From Isoetes taiwanensis (Eukaryota > Streptophyta > Lycopodiopsida > Isoetales > Isoetaceae), in contig JAJEKV010000049.1 in assembly GCA_021234155.1 (NCBI GenBank), forward strand, positions 8,404,036-8,468,035: 64,000 bases of DNA, written 5' to 3'. The notes beneath the pieces are model-generated. The model had not been told where the DNA came from and did not search any database. It saw nothing but the letters and a program-made list of their open reading frames with translations. The translations under genes and the position numbers were made by a program. Within the stretch, counting starts at the first letter, position 1; each line of letters starts with the position of its first letter. Shown piece after piece: positions 1 through 64,000 of the stretch.

Positions 1-3000
1 TGCGGTTGAGAAACCGGGTAGCCGGAGCATTGGTTTTGAGATCCGTAAGGTTGTAAACAGAAGAGCAAAGGGGAAACGTAGGGAAAGGATATTCCCGGGT
101 AGGCGCAAAGGAGACATGTGGATAGCCGTGCCCACCCGGGAGATGATGGTTGCGGGAAGAGGCGATGGCCCGAAGAATGATGGATGTAGGCATGTTCGTG
201 TGTGAAAGTACGGTTGAGTAGGTTGAGCCCGATAAGGCTCCCGATAGTGATGAGGGGACTGAGGTTGTGAGCAATGTTTGCACGCTTTGGGGCGGGAACT
301 GACGACCGACCCGAGGGGTGGGTGGCGCGGATCGAGCCCTAGATCAAGATGGCCTCCTCTATGTCATCATAAGCATCCATACATGTCGCCAACAGCTTCC
401 CCGACGCCGATGGCGCCCAAGCGAGAGGCCGCTCGAGAAAGGAGTTCTTCCGGGCGGAAATTACTTTACGCATATGGCGATGTAAGAAAGTAGGATAAAA
501 TCGTACCCGCAAAATGCATGCTGTTTGGGGTCCGGGTTCGAACTCCTCGAAGACACTCCGTGAGGACCCGTGGATCTAACAGAGAGTCCGGGGACTATGT
601 CACGCTGATTTGCAAGAAGAGAAGAAAAAGAAGGAAACAGTAACAAATGAGAGAAAGATGATAAGCTTCCTTGATATCAATGATGAAAATACATGAGCTC
701 TCGCAATAGAGAGAAAAAACCTAAAGGAGACAAGACTCAAAACTCATCTTCTAAACTTATGTGCTAACTCTACTCATATATATAGTACAATGGCCTTGGG
801 GCCCAATATAGACACTCGACCGATCTCTGGTGCCGACTCGAAGAAGGCCCGATTTGGTGAATGTTGGCTGCCTCTTGAAGTGCCTAGAATCACGCCGATG
901 TCGACGCGGCGGACGGGCCGCCACTTGTCCGAAGCGGGCCTCTTGTTGTTGACCCACAGGCTTTGACCGCGTGGTTCGGCCGCTTGGTCTTCTCATGAGC
1001 CTTGGATGTCCGACCCGTGGGTGACTGAGAGGATCCTTGAGCTTGACCCGGTCAGTCAGATGATGAATAGTCCCGCACTGTGAGGCACAGGACTACCGGG
1101 GGAGAGAAAAATTGGAAAGGCAACGGAATGGCGGTGGGCGGCGGGAAGATCAAGAGGGAAGGAAGCTGAAGCATCTCTGTTTTCTTCAAGCGGCATGCAC
1201 CTTCAGTAGCGGCATGCAATATCAATCCAATCAAATTTATTCTGTAATCAAATTCCGCAGCATCAGGATGGATGGGACATTTCATTGCATAATCTAAGTC
1301 GTGAATGCAGCAGGAGAAGAGTTTGATGATCTAATTCAGAATATTGGGCTTTAATTTAAGGGAGTATTGGCTGCAAAATCGTGGATAAAGATTTGATACA
1401 ATTTTGGGCAGCTTGAAGGACTGTAATTCTAAGGCATTCTGCTAGAAAAAGTGAGTAGACGAGTTTTGTTGCATCTGATCTTCTTCTCAAGATCTTTTCA
1501 CGTCATTATATTATTCTGACAGGGACAAAAAGTTCAAAAAATTCGTGCATGGCATTCGATTCACAACAGGTTAGTGCTTGCTTCCAATTTTTTTGCTTGC
1601 ATTCTTTCTTTCTTGCATTCCTTATTTTCTGATACATGGTCAACAAATTTTACAGCTTGAATTCACAAACATGAACTCATGCATATAAGCTTTGTTTTCT
1701 ATAAATTGTGCTTTGATAGATAGATGTTATTTTATTATGATTTTTGTGGTAAATAAGGGCAGTTTACATTGTGCCATGGAATAAAAAGGGCTGATAAAAG
1801 TTTAACCTTCCCAAAAAAGGGCAACTCAAAATATGCCCTTAGAAAAAAAAGTAGGGTCTACCCTTATAAGTTGAACCCTGGGCCAGACTTCGCTTCTTCG
1901 CCTCCTCAAATAACTACGAACTAAGTGGTCTCCGGCATAGGACGTCGCGACAGGTTACACCATCGGAGCTGTTTGAGAAAAACGTGGCAACGAAATATTA
2001 AGATAGATTGCGGCGGAGAACCAAGAAAATAAAAAAAAAAAAGAAAAAAGAAACATTTGAAATACAATTACATATGAGTTGAATATATCATTTTATTATA
2101 TCTTTTAAAAAGTTCTTGCAAGTTATCAATATGCTTTTCCAAAATTTATAGTATTTTCTGAACATGTATAATGCATTCTATCATTTTTCCTTTTTTTTTT
2201 TCCTTTTTTCTATATGCTACTTTTTCTCCGTCGCCATTTTCATATGCTCTTGCCACCGTTAGCCTCCATTTTTTTTTCTTTACCCCATTTCTAGATACAG
2301 TTCCCCGCCCTTGATATCTGTCCATGGCATCGAATGCATTTATGGCAGATCATAATTTTGCTGGAACTCTTCTTCAGGATTCAATGCAGGATGCAAGTTT
2401 CCATCGATAGGGGTTGCCTTATTAGGAAGGAAGGAAGGAAGTTTCCTTCCTTATTAGGGAGCCGTCAATTCAAACCCTGTTAATGGGGATGCAAACAAGG
2501 GCTGCTGCAATGGGGAAGAGACATATAAGCCACAAATTACATCGCTCTAAAATGCCTGCATGATTTTCGTTCACCAATCGGGCTACTGGGGCCGAGTATT
2601 CGAATAATATTTCTTTGGATAATATTTTCTGAAGTATCACAAATGCGATTGTGGATGACCCACATAAACAAAATTTGGCAAGCTACATTCCGATTCATGA
2701 AACGTCCATAGAGCAGTCTGTTGCCAGATCTGGGGCAGTCTGCTAAAGATTCTGGCATAGCAGATATTCTGCTTCCGAAATTTTTTAACAAGAGAAATTA
2801 GATTGACATATACATTGTCAAGTAATTCCATATCTTTCTTTTTCTGCAAGCATGTTCCGGCTTACGACTTATAATTTGGGATTTTGGCATAGAATCTGGC
2901 ACCAAAGGAAGCACTAAGGTATGGCTATGGCAGTCCTTTTCTCTGTTCCCCTTTTTTTTCCATTTTAGATTCTGTGTTTTTTAAAATGAATGCTGAGGTG

Positions 3001-3456
3001 TGGTGGATTTGTGCTTTTAGAAATGAAGGCTGAGATATGGCGGATTTACAGGATGCTATGCAATAATGCGAATTTACAGGGTGCTACATATACTTGAACT
3101 CCCGAATAGGCATGGATCATTCTCCAGAAATAGCCTCCTGCTCTTAATGCAATTCATTATCAAATAGGACTTTGAGTAAGAGCCTTTTAGATCATAATCA
3201 CTTAGATTCAATACTTAACTGTTAAAATGGCATTTTCCCTTAGTTAATAAGGATTTATTTAAATGTTTACTTCTAAAACACACGTCTAACTAACGCCAGC
3301 AAAGTGAATCTAAAAATTTGAACCTCATTTTGAGAGACTTGAAATAACACTATTTTCTTCAATATGAGGGCAAAGCATCATGGCTTGAGATCCGCTTGGA
3401 GATGTGTTTTCTCATTGGTTCCAAGTTGACACAAATTCCCCCTAATGGATTTAGAA
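1..3456. other. Unresolved intergenic DNA
   Basis: No open frame here shows a family signature that I recognise. The first ~1.1 kb is GC-rich; the rest is AT-rich with long A and T runs. Short open frames exist on both strands but have no convincing domain, splice context or codon pattern. A GGTTCGAACTC string near 537 resembles a Pol III B box but has no clear partner A box. Near 2425-2460 there is a small hairpin made of GGAA repeats facing TTCC repeats. I see no tRNA or rRNA gene. Confidence 0.4.
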
Positions 3457-3512
3457 GAAGAGAAATGTTTGCGGTGGACTTGGCCGCCGCGATAAATTTC
3501 TTTTAATAATGA
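3457..3512 (-). repeat. GC-rich palindromic repeat shared with 54.5 kb
   Basis: About 37 bases centred on GCGGTGGACTTGGCCGCCGC recur in inverted orientation at 54536-54575, with roughly four mismatches. The flanks AAATTTATCGCGG and AACATTTCT are conserved on both sides. The core is itself nearly palindromic. A dispersed small DNA transposon end or foldback element is the most likely explanation. No target duplication was delimited. Confidence 0.5.
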
Positions 3513-3989
3513 TCTTATTCTATTTAAGCACTCTTTTTATGGGACTTCTAATTATAGCTAAAGTTTACCTATTACAAGATGGTACTAGTGCAGTCCAGCA
3601 CCACAATGGATGCTGTGAGGGCATGGAAATAGAATTAAAAGTAGATGTTGAGAAACATAGAGGTAGGCTTATAGGTGTGAGTAGGTATTTTTGTGCAAAT
3701 TGCTCTTGAATGAACAACAGATATTTCAAAACTGGCAATATTTAGATGACAATAAATGACATTTAATCCCTACTTAACTCTGAATATTGTTCAATGATCT
3801 CTGACGGTAGCAAAAAAGTTGTAAGAAATTGCAAAGAGAACTAATAATGGTTTGTTAACCTCTCCATGTCACCCTTTTTCATGCAACCTTTTCCTTCGAA
3901 GAAGGTTAGGATATAGGCACCATACCTGGAGGACAATAACAATGTCACGAGGGGCAGTCAAGTTAAGGGCCTCTATAGTGTGCTTATTT

Positions 3990-4009
3990 AAAAAAAAAAA
4001 AAAAAAAAA
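3990..4009 (+). repeat. Poly(A) run at the left edge of the tandem array
   Basis: About 20 consecutive A residues lie immediately before the first copy of the 3.14-kb unit. The other copies have only six A residues at the equivalent place, so the array's left boundary is here. Confidence 0.7.
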
Positions 4010-5574
4010 CCCTTTTGGTCTGTTTGCCTAAAAACAACCAGACTTTAAGCCTATTAGCCCGTATGGATCTAATAGCCTTCAACTTGCAGTCCTAGATATG
4101 ACTAGGTGTATGTCATATCATAGGCCTTGAACAGAGCTATGAAATTACACAAGATTCCAAGATAAGAAAAACATTTTGTTATTTGACCAACAACTTACGA
4201 TTTAAAATGATAATACAACAAGAATCATAACAATTATTGTAGCATAAACCATCAAGGTTCTCATATATGTTAGAGCTATTAGCAAAAGCTAATGTATGAA
4301 CAGATTTGAATCACTATTTCCAAGTAGAACTTAGCGAAAAGCATTTTATTATTTCATATAGTCAAGTAGAAGTAGAAAAAGCAGTCAAATTGCTCAACAT
4401 AGCTAAAATAACCCACATAGCCTGTGGCCATAAAAACTGACCAACATAAAGATAGAGTTTAACGACTTCACCAAATATTCTCTCGCAGCTTGAGCAATAA
4501 TTTTGCTCAGTTTCAAACCATAACATCACCATATGCAGGGATAAGTTCGGTTACCTGCATGTCAACCATTCAAGAATTAGCCTGAGAAGGGTAATCTCAA
4601 AAGGACAAACAGGTAAGCAAAGAACCTATCCGGCTTAACGCCTTTCAACATATTTTAAGCAATGTAAAAATAAAAGTACATTAATAAACAATAGGCAATC
4701 AGAACTATCCCATTATGGGGTGACAAATAACGCGAGGGCATATATCAAGTTAAGACAAACCACATTGCCTTGAGTTATTTTACAGTCACCATTTAAATCC
4801 AGATGTTCAAGTGTTTCTGTCCACGAACAGACAGCAGCAGGATCTTTAGGATAGAAAGTAAGCAGTTAACATAAGAAAGATAGATAACTACCCTTGCAAC
4901 TCTATAAAGGATAACATTAAAAAACAAATGATGAATGTCTTAAGTCTGCTATGCTCACACACAAGGGTGATGTTCAGTCTACATAAAGTGTAACATGCAC
5001 AAAATAATACAACGAAATCAGAACAGGTGGACAATATCTTTACACAAATTTCTCATAACTATGTAGGGCAAATGTGTGGCAATAGAACAACGACCTAGCT
5101 ATCTATCTTCTGCAGAATATGTACAGAAAGATTATTACTAGAAATGAAAGCAGACAATACCATAGAGAAGGTGGATTTGAAATATTAAATCATTTGCATT
5201 ATGCAAATAATTTGGCTTACGGAAATAATCAAGAACAAGAAGAAAGATATAGCGCTAGCTTAAAGACATAATATATGAAGACTGGGGAACATGTTGAGAA
5301 GATTTTAAGACCGGGTCCATAAAAAAGTCAGAAAACAGATTAACACTTAGACCAACAATCACCCAGCCAGGTCACACGCCGCAGAGCAGGAGATCAGAAC
5401 AGATGTATATAATGTAAAGGAACTGAAATTATCCAAGAAGAGCTGATATAATAAACTATCAAGTAATCTATACATAAAACACATAGAAGTTTATGAAAAT
5501 GGGTTAGAGAAAACTCTAATTACTAGAATCAGAAGGATAAGAAATGGACACATATATTAACATTTGTGGTAAAC

Positions 5575-6750
5575 CTGATTGTCCTTCGTGTATCCAGGCT
5601 GTGGACTAGTTGGAACATGGTCTATTGCAGCAACAGTTACATCCTCAGCATTTGTGATAAATTCTGAAAGATCCTTATCAGTTCTAGAACTTCCTTGCCC
5701 TTCTAGATTCGAATTTTAATGCATGTCCAGTGTGGCTTTGATGAAGTTCCCTTTCTGTCTACCCATAGACATAGCTCAAAGCCTGAGTCTATACGGTAGA
5801 CAAGCTCTGATTACACACAAATGAGAGTAAAAATATGAACTGAAAGGAAACCTTAAATAGAAGTAATTGGAAGCAGGCAATTCCAGAGAACACATCCAGC
5901 GGTCCATGTAGCAACTGTATATCTGAGCAAGCGGCATAAGATAAGGCATTCCGGCCATGTAATCTTGCAAGCGGCATAAGATAAGGCATTCCGGCCATGA
6001 AACCCTAAAGGTTACAGTTCACAATTTTACATATGACCTAAGAAAAATGAATGAAAAATGTTTAAGGGGTTGGATATTTTCCTCAAGCACTATTATCCTT
6101 AGCAATATGATCAAAATGTTGAAGATTGACACCCATGAAAGAATATATGGTCAATCATATTATAGGCTCTAATCGCAAACCAAAGATACAAGACCAAGTT
6201 TTATAATCAATGCTAAGCAGGATAGAGGATAGAGGTAAACAGGAAGTAAAGAAATATCACCCATATGTTAATATGTTAATGTACAAGAAATAACCATAAG
6301 CCATAATTTTGAGCAGATAACTAACTCCATAATTAGCATAAGCTAAGGATATTCCTTTAGAAAATAATATATACATAAAAAATCCTTCCTCCTACCTCAG
6401 ATTAGGAGGTCCCTATATTCAGTCACTAAGAAATGACTAAAACATAAGTTGGAACAGGGAGAGTAGGGCCCTGTTGCAACACAGGGACCCTACCCAACCC
6501 ATAAAAATCTACTCTAGAGTTTATAATGACTGTACTTACGTGATGGATTTGAGAATTCTCCTCATGTCTTCTATGTCGAGAGGTAGTCCAGGAAAGTTTT
6601 TGTGTTTCAACGCTGTGAGTACAATCCTGAGAATGACCTTCCTTAAGAAACCATTATTGCGAAAGGCATTGCTCAACTTACTTAAGTCTTCTCGTCATGT
6701 CTTTTATGTCAAAAGTAAGATTAGGACATTCAAAACTTTGCCAAAGATCA
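5575..6750 (-). pseudogene. Minus-strand exon fragments inside the tandem unit, one ankyrin-like
   Basis: Several blocks read as exons with plausible splice sites. One (~6682-6748) ends CTTAA|GTAAGT and encodes a stretch ending DIKDMTRRLK. The next (~6540-6640) ends ATCAC|GTAAGT and contains LPLDIEDMRRILKSI, a partial echo of the first. The third (5852-6004) starts after CTTTAG and contains HGRNALSYAAC, reminiscent of the ankyrin GRTALHYAA core. The fourth (5575-~5705) ends AATCAG|GTTTACC and contains TSPQPGYTKDNQ. The blocks recur in copies B and C, so a gene segment was amplified with the unit. A 40-bp duplication disrupts the ankyrin-like exon, and no start or full gene is visible. Function is unknown; the ankyrin reading rests on one motif. 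Confidence 0.4.
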
Positions 6751-7086
6751 GAAACATGACACTGTTTGGCAAAAACAATGTCATTTGAGTATAAGAATTC
6801 TTTTGTAGATAACCTCCTACCAAAGGAGAATTCTTCTCATAAAAACCTTTGGAGGAATGGTTGATTTCTTTATCCAGCTCATTCAAAAAAACTTTATTAT
6901 ACACAATAGTAAAACAGATCAATCGATGAACAATAGTAGCGGATCAAAAGAATTTAAGAAATAACTGACCTATATTCTAGAAATCGTACGATGATCATAT
7001 TTTGGAGTTTCAATTTTTTGAAACACATATTGTCAATTTTGCCATCTTCATCTTGAGTATTATCATCTTTTTTCTGCAATCATAAC

Positions 7087-7090
7087 AGAT
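7087..7090. repeat. Target-site duplication AGAT, left copy
   Basis: AGAT directly precedes the left terminal inverted repeat and is repeated at 37596-37599 just after the right one. The uninterrupted site in copies B and C reads CATAACAGATACGTCAGC, with AGAT present once. Confidence 0.85.
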
Positions 7091-7115
7091 AAGTCGTATT
7101 TAATTAAAGTGGGAC
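7091..7115 (+). repeat. Left terminal inverted repeat
   Basis: It begins AAGTCGTATTTAATTAAAGT and continues GGGAC. The reverse complement of 37571-37595 is identical except for C instead of T at position 7. Similarity stops abruptly after 25 bp. Confidence 0.9.
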
Positions 7116-7986
7116 TCATTCCATTCCCATTTTTTTTCGGAACCCGGTTAATTTACATAAAAAGTAGCACCCCGACCCGAAAACTATCCTTAATTCGAAT
7201 TTTTGAATAAAACTCAATCCGAAGCTTTGTCGCAGCTTTTCCCCGGTTTCATGAAGTCGAGAACAAAAACAATGCAACTGAAACAAAGGAAATTCATTAA
7301 AGTTTGAAACCAAAGATCTAGTTGAAAAAGAATTTTTATTAATAAATTGAACAGATACAATGTATTTTACATCGGACGCAGAGACCATGGTGGTCTTGCT
7401 GTCACTACAGTTACATCATCTTGGTAGGTGGTCCACCTTAGGGGATTAACTAGCTACGCTTCTTCACGCCGACCGTAAGCCTTTGGGGCAACCTTGAAGA
7501 GTGTGGAATGCCTCACGGGAGGTGCCTCTCGAGCTACCGGCCGACCTGTCCACCCACTTCTCCACTCGCCTCCCCGCACCTTTCATCGAATATGCTCCTT
7601 CCCCAACCTCCGCGGATGTTATGCAATGCTTGCAAGATGCTTTGAGCTTCCCGGACTTTCGCTTGTTCTTCGCCTGTTCTTTATCCCTGTGGTGTAGCGA
7701 GCAACCTCTCAATTCGCGAGCAACCTTGTCCCAAAGGCCGGGCAAGAGTGTAAGCGACCGGGATCCTGCCCGAATCGGTATTTCTTCCGCTTTGAGCCGG
7801 ATCTCAGGTCGCTGGAGCGGTCTCTCTGATGCCTGAGCGGGATCTGTGCTGGTGTCGGATCTGTGCCTAAACCACCTGGAGCAAGGAGAGTATGATTAAC
7901 AATTACGGTGCCATTAGTCAAAACGAAGAAAAGAATGTTGAAATCAAATTACAACGGAGAACATTCATTCCATACAACTGCATCCA
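7116..7986. other. Left subterminal region of the giant element, no clear gene
   Basis: There is an AT-rich start and then a GC-richer block from ~7440. Open frames on both strands at 7464-7836 overlap one another and show no family motif. I see nothing convincing as a gene. Confidence 0.4.
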
Positions 7987-8290
7987 ATGACGTGGGAAGT
8001 AGTGTCTTTCTCGACTCGCGAGTCGAGAAAGGCCCATAAAAGTCAAAGTACAACCATTCTCATTAGAATATGGTTGCATCCAATCACACACGGAAGCATA
8101 CAAATGCTTTCGTCAACGAGACAACCAGCATGCCTTTCTCGACTCGCGAGTCGAGAAAGGCCCAGGAAACCCAATGTACAAGCATTATCATAATAGATTG
8201 TGGTCGCATCCAAATACACAATCAAACATACAAATGGTTTCATCAACAGGACAAGCATGCCTTTCTCGACTCGTGAGTCGAGAAAGGCAT
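7987..8290. repeat. Three ~125-bp direct repeats, each with a 26-34 bp palindrome
   Basis: Palindromes sit at 8006-8031 (perfect), 8132-8161 (perfect, 30 bp) and 8257-8290 (34 bp with one central mismatch). Their common core is CTCGACTCGCGAGTCGAG flanked by TTT and AAA. Around each lies a repeated context containing TGGTTGCATCCAA and ACAAATG-like strings, so the repeat unit is ~121-131 bp. Related palindromes lie at 9312-9335 and at 31.9-33.2 kb. Position and symmetry suggest protein-binding sites such as those a transposase would use; this is inference. Confidence 0.85.
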
Positions 8291-8388
8291 CGAAAACTCA
8301 ATATACAAGTATATTCATTACAAAATGGTCAATACATGTTCACGTTTGTTTACAATATTCACACAATTTGACTATCTGAAAGCAGAGG

Positions 8389-9260
8389 TCACTCTTCTTG
8401 TTCACCAAAATATTTGTCGTCCATAGCTTTCATGATCGCCTTGCTCTCTGGATCGGGTTCCGTGAGGCTCGGATAGTTACTAATCACATCGGCGACAAGA
8501 ATGGCAAAGAGGGATTCCGCCAAGACAGGACACAGTCCGAAGGACAACCACCTATCCGTCTCATATTCTTCAGGTCGATATGGCTTAGCAATGATTGTAT
8601 TTTGCGCTGTTATGCGCGGAGTCGCTCTATGATGAGCGTGTTGTGTTTGCCATAGTCCCGAATTGCTCATAAAACCCGCCCGACCTTTTCACCATTATAG
8701 GCTTCCCTTTGTGATGGCTGGATTGAGGTCCGACACATGCTTCGACTTTTTCGTTTCCCCCAAACGAACTTGAACTTCAAAACCGAAATGCCGAGAACAC
8801 CAAGAACATTGACAATATTTTTCTTTGCCATACAAGACCATATGCCCACTTCAATCCCCTTCGAGGCACCATTCAACAATTTCCTTAGCTCTAGGCCCTG
8901 GATACACTATTTTATGCTCTGTTTTGGTTGGGATCTGCGAGGTGTTAATCTCGGGACGCCTTTTGTCGTGGTATACCGCAGCTAATACCCATTGACGCCA
9001 AATATTACAAGCTTGGTGGGACCACCGGATCCCGGTTGGAGTTTGGCTCTGACCATATTTCCGGTTCATCGGGATCCAAATGCGGGATCATTATCTTCTC
9101 AGGTCCTTTCTGGCTGTTAGCAGTGTCTTGCTCTGGATTGTCTTTGTGAAGTGCATTCTCCTCCTCGCGACGTGAACCGCTGGTATCCAATGACAATGAT
9201 CCGGAGTCGTTGACATGGAATTCCCTGAAATGATGACATCCGGCCGAAGGAACGAGTTTT
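8389..9260 (-). CDS. 3' part of the giant element's minus-strand gene: FCP1/NIF-like HAD domain
   Basis: Read on the minus strand, a Ser/Glu/Asp-rich linker (ending in EIWSEPNSNRDP) is followed by KLVIFGVNG at ~8990-9019. Next come IVYPGPRAKEIVEWCLE, EVGIWSCMAKKNI, KFKFVWGK, GKHNTLII and a C-terminus ending DDKYFGEQEE, stop at 8389. This order matches plant FCP1-homology (NIF, HAD-type) proteins, in which a DxNG motif, a phosphate-site WS and an LIDD motif occur in sequence. Here the first catalytic Asp is Gly (FGVNG), the pieces lie in different frames, and a stop follows FGVNGY. Either the gene is decayed or the base calls are wrong at CAG/CTG-like sites. The upstream exons lie at 26.7-30.1 kb beyond the CACTA insertion. 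Phosphatase activity is doubtful. Confidence 0.55.
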
Positions 9261-9311
9261 CGACTTCGCGAAATCGAGAATGAAAAGAAAAGGTATTGAA
9301 AGGAAACGAGT

Positions 9312-9335
9312 TTTCTCGACTCGCGAGTCGAGAAA
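9312..9335. repeat. Perfect 24-bp subterminal palindrome
   Basis: It has the same core, CTCGACTCGCGAGTCGAG, as the palindromes at 8.0-8.3 kb. A degenerate relative, TTTTCGACTTCGCGAAATCG, lies 50 bp to the left at ~9259. Confidence 0.8.
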
Positions 9336-9498
9336 CACCGATAGAGCAAAGTAAACACAAGGCATCCAAAAGCAAAACACCACATGGTTTTTCCCATGGT
9401 TATGACTAGAAAACCATTCCATAAAACCAATGGGTTTTTGTGGGTTAATTTCATTAAAAACCATATGAGGCTAAACTACTTGGTTTTCTTGTAAGGTT

Positions 9499-10760
9499 CA
9501 CTAGGGTGGTATTATGGCATGGAAATTGCTAACGGCTCCTTCCTAGTGTTTGTCAAAGTGGTATTTTATGTTGGTAAATAGATGTGATATATTATAAGGT
9601 TTTAAAGGTAGGGTTTCTCAATGTGGTATAATATAGTGGTTGTGGATGTGGTTTGATGTCGCGGCTCTATTCATGTGATTTTATGATGTGGTTAGTTATG
9701 GTGGTAAAATGTCGTGGCTAATTTTCATGGTAAATGCACACGGCTCGCGATGTGTTATATGCAGTAAATCACCATTATTTAATTAGTGGAAGTGTTTAGA
9801 TTATTGTATTAAAACACTATTATGTTTATCAAACTTAGATGTAATTGTTAGTTGTAGAAATGCATGGTTTTGTAGTACACTAGATTCATGGTTATCATTT
9901 ATAAACAAGTATTGCTATATAGTCTAAAGCATGTCAAACTACTAGACTAAACTATTAAAGATTGTGGATGGTTTCTTATGTATTGTAGTACTTATTAAGG
10001 TTGGTAATCCACTAATGGCTTTTAGTCTAAAGCGTTCCAACTATTGCATGGAAAACATGCATATCTTTACACTCAAGATGTACTCGTTAAGGCTGATAAA
10101 CCACTAATGTTTCTATTCTTAAGCTTCTTAAGTTTTTGCATATAAAGACGTGCAATCTTTCCACTAAATATCTAATAGTTTTTTCAATCATACACGCAGT
10201 GGTAAAGATGACAAATCATCAGAAACACTTTTAGTTTATGAATGAAAACCATAGCAATCTTATTAATTATCCATGTACATCTTTGTACAATGACTGCATA
10301 GTTTCTTAACATGTATGTATAGTGTTTATGATTAAATGCATTGCGTGCTTAACATATACCCCTAGTGCTTAAGACTATTTAACCATAAATGCTTTTCACA
10401 TCCAAGAAGTTTATATACCCCTAGTGCTTAAGACTATTTAACCATAAAAGCTTTTCACGTCAAAGCAGTTCATATACCCCTAGTGCTTAAGCCTATTTAA
10501 CCATAAATGCTTTTCACGTCCAAGCAATAAACAACTACTTAAAGTGTAGTGGTCTTTTGCATGGTTTCGTAACATTGTAGGGTTCTTAAACTGCTACTAC
10601 TTTTGGAGATGAAAGCATTTGTATTTAAATGTTTTTTCCTTGCGTGGTATTTACATGAACCACTACTACTTTTTGTTGAAAGTGGTATTTACTTTTTTTT
10701 CCTTGTGGTTTACTAGAGATATACATAAGTGCTTTGCCAAGTAAAGATAGATTGATTCAA
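9499..10760 (+). repeat. Left subterminal repeat region of the CACTA element
   Basis: Short motifs of the type GTGGTAT, GTGGTTT, ATGGTTT and their variants occur dozens of times, nearly all in this orientation. They are presumably transposase/TNPA-type binding sites. The only coding-like frames are short and unsupported. Confidence 0.65.
10354..10530 (+). repeat. Three tandem 59-bp repeats
   Basis: Units start at 10354, 10413 and 10472 with ATATACCCCTAGTGCTTAAG and continue through TTTAACCATAAA and GCTTTTCAC. They lie inside the CACTA subterminal region. Confidence 0.85.
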
Positions 10761-10932
10761 AAACTAATGCATACAAAGGCTTCAACAATAAATATGATCT
10801 ATATAATAAGAATGAACACAGTTACAAGTTTTAGAAAACCCTAAAACCTTAAAGCCGATAATGGTCTGTCTTAAGTTTTATCCAAAACACAATGCTGCGA
10901 TCAATCTATAAAGTGACAACATCTCAACGCAA

Positions 10933-13900
10933 TCAATCTTCAAACCTGACAGTAGAATGATTGATGTTGCCCGTTCTCCAACCCTCTTTGGAGATGCTCA
11001 TGACACTGCACTTCACGCATGCCATTGCAAAGAGCTTATATAAATCTGGACCCCTCACCTTAGATTTGAGTAGATTGGAAAATGCTTTCTTGTGTTTCTT
11101 ACTCAGTTCCTTGCTCAGTTTAAGAAGATCTACAACATTAACATCATCAATCTTCTCCTTCTGAAGTGCAATCATGCATATTGTCTTGTGTTTAAGGGGT
11201 GGCATGTTTTCCAATCTGCTCATCTGCTTTGAGTGTATAGTCTGCAACATGCAAATCACATGAAATATGGTCAAAACATATTTGCAAAAGATGTCATCTG
11301 AAATGGCACTCATTATTTTATTGAATGCTATCATGAGAAATACTAATTCAAAGAATAACATACCTGCAAATCATCGCCACTGCTGTCATCATTTTCTGAT
11401 TTTTCTTCCGTAACATAATTGTTTTCCTTTATTGTGTTCAAATCAGCTAGAATTTTCCTCGCTTCCATTTGAGGAACAGAACGAAGCCTTGATTTTGGCA
11501 ATCGCACGAACCATTGTTTCATGTCATTGCCAAGATCTCTAAGAATTTCAAGTTCACTTGTAGGGAATGGCATCGGCAGCTCCTCAGAACCCTCCTCAAG
11601 ATAATGAATATTCAAGGAAACATTACCTTCACCAATCGGTATTCCATGTACTAAACCAGCAGGATCTATCTCATGAATTAGCCCCAAACCAAATCGTTCA
11701 TCGCCATAAACCAAAGACACATACTCATTTTTATTATATTCTTGAAAAGCCTACAAATGAGAACTTGTTAGTAGGTGATGCTGATCAGCAACTTAAAGAG
11801 AGCATGGCAGATCAAGTCTTCAATTCACATATTTTATGTTCTGCTGTAATGTGTTCATATGCAAAGTCTGGGAAGTATTTCTATTCCACTCAAGTCTGAA
11901 CATCCATGGTAAGAGAGGCATCCATAGGTTTTGGAAGAAGCTTAAGATCCGGGGAAGGTCTCCAAGCAAAAGATCTTTTCATGGAGCTTGTACTTTAGAT
12001 ACTGGTCACGCAGTCTTGATATTTGGGGGAATGGTAGAAAGAGATAAGTTAGGGCTGGAATTTGATGCTGGTCTCTATTTGCTGCAGTTATGGTGTCACA
12101 TGTTTTGTGATTTTCCAGTTACTGAAGAAGGGGCTTTGGTGAAACTTCAGGAGCTCAATTTAGGGCACTGCCAAATTGAAACGCTGCCTGCATCCCTTGG
12201 AAGTGTTGGATGCTTATCTGCTTTGAAGAAATTGATCCTGATTGATCCATGCAAAAGGCAGGAAGTTTTCCAAGCCTGGAGCTGTTAGATGCATCAGCAT
12301 GTGCACTAGAAGGATTTCCAGATATAGAAGAGGGCGCCATGATCATGCTGAAGGTGTTGAAACTCAGCAGTTCCAAAATAAAGCAGCTTCCAAGGTGCTT
12401 TGGAGGGGCAAGATGCTTCACGTCCCTGCAGCACTTACATTTATCAGGGTGTCCACTCTCGCACCTCCCAGAGATTGAGAAGGGTGCTCTCCCCAGATTG
12501 TGTGAAATCCATGTGGAGAAGTATGAACATAATTCGGAGGAATGAAGCACAATGATAATAAGGCATTTCACAACGGGCTGACCTCTATTCATACCCAACC
12601 ATGCCGTTTTAAACAGAAAGATTCGCTAACAATCCTTCAAAGTACCTTTCTTATTTATCTCCCTCTCATTTAACCAGTTGCACATGCAGAAGCATTTCCC
12701 ACTAAGCCAATACATACAACCACACCCATGATGAGCATTTTAACAAGCCAGGGCTCTAATGGTAACATCGATAAATGACGACCTTACAAACAATACTACG
12801 GCTAAATATTTGCTGGAGAATATTTGCTGGAGAAGTGTGAACATACTTCTAAGAAAGGAAGCACAGTGATAATAAAGCATTTCCCAAACCTTTATGAGCA
12901 AATCGTACATAAACCAAGATATGTTCTATGCAAGGAGGTCTGAAAATCTGAACTTACACATCTGCTAAAAGGCAAGCAGTGTCTTTTGATCCTGGATGAC
13001 GTTTGGGACAAGTCAGTCATAGAATGGCTGAATTATGACACCACAATTCTAATCACCACACGCAATCCTGAGATTTTAGGACTGGGGACACAAGACGTTG
13101 AAATGGGTATGCTTTCAGAAGAGCATAGCTAGAATGTGTTCCTTCATCATGCATTTCAATCCAGTCCTATTCAGTTTCAAGATGATAATGCTATTCATAA
13201 AGATGTCAAGAGTATTGCTGCAAGGATGGCCAAGAAATGCAAGGGCCTTCCCCTCGCTTTAAAGTTGGCAGGAAGTGCTATGACTAGAAAATCTGAGAAA
13301 TCGCAATGGGAACAGGCATTGAGTGGTCTGCAAGATGCCCAATTGGTTCAAGAAGAAGCCCTGTATGGCCACCTAAAAATCAGTTACAACGAACTGGGAA
13401 GTTTGGAGAAGCATATTGGTCAAGGTAGAAAGCTCCAAGAATGCTTCCTGTACTTGGGTGCATTTCGCAAATATGAGAAAATAGACATCTTTGATTTGGC
13501 AAAATGATGGGCAGGGGAGAGGCTGCTCAAAGCAGGAAATGATCTGATGATTGAAACATACTTTGTTCTTGGTATTCTCATAGCTTCTTCTTTGTTTGAT
13601 GTGGTGGGAGAGTATGCATGTCGGGTTCATGATGTGCTCAGGGACATGACATATCATATTTTGAGGAAAGAACGCGTGAGGCAAGAGGTATTTCATGTTG
13701 AAAAAATTCAGGATGACATCAGTTTGCAAGTGGCAAAGAGAATCTAAATAGGCAAGTCCATTCCTGTACTTCATGTTAATTCTCCAATTGTGGCACCTAA
13801 TCTAAACATTCTGCTGCTTGAACGCTGTGGTGAAATCCATCAGAAATTTCTCTTGAACTTCCCATCCCTCCAAATGTTGAGCTTAATATCTACAGGAATA

Positions 13901-15504
13901 AAAGCTCTTCCAGATAGTCTAGGTCTGTTAAAGTCACTTGTTATCTTGGATATTGTAGAATGCAACTCACTAGCTTCTATTCCAGAATCCTTGGCAGAAT
14001 TGATTGTTGGCAACAGTGTTCTTATATATTAGCTTTGGTATCTATTATCTAAGTATTGTTGCCACAGCTAGGACATCCACTGTAAAGATGCGTGAACACA
14101 GCTTCTTATTTGAGAGAATCTTGCAAAAGTTTCAGATAGCATGGAAATAAGTGGGAAAAAATACATACTGAACTCACGCTACCATCACTTCGTCGCTTTT
14201 TTGCAGCTACCATCGTGTCAGCATTTCCAAAGTCTTCAAAATCATCATCGTCGTTGTCCAAAGATTCAAATCGCTTGTCCATTGCTGAAATTGTCAAGGA
14301 CTCTGGCCATTCTAATTCATCCTAATTACGACAAAGAAACAGCCAATGAAAATCCAAGATAAATGTCAAATATAAAGAAGAATTGAGTTAAGAGTGTGCA
14401 TACATCTATGGCAAGTTCCTCAATCCTCTTTTGTGCAGCAGAATTCCCGTTTTCAAATGGCAAGTAGGCATCCTTTTCACTATCAATAATGCTTTTGATT
14501 TTAATCTGAACCAAAGCATAATTTTCTCCATCCACCTGATTTTGCACTTTTGCAGTTCCTACTACAACCTCCTTACTTGCAAACAATGATGGGCGCTTCA
14601 AACCAGCAAAAAAGAGATCATTGAAGAACTTCAAGTGACTAATTTTCAAAGTTCTTGATGAAGCTAGCAATATAACAGAATTATCCTTCTCGTAATTCCT
14701 TTCGTATTCAAACTTTTTGGCACACATACTCAATCGTTTTTTCTGCCCACCAATCATCAAGTTGATTGTTTCACGAATAAACTTTTCTGGAACAGAATAA
14801 GAAATAGTAGGCCAGCATATGGGCTTCAAAATTCCACTTCCCATGAGATGTTGAATGAGTTTATCTCTTCGCGCAATCCACTTTTTATTTTCCTCATATG
14901 GCCTAAACTGTGGCAATGTAAAAACAGGAAATGTAGACAGCACAGCATTGTGAATTTCCCTATGATTGTCAACCATTTGCAGCCACTATGAACGATGTCC
15001 TATTTTTTTTAAAGCCAACCTGCCATTCTTTACATCTGGCCCCCTGCTCAATACTGTAAAAACATGGGCCGCTTTTGGGACTTTATCAAAACGTACTTGA
15101 CCATAACTTTCAAGACGACCACTATCACGTCTCATATCCCTCTGTTCATCACTTCTTATCTCCCGCTCAACAACTACATCAAGATTCAGAGATGATTGAT
15201 GGCTGGACAAGCCACCTTTGGAGACAGTAAGAGCTGATCCATTTGCAACAGCAGCACGAGAAGCATTCTCCTTGATTTCGTCACGCAAGCCCACAATCCC
15301 AACAGCCAACCCTTTTATAAAACCTAATTCAAGCCAATCATTGAGCTGGAAATTCAGAAAACTCATCCCATATACCTGCTTCTCAACAACTAACGCCTCC
15401 CCACTCTCCACGGGAGTAGAAGAGAAGCGACTAAAAATATAAGTAGCCACATCTTTGGGCTGCCACAATGATACTTCAGAGAGCGTTGGTAAACTTTCAG
15501 CCAT
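10933..15504 (-). CDS. Multi-exon CACTA-borne accessory protein, SAM-like N-terminus
   Basis: The reading starts at the ATG ending at 15504 (MAESLPTLSEV). The first ~80 residues (SLWQPKDVATYIFSRF, LNDWLELGFIKGLAVGIVGL) look like a SAM-type helical domain. The frame runs on through an in-frame TAG at ~14990 (GHRS*WLQM) into a 200-residue block ending ELAID, then a GTATGCAC...AATTAG intron. Next is an Asp/Glu-rich exon (DELEWPESL ... DDDDFEDFG) ending TCA|GTATGT, then a ~2.4-kb intron. The exon at ~11.35-11.75 kb (VYGDERFGLGLIHEI ... LPMPFPTSE) resembles DUF8039-type modules of plant transposon proteins. The last exon (TIHSKQMSRLENM ... NHSTVRFED) begins after TTGCAG at ~11.25 kb and ends at 10933. 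The role is unknown; a TNPA-like DNA-binding partner of the transposase is possible. The TAG (perhaps from CAG) may inactivate this copy. Confidence 0.55.
11915..12288 (+). pseudogene. Chimeric kelch-LRR frame (captured host fragments)
   Basis: One 150-codon frame (11836-12288) joins two unrelated modules. Residues ~30-77 read GRSPSKRSFHGAC ... AVLIFGG ... AGLYLLQL, the spacing of a kelch repeat. After LWCHMF the frame continues into leucine-rich repeats (KLQELNLGHCQIETLPASLG, then LSALKKLILIDPC), as in plant NLR C-termini. The LRR reading shifts frame at ~12245 and goes on in 12249-12545. The piece lies inside an intron of the opposite-strand accessory gene. It looks like gene capture by the CACTA element. 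No start codon context supports expression as a protein. Confidence 0.6.
12249..12545 (+). pseudogene. LRR C-terminus of an NLR gene, frame-shifted
   Basis: SFPSLELLDASACALEGFP, MLKVLKLSSSKIKQLP, SLQHLHLSGCPLSHLP and LPRLCEIHVEKYEHN form regular ~23-residue plant NLR-type leucine-rich repeats, ending in TGA at 12543-12545. The preceding LRR block is in another frame, so one indel near 12245 separates them. Confidence 0.65.
12514..12886 (+). repeat. Partial duplication of the NLR 3' end
   Basis: 12514-12573 (end of the LRR frame and its stop) is repeated in diverged form at 12829-12886: GGAGAAGT(A/G)TGAACATA and GAAGCACA(A/G)TGATAATAA are shared. This suggests that two related NLR copies, or a duplicated tail, were joined here. 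Confidence 0.7.
12960..14032 (+). pseudogene. NB-ARC/LRR resistance-gene pseudogene, 5' truncated
   Basis: The reading starts at a kinase-2 motif (LLKGKQCLLILDDVWDK). It continues with RNBS-B (TTILITTRNPEI), GLPLALKLAGSAM, an RNBS-D-like CFLYLGAF and an MHD-type VHDVLRDM, and then leucine-rich repeats to ~14032. In-frame stops interrupt it at ~13130 (EEHS*NVF, where Trp is usual), ~13505 (LAK*WAGE) and ~13745 (AKRI*IGK). The P-loop and N-terminal domain are missing, and a stop lies just upstream of LLKGK. NLR proteins sense pathogen effectors and trigger immunity; this copy cannot do so. It lies on the strand opposite the accessory gene and within that gene's large intron. Confidence 0.85.
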
Positions 15505-16189
15505 GGAGATAGTTGAGACCTGGAATAATGTAAAGCTAAATCAATATAAAATGGCTTGTTGATTAAATATCTAGAGCTGGCTGGTGCAGTGTTAATGCAG
15601 TCATAAAAAGCCAAGAGTTTATGCAGGTCCGATTAATTCATCAAGTAATAATTCAGCAAGTAGTCAATTCTGTCAAAGTACATAACATGAATTATAGAAT
15701 CCGTTATTGAGTGCATGGAAACTCAAAAACAAGAAAGTAGATACAGCATCACACAATAGTTTGCCTATAATCAGTTATTTACAAAGCTTTTGCTTTAGAA
15801 AACTATCACTCCAAATGCATAATTTAAGATATAAATTCATTGTCATAACCATTTCCAAAATGCATATTCATGATAGGGGTAGACCTATCTGCCAATTTAA
15901 TCTTCCTATACATAATACATAATCCTTTACATTCACATACCTGAATCAGAAGCAGTAAAGGAATTTCACAAGAATTTTGCAGCTCCTCAGCTCAATCGGC
16001 TTCTTTGGTATTAAACACAATATTTTCTACTGCAGAATCAGACAATGCAAATAGGTACCTGAGCATGAGATCCTTCTTGAGATTTTTTCGGGGCCAGCAA
16101 TCAGCTCGCCGGCCCCCCCTTCCCTGCCAGCAGCCATCATTGATGCATCCCGGCTGAAACGTCCTCTGCCATCACCACCGGATTAGGTC
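15505..16189. other. Noncoding stretch upstream of the accessory gene
   Basis: This is AT-rich DNA between the accessory gene start and a SINE-like sequence. It presumably holds that gene's promoter and 5' leader. I see no defined motif and no other gene. Confidence 0.4.
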
Positions 16190-16430
16190 TCGGGTTTTTT
16201 CTCTAACGTCGTGGTAAGACGTTAAACTGCCATACCCAAGGTCACGGGTTCAACGCCTCGTTGTGAAAGTGGCCATGCAATGTAAAGTTGGTGGGGGAAG
16301 GACCCACTTCAGCAATGTAAAGTGGTGGGGGCAGGACCCATCTGGGTGTGTTGTAAAGTGTCACATGTCCGATAGGACGCTGCCTTGTGGCGTGACGTTA
16401 AAATCTCTTCTTCTTCTTCTTCTTCTTTTA
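16190..16430 (+). repeat. tRNA-derived SINE-like sequence
   Basis: An A-box-like GTGGTAAGACG at ~16211 is followed ~35 bp later by a B-box GGTTCAACGCC at ~16247, the spacing of an internal Pol III promoter. About 170 bp downstream the sequence ends in AAAATCTC followed by a (TTC)n run at ~16406-16427. No flanking target duplication was delimited. A chance B-box match is possible. Confidence 0.5.
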
Positions 16431-16464
16431 GGGGCATTTACTATGCTGGCCTGCCACCTGGGTT

Positions 16465-16865
16465 TTTTTAGGTTGCTGAGTTGGAATTTTTCGCCACACA
16501 AATATTGTTTAGTCGTCGTGCACCGTGGATCTCAAAAGGTGGCTGAGCTTGGGTTCATTGTAGTGCAGATTGATGAGATGGGTACCTCAGATCGGTCCAA
16601 GGCGTTCCACAATATATGCGCAAAAAATATAGGTGATGCTAGACTCCCAGATCGCATTCTTTGGATGAAAGTTGCAGCATTAGAACATCCATATATGGAC
16701 CTTGATAGGATAGGAATTTATGGTATTTCTGCAGGAGGGCAAAGTGCTCTTGGTGCATTGCTAATGTATCCTGATTTTTACAAGGTGGTTGTTTCAGCAT
16801 GTGGTTGCCATGACAATCGGATGGATAAAATGTGGTGGAATGAGTTATGCATCTGCTCGGAGTAG
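16465..16865 (+). pseudogene. Fragment of an S9 prolyl-oligopeptidase/DPP-IV-like serine peptidase
   Basis: [54 protein letters not shown] and [15 protein letters not shown] follow the catalytic-domain order of S9 peptidases related to bacterial DPP-IV-like proteins. The nucleophile Ser lies in GISAGG. The N-terminal propeller and the downstream Asp and His of the triad are absent. After WWNE the frame is lost; a neighbouring frame offers a continuation, so a frameshift at ~16845 is likely. It reads in the same direction as the NLR and kelch fragments and is probably also captured DNA. The homologous family is mainly bacterial, so transfer into this plant lineage is possible but unproven. Confidence 0.65.
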
Positions 16866-17867
16866 AACCACGCAATGATTGTAAGCACATTTAAAGCTAT
16901 GGAAATATGGGACCAAAGGAATTCTGTAAAGGAGAAGAACTGAATGGCTATTGGATTAATGAAGTTTTGTGTAAGATACAACATTTGAACAATATTAAGG
17001 CATCAGAAATTTTTGCTCTATGGAAATAACTAGTTTGCCAACTCAAGTTAAAGAGCATAAAGGAGCATCACAAATAACTCGACTTCAAGGGCGTAAAGGA
17101 GCATCACAAGTTTGCAGTAAACATGATGACTACTTGGTCAAACATAATTGATGCTTTTGTGAAGGTGAAGGATGATTAAGTGGATCGTTTGTCTCTGTAT
17201 CCTTTGTGCATCAACAGATCCATGTGATATTGATAGGCATAAATCTGTATGTGCGGTATGGTGGCATGTCTTACACACCCATGAAAAACTAGAAACTGGA
17301 GTCAAATAGTGCAACTCAAATGGAGAATAAGCAAAAAACAAATGGGTGCATAGAACTATAAATGAGTGCATCGAATGAGCAAAAAACAAATGGGTGCTCT
17401 AAGCATAGGTGTCGATTCGAACTTAGGAATCATGTCATAATGAGGGGCAATCTGAATAATTGGGGTGTTCTTTCCAAGCCTTAGGGTATGCAGTTTTAAA
17501 CAAATTTGATTCAAGCTATGTACAACGTGCAGATGCTTTGCTAGGATTTCTTGCATCTCTTTTCAAGTTGTATAATGAATAGCATATGCATTTGAAAGTT
17601 CAGTTAGGCCTTCTGTTTGGAGAGTATGCAGTGTTGAGGTACTTGTGAGAAAAGCATTTGAATGAATCTAAATGAAGACATGTTAAGGCTTCTATACTAA
17701 TATGCTAGAAATCTATATGTGTTCAACTTTGAGGGTAGAGGCAACTGTGTTAAGCTTTGAGAAATCTACTCATGTGTTAAGCTTTGTGGATATACTTGTT
17801 TTGCTTGGTAATAATGATGGCATATATAGTTGCGTTACTACTTTTGCTTTAAAATCTGTGGTGCTGC
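16866..17867. other. Noncoding stretch, no gene recognised
   Basis: Short frames only. A pair of related 40-bp strings (GCGTAAAGGAGCATCACAA, AGCATAAAGGAGCATCACAA) occurs at ~17050-17110. Nothing else is distinctive. Confidence 0.4.
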
Positions 17868-19980
17868 CCTAGGGTAACTATGGCCTTCTAGAAGCAACCG
17901 CATAGTCGAAATTTCGTGAAGTGCCTTTCTGGCATGGCCAGTGGCACCTTGTCCAGTTTGCGCAAGGGGCAACTTTGGAATAGGTGTCTCGGGAGGGTTT
18001 TTTTTTCTCTCTCTCTTGGGTTCTCTCTTCAGACCCTTGTGGGAATCCTGCACTTTGTAGGCAGGGAAGGCTACCGAAACCTAAACCCTACATTTTTAGT
18101 AGGGTTTTGCTTTTGGGGCACCAAACCTCTCCATCTGCTAATCCCACTGTCCAAATGGTAGCTCGTGTTCCTTGAATCATCTTCAAAAAAGAAAAAATGG
18201 ACATCCACTGCACAGGCGTACCAACCCCCAAATTACCCCCTTTCCGACGTAGGGCCACGAGGTGGATATATGGTGTGTTCCTCTAATTCGGCAGCTATAC
18301 CGAGCTTGGAATGCAGTTTTGGCTTCATGCACGAGTCCAAGGCAACAATTTACTCTAGGGACCAGCTGTTGTGACCAACATAGCCAAACTCAACTTGCTA
18401 TATGCAACTAGTCGAAGCTTTAAACGATGCACTCCTTGCACAGAGTGCGTCGCCGGATCTTAATTAAAGGTAGCATGCACAAGGAAGTAGGGGCAGTTGA
18501 TCGGGGCAAGGCTCTTCATGCATGTGCCCTAGGGTAACTATGGCCTTCTAGAAGCAACCGCATAGTCGAAATTTCGTGAAGTGCCTTTCTGGCATGGCCA
18601 GTGGCACCTTGTCCAGTTTGTCGTGAAGCATCGCAAGGGGCAACTTTGGAAATAGGTGCCTCGGGAGGGTTTTTTTTTTCTTTCTCTTGGGTTCTCTCTT
18701 CAGACAGGCAAGTGCTCGACCACTGTGTAGGCAGGGAAGGCTACCGAAACCTAAACCCTACATTTTTAGTAGGGTTTTGGTTTTGGGGCACCAAAACCTC
18801 TCCATCTGCTAATCCCACCGTCCAAATGGTAGCTCGTGTTCCCTGAATCATCTCCAAAAAGAAAAAATGGACATCCACTGCACAGGCGTACCAACCCCCA
18901 AATTACCCCTTTAGGCGTAGGGCCACGAGGTGGATATATGGCGTGTTCCTCCAATTCGGTAGCTATACCGAGCTTGGAATGCAGTTTTGGCTTCATGCAC
19001 GAGTCCAAGGCAACCAATTTACTCTAGGGACCAGCTGTTGTGACCAACATAGCCAAACTCAACTTGCTATATGCAACTAGTCGAAGCTTTAAACCGATGC
19101 ACTCCTTTGCTTAGAAGTAGTCGTCGCCTCTTAATTAAAGGTAGCATGCACAAGGAAGTAGGGGCAGTTGATCGGGGCAAGGCTCTTCATGCATGTGCCC
19201 TAGGGTAACTATGGCCTTCTAGAAGCAACCGCATAGTCGAAATTTCGTGAAGTGCCTTTCTGGCATGGCCAGTGGCACCTTGTCCAGTTTGTCGTGAAGC
19301 ATCGCAAGGGGCAACTTTGGAAATAGGTGCCTCGGGAGGGTTTTTTTTTCTCTTGGGTTCTCTCTTCAGACCCTTGTGTAAACCCTGAGGCAAGTGCTCG
19401 ACCACTGTGTAGGCAGGGAAGGCTACCGAAACCTAAACCCTACATTTTTAGTAGGGTTTTGGTTTTGGGGCACCAAAACCTCTCCATCTGCTAATCCCAC
19501 CATCCAAATGGTAGCTCGTGTTCCCTGAATCATCTCCAAAAAGAAAAAATGGACATCCACTGCACAGGCGTACCAATCCCCAAATTACCCCCTTTCCGAC
19601 GTAGGGCCACGAGGTGGATATATGGCGTGTTCCTCCAATTCGGCAGCTATACCGAGCTTGGAATGCAGTTTTGGCTTCATGCACGAGTCCAAGGCAACCA
19701 ATTTACTCTAGCACAGTTTCTGCATTTTATATGATTAGCACAGTTTGTCGTGGGGCTGATTGTTTGTTTTCCCTCGAAAACCCTTCAAGGGGTTTTTTAA
19801 TCCACGAGTCCCATAGACCGATTGGTCTCCGTGGACGATAAAAGTAACTTCCTTCCTTCCTTCCTTCTAGGGACCAGCTGTTGTGACCAACATAGCCAAA
19901 CTCAACTTGTGGAAACCCTTGCAGGCAAGCGCTCGACCACTCTGTAGGCAGGGAAGGCAACCGAAACCTAAACCCTACAG
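17868..19980 (+). repeat. ~665-bp tandem repeat array, three copies
   Basis: Copies start at ~17868, 18527 and 19196 (GCCCTAGGGTAACTATGGCC). Each contains GGCATGGCCAGTGGCACCTT, a T-run with TCTCTTGGGTTCTC, AACCTAAACCCTACATTTTT and GGACCAGCTGTTGTGACCAA. The third copy is split at 19711-19868 by a ~158-bp insert ending in a (TTCC)n run, then resumes to ~19980 in rearranged form. Open frames within are copies of each other and show no protein family signature. AAACCCTA occurs once per unit, not as a telomeric tract. Confidence 0.9.
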
Positions 19981-20324
19981 TATCCAATGATCTGTATATT
20001 TTTTTGCATTCAAGTACATAGACTCCATAGTACAACTCAAGGTACATGTCAAACTAGGTTTTGCTGTTTGCTACAAATGGCTTCAGATGGTTGTAATTTG
20101 ACTTCACGGTTTAAGCTTGAGCAATTTTCACGGACTCAAGTCCGTCACTTGATCTTATATACATGCAAGCTTATTCTCTACATTACTACTTTAGCTCTAT
20201 ATGTTTCACTAATTTGTGTTATACGGACTCAAGTCTGTGGTTCAAGCATAGGGTCCAATTACTCTAGAATTAGTCTATATGTTGTATTAGATACATATAG
20301 ACACTAACTCCATATATAATGCAA

Positions 20325-20840
20325 GAACCCAATATAATGCAAGAGCCTTACTAGCTATAAATAATAGAAAGCTATGCAATTGTACTCAAAGGTGCCTTAA
20401 TACAAGTTCCATGAAGGAAAAAATTGCTTAAGCTATAAGGTGCCCAAGGGGTAAACGATTTTATTTGGGCCATAGAGTATACGGGGTGTAAAAAATTAAC
20501 TTAGGTAGACCAAGTAACTATGTTACAGTCAGAGCCCCAAGTTTGAATTATGAAAACGGTATACAAAGATAGTGATTTAGGGTAAAATACCACCTCCAAT
20601 AACCTATGCTACCCTTTGTATACCCTTTTCAGAATTCAAACTTGGGGCTCTGACTGTAACATAGTTACTTGGTCTACCTAAGTTTAATTTTTTACACCCC
20701 GTATACTCGTTTACCCCTTGGGCACCTTATAGCTCAAGCAATTTTTTCCTTTATGGAACTCGTATTAAGGCATCTTTGAGTACAATTGCATAGCTTTCTA
20801 TTATTTATAGCTAGTAAGGCTCTTGCATTATATTGGGTTC
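20325..20840. repeat. 516-bp foldback (long inverted repeat)
   Basis: The left arm starts GAACCCAATATAATGCAAGA and the right arm ends with its reverse complement. The arms (~245 bp each) stay near-identical almost to a short spacer around 20573-20609, with a few mismatches and indels (for example an extra GCCATAGAG segment on the left). The transcript would form a very long hairpin. It could be a foldback element or a source of small RNAs. Confidence 0.9.
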
Positions 20841-21333
20841 CAGAACTACCCCTTAGGCAACATGAGGGCATATTTTCCTTGAATTAATATGCATTATTTA
20901 AGCTGTGTATCAAACATTGACCATTGGTATTTTACAATTATTTCGCTATCATTGAGCCACTGACATGGACATGAACTGGGCCTGCATCAGTATTGATATT
21001 GCCATTCAAACTGAGTTCCATCTCTTCACGGGATGTCCGGTGCATCCTATGCAAATATCATGTAAAAGCCAGTAATAACAGTGGCACAAACATTAGCTAG
21101 TTTACATTGAGGGAGGCATATCTTGATGAAGCAGATATCAAGAAGATGCTCCTACTACTGCATCTTCCAATGGTTTCTGCAATACCCTGTATTTTTCCAA
21201 TGATCTGTGTCTTTTTTTGCATTCGAAATAATGCTCTCAAGCAGACAATTTATGCAATGATCAATACGATGAGACGAGGATTGCAAGGTTAGATGACCAA
21301 TTTCTGGCATGTCTGGTTGAACTTCAGAGCTGT
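20841..21333. other. Upstream region of the TNP2-like gene
   Basis: The frame MREAYLDEADIKKM (from 21107) may be an upstream exon of the transposase, but no splice junction to the downstream exons could be fixed. Part of it (ATTTTTCCAATGATCTGTGT) resembles 19981-20010. Confidence 0.35.
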
Positions 21334-24188
21334 TTGGACATGCACAGTGCATCTGAAAAACTTCAAAATGATGTGTTCAGATTGCTTTTTCAAAGCAAGG
21401 ATGATAGTGGTTTAGCATCCATAATTGCTGAGAAAATGATTGCTGAGAAAGGAAAATGGACTGGGATGGTGAATGGCTTTCGTGTTCCAAGCAGCTTGAA
21501 ATGCATGAAAAAAATGTACCAAGACATGGGGCTCCCTTGCCTACAAAGACATACAATATGCATACACGATGAAGGTTAGAGTGTTTACAGGTTCAAAGTT
21601 ATTAAAGATGGTGTTACATTGAGTTGCAGTTGCAAGAGAAAAGTAAATGGCGTGTTGGTGAGAACGTCAAGGTGTCTGGAGCATGAAACTTGTACAGTTT
21701 GCCACAAGACAAGGAAGGATGGAGTGACATTCCTGTACAATCCTATCAGCTATATTCTAAAATTCAGATGCACAAGTAAGAGCATAGCTTACAGTGATAA
21801 CGAGCATTGGCGTCAACGAGATACTTGGCTTGGGAAAGGAGTTCACGAACGACCTGCAGCAATTCATGAATGTTGGCATGCTAGCCGATGGAGGGAAATG
21901 CAATATTTCTGGGATCCAAGCACAAGGTGGGAGCTGCCCATTACTTGCAAGCATTGCCAAACAATTCTGCAGACATGGCCTCTAGGCAATCGAGCAGAAT
22001 GCATTACTCATGCAGAGTTTGATCTGTCAACCAATAATTACTTAGTAACATGTCCTCAATGCCTTAGGGAAGATTCGTATCCACGGCAGGAGTGCTTTGG
22101 AGATCCAAGAAATTTAGCTCTTCTACTACATTGGGATGGGTTTCAGTCAACTCGGAGCACGATGAGAAGTAGTGGTGTTGTTCGCCTTGTGGCGTTAAAT
22201 GGAGGAAAAGGTCAAGATGCCAAACTGAAAGAACTAACTTTTCCAGTTTTGTTTATTCCTAAGGAGAAGATCAATTCTGGTACTAACAGTCTCGACCCTT
22301 TTATTGAGCCTTTGATTCGAGAGTTGAGGAACCTTTATATAACAGGATTGGAGGTGAAATATGCACTTGATGCTAATGTTATTCATCCAGGATTGCCTCA
22401 AGTTTTCCATCAAAGATGTATTCTATATGCCATTACAGCAGACCATCCTGCACAATGTGAACTTTTGAAATTGTCTTCTAGTAAGTGTGAACGCCCTCAT
22501 TAAACCATAAAATTTATCATTCTGATCCTTGCTTCTTTGCTGTTGACAGGTGGGAAAGCTCCATGTAGACGGTGTGATATTGTATTGCCAATTTCTTCTG
22601 ACAACTCATACTACTATAATGACTTATTGAAGCGAACACGTGTGCCAGACAAGAAGAAAACAATGGAGCATGTGTTTAATGGCATTGAACATTTGAGAGA
22701 TGGCCCGTGATACAGGTGTCCGTGGTTCTAGCATGTTCTTGAGTCTGTATCAGCTATATGGGTTTGATCTGCTCCATCATTCAGTCGTAGATCTCATGCA
22801 CACAATGGCTTTAAATCTGTGTTATAAATGCAACAAGAGAATGTTTGAGCAAGTAAAAAAAGCAGGTAATGAGAGGACTGCTATGGAGAGATTACGAAAT
22901 GTAATAGCTGCAAGAACTCGCCGCATGAAAGATGGCAGGTGTCCACGAGATCCATTCAAGCGATTTGGGTTTTTTAAAGCACAAGAACAGCAGGTTTTCA
23001 GCCAGTGGTATGCTGATTATGTACTTGTAGGCTTGGTAAGTGAAGATGATTTTAATATATCGCAAATTACTACAGATTTGACTAGGATCTTTTTTTATTA
23101 TGCCCGCACAAATGGATGGACACTAGAAACAAGAGACGTGGCAAAGAAGTTGTTGCAGGCTTGGCGCATACATTGGAATGAGCTTTGCGGTCCAAACACC
23201 TCTCCTTTGGAGCATATGGCAGGAGAATGCCATATTTTAGATGATGTAGATATCATTGGCCCTCCAGATGCCACTTGGTGTTATTTTTTTGAGAGCACCT
23301 TTGCCAAGCTATTACAGATGCCAACAAACAAGAAAGATATGGAAGTGACATATGCTCGTGTGGAGGCACGTCTTTTGTACTCTAAAATCTATCGTGCAAA
23401 AGTCTTTGGATGGGGATGGCTTGTTACCTCCTAACCGTGGTGAATTATATTTATGGGTCAGCTTAGGTAGGTGTTGAAGATGGCAAGTCATTTGTGCCTA
23501 TGTCTACATCTGTCGCAAATGGAGGCATCATCCGTGCAAGTTCCCAAAACATGGCGATTGAGTTATGGTCAACATACAAGAGGTATAAGTTAGAGGCTTG
23601 GGAAAACATTATTTCCAAAGAAAGGCATACTTATTGGATCTGGAAAGACAAGGGAATGCACAATAGAAGAAGAGAATTACCTTCAAAAGGCATGCAGTGA
23701 TCAACGGTCCATCTCAATCCACTATTTCACAGTATAACGGAATATTGCTTGCAGGATCTATATTTACAAAAGGGGATACTATGGTAGTTCAAAATAAGGA
23801 TAGTTGTGAAGGACAATGGTATGGTAAGCTCAGGTATATTTTCTCCCATAAAGAAGGATCTGAAACAAATGTGTATTTTGCAGCAGACTATTATAGATAC
23901 CAGCTACTAAATTCTAGTATTGATTTTGATGATGCAACTGGAATGCCCATCTTGGCTGAAGGAATGGAGCCTTTCAATTATGAGTCTATCTTGCCAGTCC
24001 GCTACATACTTCGAGAAATATGCATTTTGCCCATGAGGACAGCGAGAGATACAAGGACTATTGCACTTGAGACCAAGACTATGACATTGCCAAATAGGCT
24101 ACTTCAATTGCATAAGCCTGGAAATATTCCTATTTGGCCCTTGGAGGAGGATGTTGTTGCTATCAAACATAGTTGGGTGGTTTTTTAA
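21334..24188 (+). pseudogene. TNP2-like CACTA transposase, interrupted
   Basis: A Cys-rich N-terminal part (CSCKRKVN, CTVCHKTRK, CKHCQTI, CPQCLRE) precedes the TNP2-type core LTFPVLFIPKEKI ... EPLIRELRNLY. It is followed by HPAQCE and a zinc-knuckle-like CRRCDIVL after a GTAAGTG...TTGACAG intron at 22484-22550. Then come DTGVRGSSMF, GFDLLHHSVVDLMHTMALN (the DxMH region typical of TNP2 proteins) and a C-terminal block with GQWYGKLRYIF. Breaks: TAG at ~21580 (DEG*SVYRF), a frame change at ~22700 (LRDGP to ARDTGVRG), another at ~23410, and others near 23700. The ~22700 break is explained if a CTG codon lost two bases. The protein would cut and join the CACTA ends; this copy as written cannot be translated whole. 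Confidence 0.7.
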
Positions 24189-24235
24189 TTCACATACTCA
24201 AAAAAGCATGTGGGCGACACATGTGCTGCACAGGT

Positions 24236-24306
24236 GCTGACTGCCCTTCATTGCCCTTCAAACTGCCCTTCATTGCCCTTCCATAGCCCTTCATTGCCCT
24301 TCAAAA
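24236..24306 (+). repeat. CATTGCCCTTCA minisatellite
   Basis: GCCCTTCA recurs six times with spacers ATT, AACT, ATT, CATA and ATT, just after the end of the transposase reading frame. Confidence 0.85.
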
Positions 24307-25919
24307 AATCATGAGTGTGAATGACATCGTTTTCCAGCAGTCATAGAATATGAAAAGAAAGCGTGTAATTGGCAAAAAGTTTGTTGTGCTCAATGCTCTG
24401 GTAATAAATCTATTTCATTCAAAAGAAATTGTGTCTGTGTTATTTCCACGTTCTTTTATGTCCCGTGTATACTGATGGAATCACTGTTTGTGTTATCAGT
24501 TATAAGCAGCTTGCTCAGTTATTACCTGTGCGATATGATCATCCAATATTCAACGTTCTTCTGAAATATTCAAAACAGAAAAACATTATTGTGAAGGTTC
24601 ATGTCAATGGCATTCAATGGTTGCATTTGAATTTTGTATGTAACATGTATTAGAGTATGCAACTTATCTGGCAAACACTGCTCAAACGCTGCTAATTCGA
24701 TATGTAAAGTTCTTTTCAAAAGAAAGCTTTGTCAAATACCACCATCTAAATTTTGAACTATTTGCGAAGGTTCAAATGAATAACACTATTCATTTGGTAT
24801 TTGACCGGATCAATATTTGTTAGTTGACTGGCAATGCATCATTCACAAATTTAACTTTTTCTCTTCTTCGATCATCGTGCCGAGAGACCAAGCATCAGAT
24901 TCGGCTACTACAACTTTGATTCTCTAACAAATTACAAATCTCGACAATATTCTTCATCAACGGTCTCCTGCAATATGGCTTGAAACTTTCTAAAAGAACC
25001 ACGTATTCGACCTCCAGGCAAAAATCTTGTACCACCAAATTCGACCTCCCTGTAGAAATCTTGTACCATCGAGTATATGATAACGGTAGGCTAATTTGAT
25101 TGCAATCCACAATTTCCATGTGCATCACGATCATAAGATATGAAAATCATTCAAAAACATGTGGTTGTTAAAGGGTTGAATCTATGTGAACACAATAGTA
25201 GGAATTGACAAAAATGATATGACTGCGGATCACATGAATCCTTTAAACGAGACCAATATGTGATTTTTAACTAAGCATTGTGGAGATCAATGGAGCTAAT
25301 CCTGCAGAAGCTTCAACTGTCGGGGTTATACCTAGGGTCAATGCTCAAGCAATATTATGGTCAATGCTTTAAAAACAATGATTCCTACTAGAGTGTTTTG
25401 CATGGTTGTAAAGGTTAGAAATTAAATAAGAAAAGTGACATAACAATTTGCATAAAGTCTCTATCGAAATAATGAACTCAAACTGAATTTTATTAACTCA
25501 CAAATTGCCCTCATTTGTTTCTTTCTCAACATCAAAGTGATCTAGAGGAAACAACATTTAAAATGCAATACATCAAATAATAATGTGGAAGCATTAATGT
25601 GTGTACATCCACAACTACAAACTAAGTTTGTCGTCTTCACATGTAAAGTTCTAAGTTGATCATTTGTCTATCTCCATAATCTCGATATCACAACTATTCT
25701 ATAGAGATGCACAGATTAAGCATTTTAGAATAAGTTCTATTTTCGACGTCGGGATCCTAAAACTTCGAATTCACAAGAAATATTCACAAGTTAATGTACT
25801 ACTCAAGGTTTCTATAACCTCAACATCGCAATCGTGCGCACTTGTAGGACCTGACATTACAAATCTTGAGATCATTTCCACCCTAGAAATTGGGACTGTA
25901 ATTAATATCTCAAATTATG
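24307..25919. other. Noncoding AT-rich stretch of the CACTA element
   Basis: No family signature is seen. 24890-25130 repeats CTTGTACCA(C/T)C and TCGACCTCC strings twice. The rest shows nothing. Confidence 0.4.
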
Positions 25920-26671
25920 TTTGTTAAGTTTAGATAAAACCACTATAAAATACCATCAACTATAAAGAAAAAACCATGAAAGATTTGACTATATAGACTA
26001 CGTTAGCTTCCATCTTGCGAAGATTGACCAGCAAAACCATGCAAAAACCACAAGTAATTTAAAGTCATAATAACTTAGGAAAGCAGAAATAAAACCACAC
26101 AATGATTTAAATGTTCCATGACAAAAACCACTAGCATTCTTTTGTGAATAAGAAATTGCAAAAGTCAATCAACAAACCATATTAGAAAACTAGTAACAAT
26201 TTGGCAAGTCATGTTAGCTTAGAAATTATTATGGAAAACCTCACATGAAAAATGCTATGTCTAGAACCATTAAAGTATTTATAGTCAAAAAACACTAACA
26301 TTTCGGCACGTCGTGTTTTCTTGCAAAACTAGGATGAAAAACCACAAACAAAAACATGTTATTAAACTATATAAAAAACCTTGAAGTATTACTAGTTAAA
26401 TCCGCTCTCAAAACCATCTACACATCTTAAAAAACTAGTAAGTATCCCTTTCTTACTCTCAACGTTGCAAACTGCATGATTAACCATCATGACATGTCAA
26501 ATCAGTACCAAAAACCTTGATAAAAAACTTTATCACTTTCAAATAACCATAGTAGAGTATAAACTAGCATATAAAACCACATTCACATTTTAAAAACCAC
26601 TTCAATATGTGGATTTTATTGAGAAAAAGTATTTCTGCTCAGAAAACCACTATCATAGTGGTTTTGTAGTG
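25920..26671 (-). repeat. Right subterminal repeat region of the CACTA element
   Basis: It is dense in AAAACCAC, AAACCATG, AACCACTA and AAAACCTTG, the complement of the motifs at the left end. The last 35 bp contain a hairpin ACCACTATCATAGTGGT just inside the terminal TAGTG. Confidence 0.7.
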
Positions 26672-26714
26672 GTTATTTATAATGGTTAAATTTTTGGGCG
26701 CCTTGTGAAACTCA

Positions 26715-29700
26715 CCTCAATCTCAGGTTTTCAAGAATGTGTTCGGCAGCATTCTGGTCCAAACCTTTGACATTCTCGTCTCCGTCAGCTTTGTCTCCCT
26801 CGTCCTCGTCGTCTTTACTGCTTCCATTTGTCTTCCTCCCCTTGAAATGCTCATGAAGCAGATCCAGGTATGACTGAATGGTTTCAACCATGTCCTTATT
26901 TCCAACCACGGATATAGGTTTCATTCCAAACAGCATAGCCCCCTGAGAGAACAGGCCATTCATGTACCACTCGCATATAATTTGATCTTCCTCGACCAAG
27001 CTGGTTATGAAGTACTTGATAACTCTTGGCCGGATAGGAATTCTATGTATAGGACCTGTCGCACCATCTTTGCTGACCTTGTCCATCGATGGAACATCCT
27101 CCATAAATCTGCCCCCCTTCCAGGGTTCCATCTGCTCTTGAGAGATCATGAACTTTTGTCGAGATAATGATGCTCGCTAGACCACGGTCGACCGCCGATC
27201 TTGAAATCAAAACCAAAACTATGTTGGCAAAGCTTGGTGCCTTCGGCAAGCCAAGTCTGCACTCATGATCAAGTTCATATATGGAGTGCATGATCTTGTT
27301 GGTGAAGTTAATATCGGTACCCCATTGGGAGACAAAGCGGTTGTCCGATTGCCCTAATGCAAAAGACAAGGAAAAAGTATCCAGGTCGGTCATGTCCGCA
27401 TTAACGCCTTGTACAAGGGGATTCACTTTGTAGTGCCATATAATGTGCCCGAGTGACTTGTAGGGGGTTTTTGACCCATTTCCATAATGATAATGTAAGA
27501 GGTGGGGGTTTTTGCCACTACTTGGGGTAAACTTTGTACGGAAGGGGTCGAATTTGCCTTTCAAGAAATCGTATACGGGGGTGTTTTTGATCACCCTATG
27601 CACGCACATGGCATACCCCCCTTACTATAAATGAACCCCCCGGGGTCTTGTACCACTGCTCTATGTCAGCTTTGTCATAAAAAAGGGTGGGGTCTTCGAT
27701 CATATTGATGGCAAATAGTGCCACGGGTCCAGTGCCGTTCCTGCACCACCAAATCCCTTGTGTCCCAAAGTTACCGTAAAATGGGGGGAGCTATCGTCAC
27801 CTTAAATGGGACCACCCCGAATCCAAGCTTCCTCTTGAATTGCCATAGCACGTTCAGGGAAAGGAAGGGTTTTGACGTTACGCTTCAGCTTGGTGTTGAT
27901 GTAGGGTTGACATAGACGGTTCAATTCCTTCATGTCTTCCTCATCAAGGGCAGCCTTTTCCTTGTAATAATCAAAATCATGGTATTCATTAGATGCAACA
28001 TTGCAGAACTCCGTGATGCCTTCTTCTAACGCACGCTGTCTGAGAAGGGTCCAAAAAATGGTTCTTGGCGCACGAACCTGCGCCTGCGGCTAGGGCGGCA
28101 GGGGAGGAAGGGAACCGCCCTATCCTCCCAACCCGCACTTGCTCGCTCTCTAGCTCTTTCCAGTCGAGACTCGATGCTAGCAGAAATTACGGCCCGATGC
28201 GAGAACTTGTTTTACGGAAATTCAAGAACCCTCGAACATCAAAGCGGTTCTTTCTAGATCTCTTGCTGGTAAGCCACTAACGTGGCATTTTTTGCTCTTT
28301 AGCTTCAAGAGAAGCTCTATGTTTTTGCTCGGAAGTTTGGAAGGGCAGGCAAATCTCTAGTAACAGGTATAGGGCAGATTCTTTATTGCTGGAGATGCTA
28401 GTTTCTACCTTTCTTTCCTCGCCAAGAGACACATTGAAGCGGGCCTTGAGATGCCCATAAGATGGAGCGAGAAATTGGGCAAAAGCACTAGTAAGTGATG
28501 AAGTTTCAGATTTTTGAATTAAATATTTTACCCGTGTTCTCTATCGGTTGGCTTCTTTCCTTCGTCTCCGCTCTTTCTTTCTAGCAGAAAGGTCCTGATG
28601 ATGTTTGGGATGGTCTAGAATCATGTTTCTTGGACAGTGGATTCTTGGGGATTGATCTTAAGATTTTGAGATTTGAATGGAAAGATTATAGGCAGCAGAT
28701 TATATGACAGCTTTGCAGATAAAATGATTAATTCAAGCACTCGGTTCTTTGGTACTGCTATGCCAAGAACCGCATAACCAAAACAAGTACTGATGCTTGG
28801 CTGGTTTATGCTCAAATACTGATATGTTTGAGTGAGTGCTTGCTCAGGTACTGATGCTTGAGCTTCATTCTATTTTACTCCTTTCATACATATACTATGT
28901 CAGATATTCCCATTTTATTTCCCAATATCTCAGGAAGATCTGCCTGAATTTTCTAGCTGAGTACCATCATTCGGGAGCCTACAGGGCTTGTTCATGTATC
29001 ATCATACATCTTCTGGTTACCAGGCAGGATGACTATTTGATCCTTTCAAGTGCATCAACTAGAGCAATTTTTGTAAAATCTTGCTCTTAGAGCATCTAAT
29101 AAGTTTCTGCAAGAACAGGATGAAGATGTTGAGATTACTCCTGTAGTAATTCTGTTCTTCCTTTGCGTCCTGCATTTTAGAACTCCTGGTCTTCCTTAGT
29201 AGGATTGTTCCATCCAAGATTTTGCCTTGTAGGTCAAGCGTTTCTTTGTCCGTCAGGCCTTGTATCCTCTTCATGAACTGCTTGTCAAACAACTTGGGGT
29301 CCGGCCTGCTTGGAAATTCTCCATTGCTGTCCTTCAGCTTGCCTCTTGTCCATTGAGCCCATATCTCAGTCCATTTCTCCCAGACCGCCTCAGTGCTAAG
29401 AATGAGGTCATATTGGTTATTTACCTTACGTAGCTTCGCTTTTCATTTGCTATTGTGTTATGGCGATGGCTAATCTTTGGCCAGTTCGGTTCTTTGGCGT
29501 CTCCGTAAAAGAACTACGCACTCTCGCTTGGCATATCTATCCTTGATCCTTTTCGGCACCTCCTTCTCCGCGTCACGCAATACTTGCGCCGCCCTCATTT
29601 GAATCTTGACCGCCTACAACCCGTAACCGGATGTCTTTTCCTTCAGATCTTCCTCGGACTTCCAATTTGAACAACTCACCGGTCGATCTGCTAAAAAGGT

Positions 29701-30065
29701 ATGACATCCGCAGAGCATTGATCTGCGCGAGGATGATGTCGCACCATCGGGTTGAGAATCTCCATGTGTCTTTGGATTAAATTCCCCGGTTGAACAAGAC
29801 GCGGCATCTCCCCGTGCAAACCTTCACCCGTCTAATATCCAAAGAAGAAATTGTGTGATATTCCCAACGGATAATATTGAGCCAGCCGCTCCATTTTCTG
29901 TGCCCCTCTCTGTGAAATCCTGATCTGATCATCTGGATCCATTATTGGGGAGTCGACCATATCTTCGTCTCCTTCGTCATCTGATTCCTCCCGTGTGGTG
30001 TCATCTTCCCCATCTTTGTTTTTTGGTGGACTTTTTTGTGTATGAACCACAACTTGATTCCCCAC
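26715..30065 (-). CDS. 5' exons of the giant element's minus-strand gene
   Basis: The reading starts at the ATG ending at 30065 (MGNQVVVHTQKSPP, then a very acidic stretch EESDDEGDEDMVD). Coding-like blocks follow at ~29500-29640 (AAQVLRDAEKEVPKRIK), ~29115-29440 (LILSTEAVWEKWTEIWAQWT, KQFMKRIQGLTDKETLDLQG), ~27850-28050 (EFCNVASNEYHDFDYY, KRNVKTLPFPERAMA), 27150-27609 (NPHLLHYHYGNGSKTP, VNPLVQGVNADMTDLD) and 26715-27050 (SLVEEDQIICEWYMNGL, ending in an Asp/Glu/Lys-rich tail). The last block ends TTGAG|GTGAGT, a good splice donor. The CACTA begins 44 bp further on, so it sits in an intron, and the 3' exons are at 8.4-9.3 kb. Several joins lack clear splice sites and frames change, so the model is approximate. 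Apart from the FCP1-like C-terminus I do not recognise the protein. Confidence 0.5.
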
Positions 30066-31640
30066 TGCAGAGTGTTGTAGAGTCTTCAGCTAACAGTAGA
30101 AGTGAAGCTCCCCGTATTGAACAGTTTTCCCCGACCACGAAATCTCCATTCCAAGCTCCACCCGATGTTAGGGTTCCCGCCTCCTTCATCCCTTCCAGAT
30201 CCTTCCACCCAAGGTTCGACAATTTAAAGGCGCTTTTTTTTTTTTTTTTTCCTTCGCCTTGCTCATGGAAGAGTGAGAATAATTTGAAACCGCTAATTTT
30301 TTGGTGTGATAGAACTTACTCTTCCCCGCAGTCCTCGACATGTAGTGTTAAATGCCTCGAATGCAAGCGGCCGAGGATCGGAGAGCACAACACCGATTTT
30401 CTTGTACTTGTCTCCGGAGCTCTTCTTGTCCCTTTGGTGGAGAAACAGATCTTTCTCCTTCCCACTTGTTGATACCTCGACATACCACCAAGAATCTGCT
30501 GGTGTGTCAAGAAGCTCGTCTCCACCTCCCTGATGGCCCGAAGAACGGAGTTCGGCCAGTGATCACTAGTGAGTCCGAGGTGAATGCTGCAAGAAGAAAG
30601 GATGGATCAGTTAAGGTATTCCGACAAAAGAAAAACCTCAGAGCTCACCTGGGGTGTTAGTCTTCTTCTTCTTGCTGCCGCTAGAACTAGCATCCCCTCC
30701 TGCGCCTCGCTTCTTGGACGGAGTCGTCATGTCTGTATGCCCTCTCATCCTCTTCTGACCCCTCTCAGAATTAAGCTTCCTCCGTAGCGTTGTGAGTTTA
30801 GGACCGCATGTAAAAAAAGATTGGGCGTGTTCTTTAGTTTGAATTTAAGGACATGCAATCATTTATGAAAAAAGCGGGCTAAAGTACAAAGACGGTTGGC
30901 TTTAGCCCCGCCCAAACACTATTTCAAATTTAATCACATCAAGGGACTTAGTGAGCGAGCGTAGTTTATCTTCATCAGCGGCATTGGCGACCTCGAAGTT
31001 CGCTGGGGAGCATCGAATCGTAGTTTACTTCGAATGGCGCCCACGCTGGTAAGTCGCTAACGGCGCTTTGCATATGTGTGTTTTTTTCCTGACCGCTGCG
31101 CCCTATTGCAAGCGTTGATTTGATCGATGAGCACGGAGCTAAGGTAGGAAGCGGAGAGGAGATGCCGAACACGGAACTCTACATCTAATTGGGCCCATGG
31201 AACGGGATGAACGCGAGAATCGCAGTGATACAAGTATTAGATCTTGAATACACTCTTGATGAGACCAAGCGGAAGAAGCAAAGACTCTAGGTGAGGCTGC
31301 GGGATCCGCGATACAAAGGGCCCAAGGAATTATTGCGTGAAGAGGTGAGTCCCGGAGATGCCTATGTTATTTCGCTTTGTAAAACATGCCGCCTGTTTAA
31401 ATAATGGAACCTGGCGATAAGCTCGACGGATTCATCGCTTTCCTTGTCCAGCATTTTTTCAGCTTCGAGATGATTTACTCTCCGGGTTGAGAGATGCTCG
31501 GCAAGGAAACAATGGATCGGGTTAATGAACAGATTCGCTTTTAGGTGTCTTTTTCATGGAGTGTTTTCTTGGAATGTTGTACATAGATCAGGCTAGGTCT
31601 AAGGCCCAGGAGATGCGGTTCAAATGCATCCTCTTGTAGT
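30066..31640. other. Region between the two divergent genes of the giant element
   Basis: The 5' sides of the minus-strand gene (start 30065) and the plus-strand gene (~34.47 kb) face each other across this region and the repeats that follow. It holds a T20-like run at ~30232-30250 and GC-rich frames on both strands that overlap and show no family signature. It is the likely shared regulatory region. Confidence 0.4.
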
Positions 31641-33060
31641 TAGTCGGAGGGGCCTCCACCCAGTCCGAGCCCCTCCACTTCGCAATATTCGAGGAAGATG
31701 GTTCAAGGAGAGTGGCTCGCATGTGCTAGAGGCACTTTGGGACTAAAAAAGGGAGAATACAAAGTGCAGAGGTTGTAGAGAATGCAAGCCTTGGCTTCCT
31801 CTTCGTGGTTTCCCTGTGGTTGTTGTAGAGGCCTCCCACCCACCGGAGCCCCTCCCTTCGCAATATTCGACGATGGTTCGAAGGAGAGTGACTCGACCGA
31901 AGTCGAGGCCACCGCTACCATACACGTGAGAATTGGTCGGCCAAGGGATTCTCGACTCATGAAGTCGAGAATGCGACCGCTCGCTGGTCGCTACATTCTC
32001 GACTCGCAAGTCGAATGTCTTGGCCATCCGTAACTCCTGGTTAGTACACACCTGAGTGCCGTTGGTTAAGGCATTCCCACTAGCGAGGCGAATGCGCACA
32101 AAGAAGTTTTATGGTTTCCCAAAGGTTAGGTTGCGAGGCCTCCACCCAGTCCGAGCCCCTCCCCTTCGCGATATTCGGGTCCGAAGATGGTTCGGGCGAG
32201 AGTGGCTCGACCGGTAGAGGCCACCGCCAACCACAATACGTGAGAATTGGTGGTTAGAGGATTCTCGACTAGCGAGTCGAGAATGCGACCGTTGGTTTTG
32301 TTCATTTCGACTGCAAGTCGAAATGCCTTAGCCATCGGTAACTCCGGATGGTACACATGGAGTGCCGGTTGGGTAAGGCATTTTCACCTCGAGCCAAGAA
32401 TGCATACGACAAGAAGCTCGTGGTTTCCCCCTGGGTTGCTAAGAGTTGGCTGTGAGACAAAGCCAAAACAACTTCCCTTCGCAATGTCCGAGGAAGATAG
32501 AAGGAGAGTTGTTAAGATCGCCCCGCAGCCAGCTCTAGAGTGCACTAGAGCTGGCCGCTTTTCTCGACTCGCCGGCACCTCTCGGTTGGTCGTAGAGGGC
32601 CTCCACTCAATCGAGCCCATCCCCTTCGCAATATTCGACGAAGATGGTTCGAAGGAGACGGTCTTTGATTGGGTAGAGGCCACTAAGACCACACACAGGA
32701 GAATTGGGTTGCTAAGAGTTGGCCTGCAGACAATGAAAACCACTTCCCTTCGCAATGTCCGAGGAAGATAGAAGGAGAGTGGTTAAGACCGTCTGCAGCC
32801 AGCCTCTAGAGTGCACTAGAGCTCGGCTCGACTCCACGAAGTCGAAAGCCGCCAGCACCTTCCTGCGTGGTTGTCGCCGAGGCCTCCACCCAGTCGGAGC
32901 CAGTCCTCTTCGCAATATTCGATGAGCATGGTTCGGCGGAGAGTGGCTCGACCGGTGGAGGCACCCGCGACCGACACAAAGGGCCATTGGCGACATTCTC
33001 GACTCCGCAGTCGAGAAGGGTCCGCAACAGTTTCTAAAGAATGTGAAGACATTGGGTAGT
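31640..33060 (+). repeat. Degenerate ~300-bp direct repeats with palindromes (right end)
   Basis: The module GCCTCCAC...GAGCCC...CTTCGCAATATTCGA then GATGGTTCG...GGAGAGTGGCTCGACCG begins at ~31650, 31829, 32130, 32580 and 32880. Between modules lie palindromes related to those at 8.0-8.3 kb: 31948-31972, 31994-32017, 32261-32284, 32303-32325 and ~32995-33020 (ATTCTCGACT...AGTCGAGAAT-type, several imperfect). More decayed versions continue to ~33230. Confidence 0.75.
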
Positions 33061-33239
33061 CATGGAAATCCCGATCGCGAAGTTGAGAATCCCTCAACCG
33101 CCAACAAAGTGTACACTCCCTCTTCTCGCCAAGGAAAAGAAGTTCTCGACTTCGCTTAAGAGTCGAAAGAAGGCCCTATTTCCCTCGGATCTGCTATGTT
33201 GAAGTATTCTCAACTCGCCACTCCATTCTCGCATGTCTC

Positions 33240-34465
33240 CCCGCAGTGGATTTGTTGTGAGTTAGAAACGGAGATTCTCGGAACCAATTCCTATTCTTAG
33301 TTCTTCTTTGGGAGAAAGACATTCCTAGTTATGTTCTCATTAATGCTCTGCAATATCTTACTTCCTAACACCAGTCTCTGATGATTTCTATCTCGGTTGC
33401 TTGCTACTACTCTAACCACTATTCTCACTTGTGCCTGTACAATGTATTCAATTCAACCACAATAACAAAAACAAAAAACAATACAAAGGGAAAACAGATA
33501 ACAGAGAGATTAGTGAGATTAATGAGAAAACAGAGAACAATGGAGAACAGTACAGAGAAATGAGATTAAAAAGGGTATGATATTACAAAAACATACCTGG
33601 AAGATTTGCTGGATGAGGAGGAGGCTTCTGTGTTCGCTTCCATGTGGGTATAGTCGATCGCAAAGCGTGAATAAGGATTTGTCGGGCTGTAAATTGTATC
33701 AGGGATTAATAAGAGCCTCTAACAACAGAATATAAGTAAAAATGCACTAAAGGACTTACAGAAAAGTAAAAAGCAGCACTAAAAAGGGCCTCACTTTCTT
33801 CTCAGGCGGTAACGCCCGCTCGAACACTCAATCTGCGCGAGAACTTCGGCGCTGGAAGCGTCCTGATCCGTCGACCAAGCTGCTGTCATAAGATGGCCTT
33901 GGAATCGCTCGGTTCGATCGATCGCCTGATCCGAAAAGCGGGCGCTTAAGGAAAACACAGAGCTCGAAGAGTAATCAGAGAAAACAGGGGAGGAAGAATG
34001 GTCGGGGGGGGAGAGGAAGAGGGTGCAGTTAATTCTAGCTGCACCCTCGAACCTCGTAAAAGTGCAATAATAAACTTCTGTCACGTGTGGGCCATGCCCT
34101 CCATGACGTGGCAGTCCGGATTGCTGACATGGCCACGCTTTCAGCCTCTGAAGAGGCGCCACGTGGCCATGGCAAGATATGAAAGGTTAAGTTATATATT
34201 TATATATGTTATCTTATGTATTTAATATGGTTTCAATGGTTGAATAGTTTCAATGGTTATATATGGTTACAATGTTTACATATGGTTTAGAATAAGTATG
34301 GTTGTATGCTTTAATATGGTTATATGATTTTAGTTAATATGGTTGTATGATTTAATATGGTTATATTTAATATGTTTGTATGGATTTATATGGTTCATAT
34401 GGTTATATTTGTGGTGTTTGGGGCTATATGGTTTTAATGTGAGCTTTTTCATTCAGGGAGCATGT
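33240..34465. other. Upstream region of the putative transposase
   Basis: No gene is recognised. 34185-34440 is a run of GGTTATAT, ATATGGTT and TTTAATATGGTT microsatellite-like repeats immediately before the transposase reading frame. Confidence 0.5.
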
Positions 34466-34469
34466 GAGA

Positions 34470-37389
34470 TGAGTAAAATGGAGCCAAGGAAGTCCAGCAG
34501 AGGCCATTGCCCTAGGCTCCAATGGAGGAAGATGGGTTGCCTTTTGTTGCACCCTTGCAACCAGACGGTATTTGCAGAGGGCATAATAACTGCAGTTGAT
34601 CCATTTGATAGTGTGAATGATGAGAGGCTGGGAGATGAACATCTTGGAGTTGGCATTGTGAAGCTTCTTATCGAAGTTGATACAATCATGTCCCGTGGAA
34701 GCTCTAGTGATTGCATTGTGTGCTCGTGGTCTTTGGAGTCCCAAGCTCGGGATTGAGATGGCCAATTAGATATATTACACACAAGAATGGTGATACTCTA
34801 GAATGCCCTACTGAACTACACACCCCAAGGCCCACCCAGGGCCATGTGGAAGATTTGGTGGTCGATGAGCATCCTTTGATCACAAGGAAGAGACGCTATG
34901 TCTTTCATAAAAGGCAGCCAAGGGTGCCCAAGAGGCCTAGAAGTGACAAATATTTAGAAAGGATGGAAAGTATGGCACCAACCAAAAGAAAACCCGGAGG
35001 CAATTAGGGGACAAGAGTGTTGCAACCTAGATTGCACGTCAAGCATTAAATGTGGATGACCTCGCGGATAAGGTCCCAATACATTGGACAGCTTCAAAAA
35101 GATAGGATTAATTTCATTTACTCCTTGTGTAGGAATTCCAGCTATGATGAAAACACAGGACGGCTACTATATCAATTGAGGGGCATGAAGGTATGTATGA
35201 GAGCATTGAGATGGATTCTTGGGGTGAGCAAGTCTTCATTTTACAGATACTGGGAGTAGGTTAGAAAAGGGCACAGTTTGTTCCAACATGGTAATGCACT
35301 CACTTTGAAACCTAGAGCAAATACTCTAAAGGCCATTGCAGTCTTCGAGAGCTTTGTGAGATACATGTCTCAATCTATGCCCCACAAGTCGAAGGTGAAC
35401 GAGCACGGTGTGCGAGTGGTGCAAAGAGTGCTGCCACAACACTATATCCAAAAGGAGTGCCTTAAGGAGGTCAACTCCATCCTGGAAACTACTAGAGGTA
35501 GGCCTCTTTCTCAATCACATTTCAGCAAGTTATGGAGCACTCACTTCTCAGACGTGAGTGTCCTACAACACATGCCATTCTCAAAGTGCAACACTTGCAT
35601 TCAACTCAAGGATACACTTGCATCAACTGCAATAGAGAAAGAAAGAATGGCAATTAGGGAGCAATTTGCAGATCACCAAAGGGACCAAATATCATGTAGA
35701 CAAATGTATTGGCGATTGGAGGGAGAACATTTTCCGAGATGCAGCCAGGACAAATTTTTGTGCATAATTCATGATAAGATGGACCAACACAAGACTTTCT
35801 TGCCAAAGCTAGATCCTTTACCCAAAGCGTTGTCAAAACGCCGATTCGATGAAAGTAAGTCCAAAAGGTGTATTAACACATGGTCATGGAACCGAACATA
35901 TGGTCATTTTGTGCTTGATCTATGGAGAGATGATCCATCCAAACTTCCATGTGAGCTCTATTTTCAAGTGCCTGAGAACACTAGAGAAAGGATCGATAGA
36001 AGGGAGGAGGTATTCCCCTTCAGCACCCATTTTTGAGGCTTTGATGGATGATCAACCGCTTTGTTACCAAAGGCAGATAAAAAAGCTCACATCCAAGGTG
36101 TCTAGTGAATCAAGGAGGACTTGGGATGATTTCCCCTTACTTGAGAAATCACCGCCGAGGAGCTATGTGTTCCCGGGCTTGGACAACCTGTTGGAAAGAA
36201 AACAAGAATAGATGGATGTTTGGGGCAATGTCATACTTGGACGCTAAAGTGGGAGTATTCAAAGTTGTGAAAGTGGGATTCATGATGGTTGGGCATACGC
36301 ATGATGATATAGATGGATTCTTTGGAACTTTCTCCACCAAGCTCAAGAGAGAAAACGTGACCACTCTCCCTGAACTAATGGATGTGTTTGAGAGCTGCAT
36401 TGACCCCAACCCAATGGCTTTCTTGATGGATGAGGTTGCAGATTGGAAATCATTTGTAGAAGGATACTTGCTAGATGGTAAGGACCGGTTGACAGACACA
36501 CAAAAGCCACTTCGGTTCAAGTTTTGGGTTAGGGATGGAATACCAATCATGCAATATAAGTGGAGACCAGGTGACAAGTTGTGGATGCCCTGCACAAGGT
36601 ATCGAAGTTGTGGCAAAGGGGTGCTGCTTTGGTGAAGTTCTCATTCCTAAAGGGCAGCCAAAACCACTACCTCCCTTCAAGACAGGTCAAAGACTCTAGC
36701 CAATTGGTGAAGGGCATCAAGGATTACATAACGCACACTGGGATGATGTTCGAAATGGAAAGCACACCTCCACTCTTAAGAAAAATCAAATGGACTCCCT
36801 AATCAAGTACTGGGAGAAAGTTGTGACATGCTTAGAAACTGAATGACCATGTGGGAGGGAGCTAAGAGACGGGTTCTTGCCAGAGTCAAGATGGGAGGGT
36901 TCTCAAGGTGCAAGCACGTCTAAGAATGCTCACTTGGGTCCCAACAAGGGTTCCAAGTGGTTTGTGGGAAGTAAGGCCTCAAAGCCGAAGTGGTTTGATC
37001 TTCCTGAGTGGGATCCCTTTGAGGACATCAAGGAAGGATACTTTGTGCTAGTAAGGCCTGATGATGAGGACTGTCCAATATGGTTAGGGGTGGCACTCTC
37101 TGATGTAACCACCACTATGCCTGATGGAGAGGAGTTGCGTCCTGGATTCCAAATTCAATATTGGGAGCCCATTGGGAGACACAAGAAGGGCAACTTGAAG
37201 GAGCAATACACTGACTGCTGGGAGAAGAAGTGGAGGGCAATTATCTTGAGACCCTCAAAGGAGGGAATTGGTGGAGTGTGTGGTATGGTCATATCCAAGT
37301 TCTCACATTGCAAAAGACAACACACACAAGATCCCAAGAAGGGAGATGGACAAGGCCATGAGCAACCTCCATGCTATATCATTGTATGA
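34470..37389 (+). pseudogene. DUF7869-like putative transposase of the giant element
   Basis: Blocks in order: MSKMEPRKSSRGHCPRLQW; a basic segment KRRYVFHKRQPRVPKRPR; VCMRALRWILGVSKSSFYRY (helix-turn-helix-like); KCNTCIQLKD; FLCIIHDKMDQHKTFLP; VFPGLDN then CWKENKNRWMF in the next frame; VGFMMVGHTHDDIDGFFGTFS; and a C-terminal module GYFVLVRPDDEDCPIWLGVA ending at 37389. The DKMDQ, DN(C)WKENKN and GHTHDDID motifs recur in eukaryotic DUF7869-type proteins and plausibly supply acidic residues of an RNase H-like fold. Breaks: frame changes at ~34750, ~35080, ~36000, 36188 and ~36590, and TAG at ~35258 (YWE*VRKG). At 36188 a single extra C before TGTTGG splits DN from CWKENKN. The gene ends 181 bp before the right terminal repeat, which supports its belonging to the element. 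Confidence 0.65.
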
Positions 37390-37570
37390 GGGTACATAAT
37401 ATTGAGAAGTTTTAAAACTTTCTCAACTAGTGGTTTGTAAAATTTATGAGGAAAACAAGTAACCCATTTCTATGTGTGTCATGTGTAATTCTATTCAAGC
37501 AATCAATTCAGAAATTTCTTTTACGGTGTGTGAGTCCCATTTTCAGTCCGAGTCCCAAAATTCAAGATTT

Positions 37571-37595
37571 GTCCCACTTTAATTAAATGCGACTT
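37571..37595 (-). repeat. Right terminal inverted repeat
   Basis: Its reverse complement begins AAGTCGCATTTAATTAAAGT and matches the left end over 25 bp with one mismatch. Further GGGACT/AGTCCC strings lie just inside at ~37533 and 37550. Confidence 0.9.
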
Positions 37596-37599
37596 AGAT
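37596..37599. repeat. Target-site duplication AGAT, right copy
   Basis: It is followed by ACGTCAGCAACACC, which is the sequence that continues the unit in uninterrupted copies B and C. Confidence 0.85.
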
Positions 37600-40500
37600 A
37601 CGTCAGCAACACCTAAGCTCAGTCCAAGGTCCTAGGTTAAACCTAGAAACTGGAGTAACATTAAAAAACCCTTTTGGTCTGTTTGCCTAAAAACAACCAG
37701 ACTTTAAGCCTATTAGCCCGTATGGATCTAATAGCCTTCAACTTGCAGTCCTAGATATGACTAGGTGTATGTCATATCATAGGCCTTGAACATAGCTATG
37801 AAATTACACAAGATTCCAAGATAAGAAAAACATTTTGTTATTTGACCAACAACTTACGATTTAAAATGATAATACAGCAAGAATCATAACAATTATTGTA
37901 GCATAAACCATCAAGGTTCTCATATATGTTAGAGCTATTAGCAAAAGCTAATGTATGGACAGATTTGAATCACTATTTCCAAGTAGAACTTAGCGAAAGG
38001 CATTTTATTATTTCATATAGTCAAGTAGAAGTAGAAAAAGCAACAAACCTTGCTCAACATAGCTAAAATAACCCACATAGCTTTGGGCCATAAAACCCCA
38101 CCAACATAAAGATAGAGTTTAACGACTTCACCAAATATTCTCTCGCAGCAAATTGAGCAATAATTTTGCTCGGTTTCAAACCATAACATCACCATATGCG
38201 GGGATAAGTTCGGTTACCCGCATGTCAACCATTCAAGAATTAGCCCGAGAAGGGTAATCTCAAAAGGACAAACAGTAAGAAAGAACCTATCCGCTTAACG
38301 CCTTTCAACATATTTTAAGCAATGTAAAAATAAAAAGTACATTAATAAACAATAGGCAATCAGAACTATCCCATTATGGGGTGACAAATAACGCGAGGGC
38401 ATATATCAAGTTAAGACAAACCACATTGCCTTGAGTTATTTTACAAATACCATTTAAATCCGGATGTTCAAGTGTTTACGTCCACCTAACGTATCCGGCC
38501 AGCCAGGATCTTTAGGATAGAAAGTAAGCGGTTAACATAAGAAAGATAGATAACTACCCTTGCAACTCTATAAAGGATAACATTAAAAACAAATGACTAA
38601 TGTCTTAAGTCCTATGCTCACACACAAGGGTGATGTTAGGTCTACATAAAGTGTAACATGCACAAAATAATACAACGAAATCGAGCAATTGGACAATATC
38701 TTTACACAAATTTCTCATAACTATGTAGGGCAAATGTGTGGCAATAGAACAACGACCTAGCTATCTATCTTCCGCAAATATGTACAGGAAGATTATTACT
38801 AGAAATGAAAGCGCAATACCATAGAGAAGGTGGATTTGAAATATTAAATCATTTGCATTATGCAAATAACTTGGCTTACGAAAATAATCAAGAACAAGAA
38901 GAAAGATATAGCTAGCTTAAAGACATAATATATGAAGACCTGGGGAACATGTTGAGAAGATTTTAAGACCCGGGTCCATAAAAAAGTCGAAAAGCAGATT
39001 AACACTTAGACCAACAATCACCCAAACAGTCACACGCTGCAGAAAGCGAGAGATCGTAATGATGTATATAATGTAAAGGAACTGAAATTATCCAAGAAGA
39101 CTGATATAATAAACTATCAAGTAATCTATACATAAAACACATAGAAGTTTATGAAAATGGGTTAGAGAAAACTCTAATTACTAGAATCGAAAGGATAAGA
39201 AATGGACACATATATTAACATTTGTGGTAAACCTGATTGTCCTTCGTATCCCAGCTGTGGACTAGTTGGAACATGGTCTATTGCAAAGAATGATTACATC
39301 CTCAAAGATTTGTGATAAATTACGAAGATCCTTATCGGTTCTAGAACTTCCTTGCCGCTTATAGATTCGAATTTTAATGCATGTCCAAGGTGGCTTTGAT
39401 GAAGTTCCCTTTACGTCTACCCATAGACATAGCTCAAAGCCCGAGTCTATCACGGTAGACAAGCTCGATTACACACAAATGAGAGTAAAAATATGAACTG
39501 AAAGGAAACCTTAAATAGAAGTAATTGGAAGCAGCAATTCGGAGAACACATCCAAATGGGTCCATGTAGCAATCAGATATCTGAGCAAGCGGCATAAGAT
39601 AAGGCATTCCGGCCATGTAATCTTGCAAGCGGCATAAGATAAGGCATTCCAGCCATTAAACCCTAAAGGTTACAGTTCACAATTTTACATATGACCTAAG
39701 AAAAATGAATGAAAAATGTTTAGGGGGTTGGATCTTTTCCTCAAGCACTATTATCCTTAGCAATATGATCAAAATGTTGAAGATTGACACCCATGAAAGA
39801 ATATATGGTCAATCATATTATAGGCTCTAATCGCAAACCAAAGATACAAGACCAAGTTTTATAATCAATGCTAAGCAGGATAGAGGTAAACAGGAAGTAA
39901 AGAAATATCACCCATATGTTAATATGTTAATGTACAAGAAATAACCATAAGCCATAATTTTGAGCAGATAACTAACTCCATAATTAGCATAAGCTAAGGA
40001 TATATTCCTTTAGAAAATAATATATACATAAAAAAATCCTTCCTCCTACCTCAGATTAGGAGGTCCCTATATTCAGTCACTAAGAAATGACTAAAACATA
40101 AGTTGGAACAGGGAGAGTAGGGCCCTGTTGCAACACAGGGACCCTACCCAACCCATAAAAATCTACTCTAGAGTTTATAATGACTGTACTTACGTGATGG
40201 ATTTGAGAATTCTCCTCATGTCTTCTATGTCGAGAGGTAGTCCAGGAAAGGTTTTGTGTTTCAATGCTGTGAGTACAATCCTGAGAATGACCTTCCTTAA
40301 GAAACAATTATTGCGAAAGGCATTGCTCAACTTACTTAAGTCTTCTCGTCATGTCTTTTATGTCAAAAGTAAGATTAGGACATTCAAAACTTTGCCAAAG
40401 ATGGAAACATGACAACGTTTGGCAAAAACAATGTCATTTGAGTAAATTCTTTTGTAGATAACCTCCTACCAAAGGAGAATTCTTCTCATAAAACCTTTGG

Positions 40501-40802
40501 AGGAATGGTTGATTTCTTTATCGACTCATTCAAAAACTTTATTATACACAATAGTAGAAATAGATCAATCGATGTGAACAATAGTATGGCGGATCAAAAT
40601 TTAAGAAATAGCCGACCTATATTCTAGAAATGCGTGCGATGATCTATTTTGGAGTTTCAATTTTTTGAAACACATAATGTCAATTTTGCCATCTTCATCT
40701 TGAGTATTATCATCTTTTTTCTGCAATCATAACAGATACGTCAGCAACACCTAAGCTCAGTCCAAGGTCCTAGGTTAAACCTAGAAACTGGAGTAACATT
40801 AA
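37600..40802. repeat. End of copy A, then copy B of the 3.14-kb unit
   Basis: 37600-37665 completes copy A. Copy B then runs from ~37665 with anchor CTTTTGGTCT at 37671. It matches copy A closely except in 38040-39600 and 40400-40620, where differences cluster at CAG/CTG sites. The frame equivalent to 6474-6788 is shortened by such a change (CAGAAAC to GGAAAC) at ~40402. Confidence 0.9.
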
Positions 40803-43800
40803 AAAACCCTTTTGGTCTGTTTGCCTAAAAACAACCAGACTTTAAGCCTATTAGCCCGTATGGATCTAATAGCCTTCAACTTGCAGTCCTAGATATGACT
40901 AGGTGTATGTCATATCATAGGCCTTGAACAGAGCTATGAAATTACACAAGATTCCAAGATAAGAAAAACATTTTGTTATTTGACCAACAACTTACGATTT
41001 AAAATGATAATACAGCAAGAATCATAACAATTATTGTAGCATAAACCATCAAGGTTCTCATATATGTTAGAGCTATTAGCAAAAGCTAATGTATGAACAG
41101 ATTTGAATCACTATTTCCAAGTAGAACTTAGCGAAAAGCATTTTATTATTTCATATAGTCAAGTAGAAGTAAAAAAAAGCAGTCAAATTGCTCAACATAG
41201 CTAAAATAACCCACATAGCCCTTGGGCCATAAAAACCCCGACCAACATAAAGATAGAGTTTAACGACTTCACCAAATATTCTCTCGCGGCTTGAGCAATA
41301 ATTTTGCTTTCGGTTTCAAACCATAACATCACCATATGCAGGGATAAGTTCGGTTACCTGCATGTCAACCATTCAAGAATTAGCCTGAGAAGGGTAATCT
41401 CAAAAGGACAAACAGGTAAGCAAAGAACCACGCCTTTCAACATATTTTAAGCAATGTAAAAATAAAAGTACATTAATAAACAATAGGCAATCAGAACTAT
41501 CCCATTATGGGGTGACAAATAACGCGAGGGCATATATCAAGTTAAGACAAACCACATTGCCTTGAGTTATTTTACGGTCACCATTTAAATCCGGATGTTC
41601 AAGTGTTTACGTCCACCGAACGCAAACGGCGGCCAGGATCTTTAGGATAGAAAGTAAGCAGTTAACATAAGAAAAGATAGATAACTACCCTTGCAACTCT
41701 ATAAAGGATAACATTAAAAACAAATGACGAATGTCTTAAGTCCGCTATGCTCACACACAAGGGTGATGTTCACTACATAAAGTGTAACATGCACAAAATA
41801 ATACAACGAAATCGAGAACGTGGACAATATCTTTACACAAATTTCTCATAACTATGTAGGGCAAATGTGTGGCAATAGAACAACGACCTAGCTATCTATC
41901 TTCTGCGAGAATATATGTAGGGAAGATTATTACTAGAAATGAAAGCGCATAATACCATAGAGAAGGTGGATTTGAAATATTAAATCATTTGCATTATGCA
42001 AATAACTTGGCTTACTTAAAATAATCAAGAACAAGAAGAAAGATATAGCGCTAGCTTAAAGACATAATATATGAAGACCTTTGAACATGTTGAGAAGATT
42101 TTAAGACCGGGTCCATAAAAAAGTCGAAAAAAGTTAACACTTAGACCAACAATCACCCAGCCAGTCACACGCCGCAGAAAGCGAGAGATCGAAACAGATG
42201 TATATAATGTAAAGGAACCGAAATTATCCAAGAAGAGCTGATATAATAAACTATCAAGTAATCTATACATAAAACACATAGAAGTTTATGAAAATGGGTT
42301 AGAGAAAACTCTAATTACTAGAATCGGAAGGATAAGAAATGGACACATATATTAACATTTGTGGTAAACCCGATTGTCCTTCGTGTATCCAGGTCGTGGA
42401 CTAGTTGGAACATGGTCTATTGCAACAATAGTTACATCCTCGGCATTTGTGATAAATTCTGAAAGATCCTTATCAGTTCTAGAACTTCCTTGCCGTTATA
42501 GATTCAATTTTAATGCATGTCCAGTGTGGCTTTGATGAAGTTCCCTTTCGTCTACCCATAGACATAGCTCAAAGCCCGAGTCTATCACGGTAGACAAGCT
42601 CGATTACACACAAATGAGAGTAAAAATATGAACCGAAAGGAAACCTTAAATAGAAGTAATTGGAAGCGTGCAATTCCGGAGAACACATCCAAATGGTCCA
42701 TGTAGCAAATCAGCGATATTCCGAGCAAGCGGCATAAAGATAAGGCATTCCGGCCATGTAATCTTGCAAGCGGCATAAGATAAGGCATTCCAGCCATTAA
42801 ACCCTAAAGGTTACAGTTCACAATTTTACATATGACCTAAGAAAAATGAATGAAAAATGTTTAAGGGGTTGGATCTTTTCCTCAAGCACTATTATCCTTA
42901 GCAATATGATCAAAATGTTGAAGATTGACACCCATGAAAGAATATATGGTCAATCATATTATAGGCTCTAATCGCAAACCAAAGATACAAGACCAAGTTT
43001 TATAATCAATGCTAAGCAGGATAGAGGTAAACAGGAAGTAAAGAAATATCACCCATATGTTAATATGTTAATGTACAAGAAATAACCATAAGCCATAATT
43101 TTGAGGAGATAACTAACTCCATAATTAGCATAAGCTAAGGATATATTCCTTTAGAAAATAATATATACATAAAAAAATCCTTCCTCCTACCTCAGATTAG
43201 GAGGTCCCTATATTCAGTCACTAAGAAATGACTAAAACATAAGTTGGAACAGGGAGAGTAGGGCCCTGTTGCAACACAGGGACCCTACCCAACCCATAAA
43301 AATCTACTCTAGAGTTTATAATGACTGTACTTACGTGATGGATTTGAGAATTCTCCTCATGTCTTCTATGTCGAGAGGTAGTCCAGGAAAGGTTTTGTGT
43401 TTCAATGCTGTGAGTACAATCCTGAGAATGACCTTCCTTAAGAAACAATTATTGCGAAAGGCATTGCTCAACTTACTTAAGTCTTCTCGTCATGTCTTTT
43501 ATGTCAAAAGTAAGATTAGGACATTCAAAACTTTGCCAAAGATCAGAAACATGACACTGTTTGGCAAAAACAATGTCATTTGAGTATAAGAATTCTTTTG
43601 TAGATAACCTCCTACCAAAGGAGAATTCTTCTCATAAAAACCTTTGGAGGAATGGTTGATTTCTTTATCCAGCTCATTCAAAAAAACTTTATTATACACA
43701 ATAGTAAAATAGATCAATCGATGAACAATAGTAGCGGATCAAAAGAATTTAAGAAATAACTGACCTATATTCTAGAAATCGTACGATGATCATATTTTGG

Positions 43801-43950
43801 AGTTTCAATTTTTTGAAACACATAATGTCAATTTTGCCATCTTCATCTTGAGTATTATCATCTTTTTTCTGCAATCATAACAGATACGTCAGCAACACCT
43901 AAGCTCAGTCCAAGGTCCTAGGTTAAACCTAGAAACTGGAGTAACATTAA
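40803..43950. repeat. Copy C of the 3.14-kb unit
   Basis: Anchor at 40809; 3148 bp to the next anchor. Differences from copy A cluster at CAG/CTG sites in ~41170-42800, while ~42840-43950 is almost identical to copy A. Compared with copy A it lacks the TATCCGGCTTA segment near 41430, as does copy D, so C and D share a deletion. Confidence 0.9.
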
Positions 43951-45221
43951 AAAACCCTTTTGGTCTGTTTGCCTAAAAACAACCAGACTTTAAGCCTATT
44001 AGCCCGTATGGATCTAATAGCCTTCAACTTGCAGTCCTAGATATGACTAGGTGTATGTCATATCATAGGCCTTGAACAGAGCTATGAAATTACACAAGAT
44101 TCCAAGATAAGAAAAACATTTTGTTATTTGACCAACAACTTACGATTTAAAATGATAATATAGCAAGAATCATAACAATTATATTGTAGCATAAACCATC
44201 AAGGTTCTCATATATGTTAGAGCTATTAGCAAAAGCTAATGTATGAACAGATTTGAATCACTATTTCCAAGTAGAACTTAGCGAAAAGCATTTTATTATT
44301 TCATATAGTCAAGTAGAAGTAGAAAAAGCAGTCAAATTGCTCAACATAGCTAAAATAACCCACATAGCCTGTGGCCATAAAAACTGACCAACATAAAGAT
44401 AGAGTTTAACGACTTCACCAAATATTCTCTCGCAGCTTGAGCAATAATTTTGCTCAGTTTCAAACCATAACATCACCATATGCAGGGATAAGTTCGGTTA
44501 CCTGCATGTCAACCATTCAAGAATTAGCCTGAGAAGGGTAATCTCAAAAGGACAAACAGGTAAGCAAAGAACCACGCCTTTCAACATATTTTAAGCAATG
44601 TAAAAATAAAAGTACATTAATAAACAATAGGCAATCAGAACTATCCCATTATGGGGTGACAAATAACGCGAGGGCATATATCAAGTTAAGACAAACCACA
44701 TTGCCTTGAGTTATTTTACAGTCACCATTTAAATCCAGATGTTCAAGTGTTTCTGTCCACGAACAGACAGCAGCAGGATCTTTAGGATAGAAAGTAAGCA
44801 GTTAACATAAGAAAGATAGATAACTACCCTTGCAACTCTATAAAGGATAACATTAAAAAACAAATGATGAATGTCTTAAGTCTGCTATGCTCACACACAA
44901 GGGTGATGTTCAGTCTACATAAAGTGTAACATGCACAAAATAATACAACGAAATCAGAACAGGTGGACAATATCTTTACACAAATTTCTCATAACTATGT
45001 AGGGCAAATGTGTGGCAATAGAACAACGACCTAGCTATCTATCTTCTGCAGAATATGTACAGGAAGATTATTACTAGAAATGAAAGCAGACAATACCATA
45101 GAGAAGGTGGATTTGAAATATTAAATCATTTGCATTATGCAAATAACTTGGCTTACGGAAATAATCAAGAACAAGAAGAAAGATATAGCGCTAGCTTAAA
45201 GACATAATATATGAAGACTGG
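43951..45221. repeat. Copy D of the 3.14-kb unit, truncated
   Basis: It follows copy A almost without difference from anchor 43957 until ATGAAGACTGGG at ~45221, which corresponds to ~5287 in copy A, and then breaks into unrelated sequence. This is the right edge of the array. Confidence 0.9.
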
Positions 45222-45985
45222 GCCAAAACTAGAGCCAAAACGTGTCAAAATGCATTTGTCTAAGTTTTGTTGAAGATCAAGGAGAGGTGAACCAGTGTGG
45301 ACTGTGGTAAGGTAAGCTATGCCAACCACTCCCTCTTTAGGTGTTTTCTCGCCGTACTTGAGCAACTAATTCTTTTAGATAATCATGCATATTCTTTAAT
45401 TGTTCGTGCCCACCATTTCTTGCTTTACTTCAGTTACCTCATTCTCCGTGGACGCAAAAAAACCTATTCTATTCTATTTTATAAAAGCTCTAGAGCCTTT
45501 GCATGTCACTTTGAGATACATAAAGGCTTGAACCATTAAAATTAACATTTAAAAATAGAAGCTCTCCAGCTTTTGCATGCCACAAATACAAAGGTCTTGA
45601 ACCTTAAAAAATAGGAGCAAAATACGCCCATCATGGATGCACTCATTAGTACACCTAATGAAATATTGTTACTAAACCATATAAAAACCATCTTAAAGGA
45701 ATATGATACTAAATAGGCAAGGTGGTTTTCCTGTAGTTGGTGCAAGTTGGCTGGTCCTCTGGGTGGATAAAGGTCCTCTTAACAGTCCATAACATTGTCT
45801 AAAGAAAAGCCTAAGCCTCTCCATCATGCTGCCATCCCAGGCTCCATCCTTTAGCCTGTTTAGATAGACGCACTACATCTGCCACTCAAGCACATCGACG
45901 ATGTTATGCTGAGGAATATTTTGAATGTTCATCAAATTTTATTGGAAATGAAAAATAGCATAATGCCAAAGAGTACAATTCAAAA
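45222..45985. other. Intergenic DNA, no gene recognised
   Basis: Short frames only. ~45480-45540 and ~45540-45600 share diverged strings (AGCTCTAGAGCCTTTGCATG and AGCTCTCCAGCTTTTGCATG), an old local duplication. Confidence 0.4.
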
Positions 45986-46252
45986 TTAGGTGTTCTTGGA
46001 GGGGGGAGGTTTGACAGTCTTTTCTTCTTGAGGAGCAGTCCTATGATAGTAGGCCCATCCAAGAAATGCAGCAACCACCATAACACCTCCTAGAGCCATG
46101 GGATAGGCACCAGCCTTTTTTATTCCAATACCACCTTGTTGGTGCAGGATTTCTCCTGCTGGATGTCCTGGTTTTTTTGCCCCCTCCCATCTCTGTTTCT
46201 TTGTAGCTTCATTGCTAGACATATTGGCCTCTGCATCTCTTTTCTCTGACAT
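45986..46252 (-). CDS. Small single-pass membrane protein, 88 aa
   Basis: It is an intact single-exon frame from ATG at 46252 to a stop at 45986. Residues 1-45 are hydrophilic and charged (MSEKRDAEANMSSNEATKKQ, later HPAGEILHQQGGIGIKKAG). Residues ~49-68 form one hydrophobic helix (YPMALGGVMVVAAFLGWAYY), and a short basic, Pro-rich tail ends PPPSKNT. The layout fits a tail-anchored or type II protein without a cleavable signal. I recall similar short plant proteins with a HPAGEILHQ-like segment but no known function. Frame integrity and composition make it a likely real gene. Nearby genes give no functional hint. Confidence 0.65.
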   Translation of the reverse strand: MSEKRDAEANMSSNEATKKQRWEGAKKPGHPAGEILHQQGGIGIKKAGAYPMALGGVMVVAAFLGWAYYHRTAPQEEKTVKPPPSKNT

Positions 46253-47969
46253 TCTCGTGCTTTTTATTTTCTGTTAGATCTTCCAATCAATCAATTGCCC
46301 TTCTGCCTGCATGCACACCAAGAAGATCTTTAGCTTCTCTTATTAACTACTTCAAAGAAGTGGCCAAATACATAAGTGACACTAAGATCTCTATTTTGTC
46401 TGCACAGATAGAAATTTGGCAAATCAGGTTTTTTACTTAAATGTTAGAACGTTATGATGTATGGAAAAGAGCAATACGTTAGAAACCAAACTTACAAAAG
46501 AAAAACCAGAACGAAGGATAGAATATAATAACAGGGATCGGAATGCAAATACAATACATTGATTCTCATTATTGCATCATATGGACATGATGAGGATTTT
46601 GGTCCCGTAGCTTCGGCTTATGAAAGCCTTAAAATTTGTAGGATTGGCTTTTAAGGATGTCCCACAAAAATCTATCACTGTTAGCATCACTATAAGAAGC
46701 TTTCATATAGAATTTAGTAAGGTCATGGGCAAACAAAAGACCACAATCGAACTTGCTCCATCTATTTTCAAGTTATTGGAAGACGTGTCGTCGACAATTA
46801 AGCTTAACAGGAATATAAGATACCCTAAGTGTATAAAAATTAGTCTATCAAGTGCCCTGTGAAAAAGCATTCTAGAGCTGCAAAGCATCTCCAAGAACAC
46901 AAAATGCAGGAATGTCAAAAATACCTGTGCCTAGGTAAAGGGATAACAAAGCAGTTCTGCCTGATCTTCTCCTGCCCTTACGAATGCCATTGTGCCAAAA
47001 CCTCTTATAGTGTAGGCCTCAAAAGTTCTCGTCTCTGCGCTTTGACTAGGGCAAAAATCTGTGATGGAAAACATTTTCCATTGTTCCAACAGATTTAAAA
47101 CTAGCGGTGTACTAAATGCTCAGACATGGATTTCATCTTCTAAACTGAAGTGGGTTGCAAGGGGCTCATAGTGTTTACCAAGTTTTATATGCCTACCTCT
47201 TAGGTCCAACCATTAGTAAGCACAGCCATAACTGTTGTAAAAACAGCATATTAACAATCATTTTAGGATCTCCTCTTAAAACGTAATACTCTATAACATC
47301 AGAGATCATATTGAAACATTAGGATGAAACATTATTTACTTGAAATAGCCTAGTACTGCATTTCAAAATAGAAACTTTGAATCAGACATACAAGAAACTG
47401 GGGTATACCTGAGTTTCAAGTCGCCTGCTCGATCTAACCGTCTTCAATTTCCGGCACCATAATGAAAATCCATCTCTATACGTGGCAACGTACATGGCTT
47501 CATTTAACTTAGCTTTGACACCTGGAAAGGAAAGCACGAAAAAGCTTCATATTTCCAGGACTAGATTAAAGGTTTTCCACGCCTCACATATAAATCTTTT
47601 AGTATTGAAATGTAGTTCATCTGAAACGGCCGGTTTGACCTCTGTTCATCTCGGAACTGCTGGAGCAGTTTACACCTGAGCGTCTCAACGGCTTGATGTT
47701 CGGCAAAAACTTGCCAGTGACATGTGAGGCGTCCCTTAAGAATTTATCGGGGGGCGACTCTAACACTTTTCGTTCCGGACTTGGGGTGTCAGTATTACGA
47801 AGGCATTTAAAGCTGAAATGAATTCTCTAACACCAGGCCTGAGCAAAACTATCTTGTTTTAAAGGTGAAATGAATTCTCTAACACCAGGCCTGAGCAAAA
47901 CTATTTTGTTTCTGTGTATTCGACATGTGTTGGCCATGTATTTCAAGTTTCTTAGACTTTGAATATGTT
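46253..47969. other. Intergenic DNA with a small duplication and possible LTR-like remnant
   Basis: 47814-47917 holds two 52-bp direct repeats (TGAAATGAATTCTCTAACAC...). The segment ~47690-47790 includes GGGGGCGACTCTAACACTTT, which loosely resembles a primer-binding region of gypsy-type retrotransposons; no LTR pair was found. Frames at 46620-47098 and 47482-47679 show no family signature. Confidence 0.4.
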
Positions 47970-49310
47970 TTAACCAGCACACCATTGAGGTAGCTTTCTA
48001 CTCACAATGATATCTCTGTTGTGTGTAGCTTCACCCGTTCCTTCACTTATTTCAAATCCTTTTGCAACTATGTCAACACTTGTTTCAATTTTTTCTGTAA
48101 CTGTATCAACACAATGTTGAATCATTGTTGGTTGAACTATAGTTGCGTCAACTATATTTTCTGGAATAGAAGGTGACTCAACTATAGTTGATTGAACTAT
48201 AGTTTCTGGAACCATATTTCGATCTACTTGTTGAACTATTGATGCAATAGTTGTTGGCTCAACTTGCTGAACCATTTGTTGAACTCTACTTTCTGCCTGA
48301 ACTTCTAATGCTGATGTCAAGTGCTTGAGTATCAAGTGTGGATTAAGAAGTAATTGGCTTCACTTTTATTTGTGCTACCCTTTTCTTGACTTTATTGATG
48401 ATGTTTGATTTCTCTTGTTCATTATCGAATTTGTTTCACTTTCGTGCAGACCTACATGAGAACAAAACAGATTCAAACAACCATTGCAAAGCACTTTAAA
48501 ATATATTGATCAATAGCACTCAAAAGATCAACCCCCTAATGGCTACAACACTTCCTTTCACTGATATAGAATTATCTTCAATTGTCCTCGCATGGAATTA
48601 AGGCCAGTTAATTTTTATATAACAGAGCCTTGATTGGGACAGCAACAAGTATAGCTTGAAATAGATTACCTTTTTCTGGAGTTGGAGCCTGATCTTCTTC
48701 TTCAACATTGTCAGTAGCAACAGATTGAGCTGTCATGATGATGCTTTCCCAAGTAGAAGCATTATTAAGTGTTACAAGTGCTTCATATGTCGTTTGGTGC
48801 ACATCTAAACTTGTTAGCTTCTACTGCATCTTTCAGATCGGTCCTCTTATTCCTGAATAGATATGTCCTCTTCATGTGGTTTTTCTTGAACCTTTTTGGT
48901 TGCTTCTCCTTTCCTGCTTGCTTTATCTTTTGCTTTCTTACTTGGTGTCTCTTTGTTTTTCTATTTCTTTGTAACCTGCACTTGACTTTGGTGAGATTTT
49001 CCTTTTTCCCGAACGTTCCTTCACCATTTCCATCTCTATATCACTCTCTCCATGTGTCTCTGAATATCCTTTGACCTCAACGACCTTTAATAGGTTTTCT
49101 ATAGCAGCTTCACCCTCATCATCTGTTATTTGCTCCAATCTTATAAGGAGATCTTGAATCTGAGGGTAGCAGAGCAACATTTCCAAGAGTTAGTGTGTTT
49201 TCAATATGTGGTGCTCTCCTATTATGTACACTGGGAGGTGATCCTGTATTTTCAAGCTTTCCGTCAACCGGCACTGTCATACCCAGCTCCAAAAATAAAA
49301 TAAGTGCCAA
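47970..49310 (-). CDS. Coding-like segments of an unrecognised minus-strand gene
   Basis: Three blocks look coding by composition. 48938-49186 reads LLIRLEQITDDEGEAAIENL and a Lys/Ser-rich tail with a possible donor (AGTGCAG|GTTAC). 48608-48802 reads TYEALVTLNNASTWESIIMT ... EEEDQAPTPEKG. 47970-48335 has a Val/Ile/Gln-rich stretch with imperfect repeats of the kind ETIVQSTIVESPSIPENIV. Joins are uncertain and a Lys-rich frame between them contains stops. It could be a transposon accessory protein or a decayed host gene. No function is proposed. Confidence 0.3.
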
Positions 49311-49865
49311 AAAAAATGATTAAAATAACCCTTGAAAATAGCTAAGGTTATTTGTTTATGGCTTTGATCATGGCTTAACAACTTGTTTGGTATGATTTTG
49401 TTCGTCGAGCATTGCATAGGTACGTAAATTATGAAGAGATGTTATGAGATGTCTTTTATATCAGATGTAGATTTGATCAACATAGTTGCAAACATATTGC
49501 TTCATTAAAGGAACACTATGAAACTTAACTCAAACATTGAACAGAGACACATGCAACTTGTTTCTCCTTATCTTGTTGGAGTTTGTCGGCAACCAATCCT
49601 CCAACTTTTTGCGAGTATGTAGTTTCCGTCACCCACCAACGGCTTTTGTTCACGTACTTTTCCCTTCTTTTCTAGTCAAAGTTGTTCATCAGTTAAAGTT
49701 GTTTATCAATCAACACACTACAAGAATGTGAACATCTAGAGAGTAGGTAGATTAATTTACGGTCATGATATGGCCCATCATGCACGCATCTAGAGAGCAG
49801 CAATATAGGTCATGGAACGTACACATCTTGGTAGTAAATTTTGAAAAAATAAGAAAGCTTTTTCA
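49311..49865. other. Spacer downstream of the galactokinase gene
   Basis: AT-rich; no gene recognised. It presumably holds the 3' untranslated region of galactokinase. Confidence 0.4.
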
Positions 49866-52800
49866 TTATAGCTTAAGGATAAATGCCCCAGTTGATGGTT
49901 TTGAGGCAAAAAGGAAACGCCCCAATTCGTCAGACTTGATGGTACCTTTGTGGATGCGAGATAAATAGAAGCCCTCCTGCAAAGTTGAAACAAAAACCAA
50001 TAATACTTTTCTGGTAAAGTACCCAACAAAAGCTTGTGCTCACCTTTACAGACAATATAAAGGCAGGCACCACATCCTCCTGTACCAGAGCAACCACGCA
50101 TCCGCCCCATCCATTGATAAGCCTTGCTCCATATGCTCCACTAGATCGGCAGGACTTGAACCGGATCATCTAATTACGGACAACTATTTCACCACAAGTT
50201 CCGCCAAGAAATCACAACATAGAATTTTATTAGATAGCCATCTTTAAATTAAACATGCACGCACTCATATAAATCCTTGCACCGGGTATGACTTTCATTC
50301 ATGAGCTTTCCCAATTTACGCGGCCCGGTTCATCGTCAACTGCAAAGATAGGAACCATTGTACAACTTTTTGAGTATAACATGAAAATGAAAATGCACTT
50401 GCTCTCTCAACCTTCACGCAGTGCGAAATTGACAAGTTAGACAAATACCTTTCACCGGACTAAATGGTTTCTTGAAATTGGTATACTTTCGCTTAGCCTC
50501 GAGTATAATGTCTTGCTCTCTACAAATCACGGAATATAGATTAATTGACGAGAATTGAGGAGTTGGATACATGCGAGAGACTATTTGACCTGATATAACT
50601 TGTAATGTTTAGCCACGGATAGCACTTGCCAAGAAACTTGGCACTTTCCCCTAATACTATATCAAGTTTTTCCTTCGGACATTCTTCAATTTCTTCAACC
50701 GTAAATGGCTCCTTGTGTAAGAATTCTGTAAAGCCCATATAGATTCTTGAGCCACGCAGCTCTATAGAATGTTGTTGCATCAAAAGTAACTTCGGGTTTA
50801 TGTGGCCTCATTCTCAAAGAATTATTGGATCCATAGACCCATGGGAAGCTGAATATGAAACACACATTCCTTCAACATCGGACGGGGTTGACACCGTCCT
50901 AACGCCTAACCCCGACATTCCCGGCTTTTACACCAAGAATCATCTCGCAAAGAGGCATCTCCAAATTATTAATCTCAATTTCGACAAAAAGACTACAATG
51001 CATAAGATATTGCCATTGGAAGCAACATTGAAAGTAAATCAAAACTCACCGCAACAATCTACATTCAACAACACGGTTATTGTAATTTGTTGCGGCGGAT
51101 GGCTGGCTTTTATTTGACTGTCAAACCGTTTGCTATCACAAATGTACCACGTTTTGGAAGACAAACATTCCCGACCGATGGGGTTAAAATCAATCGACAA
51201 TGCTACTCCCGGTCTTGCCATAATAGAAATTGCCGCACATTCATATAGTTGCCCATGGTTAACCGGGCCTAATCTAATGATATTAAAAGCCATGGTACTT
51301 AAAACCTAATTTGTGGTACCTGATCCATTCCACCGGTTAGGTCCCAACATGCCTCTCACACTTACAAGCAAACTTTGATATTTCTTTACGCGGATAAGAT
51401 AGTACACAATCGGATGTGTTCTTACAAAACCGAATTGGTGCAACGGTCCACATGAACCATCCCCTGGGTTTACAACCATCATATTAACTCTATTGAACCC
51501 GGACCTTCACTACCCAATAGTGACAAAGAAAAGAAAGCAATCCTACGAGAGATACATCAAATGACCCTTGAAAAATCCTACCCAAGTACCTTAGGGAAGA
51601 CAAATGCAGTAGAGAGCTAAAATAGCAACAATTGATGCACACACCAATGCGGAAGAACCGAAAGCCCTCCCCCTCGTGAAATTGACATTCATAAAAGGAA
51701 CAAAGCAAAGACCTTAGAAAAATTTAAACCAAAAGCGCCACCATAATAGCAATTGCAAGAGAAATGGACAATAGTCGCGAACTTGATAAACCAAAGACCG
51801 AAATCATAACTCATATTTAAAAATATCAAAAAGAGTGTTACACATATAAGAACTTGCTTTAATGCGGTGCATGTGTATTTTATGATAATTGCATCAAAAG
51901 TGTATCTATCTTTGCTACGCCAATTCCATCAAGTGAAACCATACTTAGGCCTTTGAAGCTTGTCATGTATGAACAGCTTCAAAACAGTTTGAATATGCAC
52001 GATGTTTCTTAACATCCATTATGACTGATGCAACAGTTTTATAGAGAACTAACCCATTACTGTGCCATCAAGAAGAATATCTAGACCAATCCACGAAGCA
52101 CATGATTGGCCTTTTGATGACAAATGCTCAAACACGCCCTTGTATCTGAGGAAACATCCAACGTTAAGATTAAATACTGCTTGGGAATGGAGGATCAACA
52201 AACAACAAATGCTCAAACACGCCCTTGTATCTAAGGGAACATCCAACGTTAGCATTAAATACTGCTTGAGAATGGAGGATCAACAATTTAATTAAATAAA
52301 TTTAAACATGGATAGTTCAACAATTGAAGAACTTAGACACGTTGGAAATATGTGAAGAAAGTAGACCAGTGATGTTAAAAAAGGGATTCTAATAGAGATA
52401 AAGCATGTTCAGAAAGGGATGTGCATCATACCCACAAAGAACATAATTCGCCCATGTATGATTATTACGATCTACTTCCTGCAAGAAATTTGAAGAAATA
52501 ATCATTCTAAAATATCTTCTAATCTTTACAGAGAACTTGAAGGTAAGAGCAATCTTGATTAGTCAATGACTTGTTTAGTGGTAGATGGACAATGCAATAA
52601 AACATATCATAGAGAGCTCCAATTACCTGATACGGATCTGCATTAAATTCGTGGGGTCTGAAGGCATCGGTATTTACATTTGCTATGTGCAGAACAGGTT
52701 TGTCCTCTCTATGATCACGTTTTCCTATGGCAACTATTGTATCTTGACAAATTGCCATTGGCAAAACTGAATACCCTTCATAGTCTATGTGCTCCCCAAT

Positions 52801-53160
52801 CAGGTTTACTCTCCCTGAGAACACCTAACAACAAGCTCAGTATCTCTTCTAAATACTCAAAAAATACTCTAACAGGGCCATTTAAGCATAAAAGCGCATA
52901 AATTCTGGATCTCATTCACCGAAAAGATGCAGAAGGAAGTAATACAAGCAATTCTAAAAACGTCCAAATAAGATAATAAACAGAGGAAAACTCACCAGGG
53001 GCTCGAGCATATAACTCTGGTTCTTTTCCATAAAGCCGAATGAAAATGAAGCGCAAATTATCAAATCTAAATCTCGCTTCGTCCAGAAGAGATTCATCAT
53101 GGTAGACATCTTCAGGAGAGGAAAAGACAGGTAGGTGCCTCTCCGGTTAACCAGTTTCAA
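49866..53160 (-). CDS. GALK: Galactokinase (GHMP kinase family)
   Basis: It phosphorylates galactose at C1 in the Leloir salvage pathway, in the cytosol. Exon 1 (~52996-53150) reads [13 protein letters not shown] ... [15 protein letters not shown]|. Exon 2 (52627-52814) continues [20 protein letters not shown], the galactokinase signature, and ends ADPYQ|GTAATT. Later exons: ~52060-52146 ([20 protein letters not shown]), ~51130-51260 (AISIMARPG ... SIDFNPI, the GMDQAISI region), ~50620-50780 ([20 protein letters not shown]), 50044-50169 ([20 protein letters not shown]) and 49866-49976 ([17 protein letters not shown], stop 49866-49868). The LSSSAA ATP loop exon was not located. Several exons carry local frame breaks and replaced residues (ARLING for the usual ARLTGAG) near expected CAG/CTG sites. 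Because the fold is otherwise complete in order, a working gene with base errors is as likely as a pseudogene. The start codon is not resolved. Confidence 0.85.
52121..52290 (+). repeat. 85-bp tandem duplication covering a galactokinase exon edge
   Basis: 52121-52205 and 52206-52290 are near-identical (CAAATGCTCAAACACGCCCT...). The repeat includes the 5' part of the exon encoding YKGVFEHLS and its acceptor, so a second, partial exon start lies in the upstream intron. Confidence 0.9.
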
Positions 53161-53825
53161 GAGTGGCTGCCCAACAACGAAAACGACCGAGCATTTACAG
53201 CCAATAAGGGGTTTTTAGCAGTCATAGGCATATTTCAAGCATATACTGGCATATACCTATAATATGCCACAAACCCACATAAACAAGGGTTTGCCCCCTT
53301 AGGGGCAACCCAAAAAATTGAATCTAACCAATCCGATTGAATTGTAACAAGCTAATTTCATGTCCATTTGTAGGATGATGGTGGCAAATTGTACCAACAA
53401 ATTCTAACACAATCAAAATAGGTGCTACATATTTTCTAATTATTTATACAGCATGCCTACACATGATTCAAAGATGACAAATAATTGCAATCCAAGATGT
53501 TACTCCTATACAATACATAGAAGAATCAAAGATTATGTTAAACAAAATGGAAATGCTAAGTATGCTAGAAAAACTACAACATCAAGTCTTACGATCCGAC
53601 ACATCTATGCCAGCAATAATAACCCTTTTTTTGTATCAATAGATGCCATTGATTAAAGACATAAGAAATTCTAAGGAAACAAAAATATTTGTTAAGTTGT
53701 TGAAAATAATTTCAAAACAGAAGCTACAATCAAAATTCCTTCAAAACTTCATGCAATACCAAACTTATCACAAAATATTTTAGTATTGTTCAGCTATTTC
53801 TTACATTCTTTGTAATGACATTTTT
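53161..53825. other. Upstream region of galactokinase
   Basis: AT-rich noncoding DNA 5' of the minus-strand galactokinase gene; probably its promoter. No motif stands out. Confidence 0.4.
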
Positions 53826-53826
53826 G

Positions 53827-54275
53827 TTGGCATTCTTATGTGAAAACCGTGTCGATGCCGTTAGGCGAAGGCAATGTTGACACATAGGAATGCCAATAAA
53901 GAATTTATGGATACTGTAAAAACAGACCGAAACGCATAAGAAAAGGCAAAATCAATACTAGAATGCAAGTAAAACTACCGGAATGCGAGTAAAACTACCG
54001 GAATGCAAGTAAAGAGGAAGAGACGCAAGAAGATGCAGCTCATGGGTAACATTCAGTGAAAGAACACGTGGCGGCTAAAATTGCACCCATCTGACATTTA
54101 CGTATGCAGGAATGGCAATCTACTTGCCGTTCCTGTAACGTAGAAGACTCTTATGAAGCATGTGGAAGGCTCTTAGGAAGCAATCTGTAGCAAGTAAAAG
54201 CATTCGGAATGCAGGGTAAGTTCTTGGAATGCTGGGTAAACAGGGCAGAATGCGAGATAAATCCTCGAGAATGCA
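53827..54275. repeat. GAATGC-repeat cluster with a short foldback
   Basis: TTGGCATTC(T/C)TATGTG occurs as an inverted pair at ~53827 and ~53892. It is followed by three 20-bp tandem units at 53961, 53981 and 54001 (GAATGC(A/G)AGTAAAACTACCG). Further GAATGCxxGxTAA variants lie at ~54206, 54228, 54249 and 54271. It looks like the subterminal repeats of a small DNA transposon. Confidence 0.65.
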
Positions 54276-54529
54276 GGTAGAAGCTCGTCGCTGCTCTATC
54301 CTACTGCTTTGTCGCTGCTCTTTCGCTGCTCCTAATTCCATTCTTTGTTTGAGATAGTGCCACATGGCACGACGTTACTAGCGGACGCAGAAGAATGCTT
54401 TCTAAGAATGCTTCCTAAGTGTTTTTTACGTCTTTATAAGAAATAGTTGACAGAGAAAATTCGCTTTGTCATTCAATTTAAGGCTTGCCCGAATGGTTTC
54501 CCCTGCCGTTACTACGACATATATAATTT

Positions 54530-54585
54530 TAGATTACAAGAAATTTATCGCGGTGGCCAAGGCCGCCGCGAACATTTCTATTTAC
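54530..54585 (+). repeat. GC-rich palindrome, second copy
   Basis: CGCGGTGGCCAAGGCCGCCG lies within AAATTTAT...AACATTTCT; it matches 3457-3512 in reverse orientation. The core forms a hairpin with one mismatch. Confidence 0.6.
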
Positions 54586-55057
54586 TTATTCATTTACAGG
54601 GGTGGATTTGTGTGAGTTACAGCTTGGTGTCAGCTCAAAACTAAAACGTCTTGTAGCCAAGGAGGCCCTAGCTAATAATTCATTTGTAAGGAGTTTAAAT
54701 TTTAAGGTCAATGTGGATAATAATTCAATTACCAAGGTTAACTTGGCTAATATTCGATTGTGTGGAGGGTTAACGTGGATAAGAACTCAATTCCTAAGGT
54801 TAATGTGGATAATTAGGCATACTTCTGGCATAGTGGGGATTAGGGTCCATATAGAATTGTGATGAATTCTAACTAGCAATTGTGTTTATGGAATTAAACA
54901 CCTAGGAAATGGTCATAAATACCACACAATTTCTAGTTACAATTCTACGCCTAGCAACAAATGCATAGAATTTATAATTCTAGGTGTAATGTGCGAATAA
55001 GAGCCTGTAATATAAATAAATAAAAACTCGAGTACTTGCAAAGCTTTCCTTGAGCTA
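54586..55057. other. Intergenic DNA with AAxGTxAATGTGGATAA repeats
   Basis: AAGGTTAA(T/C), GTGGATAA and similar strings repeat four times between 54700 and 54815. No gene recognised. Confidence 0.45.
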
Positions 55058-55258
55058 TCAAAAAAAATAAAGCCCCAAAGCTGCAATGGCTGAGGCAATA
55101 GCAGAGCATCCTCCATTCATCTCTTCGCCGGTAGAGCAATTGATGACTGCTTTGCCCCAATTTTTCCTTCCCTGCAAATGCTTTTGTAGGCCATCGTTTT
55201 TTGCAAAAACGTTCATAGCGAAGGCCATCCCATCTTGAAGATCACTGGTTCTCCCAAT
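55058..55258 (-). CDS. Terminal exon of an unidentified protein
   Basis: An acceptor (AACCTAG|ATTGGGAG) is followed by 66 open codons: IGRTSDLQDGMAFAMNVFAK, then GRKNWGKAVINCSTGEEMN and GGCSAIASAIAALGLYFF before TGA at 55058. The composition is clearly protein-like, with a small Ala/Gly/Ile hydrophobic C-terminal segment. I do not recognise the family, and the upstream exons were not found between here and the HIT gene. It is on the same strand as the HIT gene but does not resemble that family's C-terminus. Confidence 0.45.
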   Translation of the reverse strand: MGRTSDLQDGMAFAMNVFAKNDGLQKHLQGRKNWGKAVINCSTGEEMNGGCSAIASAIAALGLYFF

Positions 55259-56857
55259 CTAGGTTTTATGCATGGTATTCACTAAGCGAAATATTTGGTG
55301 GTCTTCAAAAGATTTTCTGAATATTGTGCAGTATTTTTTATTGTTCATTTCAAGTTCGGGTGGATATCAGTACTACTTTCTTGACATGCAATCCAATATA
55401 GCCATGGAAATAGAGGCTGACACAATTCTTTTATTTCATAGAAGATGAAGCATAGAAGCTCATACTTGCAATGCGAGTTGAGTTGAATGAGATATAAAAC
55501 CTTGTGGAAAAAAAAACATAAGAATATGAAGCATAGAAGCTCATACCTGCAATGCAAGTCACAACCTGTATGGAGCGCCTTACAGTCCAAATAAATTGAC
55601 GAACCTGCGATATCTATCTCTATCTATACCCAGAGGCATCTCAAGAGAACCTTACACGTAGAATGGATCCAACTAAATCCAAGATAAATCCAAGATGGAT
55701 CAACTAAATCTTTGGTAAATCCAAACCGAATCCACTTCAAAATACAGCTGCAGATTCTAATCTGAACAGTACAATAAGAGAATGAAACTTCGAAGACGAC
55801 ATCTCCATGGCTTCATGTAATGCACATCACTATGATGGAATATTGAAATCCGGCGCTTTGAATACCTGACTGCTAGGAAGATTCCTTAAGATCCGGCCAT
55901 TTCTCCCAGTTTTTCATCTGACACGGCCATGGAAACTAGATTACAGCCGTATGGGTAATGGGGCCATTGAAACGGAGCGGGCCCGCTGGCTGCAGCAAGG
56001 CCACATTCTCCAAGAGCTGCAGCAAGGCCACATTCTCCAAGAAACGTGCCATTTTTTTATGATTTTAGATGGCCACGGAGAAAAAATGACATAACATAAA
56101 AAAAGGAAAAAGAAAAATTAGAAACTAGATTAGATATGTTCATATGGCCCATTATTATGGTTTTCCAGAGGTTGATGTGTCTCGTACTCCGGCAAATAGA
56201 CTCCTACCACCTACTGTCTTGAACCAAATTTGTTTTTCGACGGTCTGTTTTAGGACATCTCAAACACAAAAATCCCATTTCCTCACACAATCGCTCGAAA
56301 AAAATTTCCAATCTGAAAGCAATTCAGCGACCATATCTTGATGCTTTGGCTAACTTTTTTTGCAGGAAAGACCATTTATTTCAAATGATTGAACGTTCAC
56401 CATCCATTTATCGCACGTTAGCAATAAGAAATGAAATGGTAGGACATATTGCATCAGTAATGCAATATTGTCAAAATCTCTATTTGACTGAAGTTCTATT
56501 CTTAATTTCAAAATCAGCCAATATCGCATCAACAAACACATCCGATCTCTTTCTGCCATATATTATTGATCCAGATCCTATAAACTATGATACACTAATT
56601 GATTGATCCTGTACAGCTCAATGTAAGAAACACTATATCTTGTTAAATAACTTTGACTTTACTATCTGCATCAGTTGACTGGGATCTTTGAAAGCTGATA
56701 GTGTTCTCCGTGAAACATTCTACAAATCATCATGAATTTCATCAACTAGAGTTCCGCAGAAGCAAGAACACTCAATAGCAAATTCTTTAGCTCTGAACAT
56801 ACAAAAATGTCTACAAATTGGCTTTACTAAAGTTATTAGCCTGATGTTAAAGCTCAC
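55259..56857. other. Noncoding DNA with two short duplications
   Basis: A ~40-bp string (GAAGCATAGAAGCTCATAC) occurs at ~55447 and ~55530. TGCAGCAAGGCCACATTCTC is duplicated in tandem at 55991 and 56018. The final exon of the HIT gene should lie in this region but was not identified. Confidence 0.4.
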
Positions 56858-59800
56858 CTCTGATGTCCAAAGTCCGTCTCCAGGGCGCCGCGGGATAATG
56901 TGAAAATGTGTCTGCATGCCAATAGCAGTTACTTTAGCAACTTAGTCATACTTATCAATAAATGGTATCTTATGTAAAGACCAAGCACAATGCACCTATT
57001 CCATGTAATACATTTCTTGCCCATTGAGTTTAGCTTCCTAAACACATATGCTATTCTCGAACTTATGCCCATGTGACGCAGGTCATGAATCTGCTGTGTA
57101 ATCACAGGGCTCCATGATGACTTCTGAGAATCTTCAAGTCTTTCAAAAGCACAAATTCAAATATATCCTGTACAACTCATCTGCAACTGAGCCTGATGGA
57201 CAACATGCATATCCCTAACCTGTACACCTCCAATTTGCCCTGCAGCTCAAATCTTGACCAGCACCCATGCTTCAATCTCTCTCCTGGTGCTCTAACTCAC
57301 AGTTTTCATGTCTATTAAAATTTAGGATCAAAGAGAAAGGATGTAAAAGAAGAGGAAAATGGAACAAAGTGTTTCGTTGATCAAATGGCAGTAAATACAC
57401 GAGCATATATACATCAACATATATACTCCACCATGTACGAACATGTTTGCATATATAGATTCTAACATTCTAATACTCTCCATGAAACTATATATGAAAA
57501 AATATTCTTGCTGCACTCCATCTTTATGATTATCAAGCAGGTGTTATTTGACACAGGTATGAACAACAGCACAAGTTTCCCATGGAAAATCATCTCTATA
57601 AATTACAAAAAACCCGTGACTCTCCCTAAAATGTAAAGCACTTGCTGCAGATTGTATTCAACAGTCTTGTGTCACTCTTTCCTCCCCTGATCAATGAGAT
57701 GAAAGGTTGCAACAACAAATAAAAACTCTGTCCCTCAACATCAAGCTCCACTTCCCAAAAACACACTCTACAAGGCGAAAAAATAACAAGCAATCTCCCC
57801 TGCTTGTGTAACAGGTTAAATCTTGTTCAAATCTGCACCACAAAATACCAGAATAGCCATGCCCTGTTCAGATATGACTTAAGAAGTCACTATAAAAAGC
57901 GAGGAGACAAAAAGGTACCTACCTATTACATGTGAATTTGGCCGAAAAGCCTTTCTCCTTTTCCATGCAAAAAAGCATCAGTTCAAAAAATTCTTGAGAA
58001 TGCTTCTAATTCTAACGGCTTCCAACGGCAGATCCTTAACAGAAGGACTATCAGAACTGCAGATTTTCAACAGAAAGTGTTTCAACCAAACAACATGACA
58101 AGGCTTCAAATCTCATGCAATCCGGTTTAAAGGTCTCTCAACCAATCCAATTTAGACAGAATAATCTAAGATCCAATCCGAAATTTCAAAGAATTGGCCC
58201 AGATTTTCAAGACTATAGCCCTTCAATCTATAGAAAATTCTTAAAATTCGTCTTCATAATATCTGTATTAGCATGGGAAAACAGCTCTCGTTCTTCCAGA
58301 TCTACTCTCTTCCCATATAAATTTGAATAAAAAATGCCCTTAATGTCTGATCAGGAACAACAAAAATCCTTTGAAATCCAGCCAGACTTTCCACCTTTTC
58401 GAGGTTTGTAAGAGGACCAAGCTTCCACACTCGAATTCAATCTCGATTGAAACAGGTCTAATTAGATTCCTTGATCTTTACCAGAATCTTGCGCCTAGAG
58501 CTATAATGCATTCAAGCTAAACCGTCCAAACTATCCTTAAACTCTAATACCATGTTAGAATCAAGATCATAGAGAAAGGACCAAAGTAGAAAACAAAGTA
58601 AAAAACAGTGTAAAAAGCTATAATAGAGCTTTAACTCTGACCTGTTCAGCTTTACTAAGCACAGTTTTCCATGTTCAGTATGTGTTCTGGGAATGCCCAG
58701 ACTTAGCATGATCCCAGATCTGCACAAACTTGTCCTGTAAACCTATGTCTGGTCTGCACAGCTCCAATCTATACAACTCTGATGACCTTCTGCGCAACCT
58801 CAACTAGCACCTCTGCTTTAATCACTGTTTCTCTGCTCATGCTCTACACAAACACTTCTATGCATACCCATTTTTGCCAACCTTATTCCATAATACAATG
58901 TGGCATGGATATCCATCATATGAATGTATTCAGCATAAGTACAAGTTGTTGAGATCTTTAGCTGCCTCATGCATCCCACGAAGTATAGATTACTTCTGGT
59001 TTTCTCTCAACCTCACTTGCATGATCATGCTAAATTGAGAAGAAATGCATATTTAAAATCATGTTTGGCTTTGATATGCATAATCGTCGTACAGTTCTGA
59101 CATTCCTTTTAATTGAAATAATGACTTACATGAAAAACTACTTGGCCAGCAGCTGCGCCGCTGTTGACAACGAGATTAAAAGCATCTGCATTCACCAAAA
59201 GTAATCTGGTATTCTTGCTTAATACTATTCATATCCAATATTTCATAATCTCATAACACAAGATTTAATTAAAATACTGACCACAATCGGTTGCTTCCAT
59301 AAGTACCTTACTGATTAAAGGAACCAGTTGACACATGGCTGCTGCAACCTAAAAATTGTATAGAACAATTTCAGATCACCTACGTGTTCTGTATAGGTGC
59401 TAAACACTTGTATATGGGCAGAAAGATGCAGCAGACACACAAAAAAGTCTGGCTGTAAACCAGAAAAGTGACCCTGGGATACTGCTGCATTTTGGGGCAA
59501 CAAAGGCTGCAGCAGATGCTTCAATGGCATTATTGGCTGCAATAGAATGAAGGGATTACTATTAAAGGCAGAGCAGAATTGCTATGTCATACGCATGTTC
59601 AGTAAGAGAACTACAAGTGTGTGAACCATAGACATGCACAGTAAGGATGGAACTTAAGCTCAAGAGTCATTTGCCTTCATGGTGCTATGATAGTTATTCG
59701 AGAACATAATTTCAACACAAAAATATTAAACTTGCCTGTGGTGGCGTAGTTTCTAATGATGAAAAGTGCGTCTTCGGAATGAGAAGAGAATGTCTGTCGA

Positions 59801-60443
59801 ATTGAATAATCATCGGTTAAGGTTAGCATCGAACATTCCATGGAAACTGCTCCTTATTCACTCGTCATACAGTAAATTAAAAATGGAAAGTCTTATTTTT
59901 CTTTCAATTTTTTTGTCCATTTTGCTATGTTCCACACTAAGCAGGAAGAGTGCATACCCATAAGAGAGAGGATTTATATCCAGAATACATATGCAAGTCT
60001 CATCCTCGTGAAGCTGCCACAAATATTAAAACTTCACCTTTGCTGTTTGATAATGGTTATACTTCAAAACGCACAAATTCATCTGAATTATCATACTTCA
60101 TGTACTCAAATACCTTAAACGCTGGAGATTTATCTTGAATGATATCACAGAAAATGCAACTACGAGAGGTTGGCTGAGTCTGTCTTCGGAGCTGCCTGCT
60201 ACTACTGCAACGCATTCCTATGGCATTTTCTCCATCTTTGATAGCTGGTTTTTTGCTAGATTCAATCTCGCCCATTTGAAATTGAGAACTGCCTAAAATT
60301 GGATCTCCCACTTGTGGGCTGAAAGACGAATTATCATTTGATTCAGAGATTTGCGGCTGCGCATTTGGCGGCCCGACGGTATTAAAGATTATTCGTTGGA
60401 GCCTTCTTTGTGCCACCACAGCCGCCGGAGGCGACGACCCCAT
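56858..60443 (-). CDS. HIT-domain nucleotide hydrolase, HINT3-like
   Basis: Exons with good splice signals: 60114-60443 (MGSSPPAAVVAQRRL ... SCIFCDIIQDKSPAFK|), 59958-60013 (LHEDETCICILDINPLSYG), 59736-59793 (HSLLIPKTHFSSLETTPPQ|), 59282-59348 (VAAAMCQLVPLISKVLMEAT), 59130-59185 (DAFNLVVNSGAAAGQVVFH|) and 56858-56911 (THFHIIPRRPGDGLWTSE|). The last two join to give the histidine triad HTHFHII, with His as the nucleophile of AMP-linked phosphoramidate or sulfate hydrolysis. CxxC (CIFC) before the domain fits HINT-type zinc binding. The order and the N-terminal extension match plant adenylylsulfatase HINT3 proteins. The third intron starts GCAAGT, a GC-AG intron. ATG at 60443 is chosen; an in-frame ATG at 60545 is also possible. 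The ~2.2-kb intron before the last exon and the missing C-terminal exon are the uncertain parts. Confidence 0.85.
56912..59129 (-). other. Large intron of the HIT gene
   Basis: It is bounded by CAT|GTAAGT at 59130 and ATGCAG|ACA at 56911. It contains repeat-like AT-rich DNA with no frame of interest, and splits the histidine triad between two exons. Confidence 0.7.
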
Positions 60444-60545
60444 GGCAGGAAGCCGCAGATTGATGGCATTCGTCCGGCTGCCGCAGAAAGCAAAGGGCAT
60501 ATTTTGTGAGATGCCGCCTAAACACCACCACATATCCTGGCCCAA

Positions 60546-63500
60546 TGGTTCGATTTTTTCTGGTCATTTTAATGTGCATGCAACATAAATTTCCATTATC
60601 CAAAGCAATCACTTATTTTTTTTTGAGAATTAAGGAATATAGCCGACATGGATCTGACGTGGAGGGGCCGAAATCTTTATGTAAGAAAATGGCATGACCT
60701 TGAAAAAAAAATATATATACATTCAATTCAAATTTTTTTTTTTTTAAGGACGAAAGCCAAAAAGCTTATTAATCACAGAAAAAGTACAAAATTTACCCAC
60801 CGCAAAATAAAGCTCGCTCATGTTCATTTCCTATACATTCAGTCTCATTTTATGACTATCTCATTGTTATATGACACCCTAGGACATTTCTCACCTAAAA
60901 GAAGTTTACCAATGCTTTAACAGAAGACAGAAGACGACGGTGTCCCATTATTATAAACACTAGAACGTGTGCCCGGCTGCATTAGTCACGTGTGGGTCTA
61001 TGAAGCCAAGTTGATGGTTGTAGTTGTCGCATTAGCAGTATGCACATGTGAGAATGATGCTACGCGTCACCACTATTCACAAAATGTGGTTGTAAATGTC
61101 ATTTTATTTGTCCTCTATTGTAATGGACCTATGAGAGACCTCTTGAAAGGATCTTACTAATATGATTATAGGGCATCCTTGACATCACTATAAGAGGCTG
61201 GGATGGAATTTCCATAAACAATCCATATGTTCTTGTCAATTGTTTGGCTAAAATAGAAAGATCCTTCCAAGGTGAATCTGAAGGGCAATAGATTAATGAA
61301 ACCCATGCCATGTAAAGGTCAAATCATATCAAACGTGATATAGAAACTCAAAATCTATTTATGTCTTATATAAGGTTAGTATCTTGATGCTTTCCACTCA
61401 ATATTTATACATCTTTAGGTGTTTTAACTAAGAGGTGAAGTTGAGCTCAAGGGATCTGTTCAAAATAAATGTTACACGAAGTCGCGACATCTAATGCTCA
61501 ATGGAGAAGGCCGGGAGGGAAAAGTAGACGCGCATACACTGGTGAGAAGATGCCGATAAAGATAAAAGGATCAAGATGCATATATATAATCTCATCCTTC
61601 CTTATAATGGAGATCCGGCATTGTCAAATCGCTAATGATCTTTCGGAAGACTTGTCTGGATGGGAAAATTAGCCGATCCAAAGACAATTTTCCTATCATA
61701 GACCAAGGTGGTGTGAGATGGATAGTTGTTGGTGTATGTCTGAGTGACATAACGAGAATGAGCTGAAGGAGAACACCAATGTCCGTGAGCGCGAGCAATC
61801 TTGTTGTCGATGCCACGAGCTGCCACTGTGGAAGCACCCCCTCGATGGCTTGCATGATTGCCATAATGGCAAATGTCCGAGCCAATTGCAAACAAACATT
61901 ACCGCCACCATTGCCTTGTAGTGTAATATGAGATGGGACGAAGGGAGGAATGAGAAAGATGAAAAAGAGGGCCACTGCAAGTAGGACCAGATGTATAGAA
62001 TGAGCCATAGAAGATCGCATTGCAATAGGGCAACAGGACAAGTGGATGATGAAAGTCTAGCAAATGCTACTGAATGGCCTCTAATAGACTAGTCTCATTT
62101 GGAGCAATGAATGAAAATAGACCAGTCTAAAGGTTCAAAAGTAATATCTTGCCAGCTTAGTATCAATGCCTCAAAAATACGTAAAAATGAAATGAAAGAT
62201 GGAGTAATCGAGGTGGTTTTTGACAGGTCTATAAAGGACGCAAATGGGGAAGCAAAACATATGATAATGGAGTGCACATGGGTAGGGAGCAAAGGTAGGT
62301 GAGAGCAAGAAGTAGGTGTATGACAAATACTAGATTGACGAAACAAAGGGGGTAGAGGCGAGGAAACGGGAGAAGGTAAGTTGACAAATTGGTGGAAAAA
62401 AGCAATGGCAGAAAGGAGAGAGAATGAAGAGAACTGATTTATTTTGGAGGAATGCAAAAAAGGCATCGATAATAATAGGAGATGGAGGAAGATAAGGAAT
62501 AGACATCGAAGAGCACTAGGTGCAAAGCGATGAAAGATAGCAGAATAAGCATGAAATGTAACTGGCGAGCGAGAAGGCAGGAGTACCAAAGGTGGAAAAA
62601 TATAGGTGCAATTAACTGGAAGGCACCAACCAAAATACGATTGAAAAAAACAAAAAGACGCAGGGTAAGTAATATTGCTAAAAAAGATAACAAATTTAAG
62701 GTAAAACAACAAATCTACTATCCTCCTAATAATCAAAGAAAAATATACAACACCTATTAAGGTAAAACTTGTACTCTTGCATAACACCATCTCATACACC
62801 ACAACACTACATTCAACAAGGCGTGTGCAAAAGTGATGTGCTTTTGGAATAGACATAAACCCAATTAAATGAATGATGGTTTTGTTCGTTTAGCTTTTGA
62901 ACCTACAATGAACATGACGTTAGACTTATTAGATTTTCTTAGAAAACTAGAGAAAGCATTTTAACACCTGTTTTGCTTATGCTCATCGTATTCCTTCGAA
63001 CACGTTCACTTATGACTGGCACATATTCAATAACTATTTTCCTCCACCACCTTTAGTTCCTCAAGTTTTGGCACGTGCCACACCATGCCATGCCTGAATC
63101 ATCCTTATTGTTTTATTTTGGTCTTTCGTTTCCTGGTGGCCTCTTCTATAGCTTGGAATGTCTTGGGCTCCCTTTGTATACGATTCTATGTTCTTTGATG
63201 AGCTTTCTCATGCCATTCTTCCTCATCTTGTTGTTTCTTTTGCCAGTTGTCGTCGAGATGTTATAGTCTTTGGCTGGCAGATCTAGAGGGATGGCCTCCA
63301 TACTCAATGTGGCCCAAACCAGTCAAGACGACTACCAAGAAGTATAAGGCAGACAAAAAACCTTCAAACTGAAGCACGATATTGAATACGAGAAGAAAAA
63401 TGCAGCGTACAAGATATATCTCCCCCGATGGATAAAGTATATAATTATTGGTATTGGAAGCAAAGCGTGCCGAAGTTTATCAAGAGTGGCAGATCCTGAT

Positions 63501-64000
63501 CAAATATCAAGACCCCAGCACCTCGACCAGCTTCATTGAAGAGGGCCCATCACGGGCCGAATTCCAAGCATAATCGAGCTTTTAAAGAGACCGACACTTT
63601 CAACGATGCACGAACTTGTTGATTCGAAAAGCCCCCTTCAAACTCTTACTTCGGAAGGTCATGCAAGATTTTAAGATGGATTATTGGGTCACATATATGA
63701 TGATGAGGAGTTGCTAAGAAGCGGTCAAAGCAGAGCTGACCCAATTATTTGAGGAGGCCAATCTATGCCAAAAGGGTGATTTTTATGCCAAAGGACATGA
63801 ACTTGGCTCTAAGAATAAGGAAAGTGAAGACCATAGGAAATTTTTAGTTAATTTTGTTCATGTTATATTATGTAGAACCTTATTGTCTTAATATAAAGTT
63901 AAGTTTTGGCATCTTAAAATGATAAAATGCGTGAAAATTGAACCACTCCGTTCACTCTATGCAAAAAGGGTTTCCTAGAGTCTCGAAAAGATCTTTGGCA
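60546..64000. other. Intergenic DNA, no gene recognised
   Basis: Long A and T runs lie at 60700-60750. A 253-codon open frame on the minus strand (62095-62856) is rich in Phe, Ser, Leu and Pro and reads like the complement of purine-rich DNA. From ~63280 the plus strand has broken frames (EEANLCQKGDFYAKGHELG near the end) that may be a decayed transposon protein. Nothing is assignable. Confidence 0.35.

Follow-up and report, generated by a model that had tools for sequence, protein, structure and literature searches.

What is the 30.5-kb stretch that interrupts a 3.1-kb tandem array in the Isoetes taiwanensis genome, and to which kind of transposon does it belong? We examined a window of 64,000 nucleotides (contig JAJEKV010000049.1, positions 8,404,036 to 8,468,035), with features collected in Table 1. 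It probably holds, in tandem copy A, a cut-and-paste Sola-1-like transposon of about 13 kb, with a DUF7869 transposase that would cut its target with a 4-bp stagger and an accessory protein that would act on the element's own DNA or chromatin; the transposase frame is broken, and a CACTA-like insertion lies in the accessory gene.

An earlier note, made from the letters alone, had described 25-bp inverted termini with one mismatch, an AGAT duplication and an empty site next door, all of which are present in the window. The empty site of copies B and C reads CATAACAGAT followed by ACGTCAGC, with AGAT once only. The note's copy lengths were reproduced exactly: copy A without the insert and one AGAT is 3150 bp, against 3138 bp for copy B and 3148 bp for copy C. 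The three are 96.6% (A-B), 97.5% (A-C) and 97.0% (B-C) identical. The element would have entered copy A of an array that was already duplicated, so that copies B and C keep the empty site.

Table 1. Features of the window (positions count from its first letter).
Feature	Position	Strand	Remarks
Whole insertion, tandem copy A	7091..37595		30,505 bp: 13,150-bp AAGTCG element, 17,352-bp nested element and 3-bp duplication of the latter
Left 25-bp terminal inverted repeat	7091..7115	+	AAGTCGTATTTAATTAAAGTGGGAC
Right 25-bp terminal inverted repeat	37571..37595	-	Reverse complement AAGTCGCATTTAATTAAAGTGGGAC; one mismatch to left
Target-site duplication AGAT, left	7087..7090	+	Letters; comparison of tandem copies
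Target-site duplication AGAT, right	37596..37599	+	Letters; comparison of tandem copies
Tandem copy A, left of insertion	4004..7090	+	Comparison of tandem copies
Tandem copy A, right of insertion	37600..37662	+	Comparison of tandem copies
Tandem copy B, empty site intact	37663..40800	+	Comparison of tandem copies
Tandem copy C, empty site intact	40801..43948	+	Comparison of tandem copies
Fourth tandem copy, partial	43949..45222	+	98.7% identity to copy A
Nested CACTA-like element, 17,352 bp	9356..26707		Termini CACAAGGC...GCCTTGTG; AAA duplication 9353-9355 / 26708-26710
Weak Transposase_21 (TNP2) match, nested element	21580..22503	+	E 7.9e-5, below curated cut-off
NB-ARC fragment, nested element	13133..13507	+	E 1.9e-10
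Peptidase_S9 fragment, nested element	16218..16865	+	E 4e-23
Accessory gene, 5' part, decayed	29476..30644	-	Corresponds to ParB-like motif region of C907; ParB resemblance weak
Accessory gene, middle part	26715..27790	-	No known domains found
Accessory gene, 3' part, NIF-phosphatase-like remains	8392..9032	-	Nested element cuts between 3' part and rest
Transposase gene (DUF7869), frame-broken here	34400..37386	+	Collinear with 830-aa and 155-aa open frames (C907) and 947-aa protein (L024)
Open frame bearing DUF7869 match	36081..36632	+	PF25273, E 1.7e-28; GHTHDDID motif

The 25-bp end has 3,249 matches in the genome (1593 and 1656) at up to one mismatch, far above chance; the reversed-pattern control gave none in either count. 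Inverted pairs flanked by 4-bp repeats, which the earlier note had proposed to look for, proved to be numerous, with 4-bp duplications at 33 of the 36 end pairs checked and at 9 of 550 deliberately mismatched control pairs. The three failing pairs are one with ends 155 kb apart, one with two right-type ends, and one with a 5-bp duplication (TGTAC). The duplications also use bases beyond A and T. In one set of 13 pairs (11 of them new to it), 12 combine an end of the window's left type with one of its right type, and transposase matches lie at the right-type end in 11. The AAGTCG element is a cut-and-paste DNA transposon of a large family. That unrelated ends were instead joined across a repeat, by assembly error or chance, is exceedingly improbable: the site does lie within a 3.1-kb tandem array, where assemblies can fail (the published description lists Nanopore, Illumina and Bionano data; PMC8566536), but left-type and right-type ends stand in correct orientation with a 4-bp duplication, two copies carry the matching empty site, and independent copies share the layout.

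The earlier note had taken the insertion for one 30.5-kb transposon; the transposon stands, while its true size is 13,150 bp, the rest being a separate 17,352-bp insertion. The apparent length is 30.5 kb because an unrelated second transposon sits inside the 13-kb element. Among related copies, full-length ones measure about 12 kb. Three members of 12.0-12.3 kb align piecewise on both flanks of the inner block and lack the block itself, which is bounded by termini of its own and an AAA duplication. The right junction with the outer element occurs once in the genome, in the window itself; the left junction has one exact match, likewise the window's, and three matches at 3 mismatches, a level at which its control had one too. 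These observations weigh against one native giant transposon that moves whole with all genes between its ends. The outer ends and AGAT do enclose the whole stretch, and other long end pairs (24.8, 23.5, 26.7 and 55.7 kb) have 4-bp duplications, yet we regard that reading as very improbable. In the nested arrangement, the CACTA-like element entered the accessory gene of the outer element, before or after insertion into the array, adding 17.35 kb.

CACTA/EnSpm elements usually have CAC-starting termini, a 3-bp duplication, a TNP2 transposase and captured host gene fragments. The nested element is alike in its CAC ends, of which the right one has 139 and 127 genome matches at up to two mismatches (control, 0), in a 3-bp duplication (seen in the one copy examined for it), in a weak TNP2 match and in inner host gene fragments; it differs in that its ends are CACAA rather than CACTA and its TNP2 match (PF02992) scores 22.4 bits against a curated cut-off of 28.6. 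Reading its duplication as 4-bp AAAC is permitted by the letters, but the ends then cease to match as inverted repeats, and we rejected it. The outer element lacks CACTA-type ends and a 3-bp duplication, having AAGTCG ends and 4-bp duplications instead.

In longer copies of the outer family, a DUF7869 transposase gene lies close to one of the ends; the C907 copy matches at E 8.4e-44. DUF7869 transposases conserve Asp residues in the motifs (H/I)D(G/K)MD, Q(L/M)DN and GHTHD(D/Q)ID, which suggests an RNase-H-like DDD core with putative catalytic roles for these residues. Structure prediction for the L024 protein gave a pLDDT of 38, too low for use. The transposase would bind the 25-bp ends and join them to target DNA that has been cut with a stagger of 4 bp, which we propose as the source of the 4-bp duplications. 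Relatives were found in none of 52 candidate stretches of viral contigs and in one of 142 from prokaryote genomes; that one lies on a short contig, of doubtful origin, in a metagenome bin assigned to cyanobacteria.

On the opposite strand, the longer copies have an accessory gene with a terminal NIF-phosphatase-like domain (PF03031, E 2.9e-10 in C907); the window's own accessory frames gave no Pfam match at the NIF-phosphatase remains. Where NIF matches adjoin the transposase, 34 of 35 share one divergent layout (mean 2.0, maximum 6 in 500 randomisations). No methyltransferase domain was found in this family, whether in the window's frames, in C907 or by comparison of the middle part. The middle part had looked by eye like a degenerate methyltransferase, an alignment that found no support (hhalign score 13.7, against a mean of 14.3 and at most 23.3 when columns were shuffled 100 times); against solved-structure profiles it gave one insignificant match (E 0.64). 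The ParB resemblance is weak, with a PHROG profile match at E 0.036.

A second DUF7869 family, the X family, is DNA-unrelated to a copy of the window's family. Its ends are AACAACGT, its two copies have 4-bp duplications (GTAG and AACT), and its opposite-strand gene encodes an N6/N4 DNA methyltransferase. DUF7869, a family without assigned function, thereby gains a candidate role as transposase of 4-bp-duplicating DNA transposons in two DNA-unrelated families. The motif regions of the two families' accessory genes gave an hhalign score reached by 1 of 200 shuffles, their ParB resemblance being weak, and Pfam ParB matched neither. A common N-terminal domain for these two found no support (score reached in 114 of 200 shuffles). 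The X family and the element at C1018 do have an N-terminal accessory domain in common (E 6.7e-7). Genome-wide, 22 of 24 methyltransferase matches neighbouring DUF7869 share the same layout (mean 0.57, maximum 4 in 1000 randomisations); at the DUF7869 loci C1018 and C1103, the X-family methyltransferase protein had no match at E 1e-3 within 14 kb. dN/dS is low for the methyltransferase (0.05-0.16) and for transposases of other DUF7869 families (0.04-0.31). These findings suggest that N4/N6 DNA methyltransferases borne by transposons, which have been published in algae, are frequent in a lycophyte genome and kept there by selection.

The accessory protein may act on the DNA or chromatin of the transposon that encodes it, by marking it or by countering silencing. 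A broader proposal is tentative, and we hold it somewhat doubtful: a hugely expanded Sola-1-like lineage in one vascular plant would carry its own bacterial-type DNA methyltransferase, in divergent orientation to the transposase and under purifying selection, with one branch, including the window's element, having a phosphatase-like domain in the accessory gene and no methyltransferase seen there, the accessory protein being a modifier of the element's own DNA or chromatin. If so, 6mA or 4mC could mark the elements in Isoetes, which is directly checkable with methylation-aware long reads.

The earlier note could name no superfamily from the ends and the 4-bp duplication. A Sola-1-like assignment can now be proposed because 4-bp duplications, a DUF7869 transposase and an opposite-strand accessory gene occur together; by published descriptions of Sola, the window's element would be a broken member of such a lineage with the phosphatase variant of the accessory gene. 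DUF7869 elements might instead form a superfamily of their own, defined by 4-bp duplications, a large transposase and a methyltransferase or phosphatase accessory gene. Our literature search found no mention of DUF7869, the two families have unlike termini (AAGTCG and AACAACGT), and Sola was compared by description rather than by sequence; yet the available descriptions of Sola and Sola-1 match in duplication length, in occurring in plants without seeds and in a methyltransferase gene on the opposite strand, and we consider a separate superfamily unlikely.

Sola elements are described as having a DDD transposase, 4-bp duplications and terminal inverted repeats of 11-1124 bp (PMC10741241), a range that includes the 25-bp ends found here with 4-bp duplications. 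The passenger genes of amoebozoan Sola2 elements include Fanzor1, and these elements are described with 4-bp A+T-rich duplications, short TIRs and a large transposase (PMC3627910); ours are alike in duplication length, short TIRs, large transposase and passenger genes, and differ in a NIF-phosphatase-like passenger and in duplications that go beyond A and T. The giant Sola1-1 of Ectocarpus (21.5 kb) is described with an opposite-strand ParB and methyltransferase gene (PMC12477816). The window's family differs in an accessory gene that ends NIF-phosphatase-like, with methyltransferase not detected. It resembles Sola1-1 in large size, in an accessory gene opposite the transposase and, by the general description of Sola, in 4-bp duplications, and its sister families in the Isoetes genome share with Sola1-1 an accessory gene with an N6/N4 DNA methyltransferase domain.

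The insertion splits copy A, the first in a row of three full tandem copies of 3.1 kb (A, B and C). Copy A without the insert and one AGAT measures 3150 bp, against 3138 bp for copy B and 3148 bp for copy C, both of which run uninterrupted across the insertion site with a single AGAT. The inverted ends, AGAT duplication and tandem array on which an earlier note based a 30.5-kb transposon were borne out; most simply, the array had already been duplicated when the insertion arrived. An inserted unit with its own ends and empty site stands, while its description as a single element does not, the centre being a separate CACTA-like block. Relatives on contigs C16, C22 and C35 (12.0–12.3 kb) align piecewise along the outer element with this centre absent, along with smaller extra stretches of ~0.25 and ~1.1 kb in the window element, and the centre has its own termini and AAA duplication.

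Features of the window
Feature	Position	Length	Details
Insertion in tandem copy A	7091-37595	30,505 bp	25-bp inverted ends, one mismatch; AGAT on both flanks
Nested element, CACTA-like	9356-26707	17,352 bp	termini CACAAGGC...GCCTTGTG; 3-bp AAA duplication
Tandem repeat within nested element	17865-19979		~0.67-kb unit, copies 91-93% identical
Imperfect palindrome within nested element	20325-20840	516 bp	inverted self-match 85.6%
Transposase gene	~34400-37386		broken by frame changes
Frame matching DUF7869 (PF25273)	36081-36632		E 1.7e-28
Fourth tandem copy, partial	43949-45222		98.7% identity to copy A
Long open frame beyond insertion	60057-60545		no Pfam match at E 0.01
Long open frame beyond insertion	62095-62856		no Pfam match at E 0.01

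Within the nested element, one frame resembles TNP2 below threshold (E 7.9e-5), and NB-ARC (E 1.9e-10) and Peptidase_S9 (E 4e-23) fragments in other frames fit capture of host sequence. Allowing up to 2 mismatches, the right end of this element has 139 and 127 genome matches, against 0 for the control. The right junction has one genome match at up to 3 mismatches, and the left junction one exact match and three at 3 mismatches, with one also for the backward control. No second 30.5-kb unit was seen in the genome, a search limited by masked stretches; either of the outer and nested insertions may have come first.

The genome (1,658,258,908 bases, 1110 contigs) holds 1593 and 1656 matches to the 25-bp end pattern of the outer element at up to one mismatch, and none to the reversed-pattern control. 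Among 100 listed matches, 31 adjacent plus/minus pairs closer than 60 kb were read by hand: 12 at 3.4–5.8 kb, 15 at 10.6–14.8 kb (including C10, afterwards shown not to be a true pair) and 4 at 23–56 kb. A 4-bp direct repeat flanks 22 of 24 pairs, the window counted in, against 9 of 550 deliberately mismatched pairs; a second batch, two of whose pairs overlap the first, gave 12 of 13, and the C907 copy has an AAAG duplication. The overall tally of 33 of 36 end pairs bears out the transposon ends proposed in the earlier note. The three failures are C109 (ends 155 kb apart), C10 (both ends of one type) and C16 (5 bp, TGTAC). Two pairs on C128 (91575-106371 and 130592-141805) differ in length but have identical flanks and count as one event; probably a segmental duplication carried the element along. 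A 55.7-kb pair of correct polarity on C35 (517290-572971) has an AAAA duplication. Three of the ~4-kb copies have little in common with the 12-kb elements outside the end regions, pointing to a non-autonomous class.

In the C907 copy an 830-aa open frame (DUF7869, E 8.4e-44) precedes one of 155 aa. The window DUF7869 protein has seven matches on contigs for which ends are listed; six (C13, C124, C134, C201, C268 and C279) lie 0.9–1.3 kb from a listed end, and for the seventh, on C112, the nearest is 47 kb away. In the second batch, 12 of 13 pairs combine a left-type with a right-type end, and transposase matches lie at the right-type end in 11 of 13, the 55.7-kb pair among these; C113 has the last transposase segment only, and C27 and C10 gave no transposase match. 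A genome search with PF25273 returned 9907 first-look candidates, of which the best 150 were scored, all above cut-off. A 947-aa open DUF7869 frame (L024, 595-3438) from a cyanobacterial metagenome bin, where it lies on a contig of 4.3 kb (GC 42–47%), may be either a prokaryotic relative or eukaryotic contamination.

Two further DUF7869 copies (L012 and L013, the X family) mark out an element of 9.5 kb whose ends read AACAACGT and whose duplications are GTAG and AACT. At E 1e-5 its DNA does not match the C16 copy of the window family, the similarity being confined to the transposase protein (26%, E 1.6e-36); DUF7869 is therefore tied to 4-bp duplications twice. The protein would cut and join the element ends, and its conserved Asp residues point to a possible RNase-H-like DDD core. 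The window copy would be mobile only with transposase from another copy, since its own frame is broken.

An accessory gene lies on the strand opposite the transposase. Its C907 copy in the window family has a C-terminal NIF-phosphatase-like domain (PF03031, E 2.9e-10; E 0.0037 in the C16 copy, below cut-off). Of 6795 NIF candidates, 150 were scored (72–100% identical) and their places compared with those of 150 transposases: 35 are no more than 30 kb apart, 34 of them in one common layout (random expectation mean 2.0, maximum 6, 500 trials). The X family has at the same position, within mapped element ends, an N6/N4 DNA methyltransferase (PF01555, E 5.4e-15; at L013 the first half only among listed open frames). 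Between the best 150 of 1444 methyltransferase and best 150 of 9907 DUF7869 candidates, 24 pairs fall within 15 kb, 22 of them divergent with the methyltransferase upstream (random expectation mean 0.57, maximum 4, 1000 trials). Upstream DNA of four DUF7869 loci contained a methyltransferase frame at two, both X family; that of C1018 and C1103 has no match to the X-family methyltransferase, which counts against a general association. dN/dS was low, at 0.05–0.16 for the methyltransferase (10 comparisons, 5 of 6 loci fetched) and 0.04–0.31 for the transposase of L012–L018 family copies, window family left out (14 of 15 comparisons, the remaining one giving no value and four others being saturated). 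For NIF it was 0.18–0.54 (6 comparisons of 4 well-preserved copies with few changes). The accessory protein may modify the DNA or chromatin of its own element.

No mention of DUF7869 was found in the literature searched; nor were the link of the accessory methyltransferase to DUF7869, the scale of that methyltransferase in a lycophyte or the phosphatase form, which is no proof of their absence. An accessory methyltransferase as such has precedent among published elements: Sola1-1 of Ectocarpus (21.5 kb) has a ParB plus methyltransferase gene on the strand opposite its transposase (PMC12477816). Sola elements combine DDD transposases with 4-bp duplications and 11–1124-bp TIRs; most measure 2–9 kb, some more than 15 kb, and moss is among their hosts (PMC10741241).
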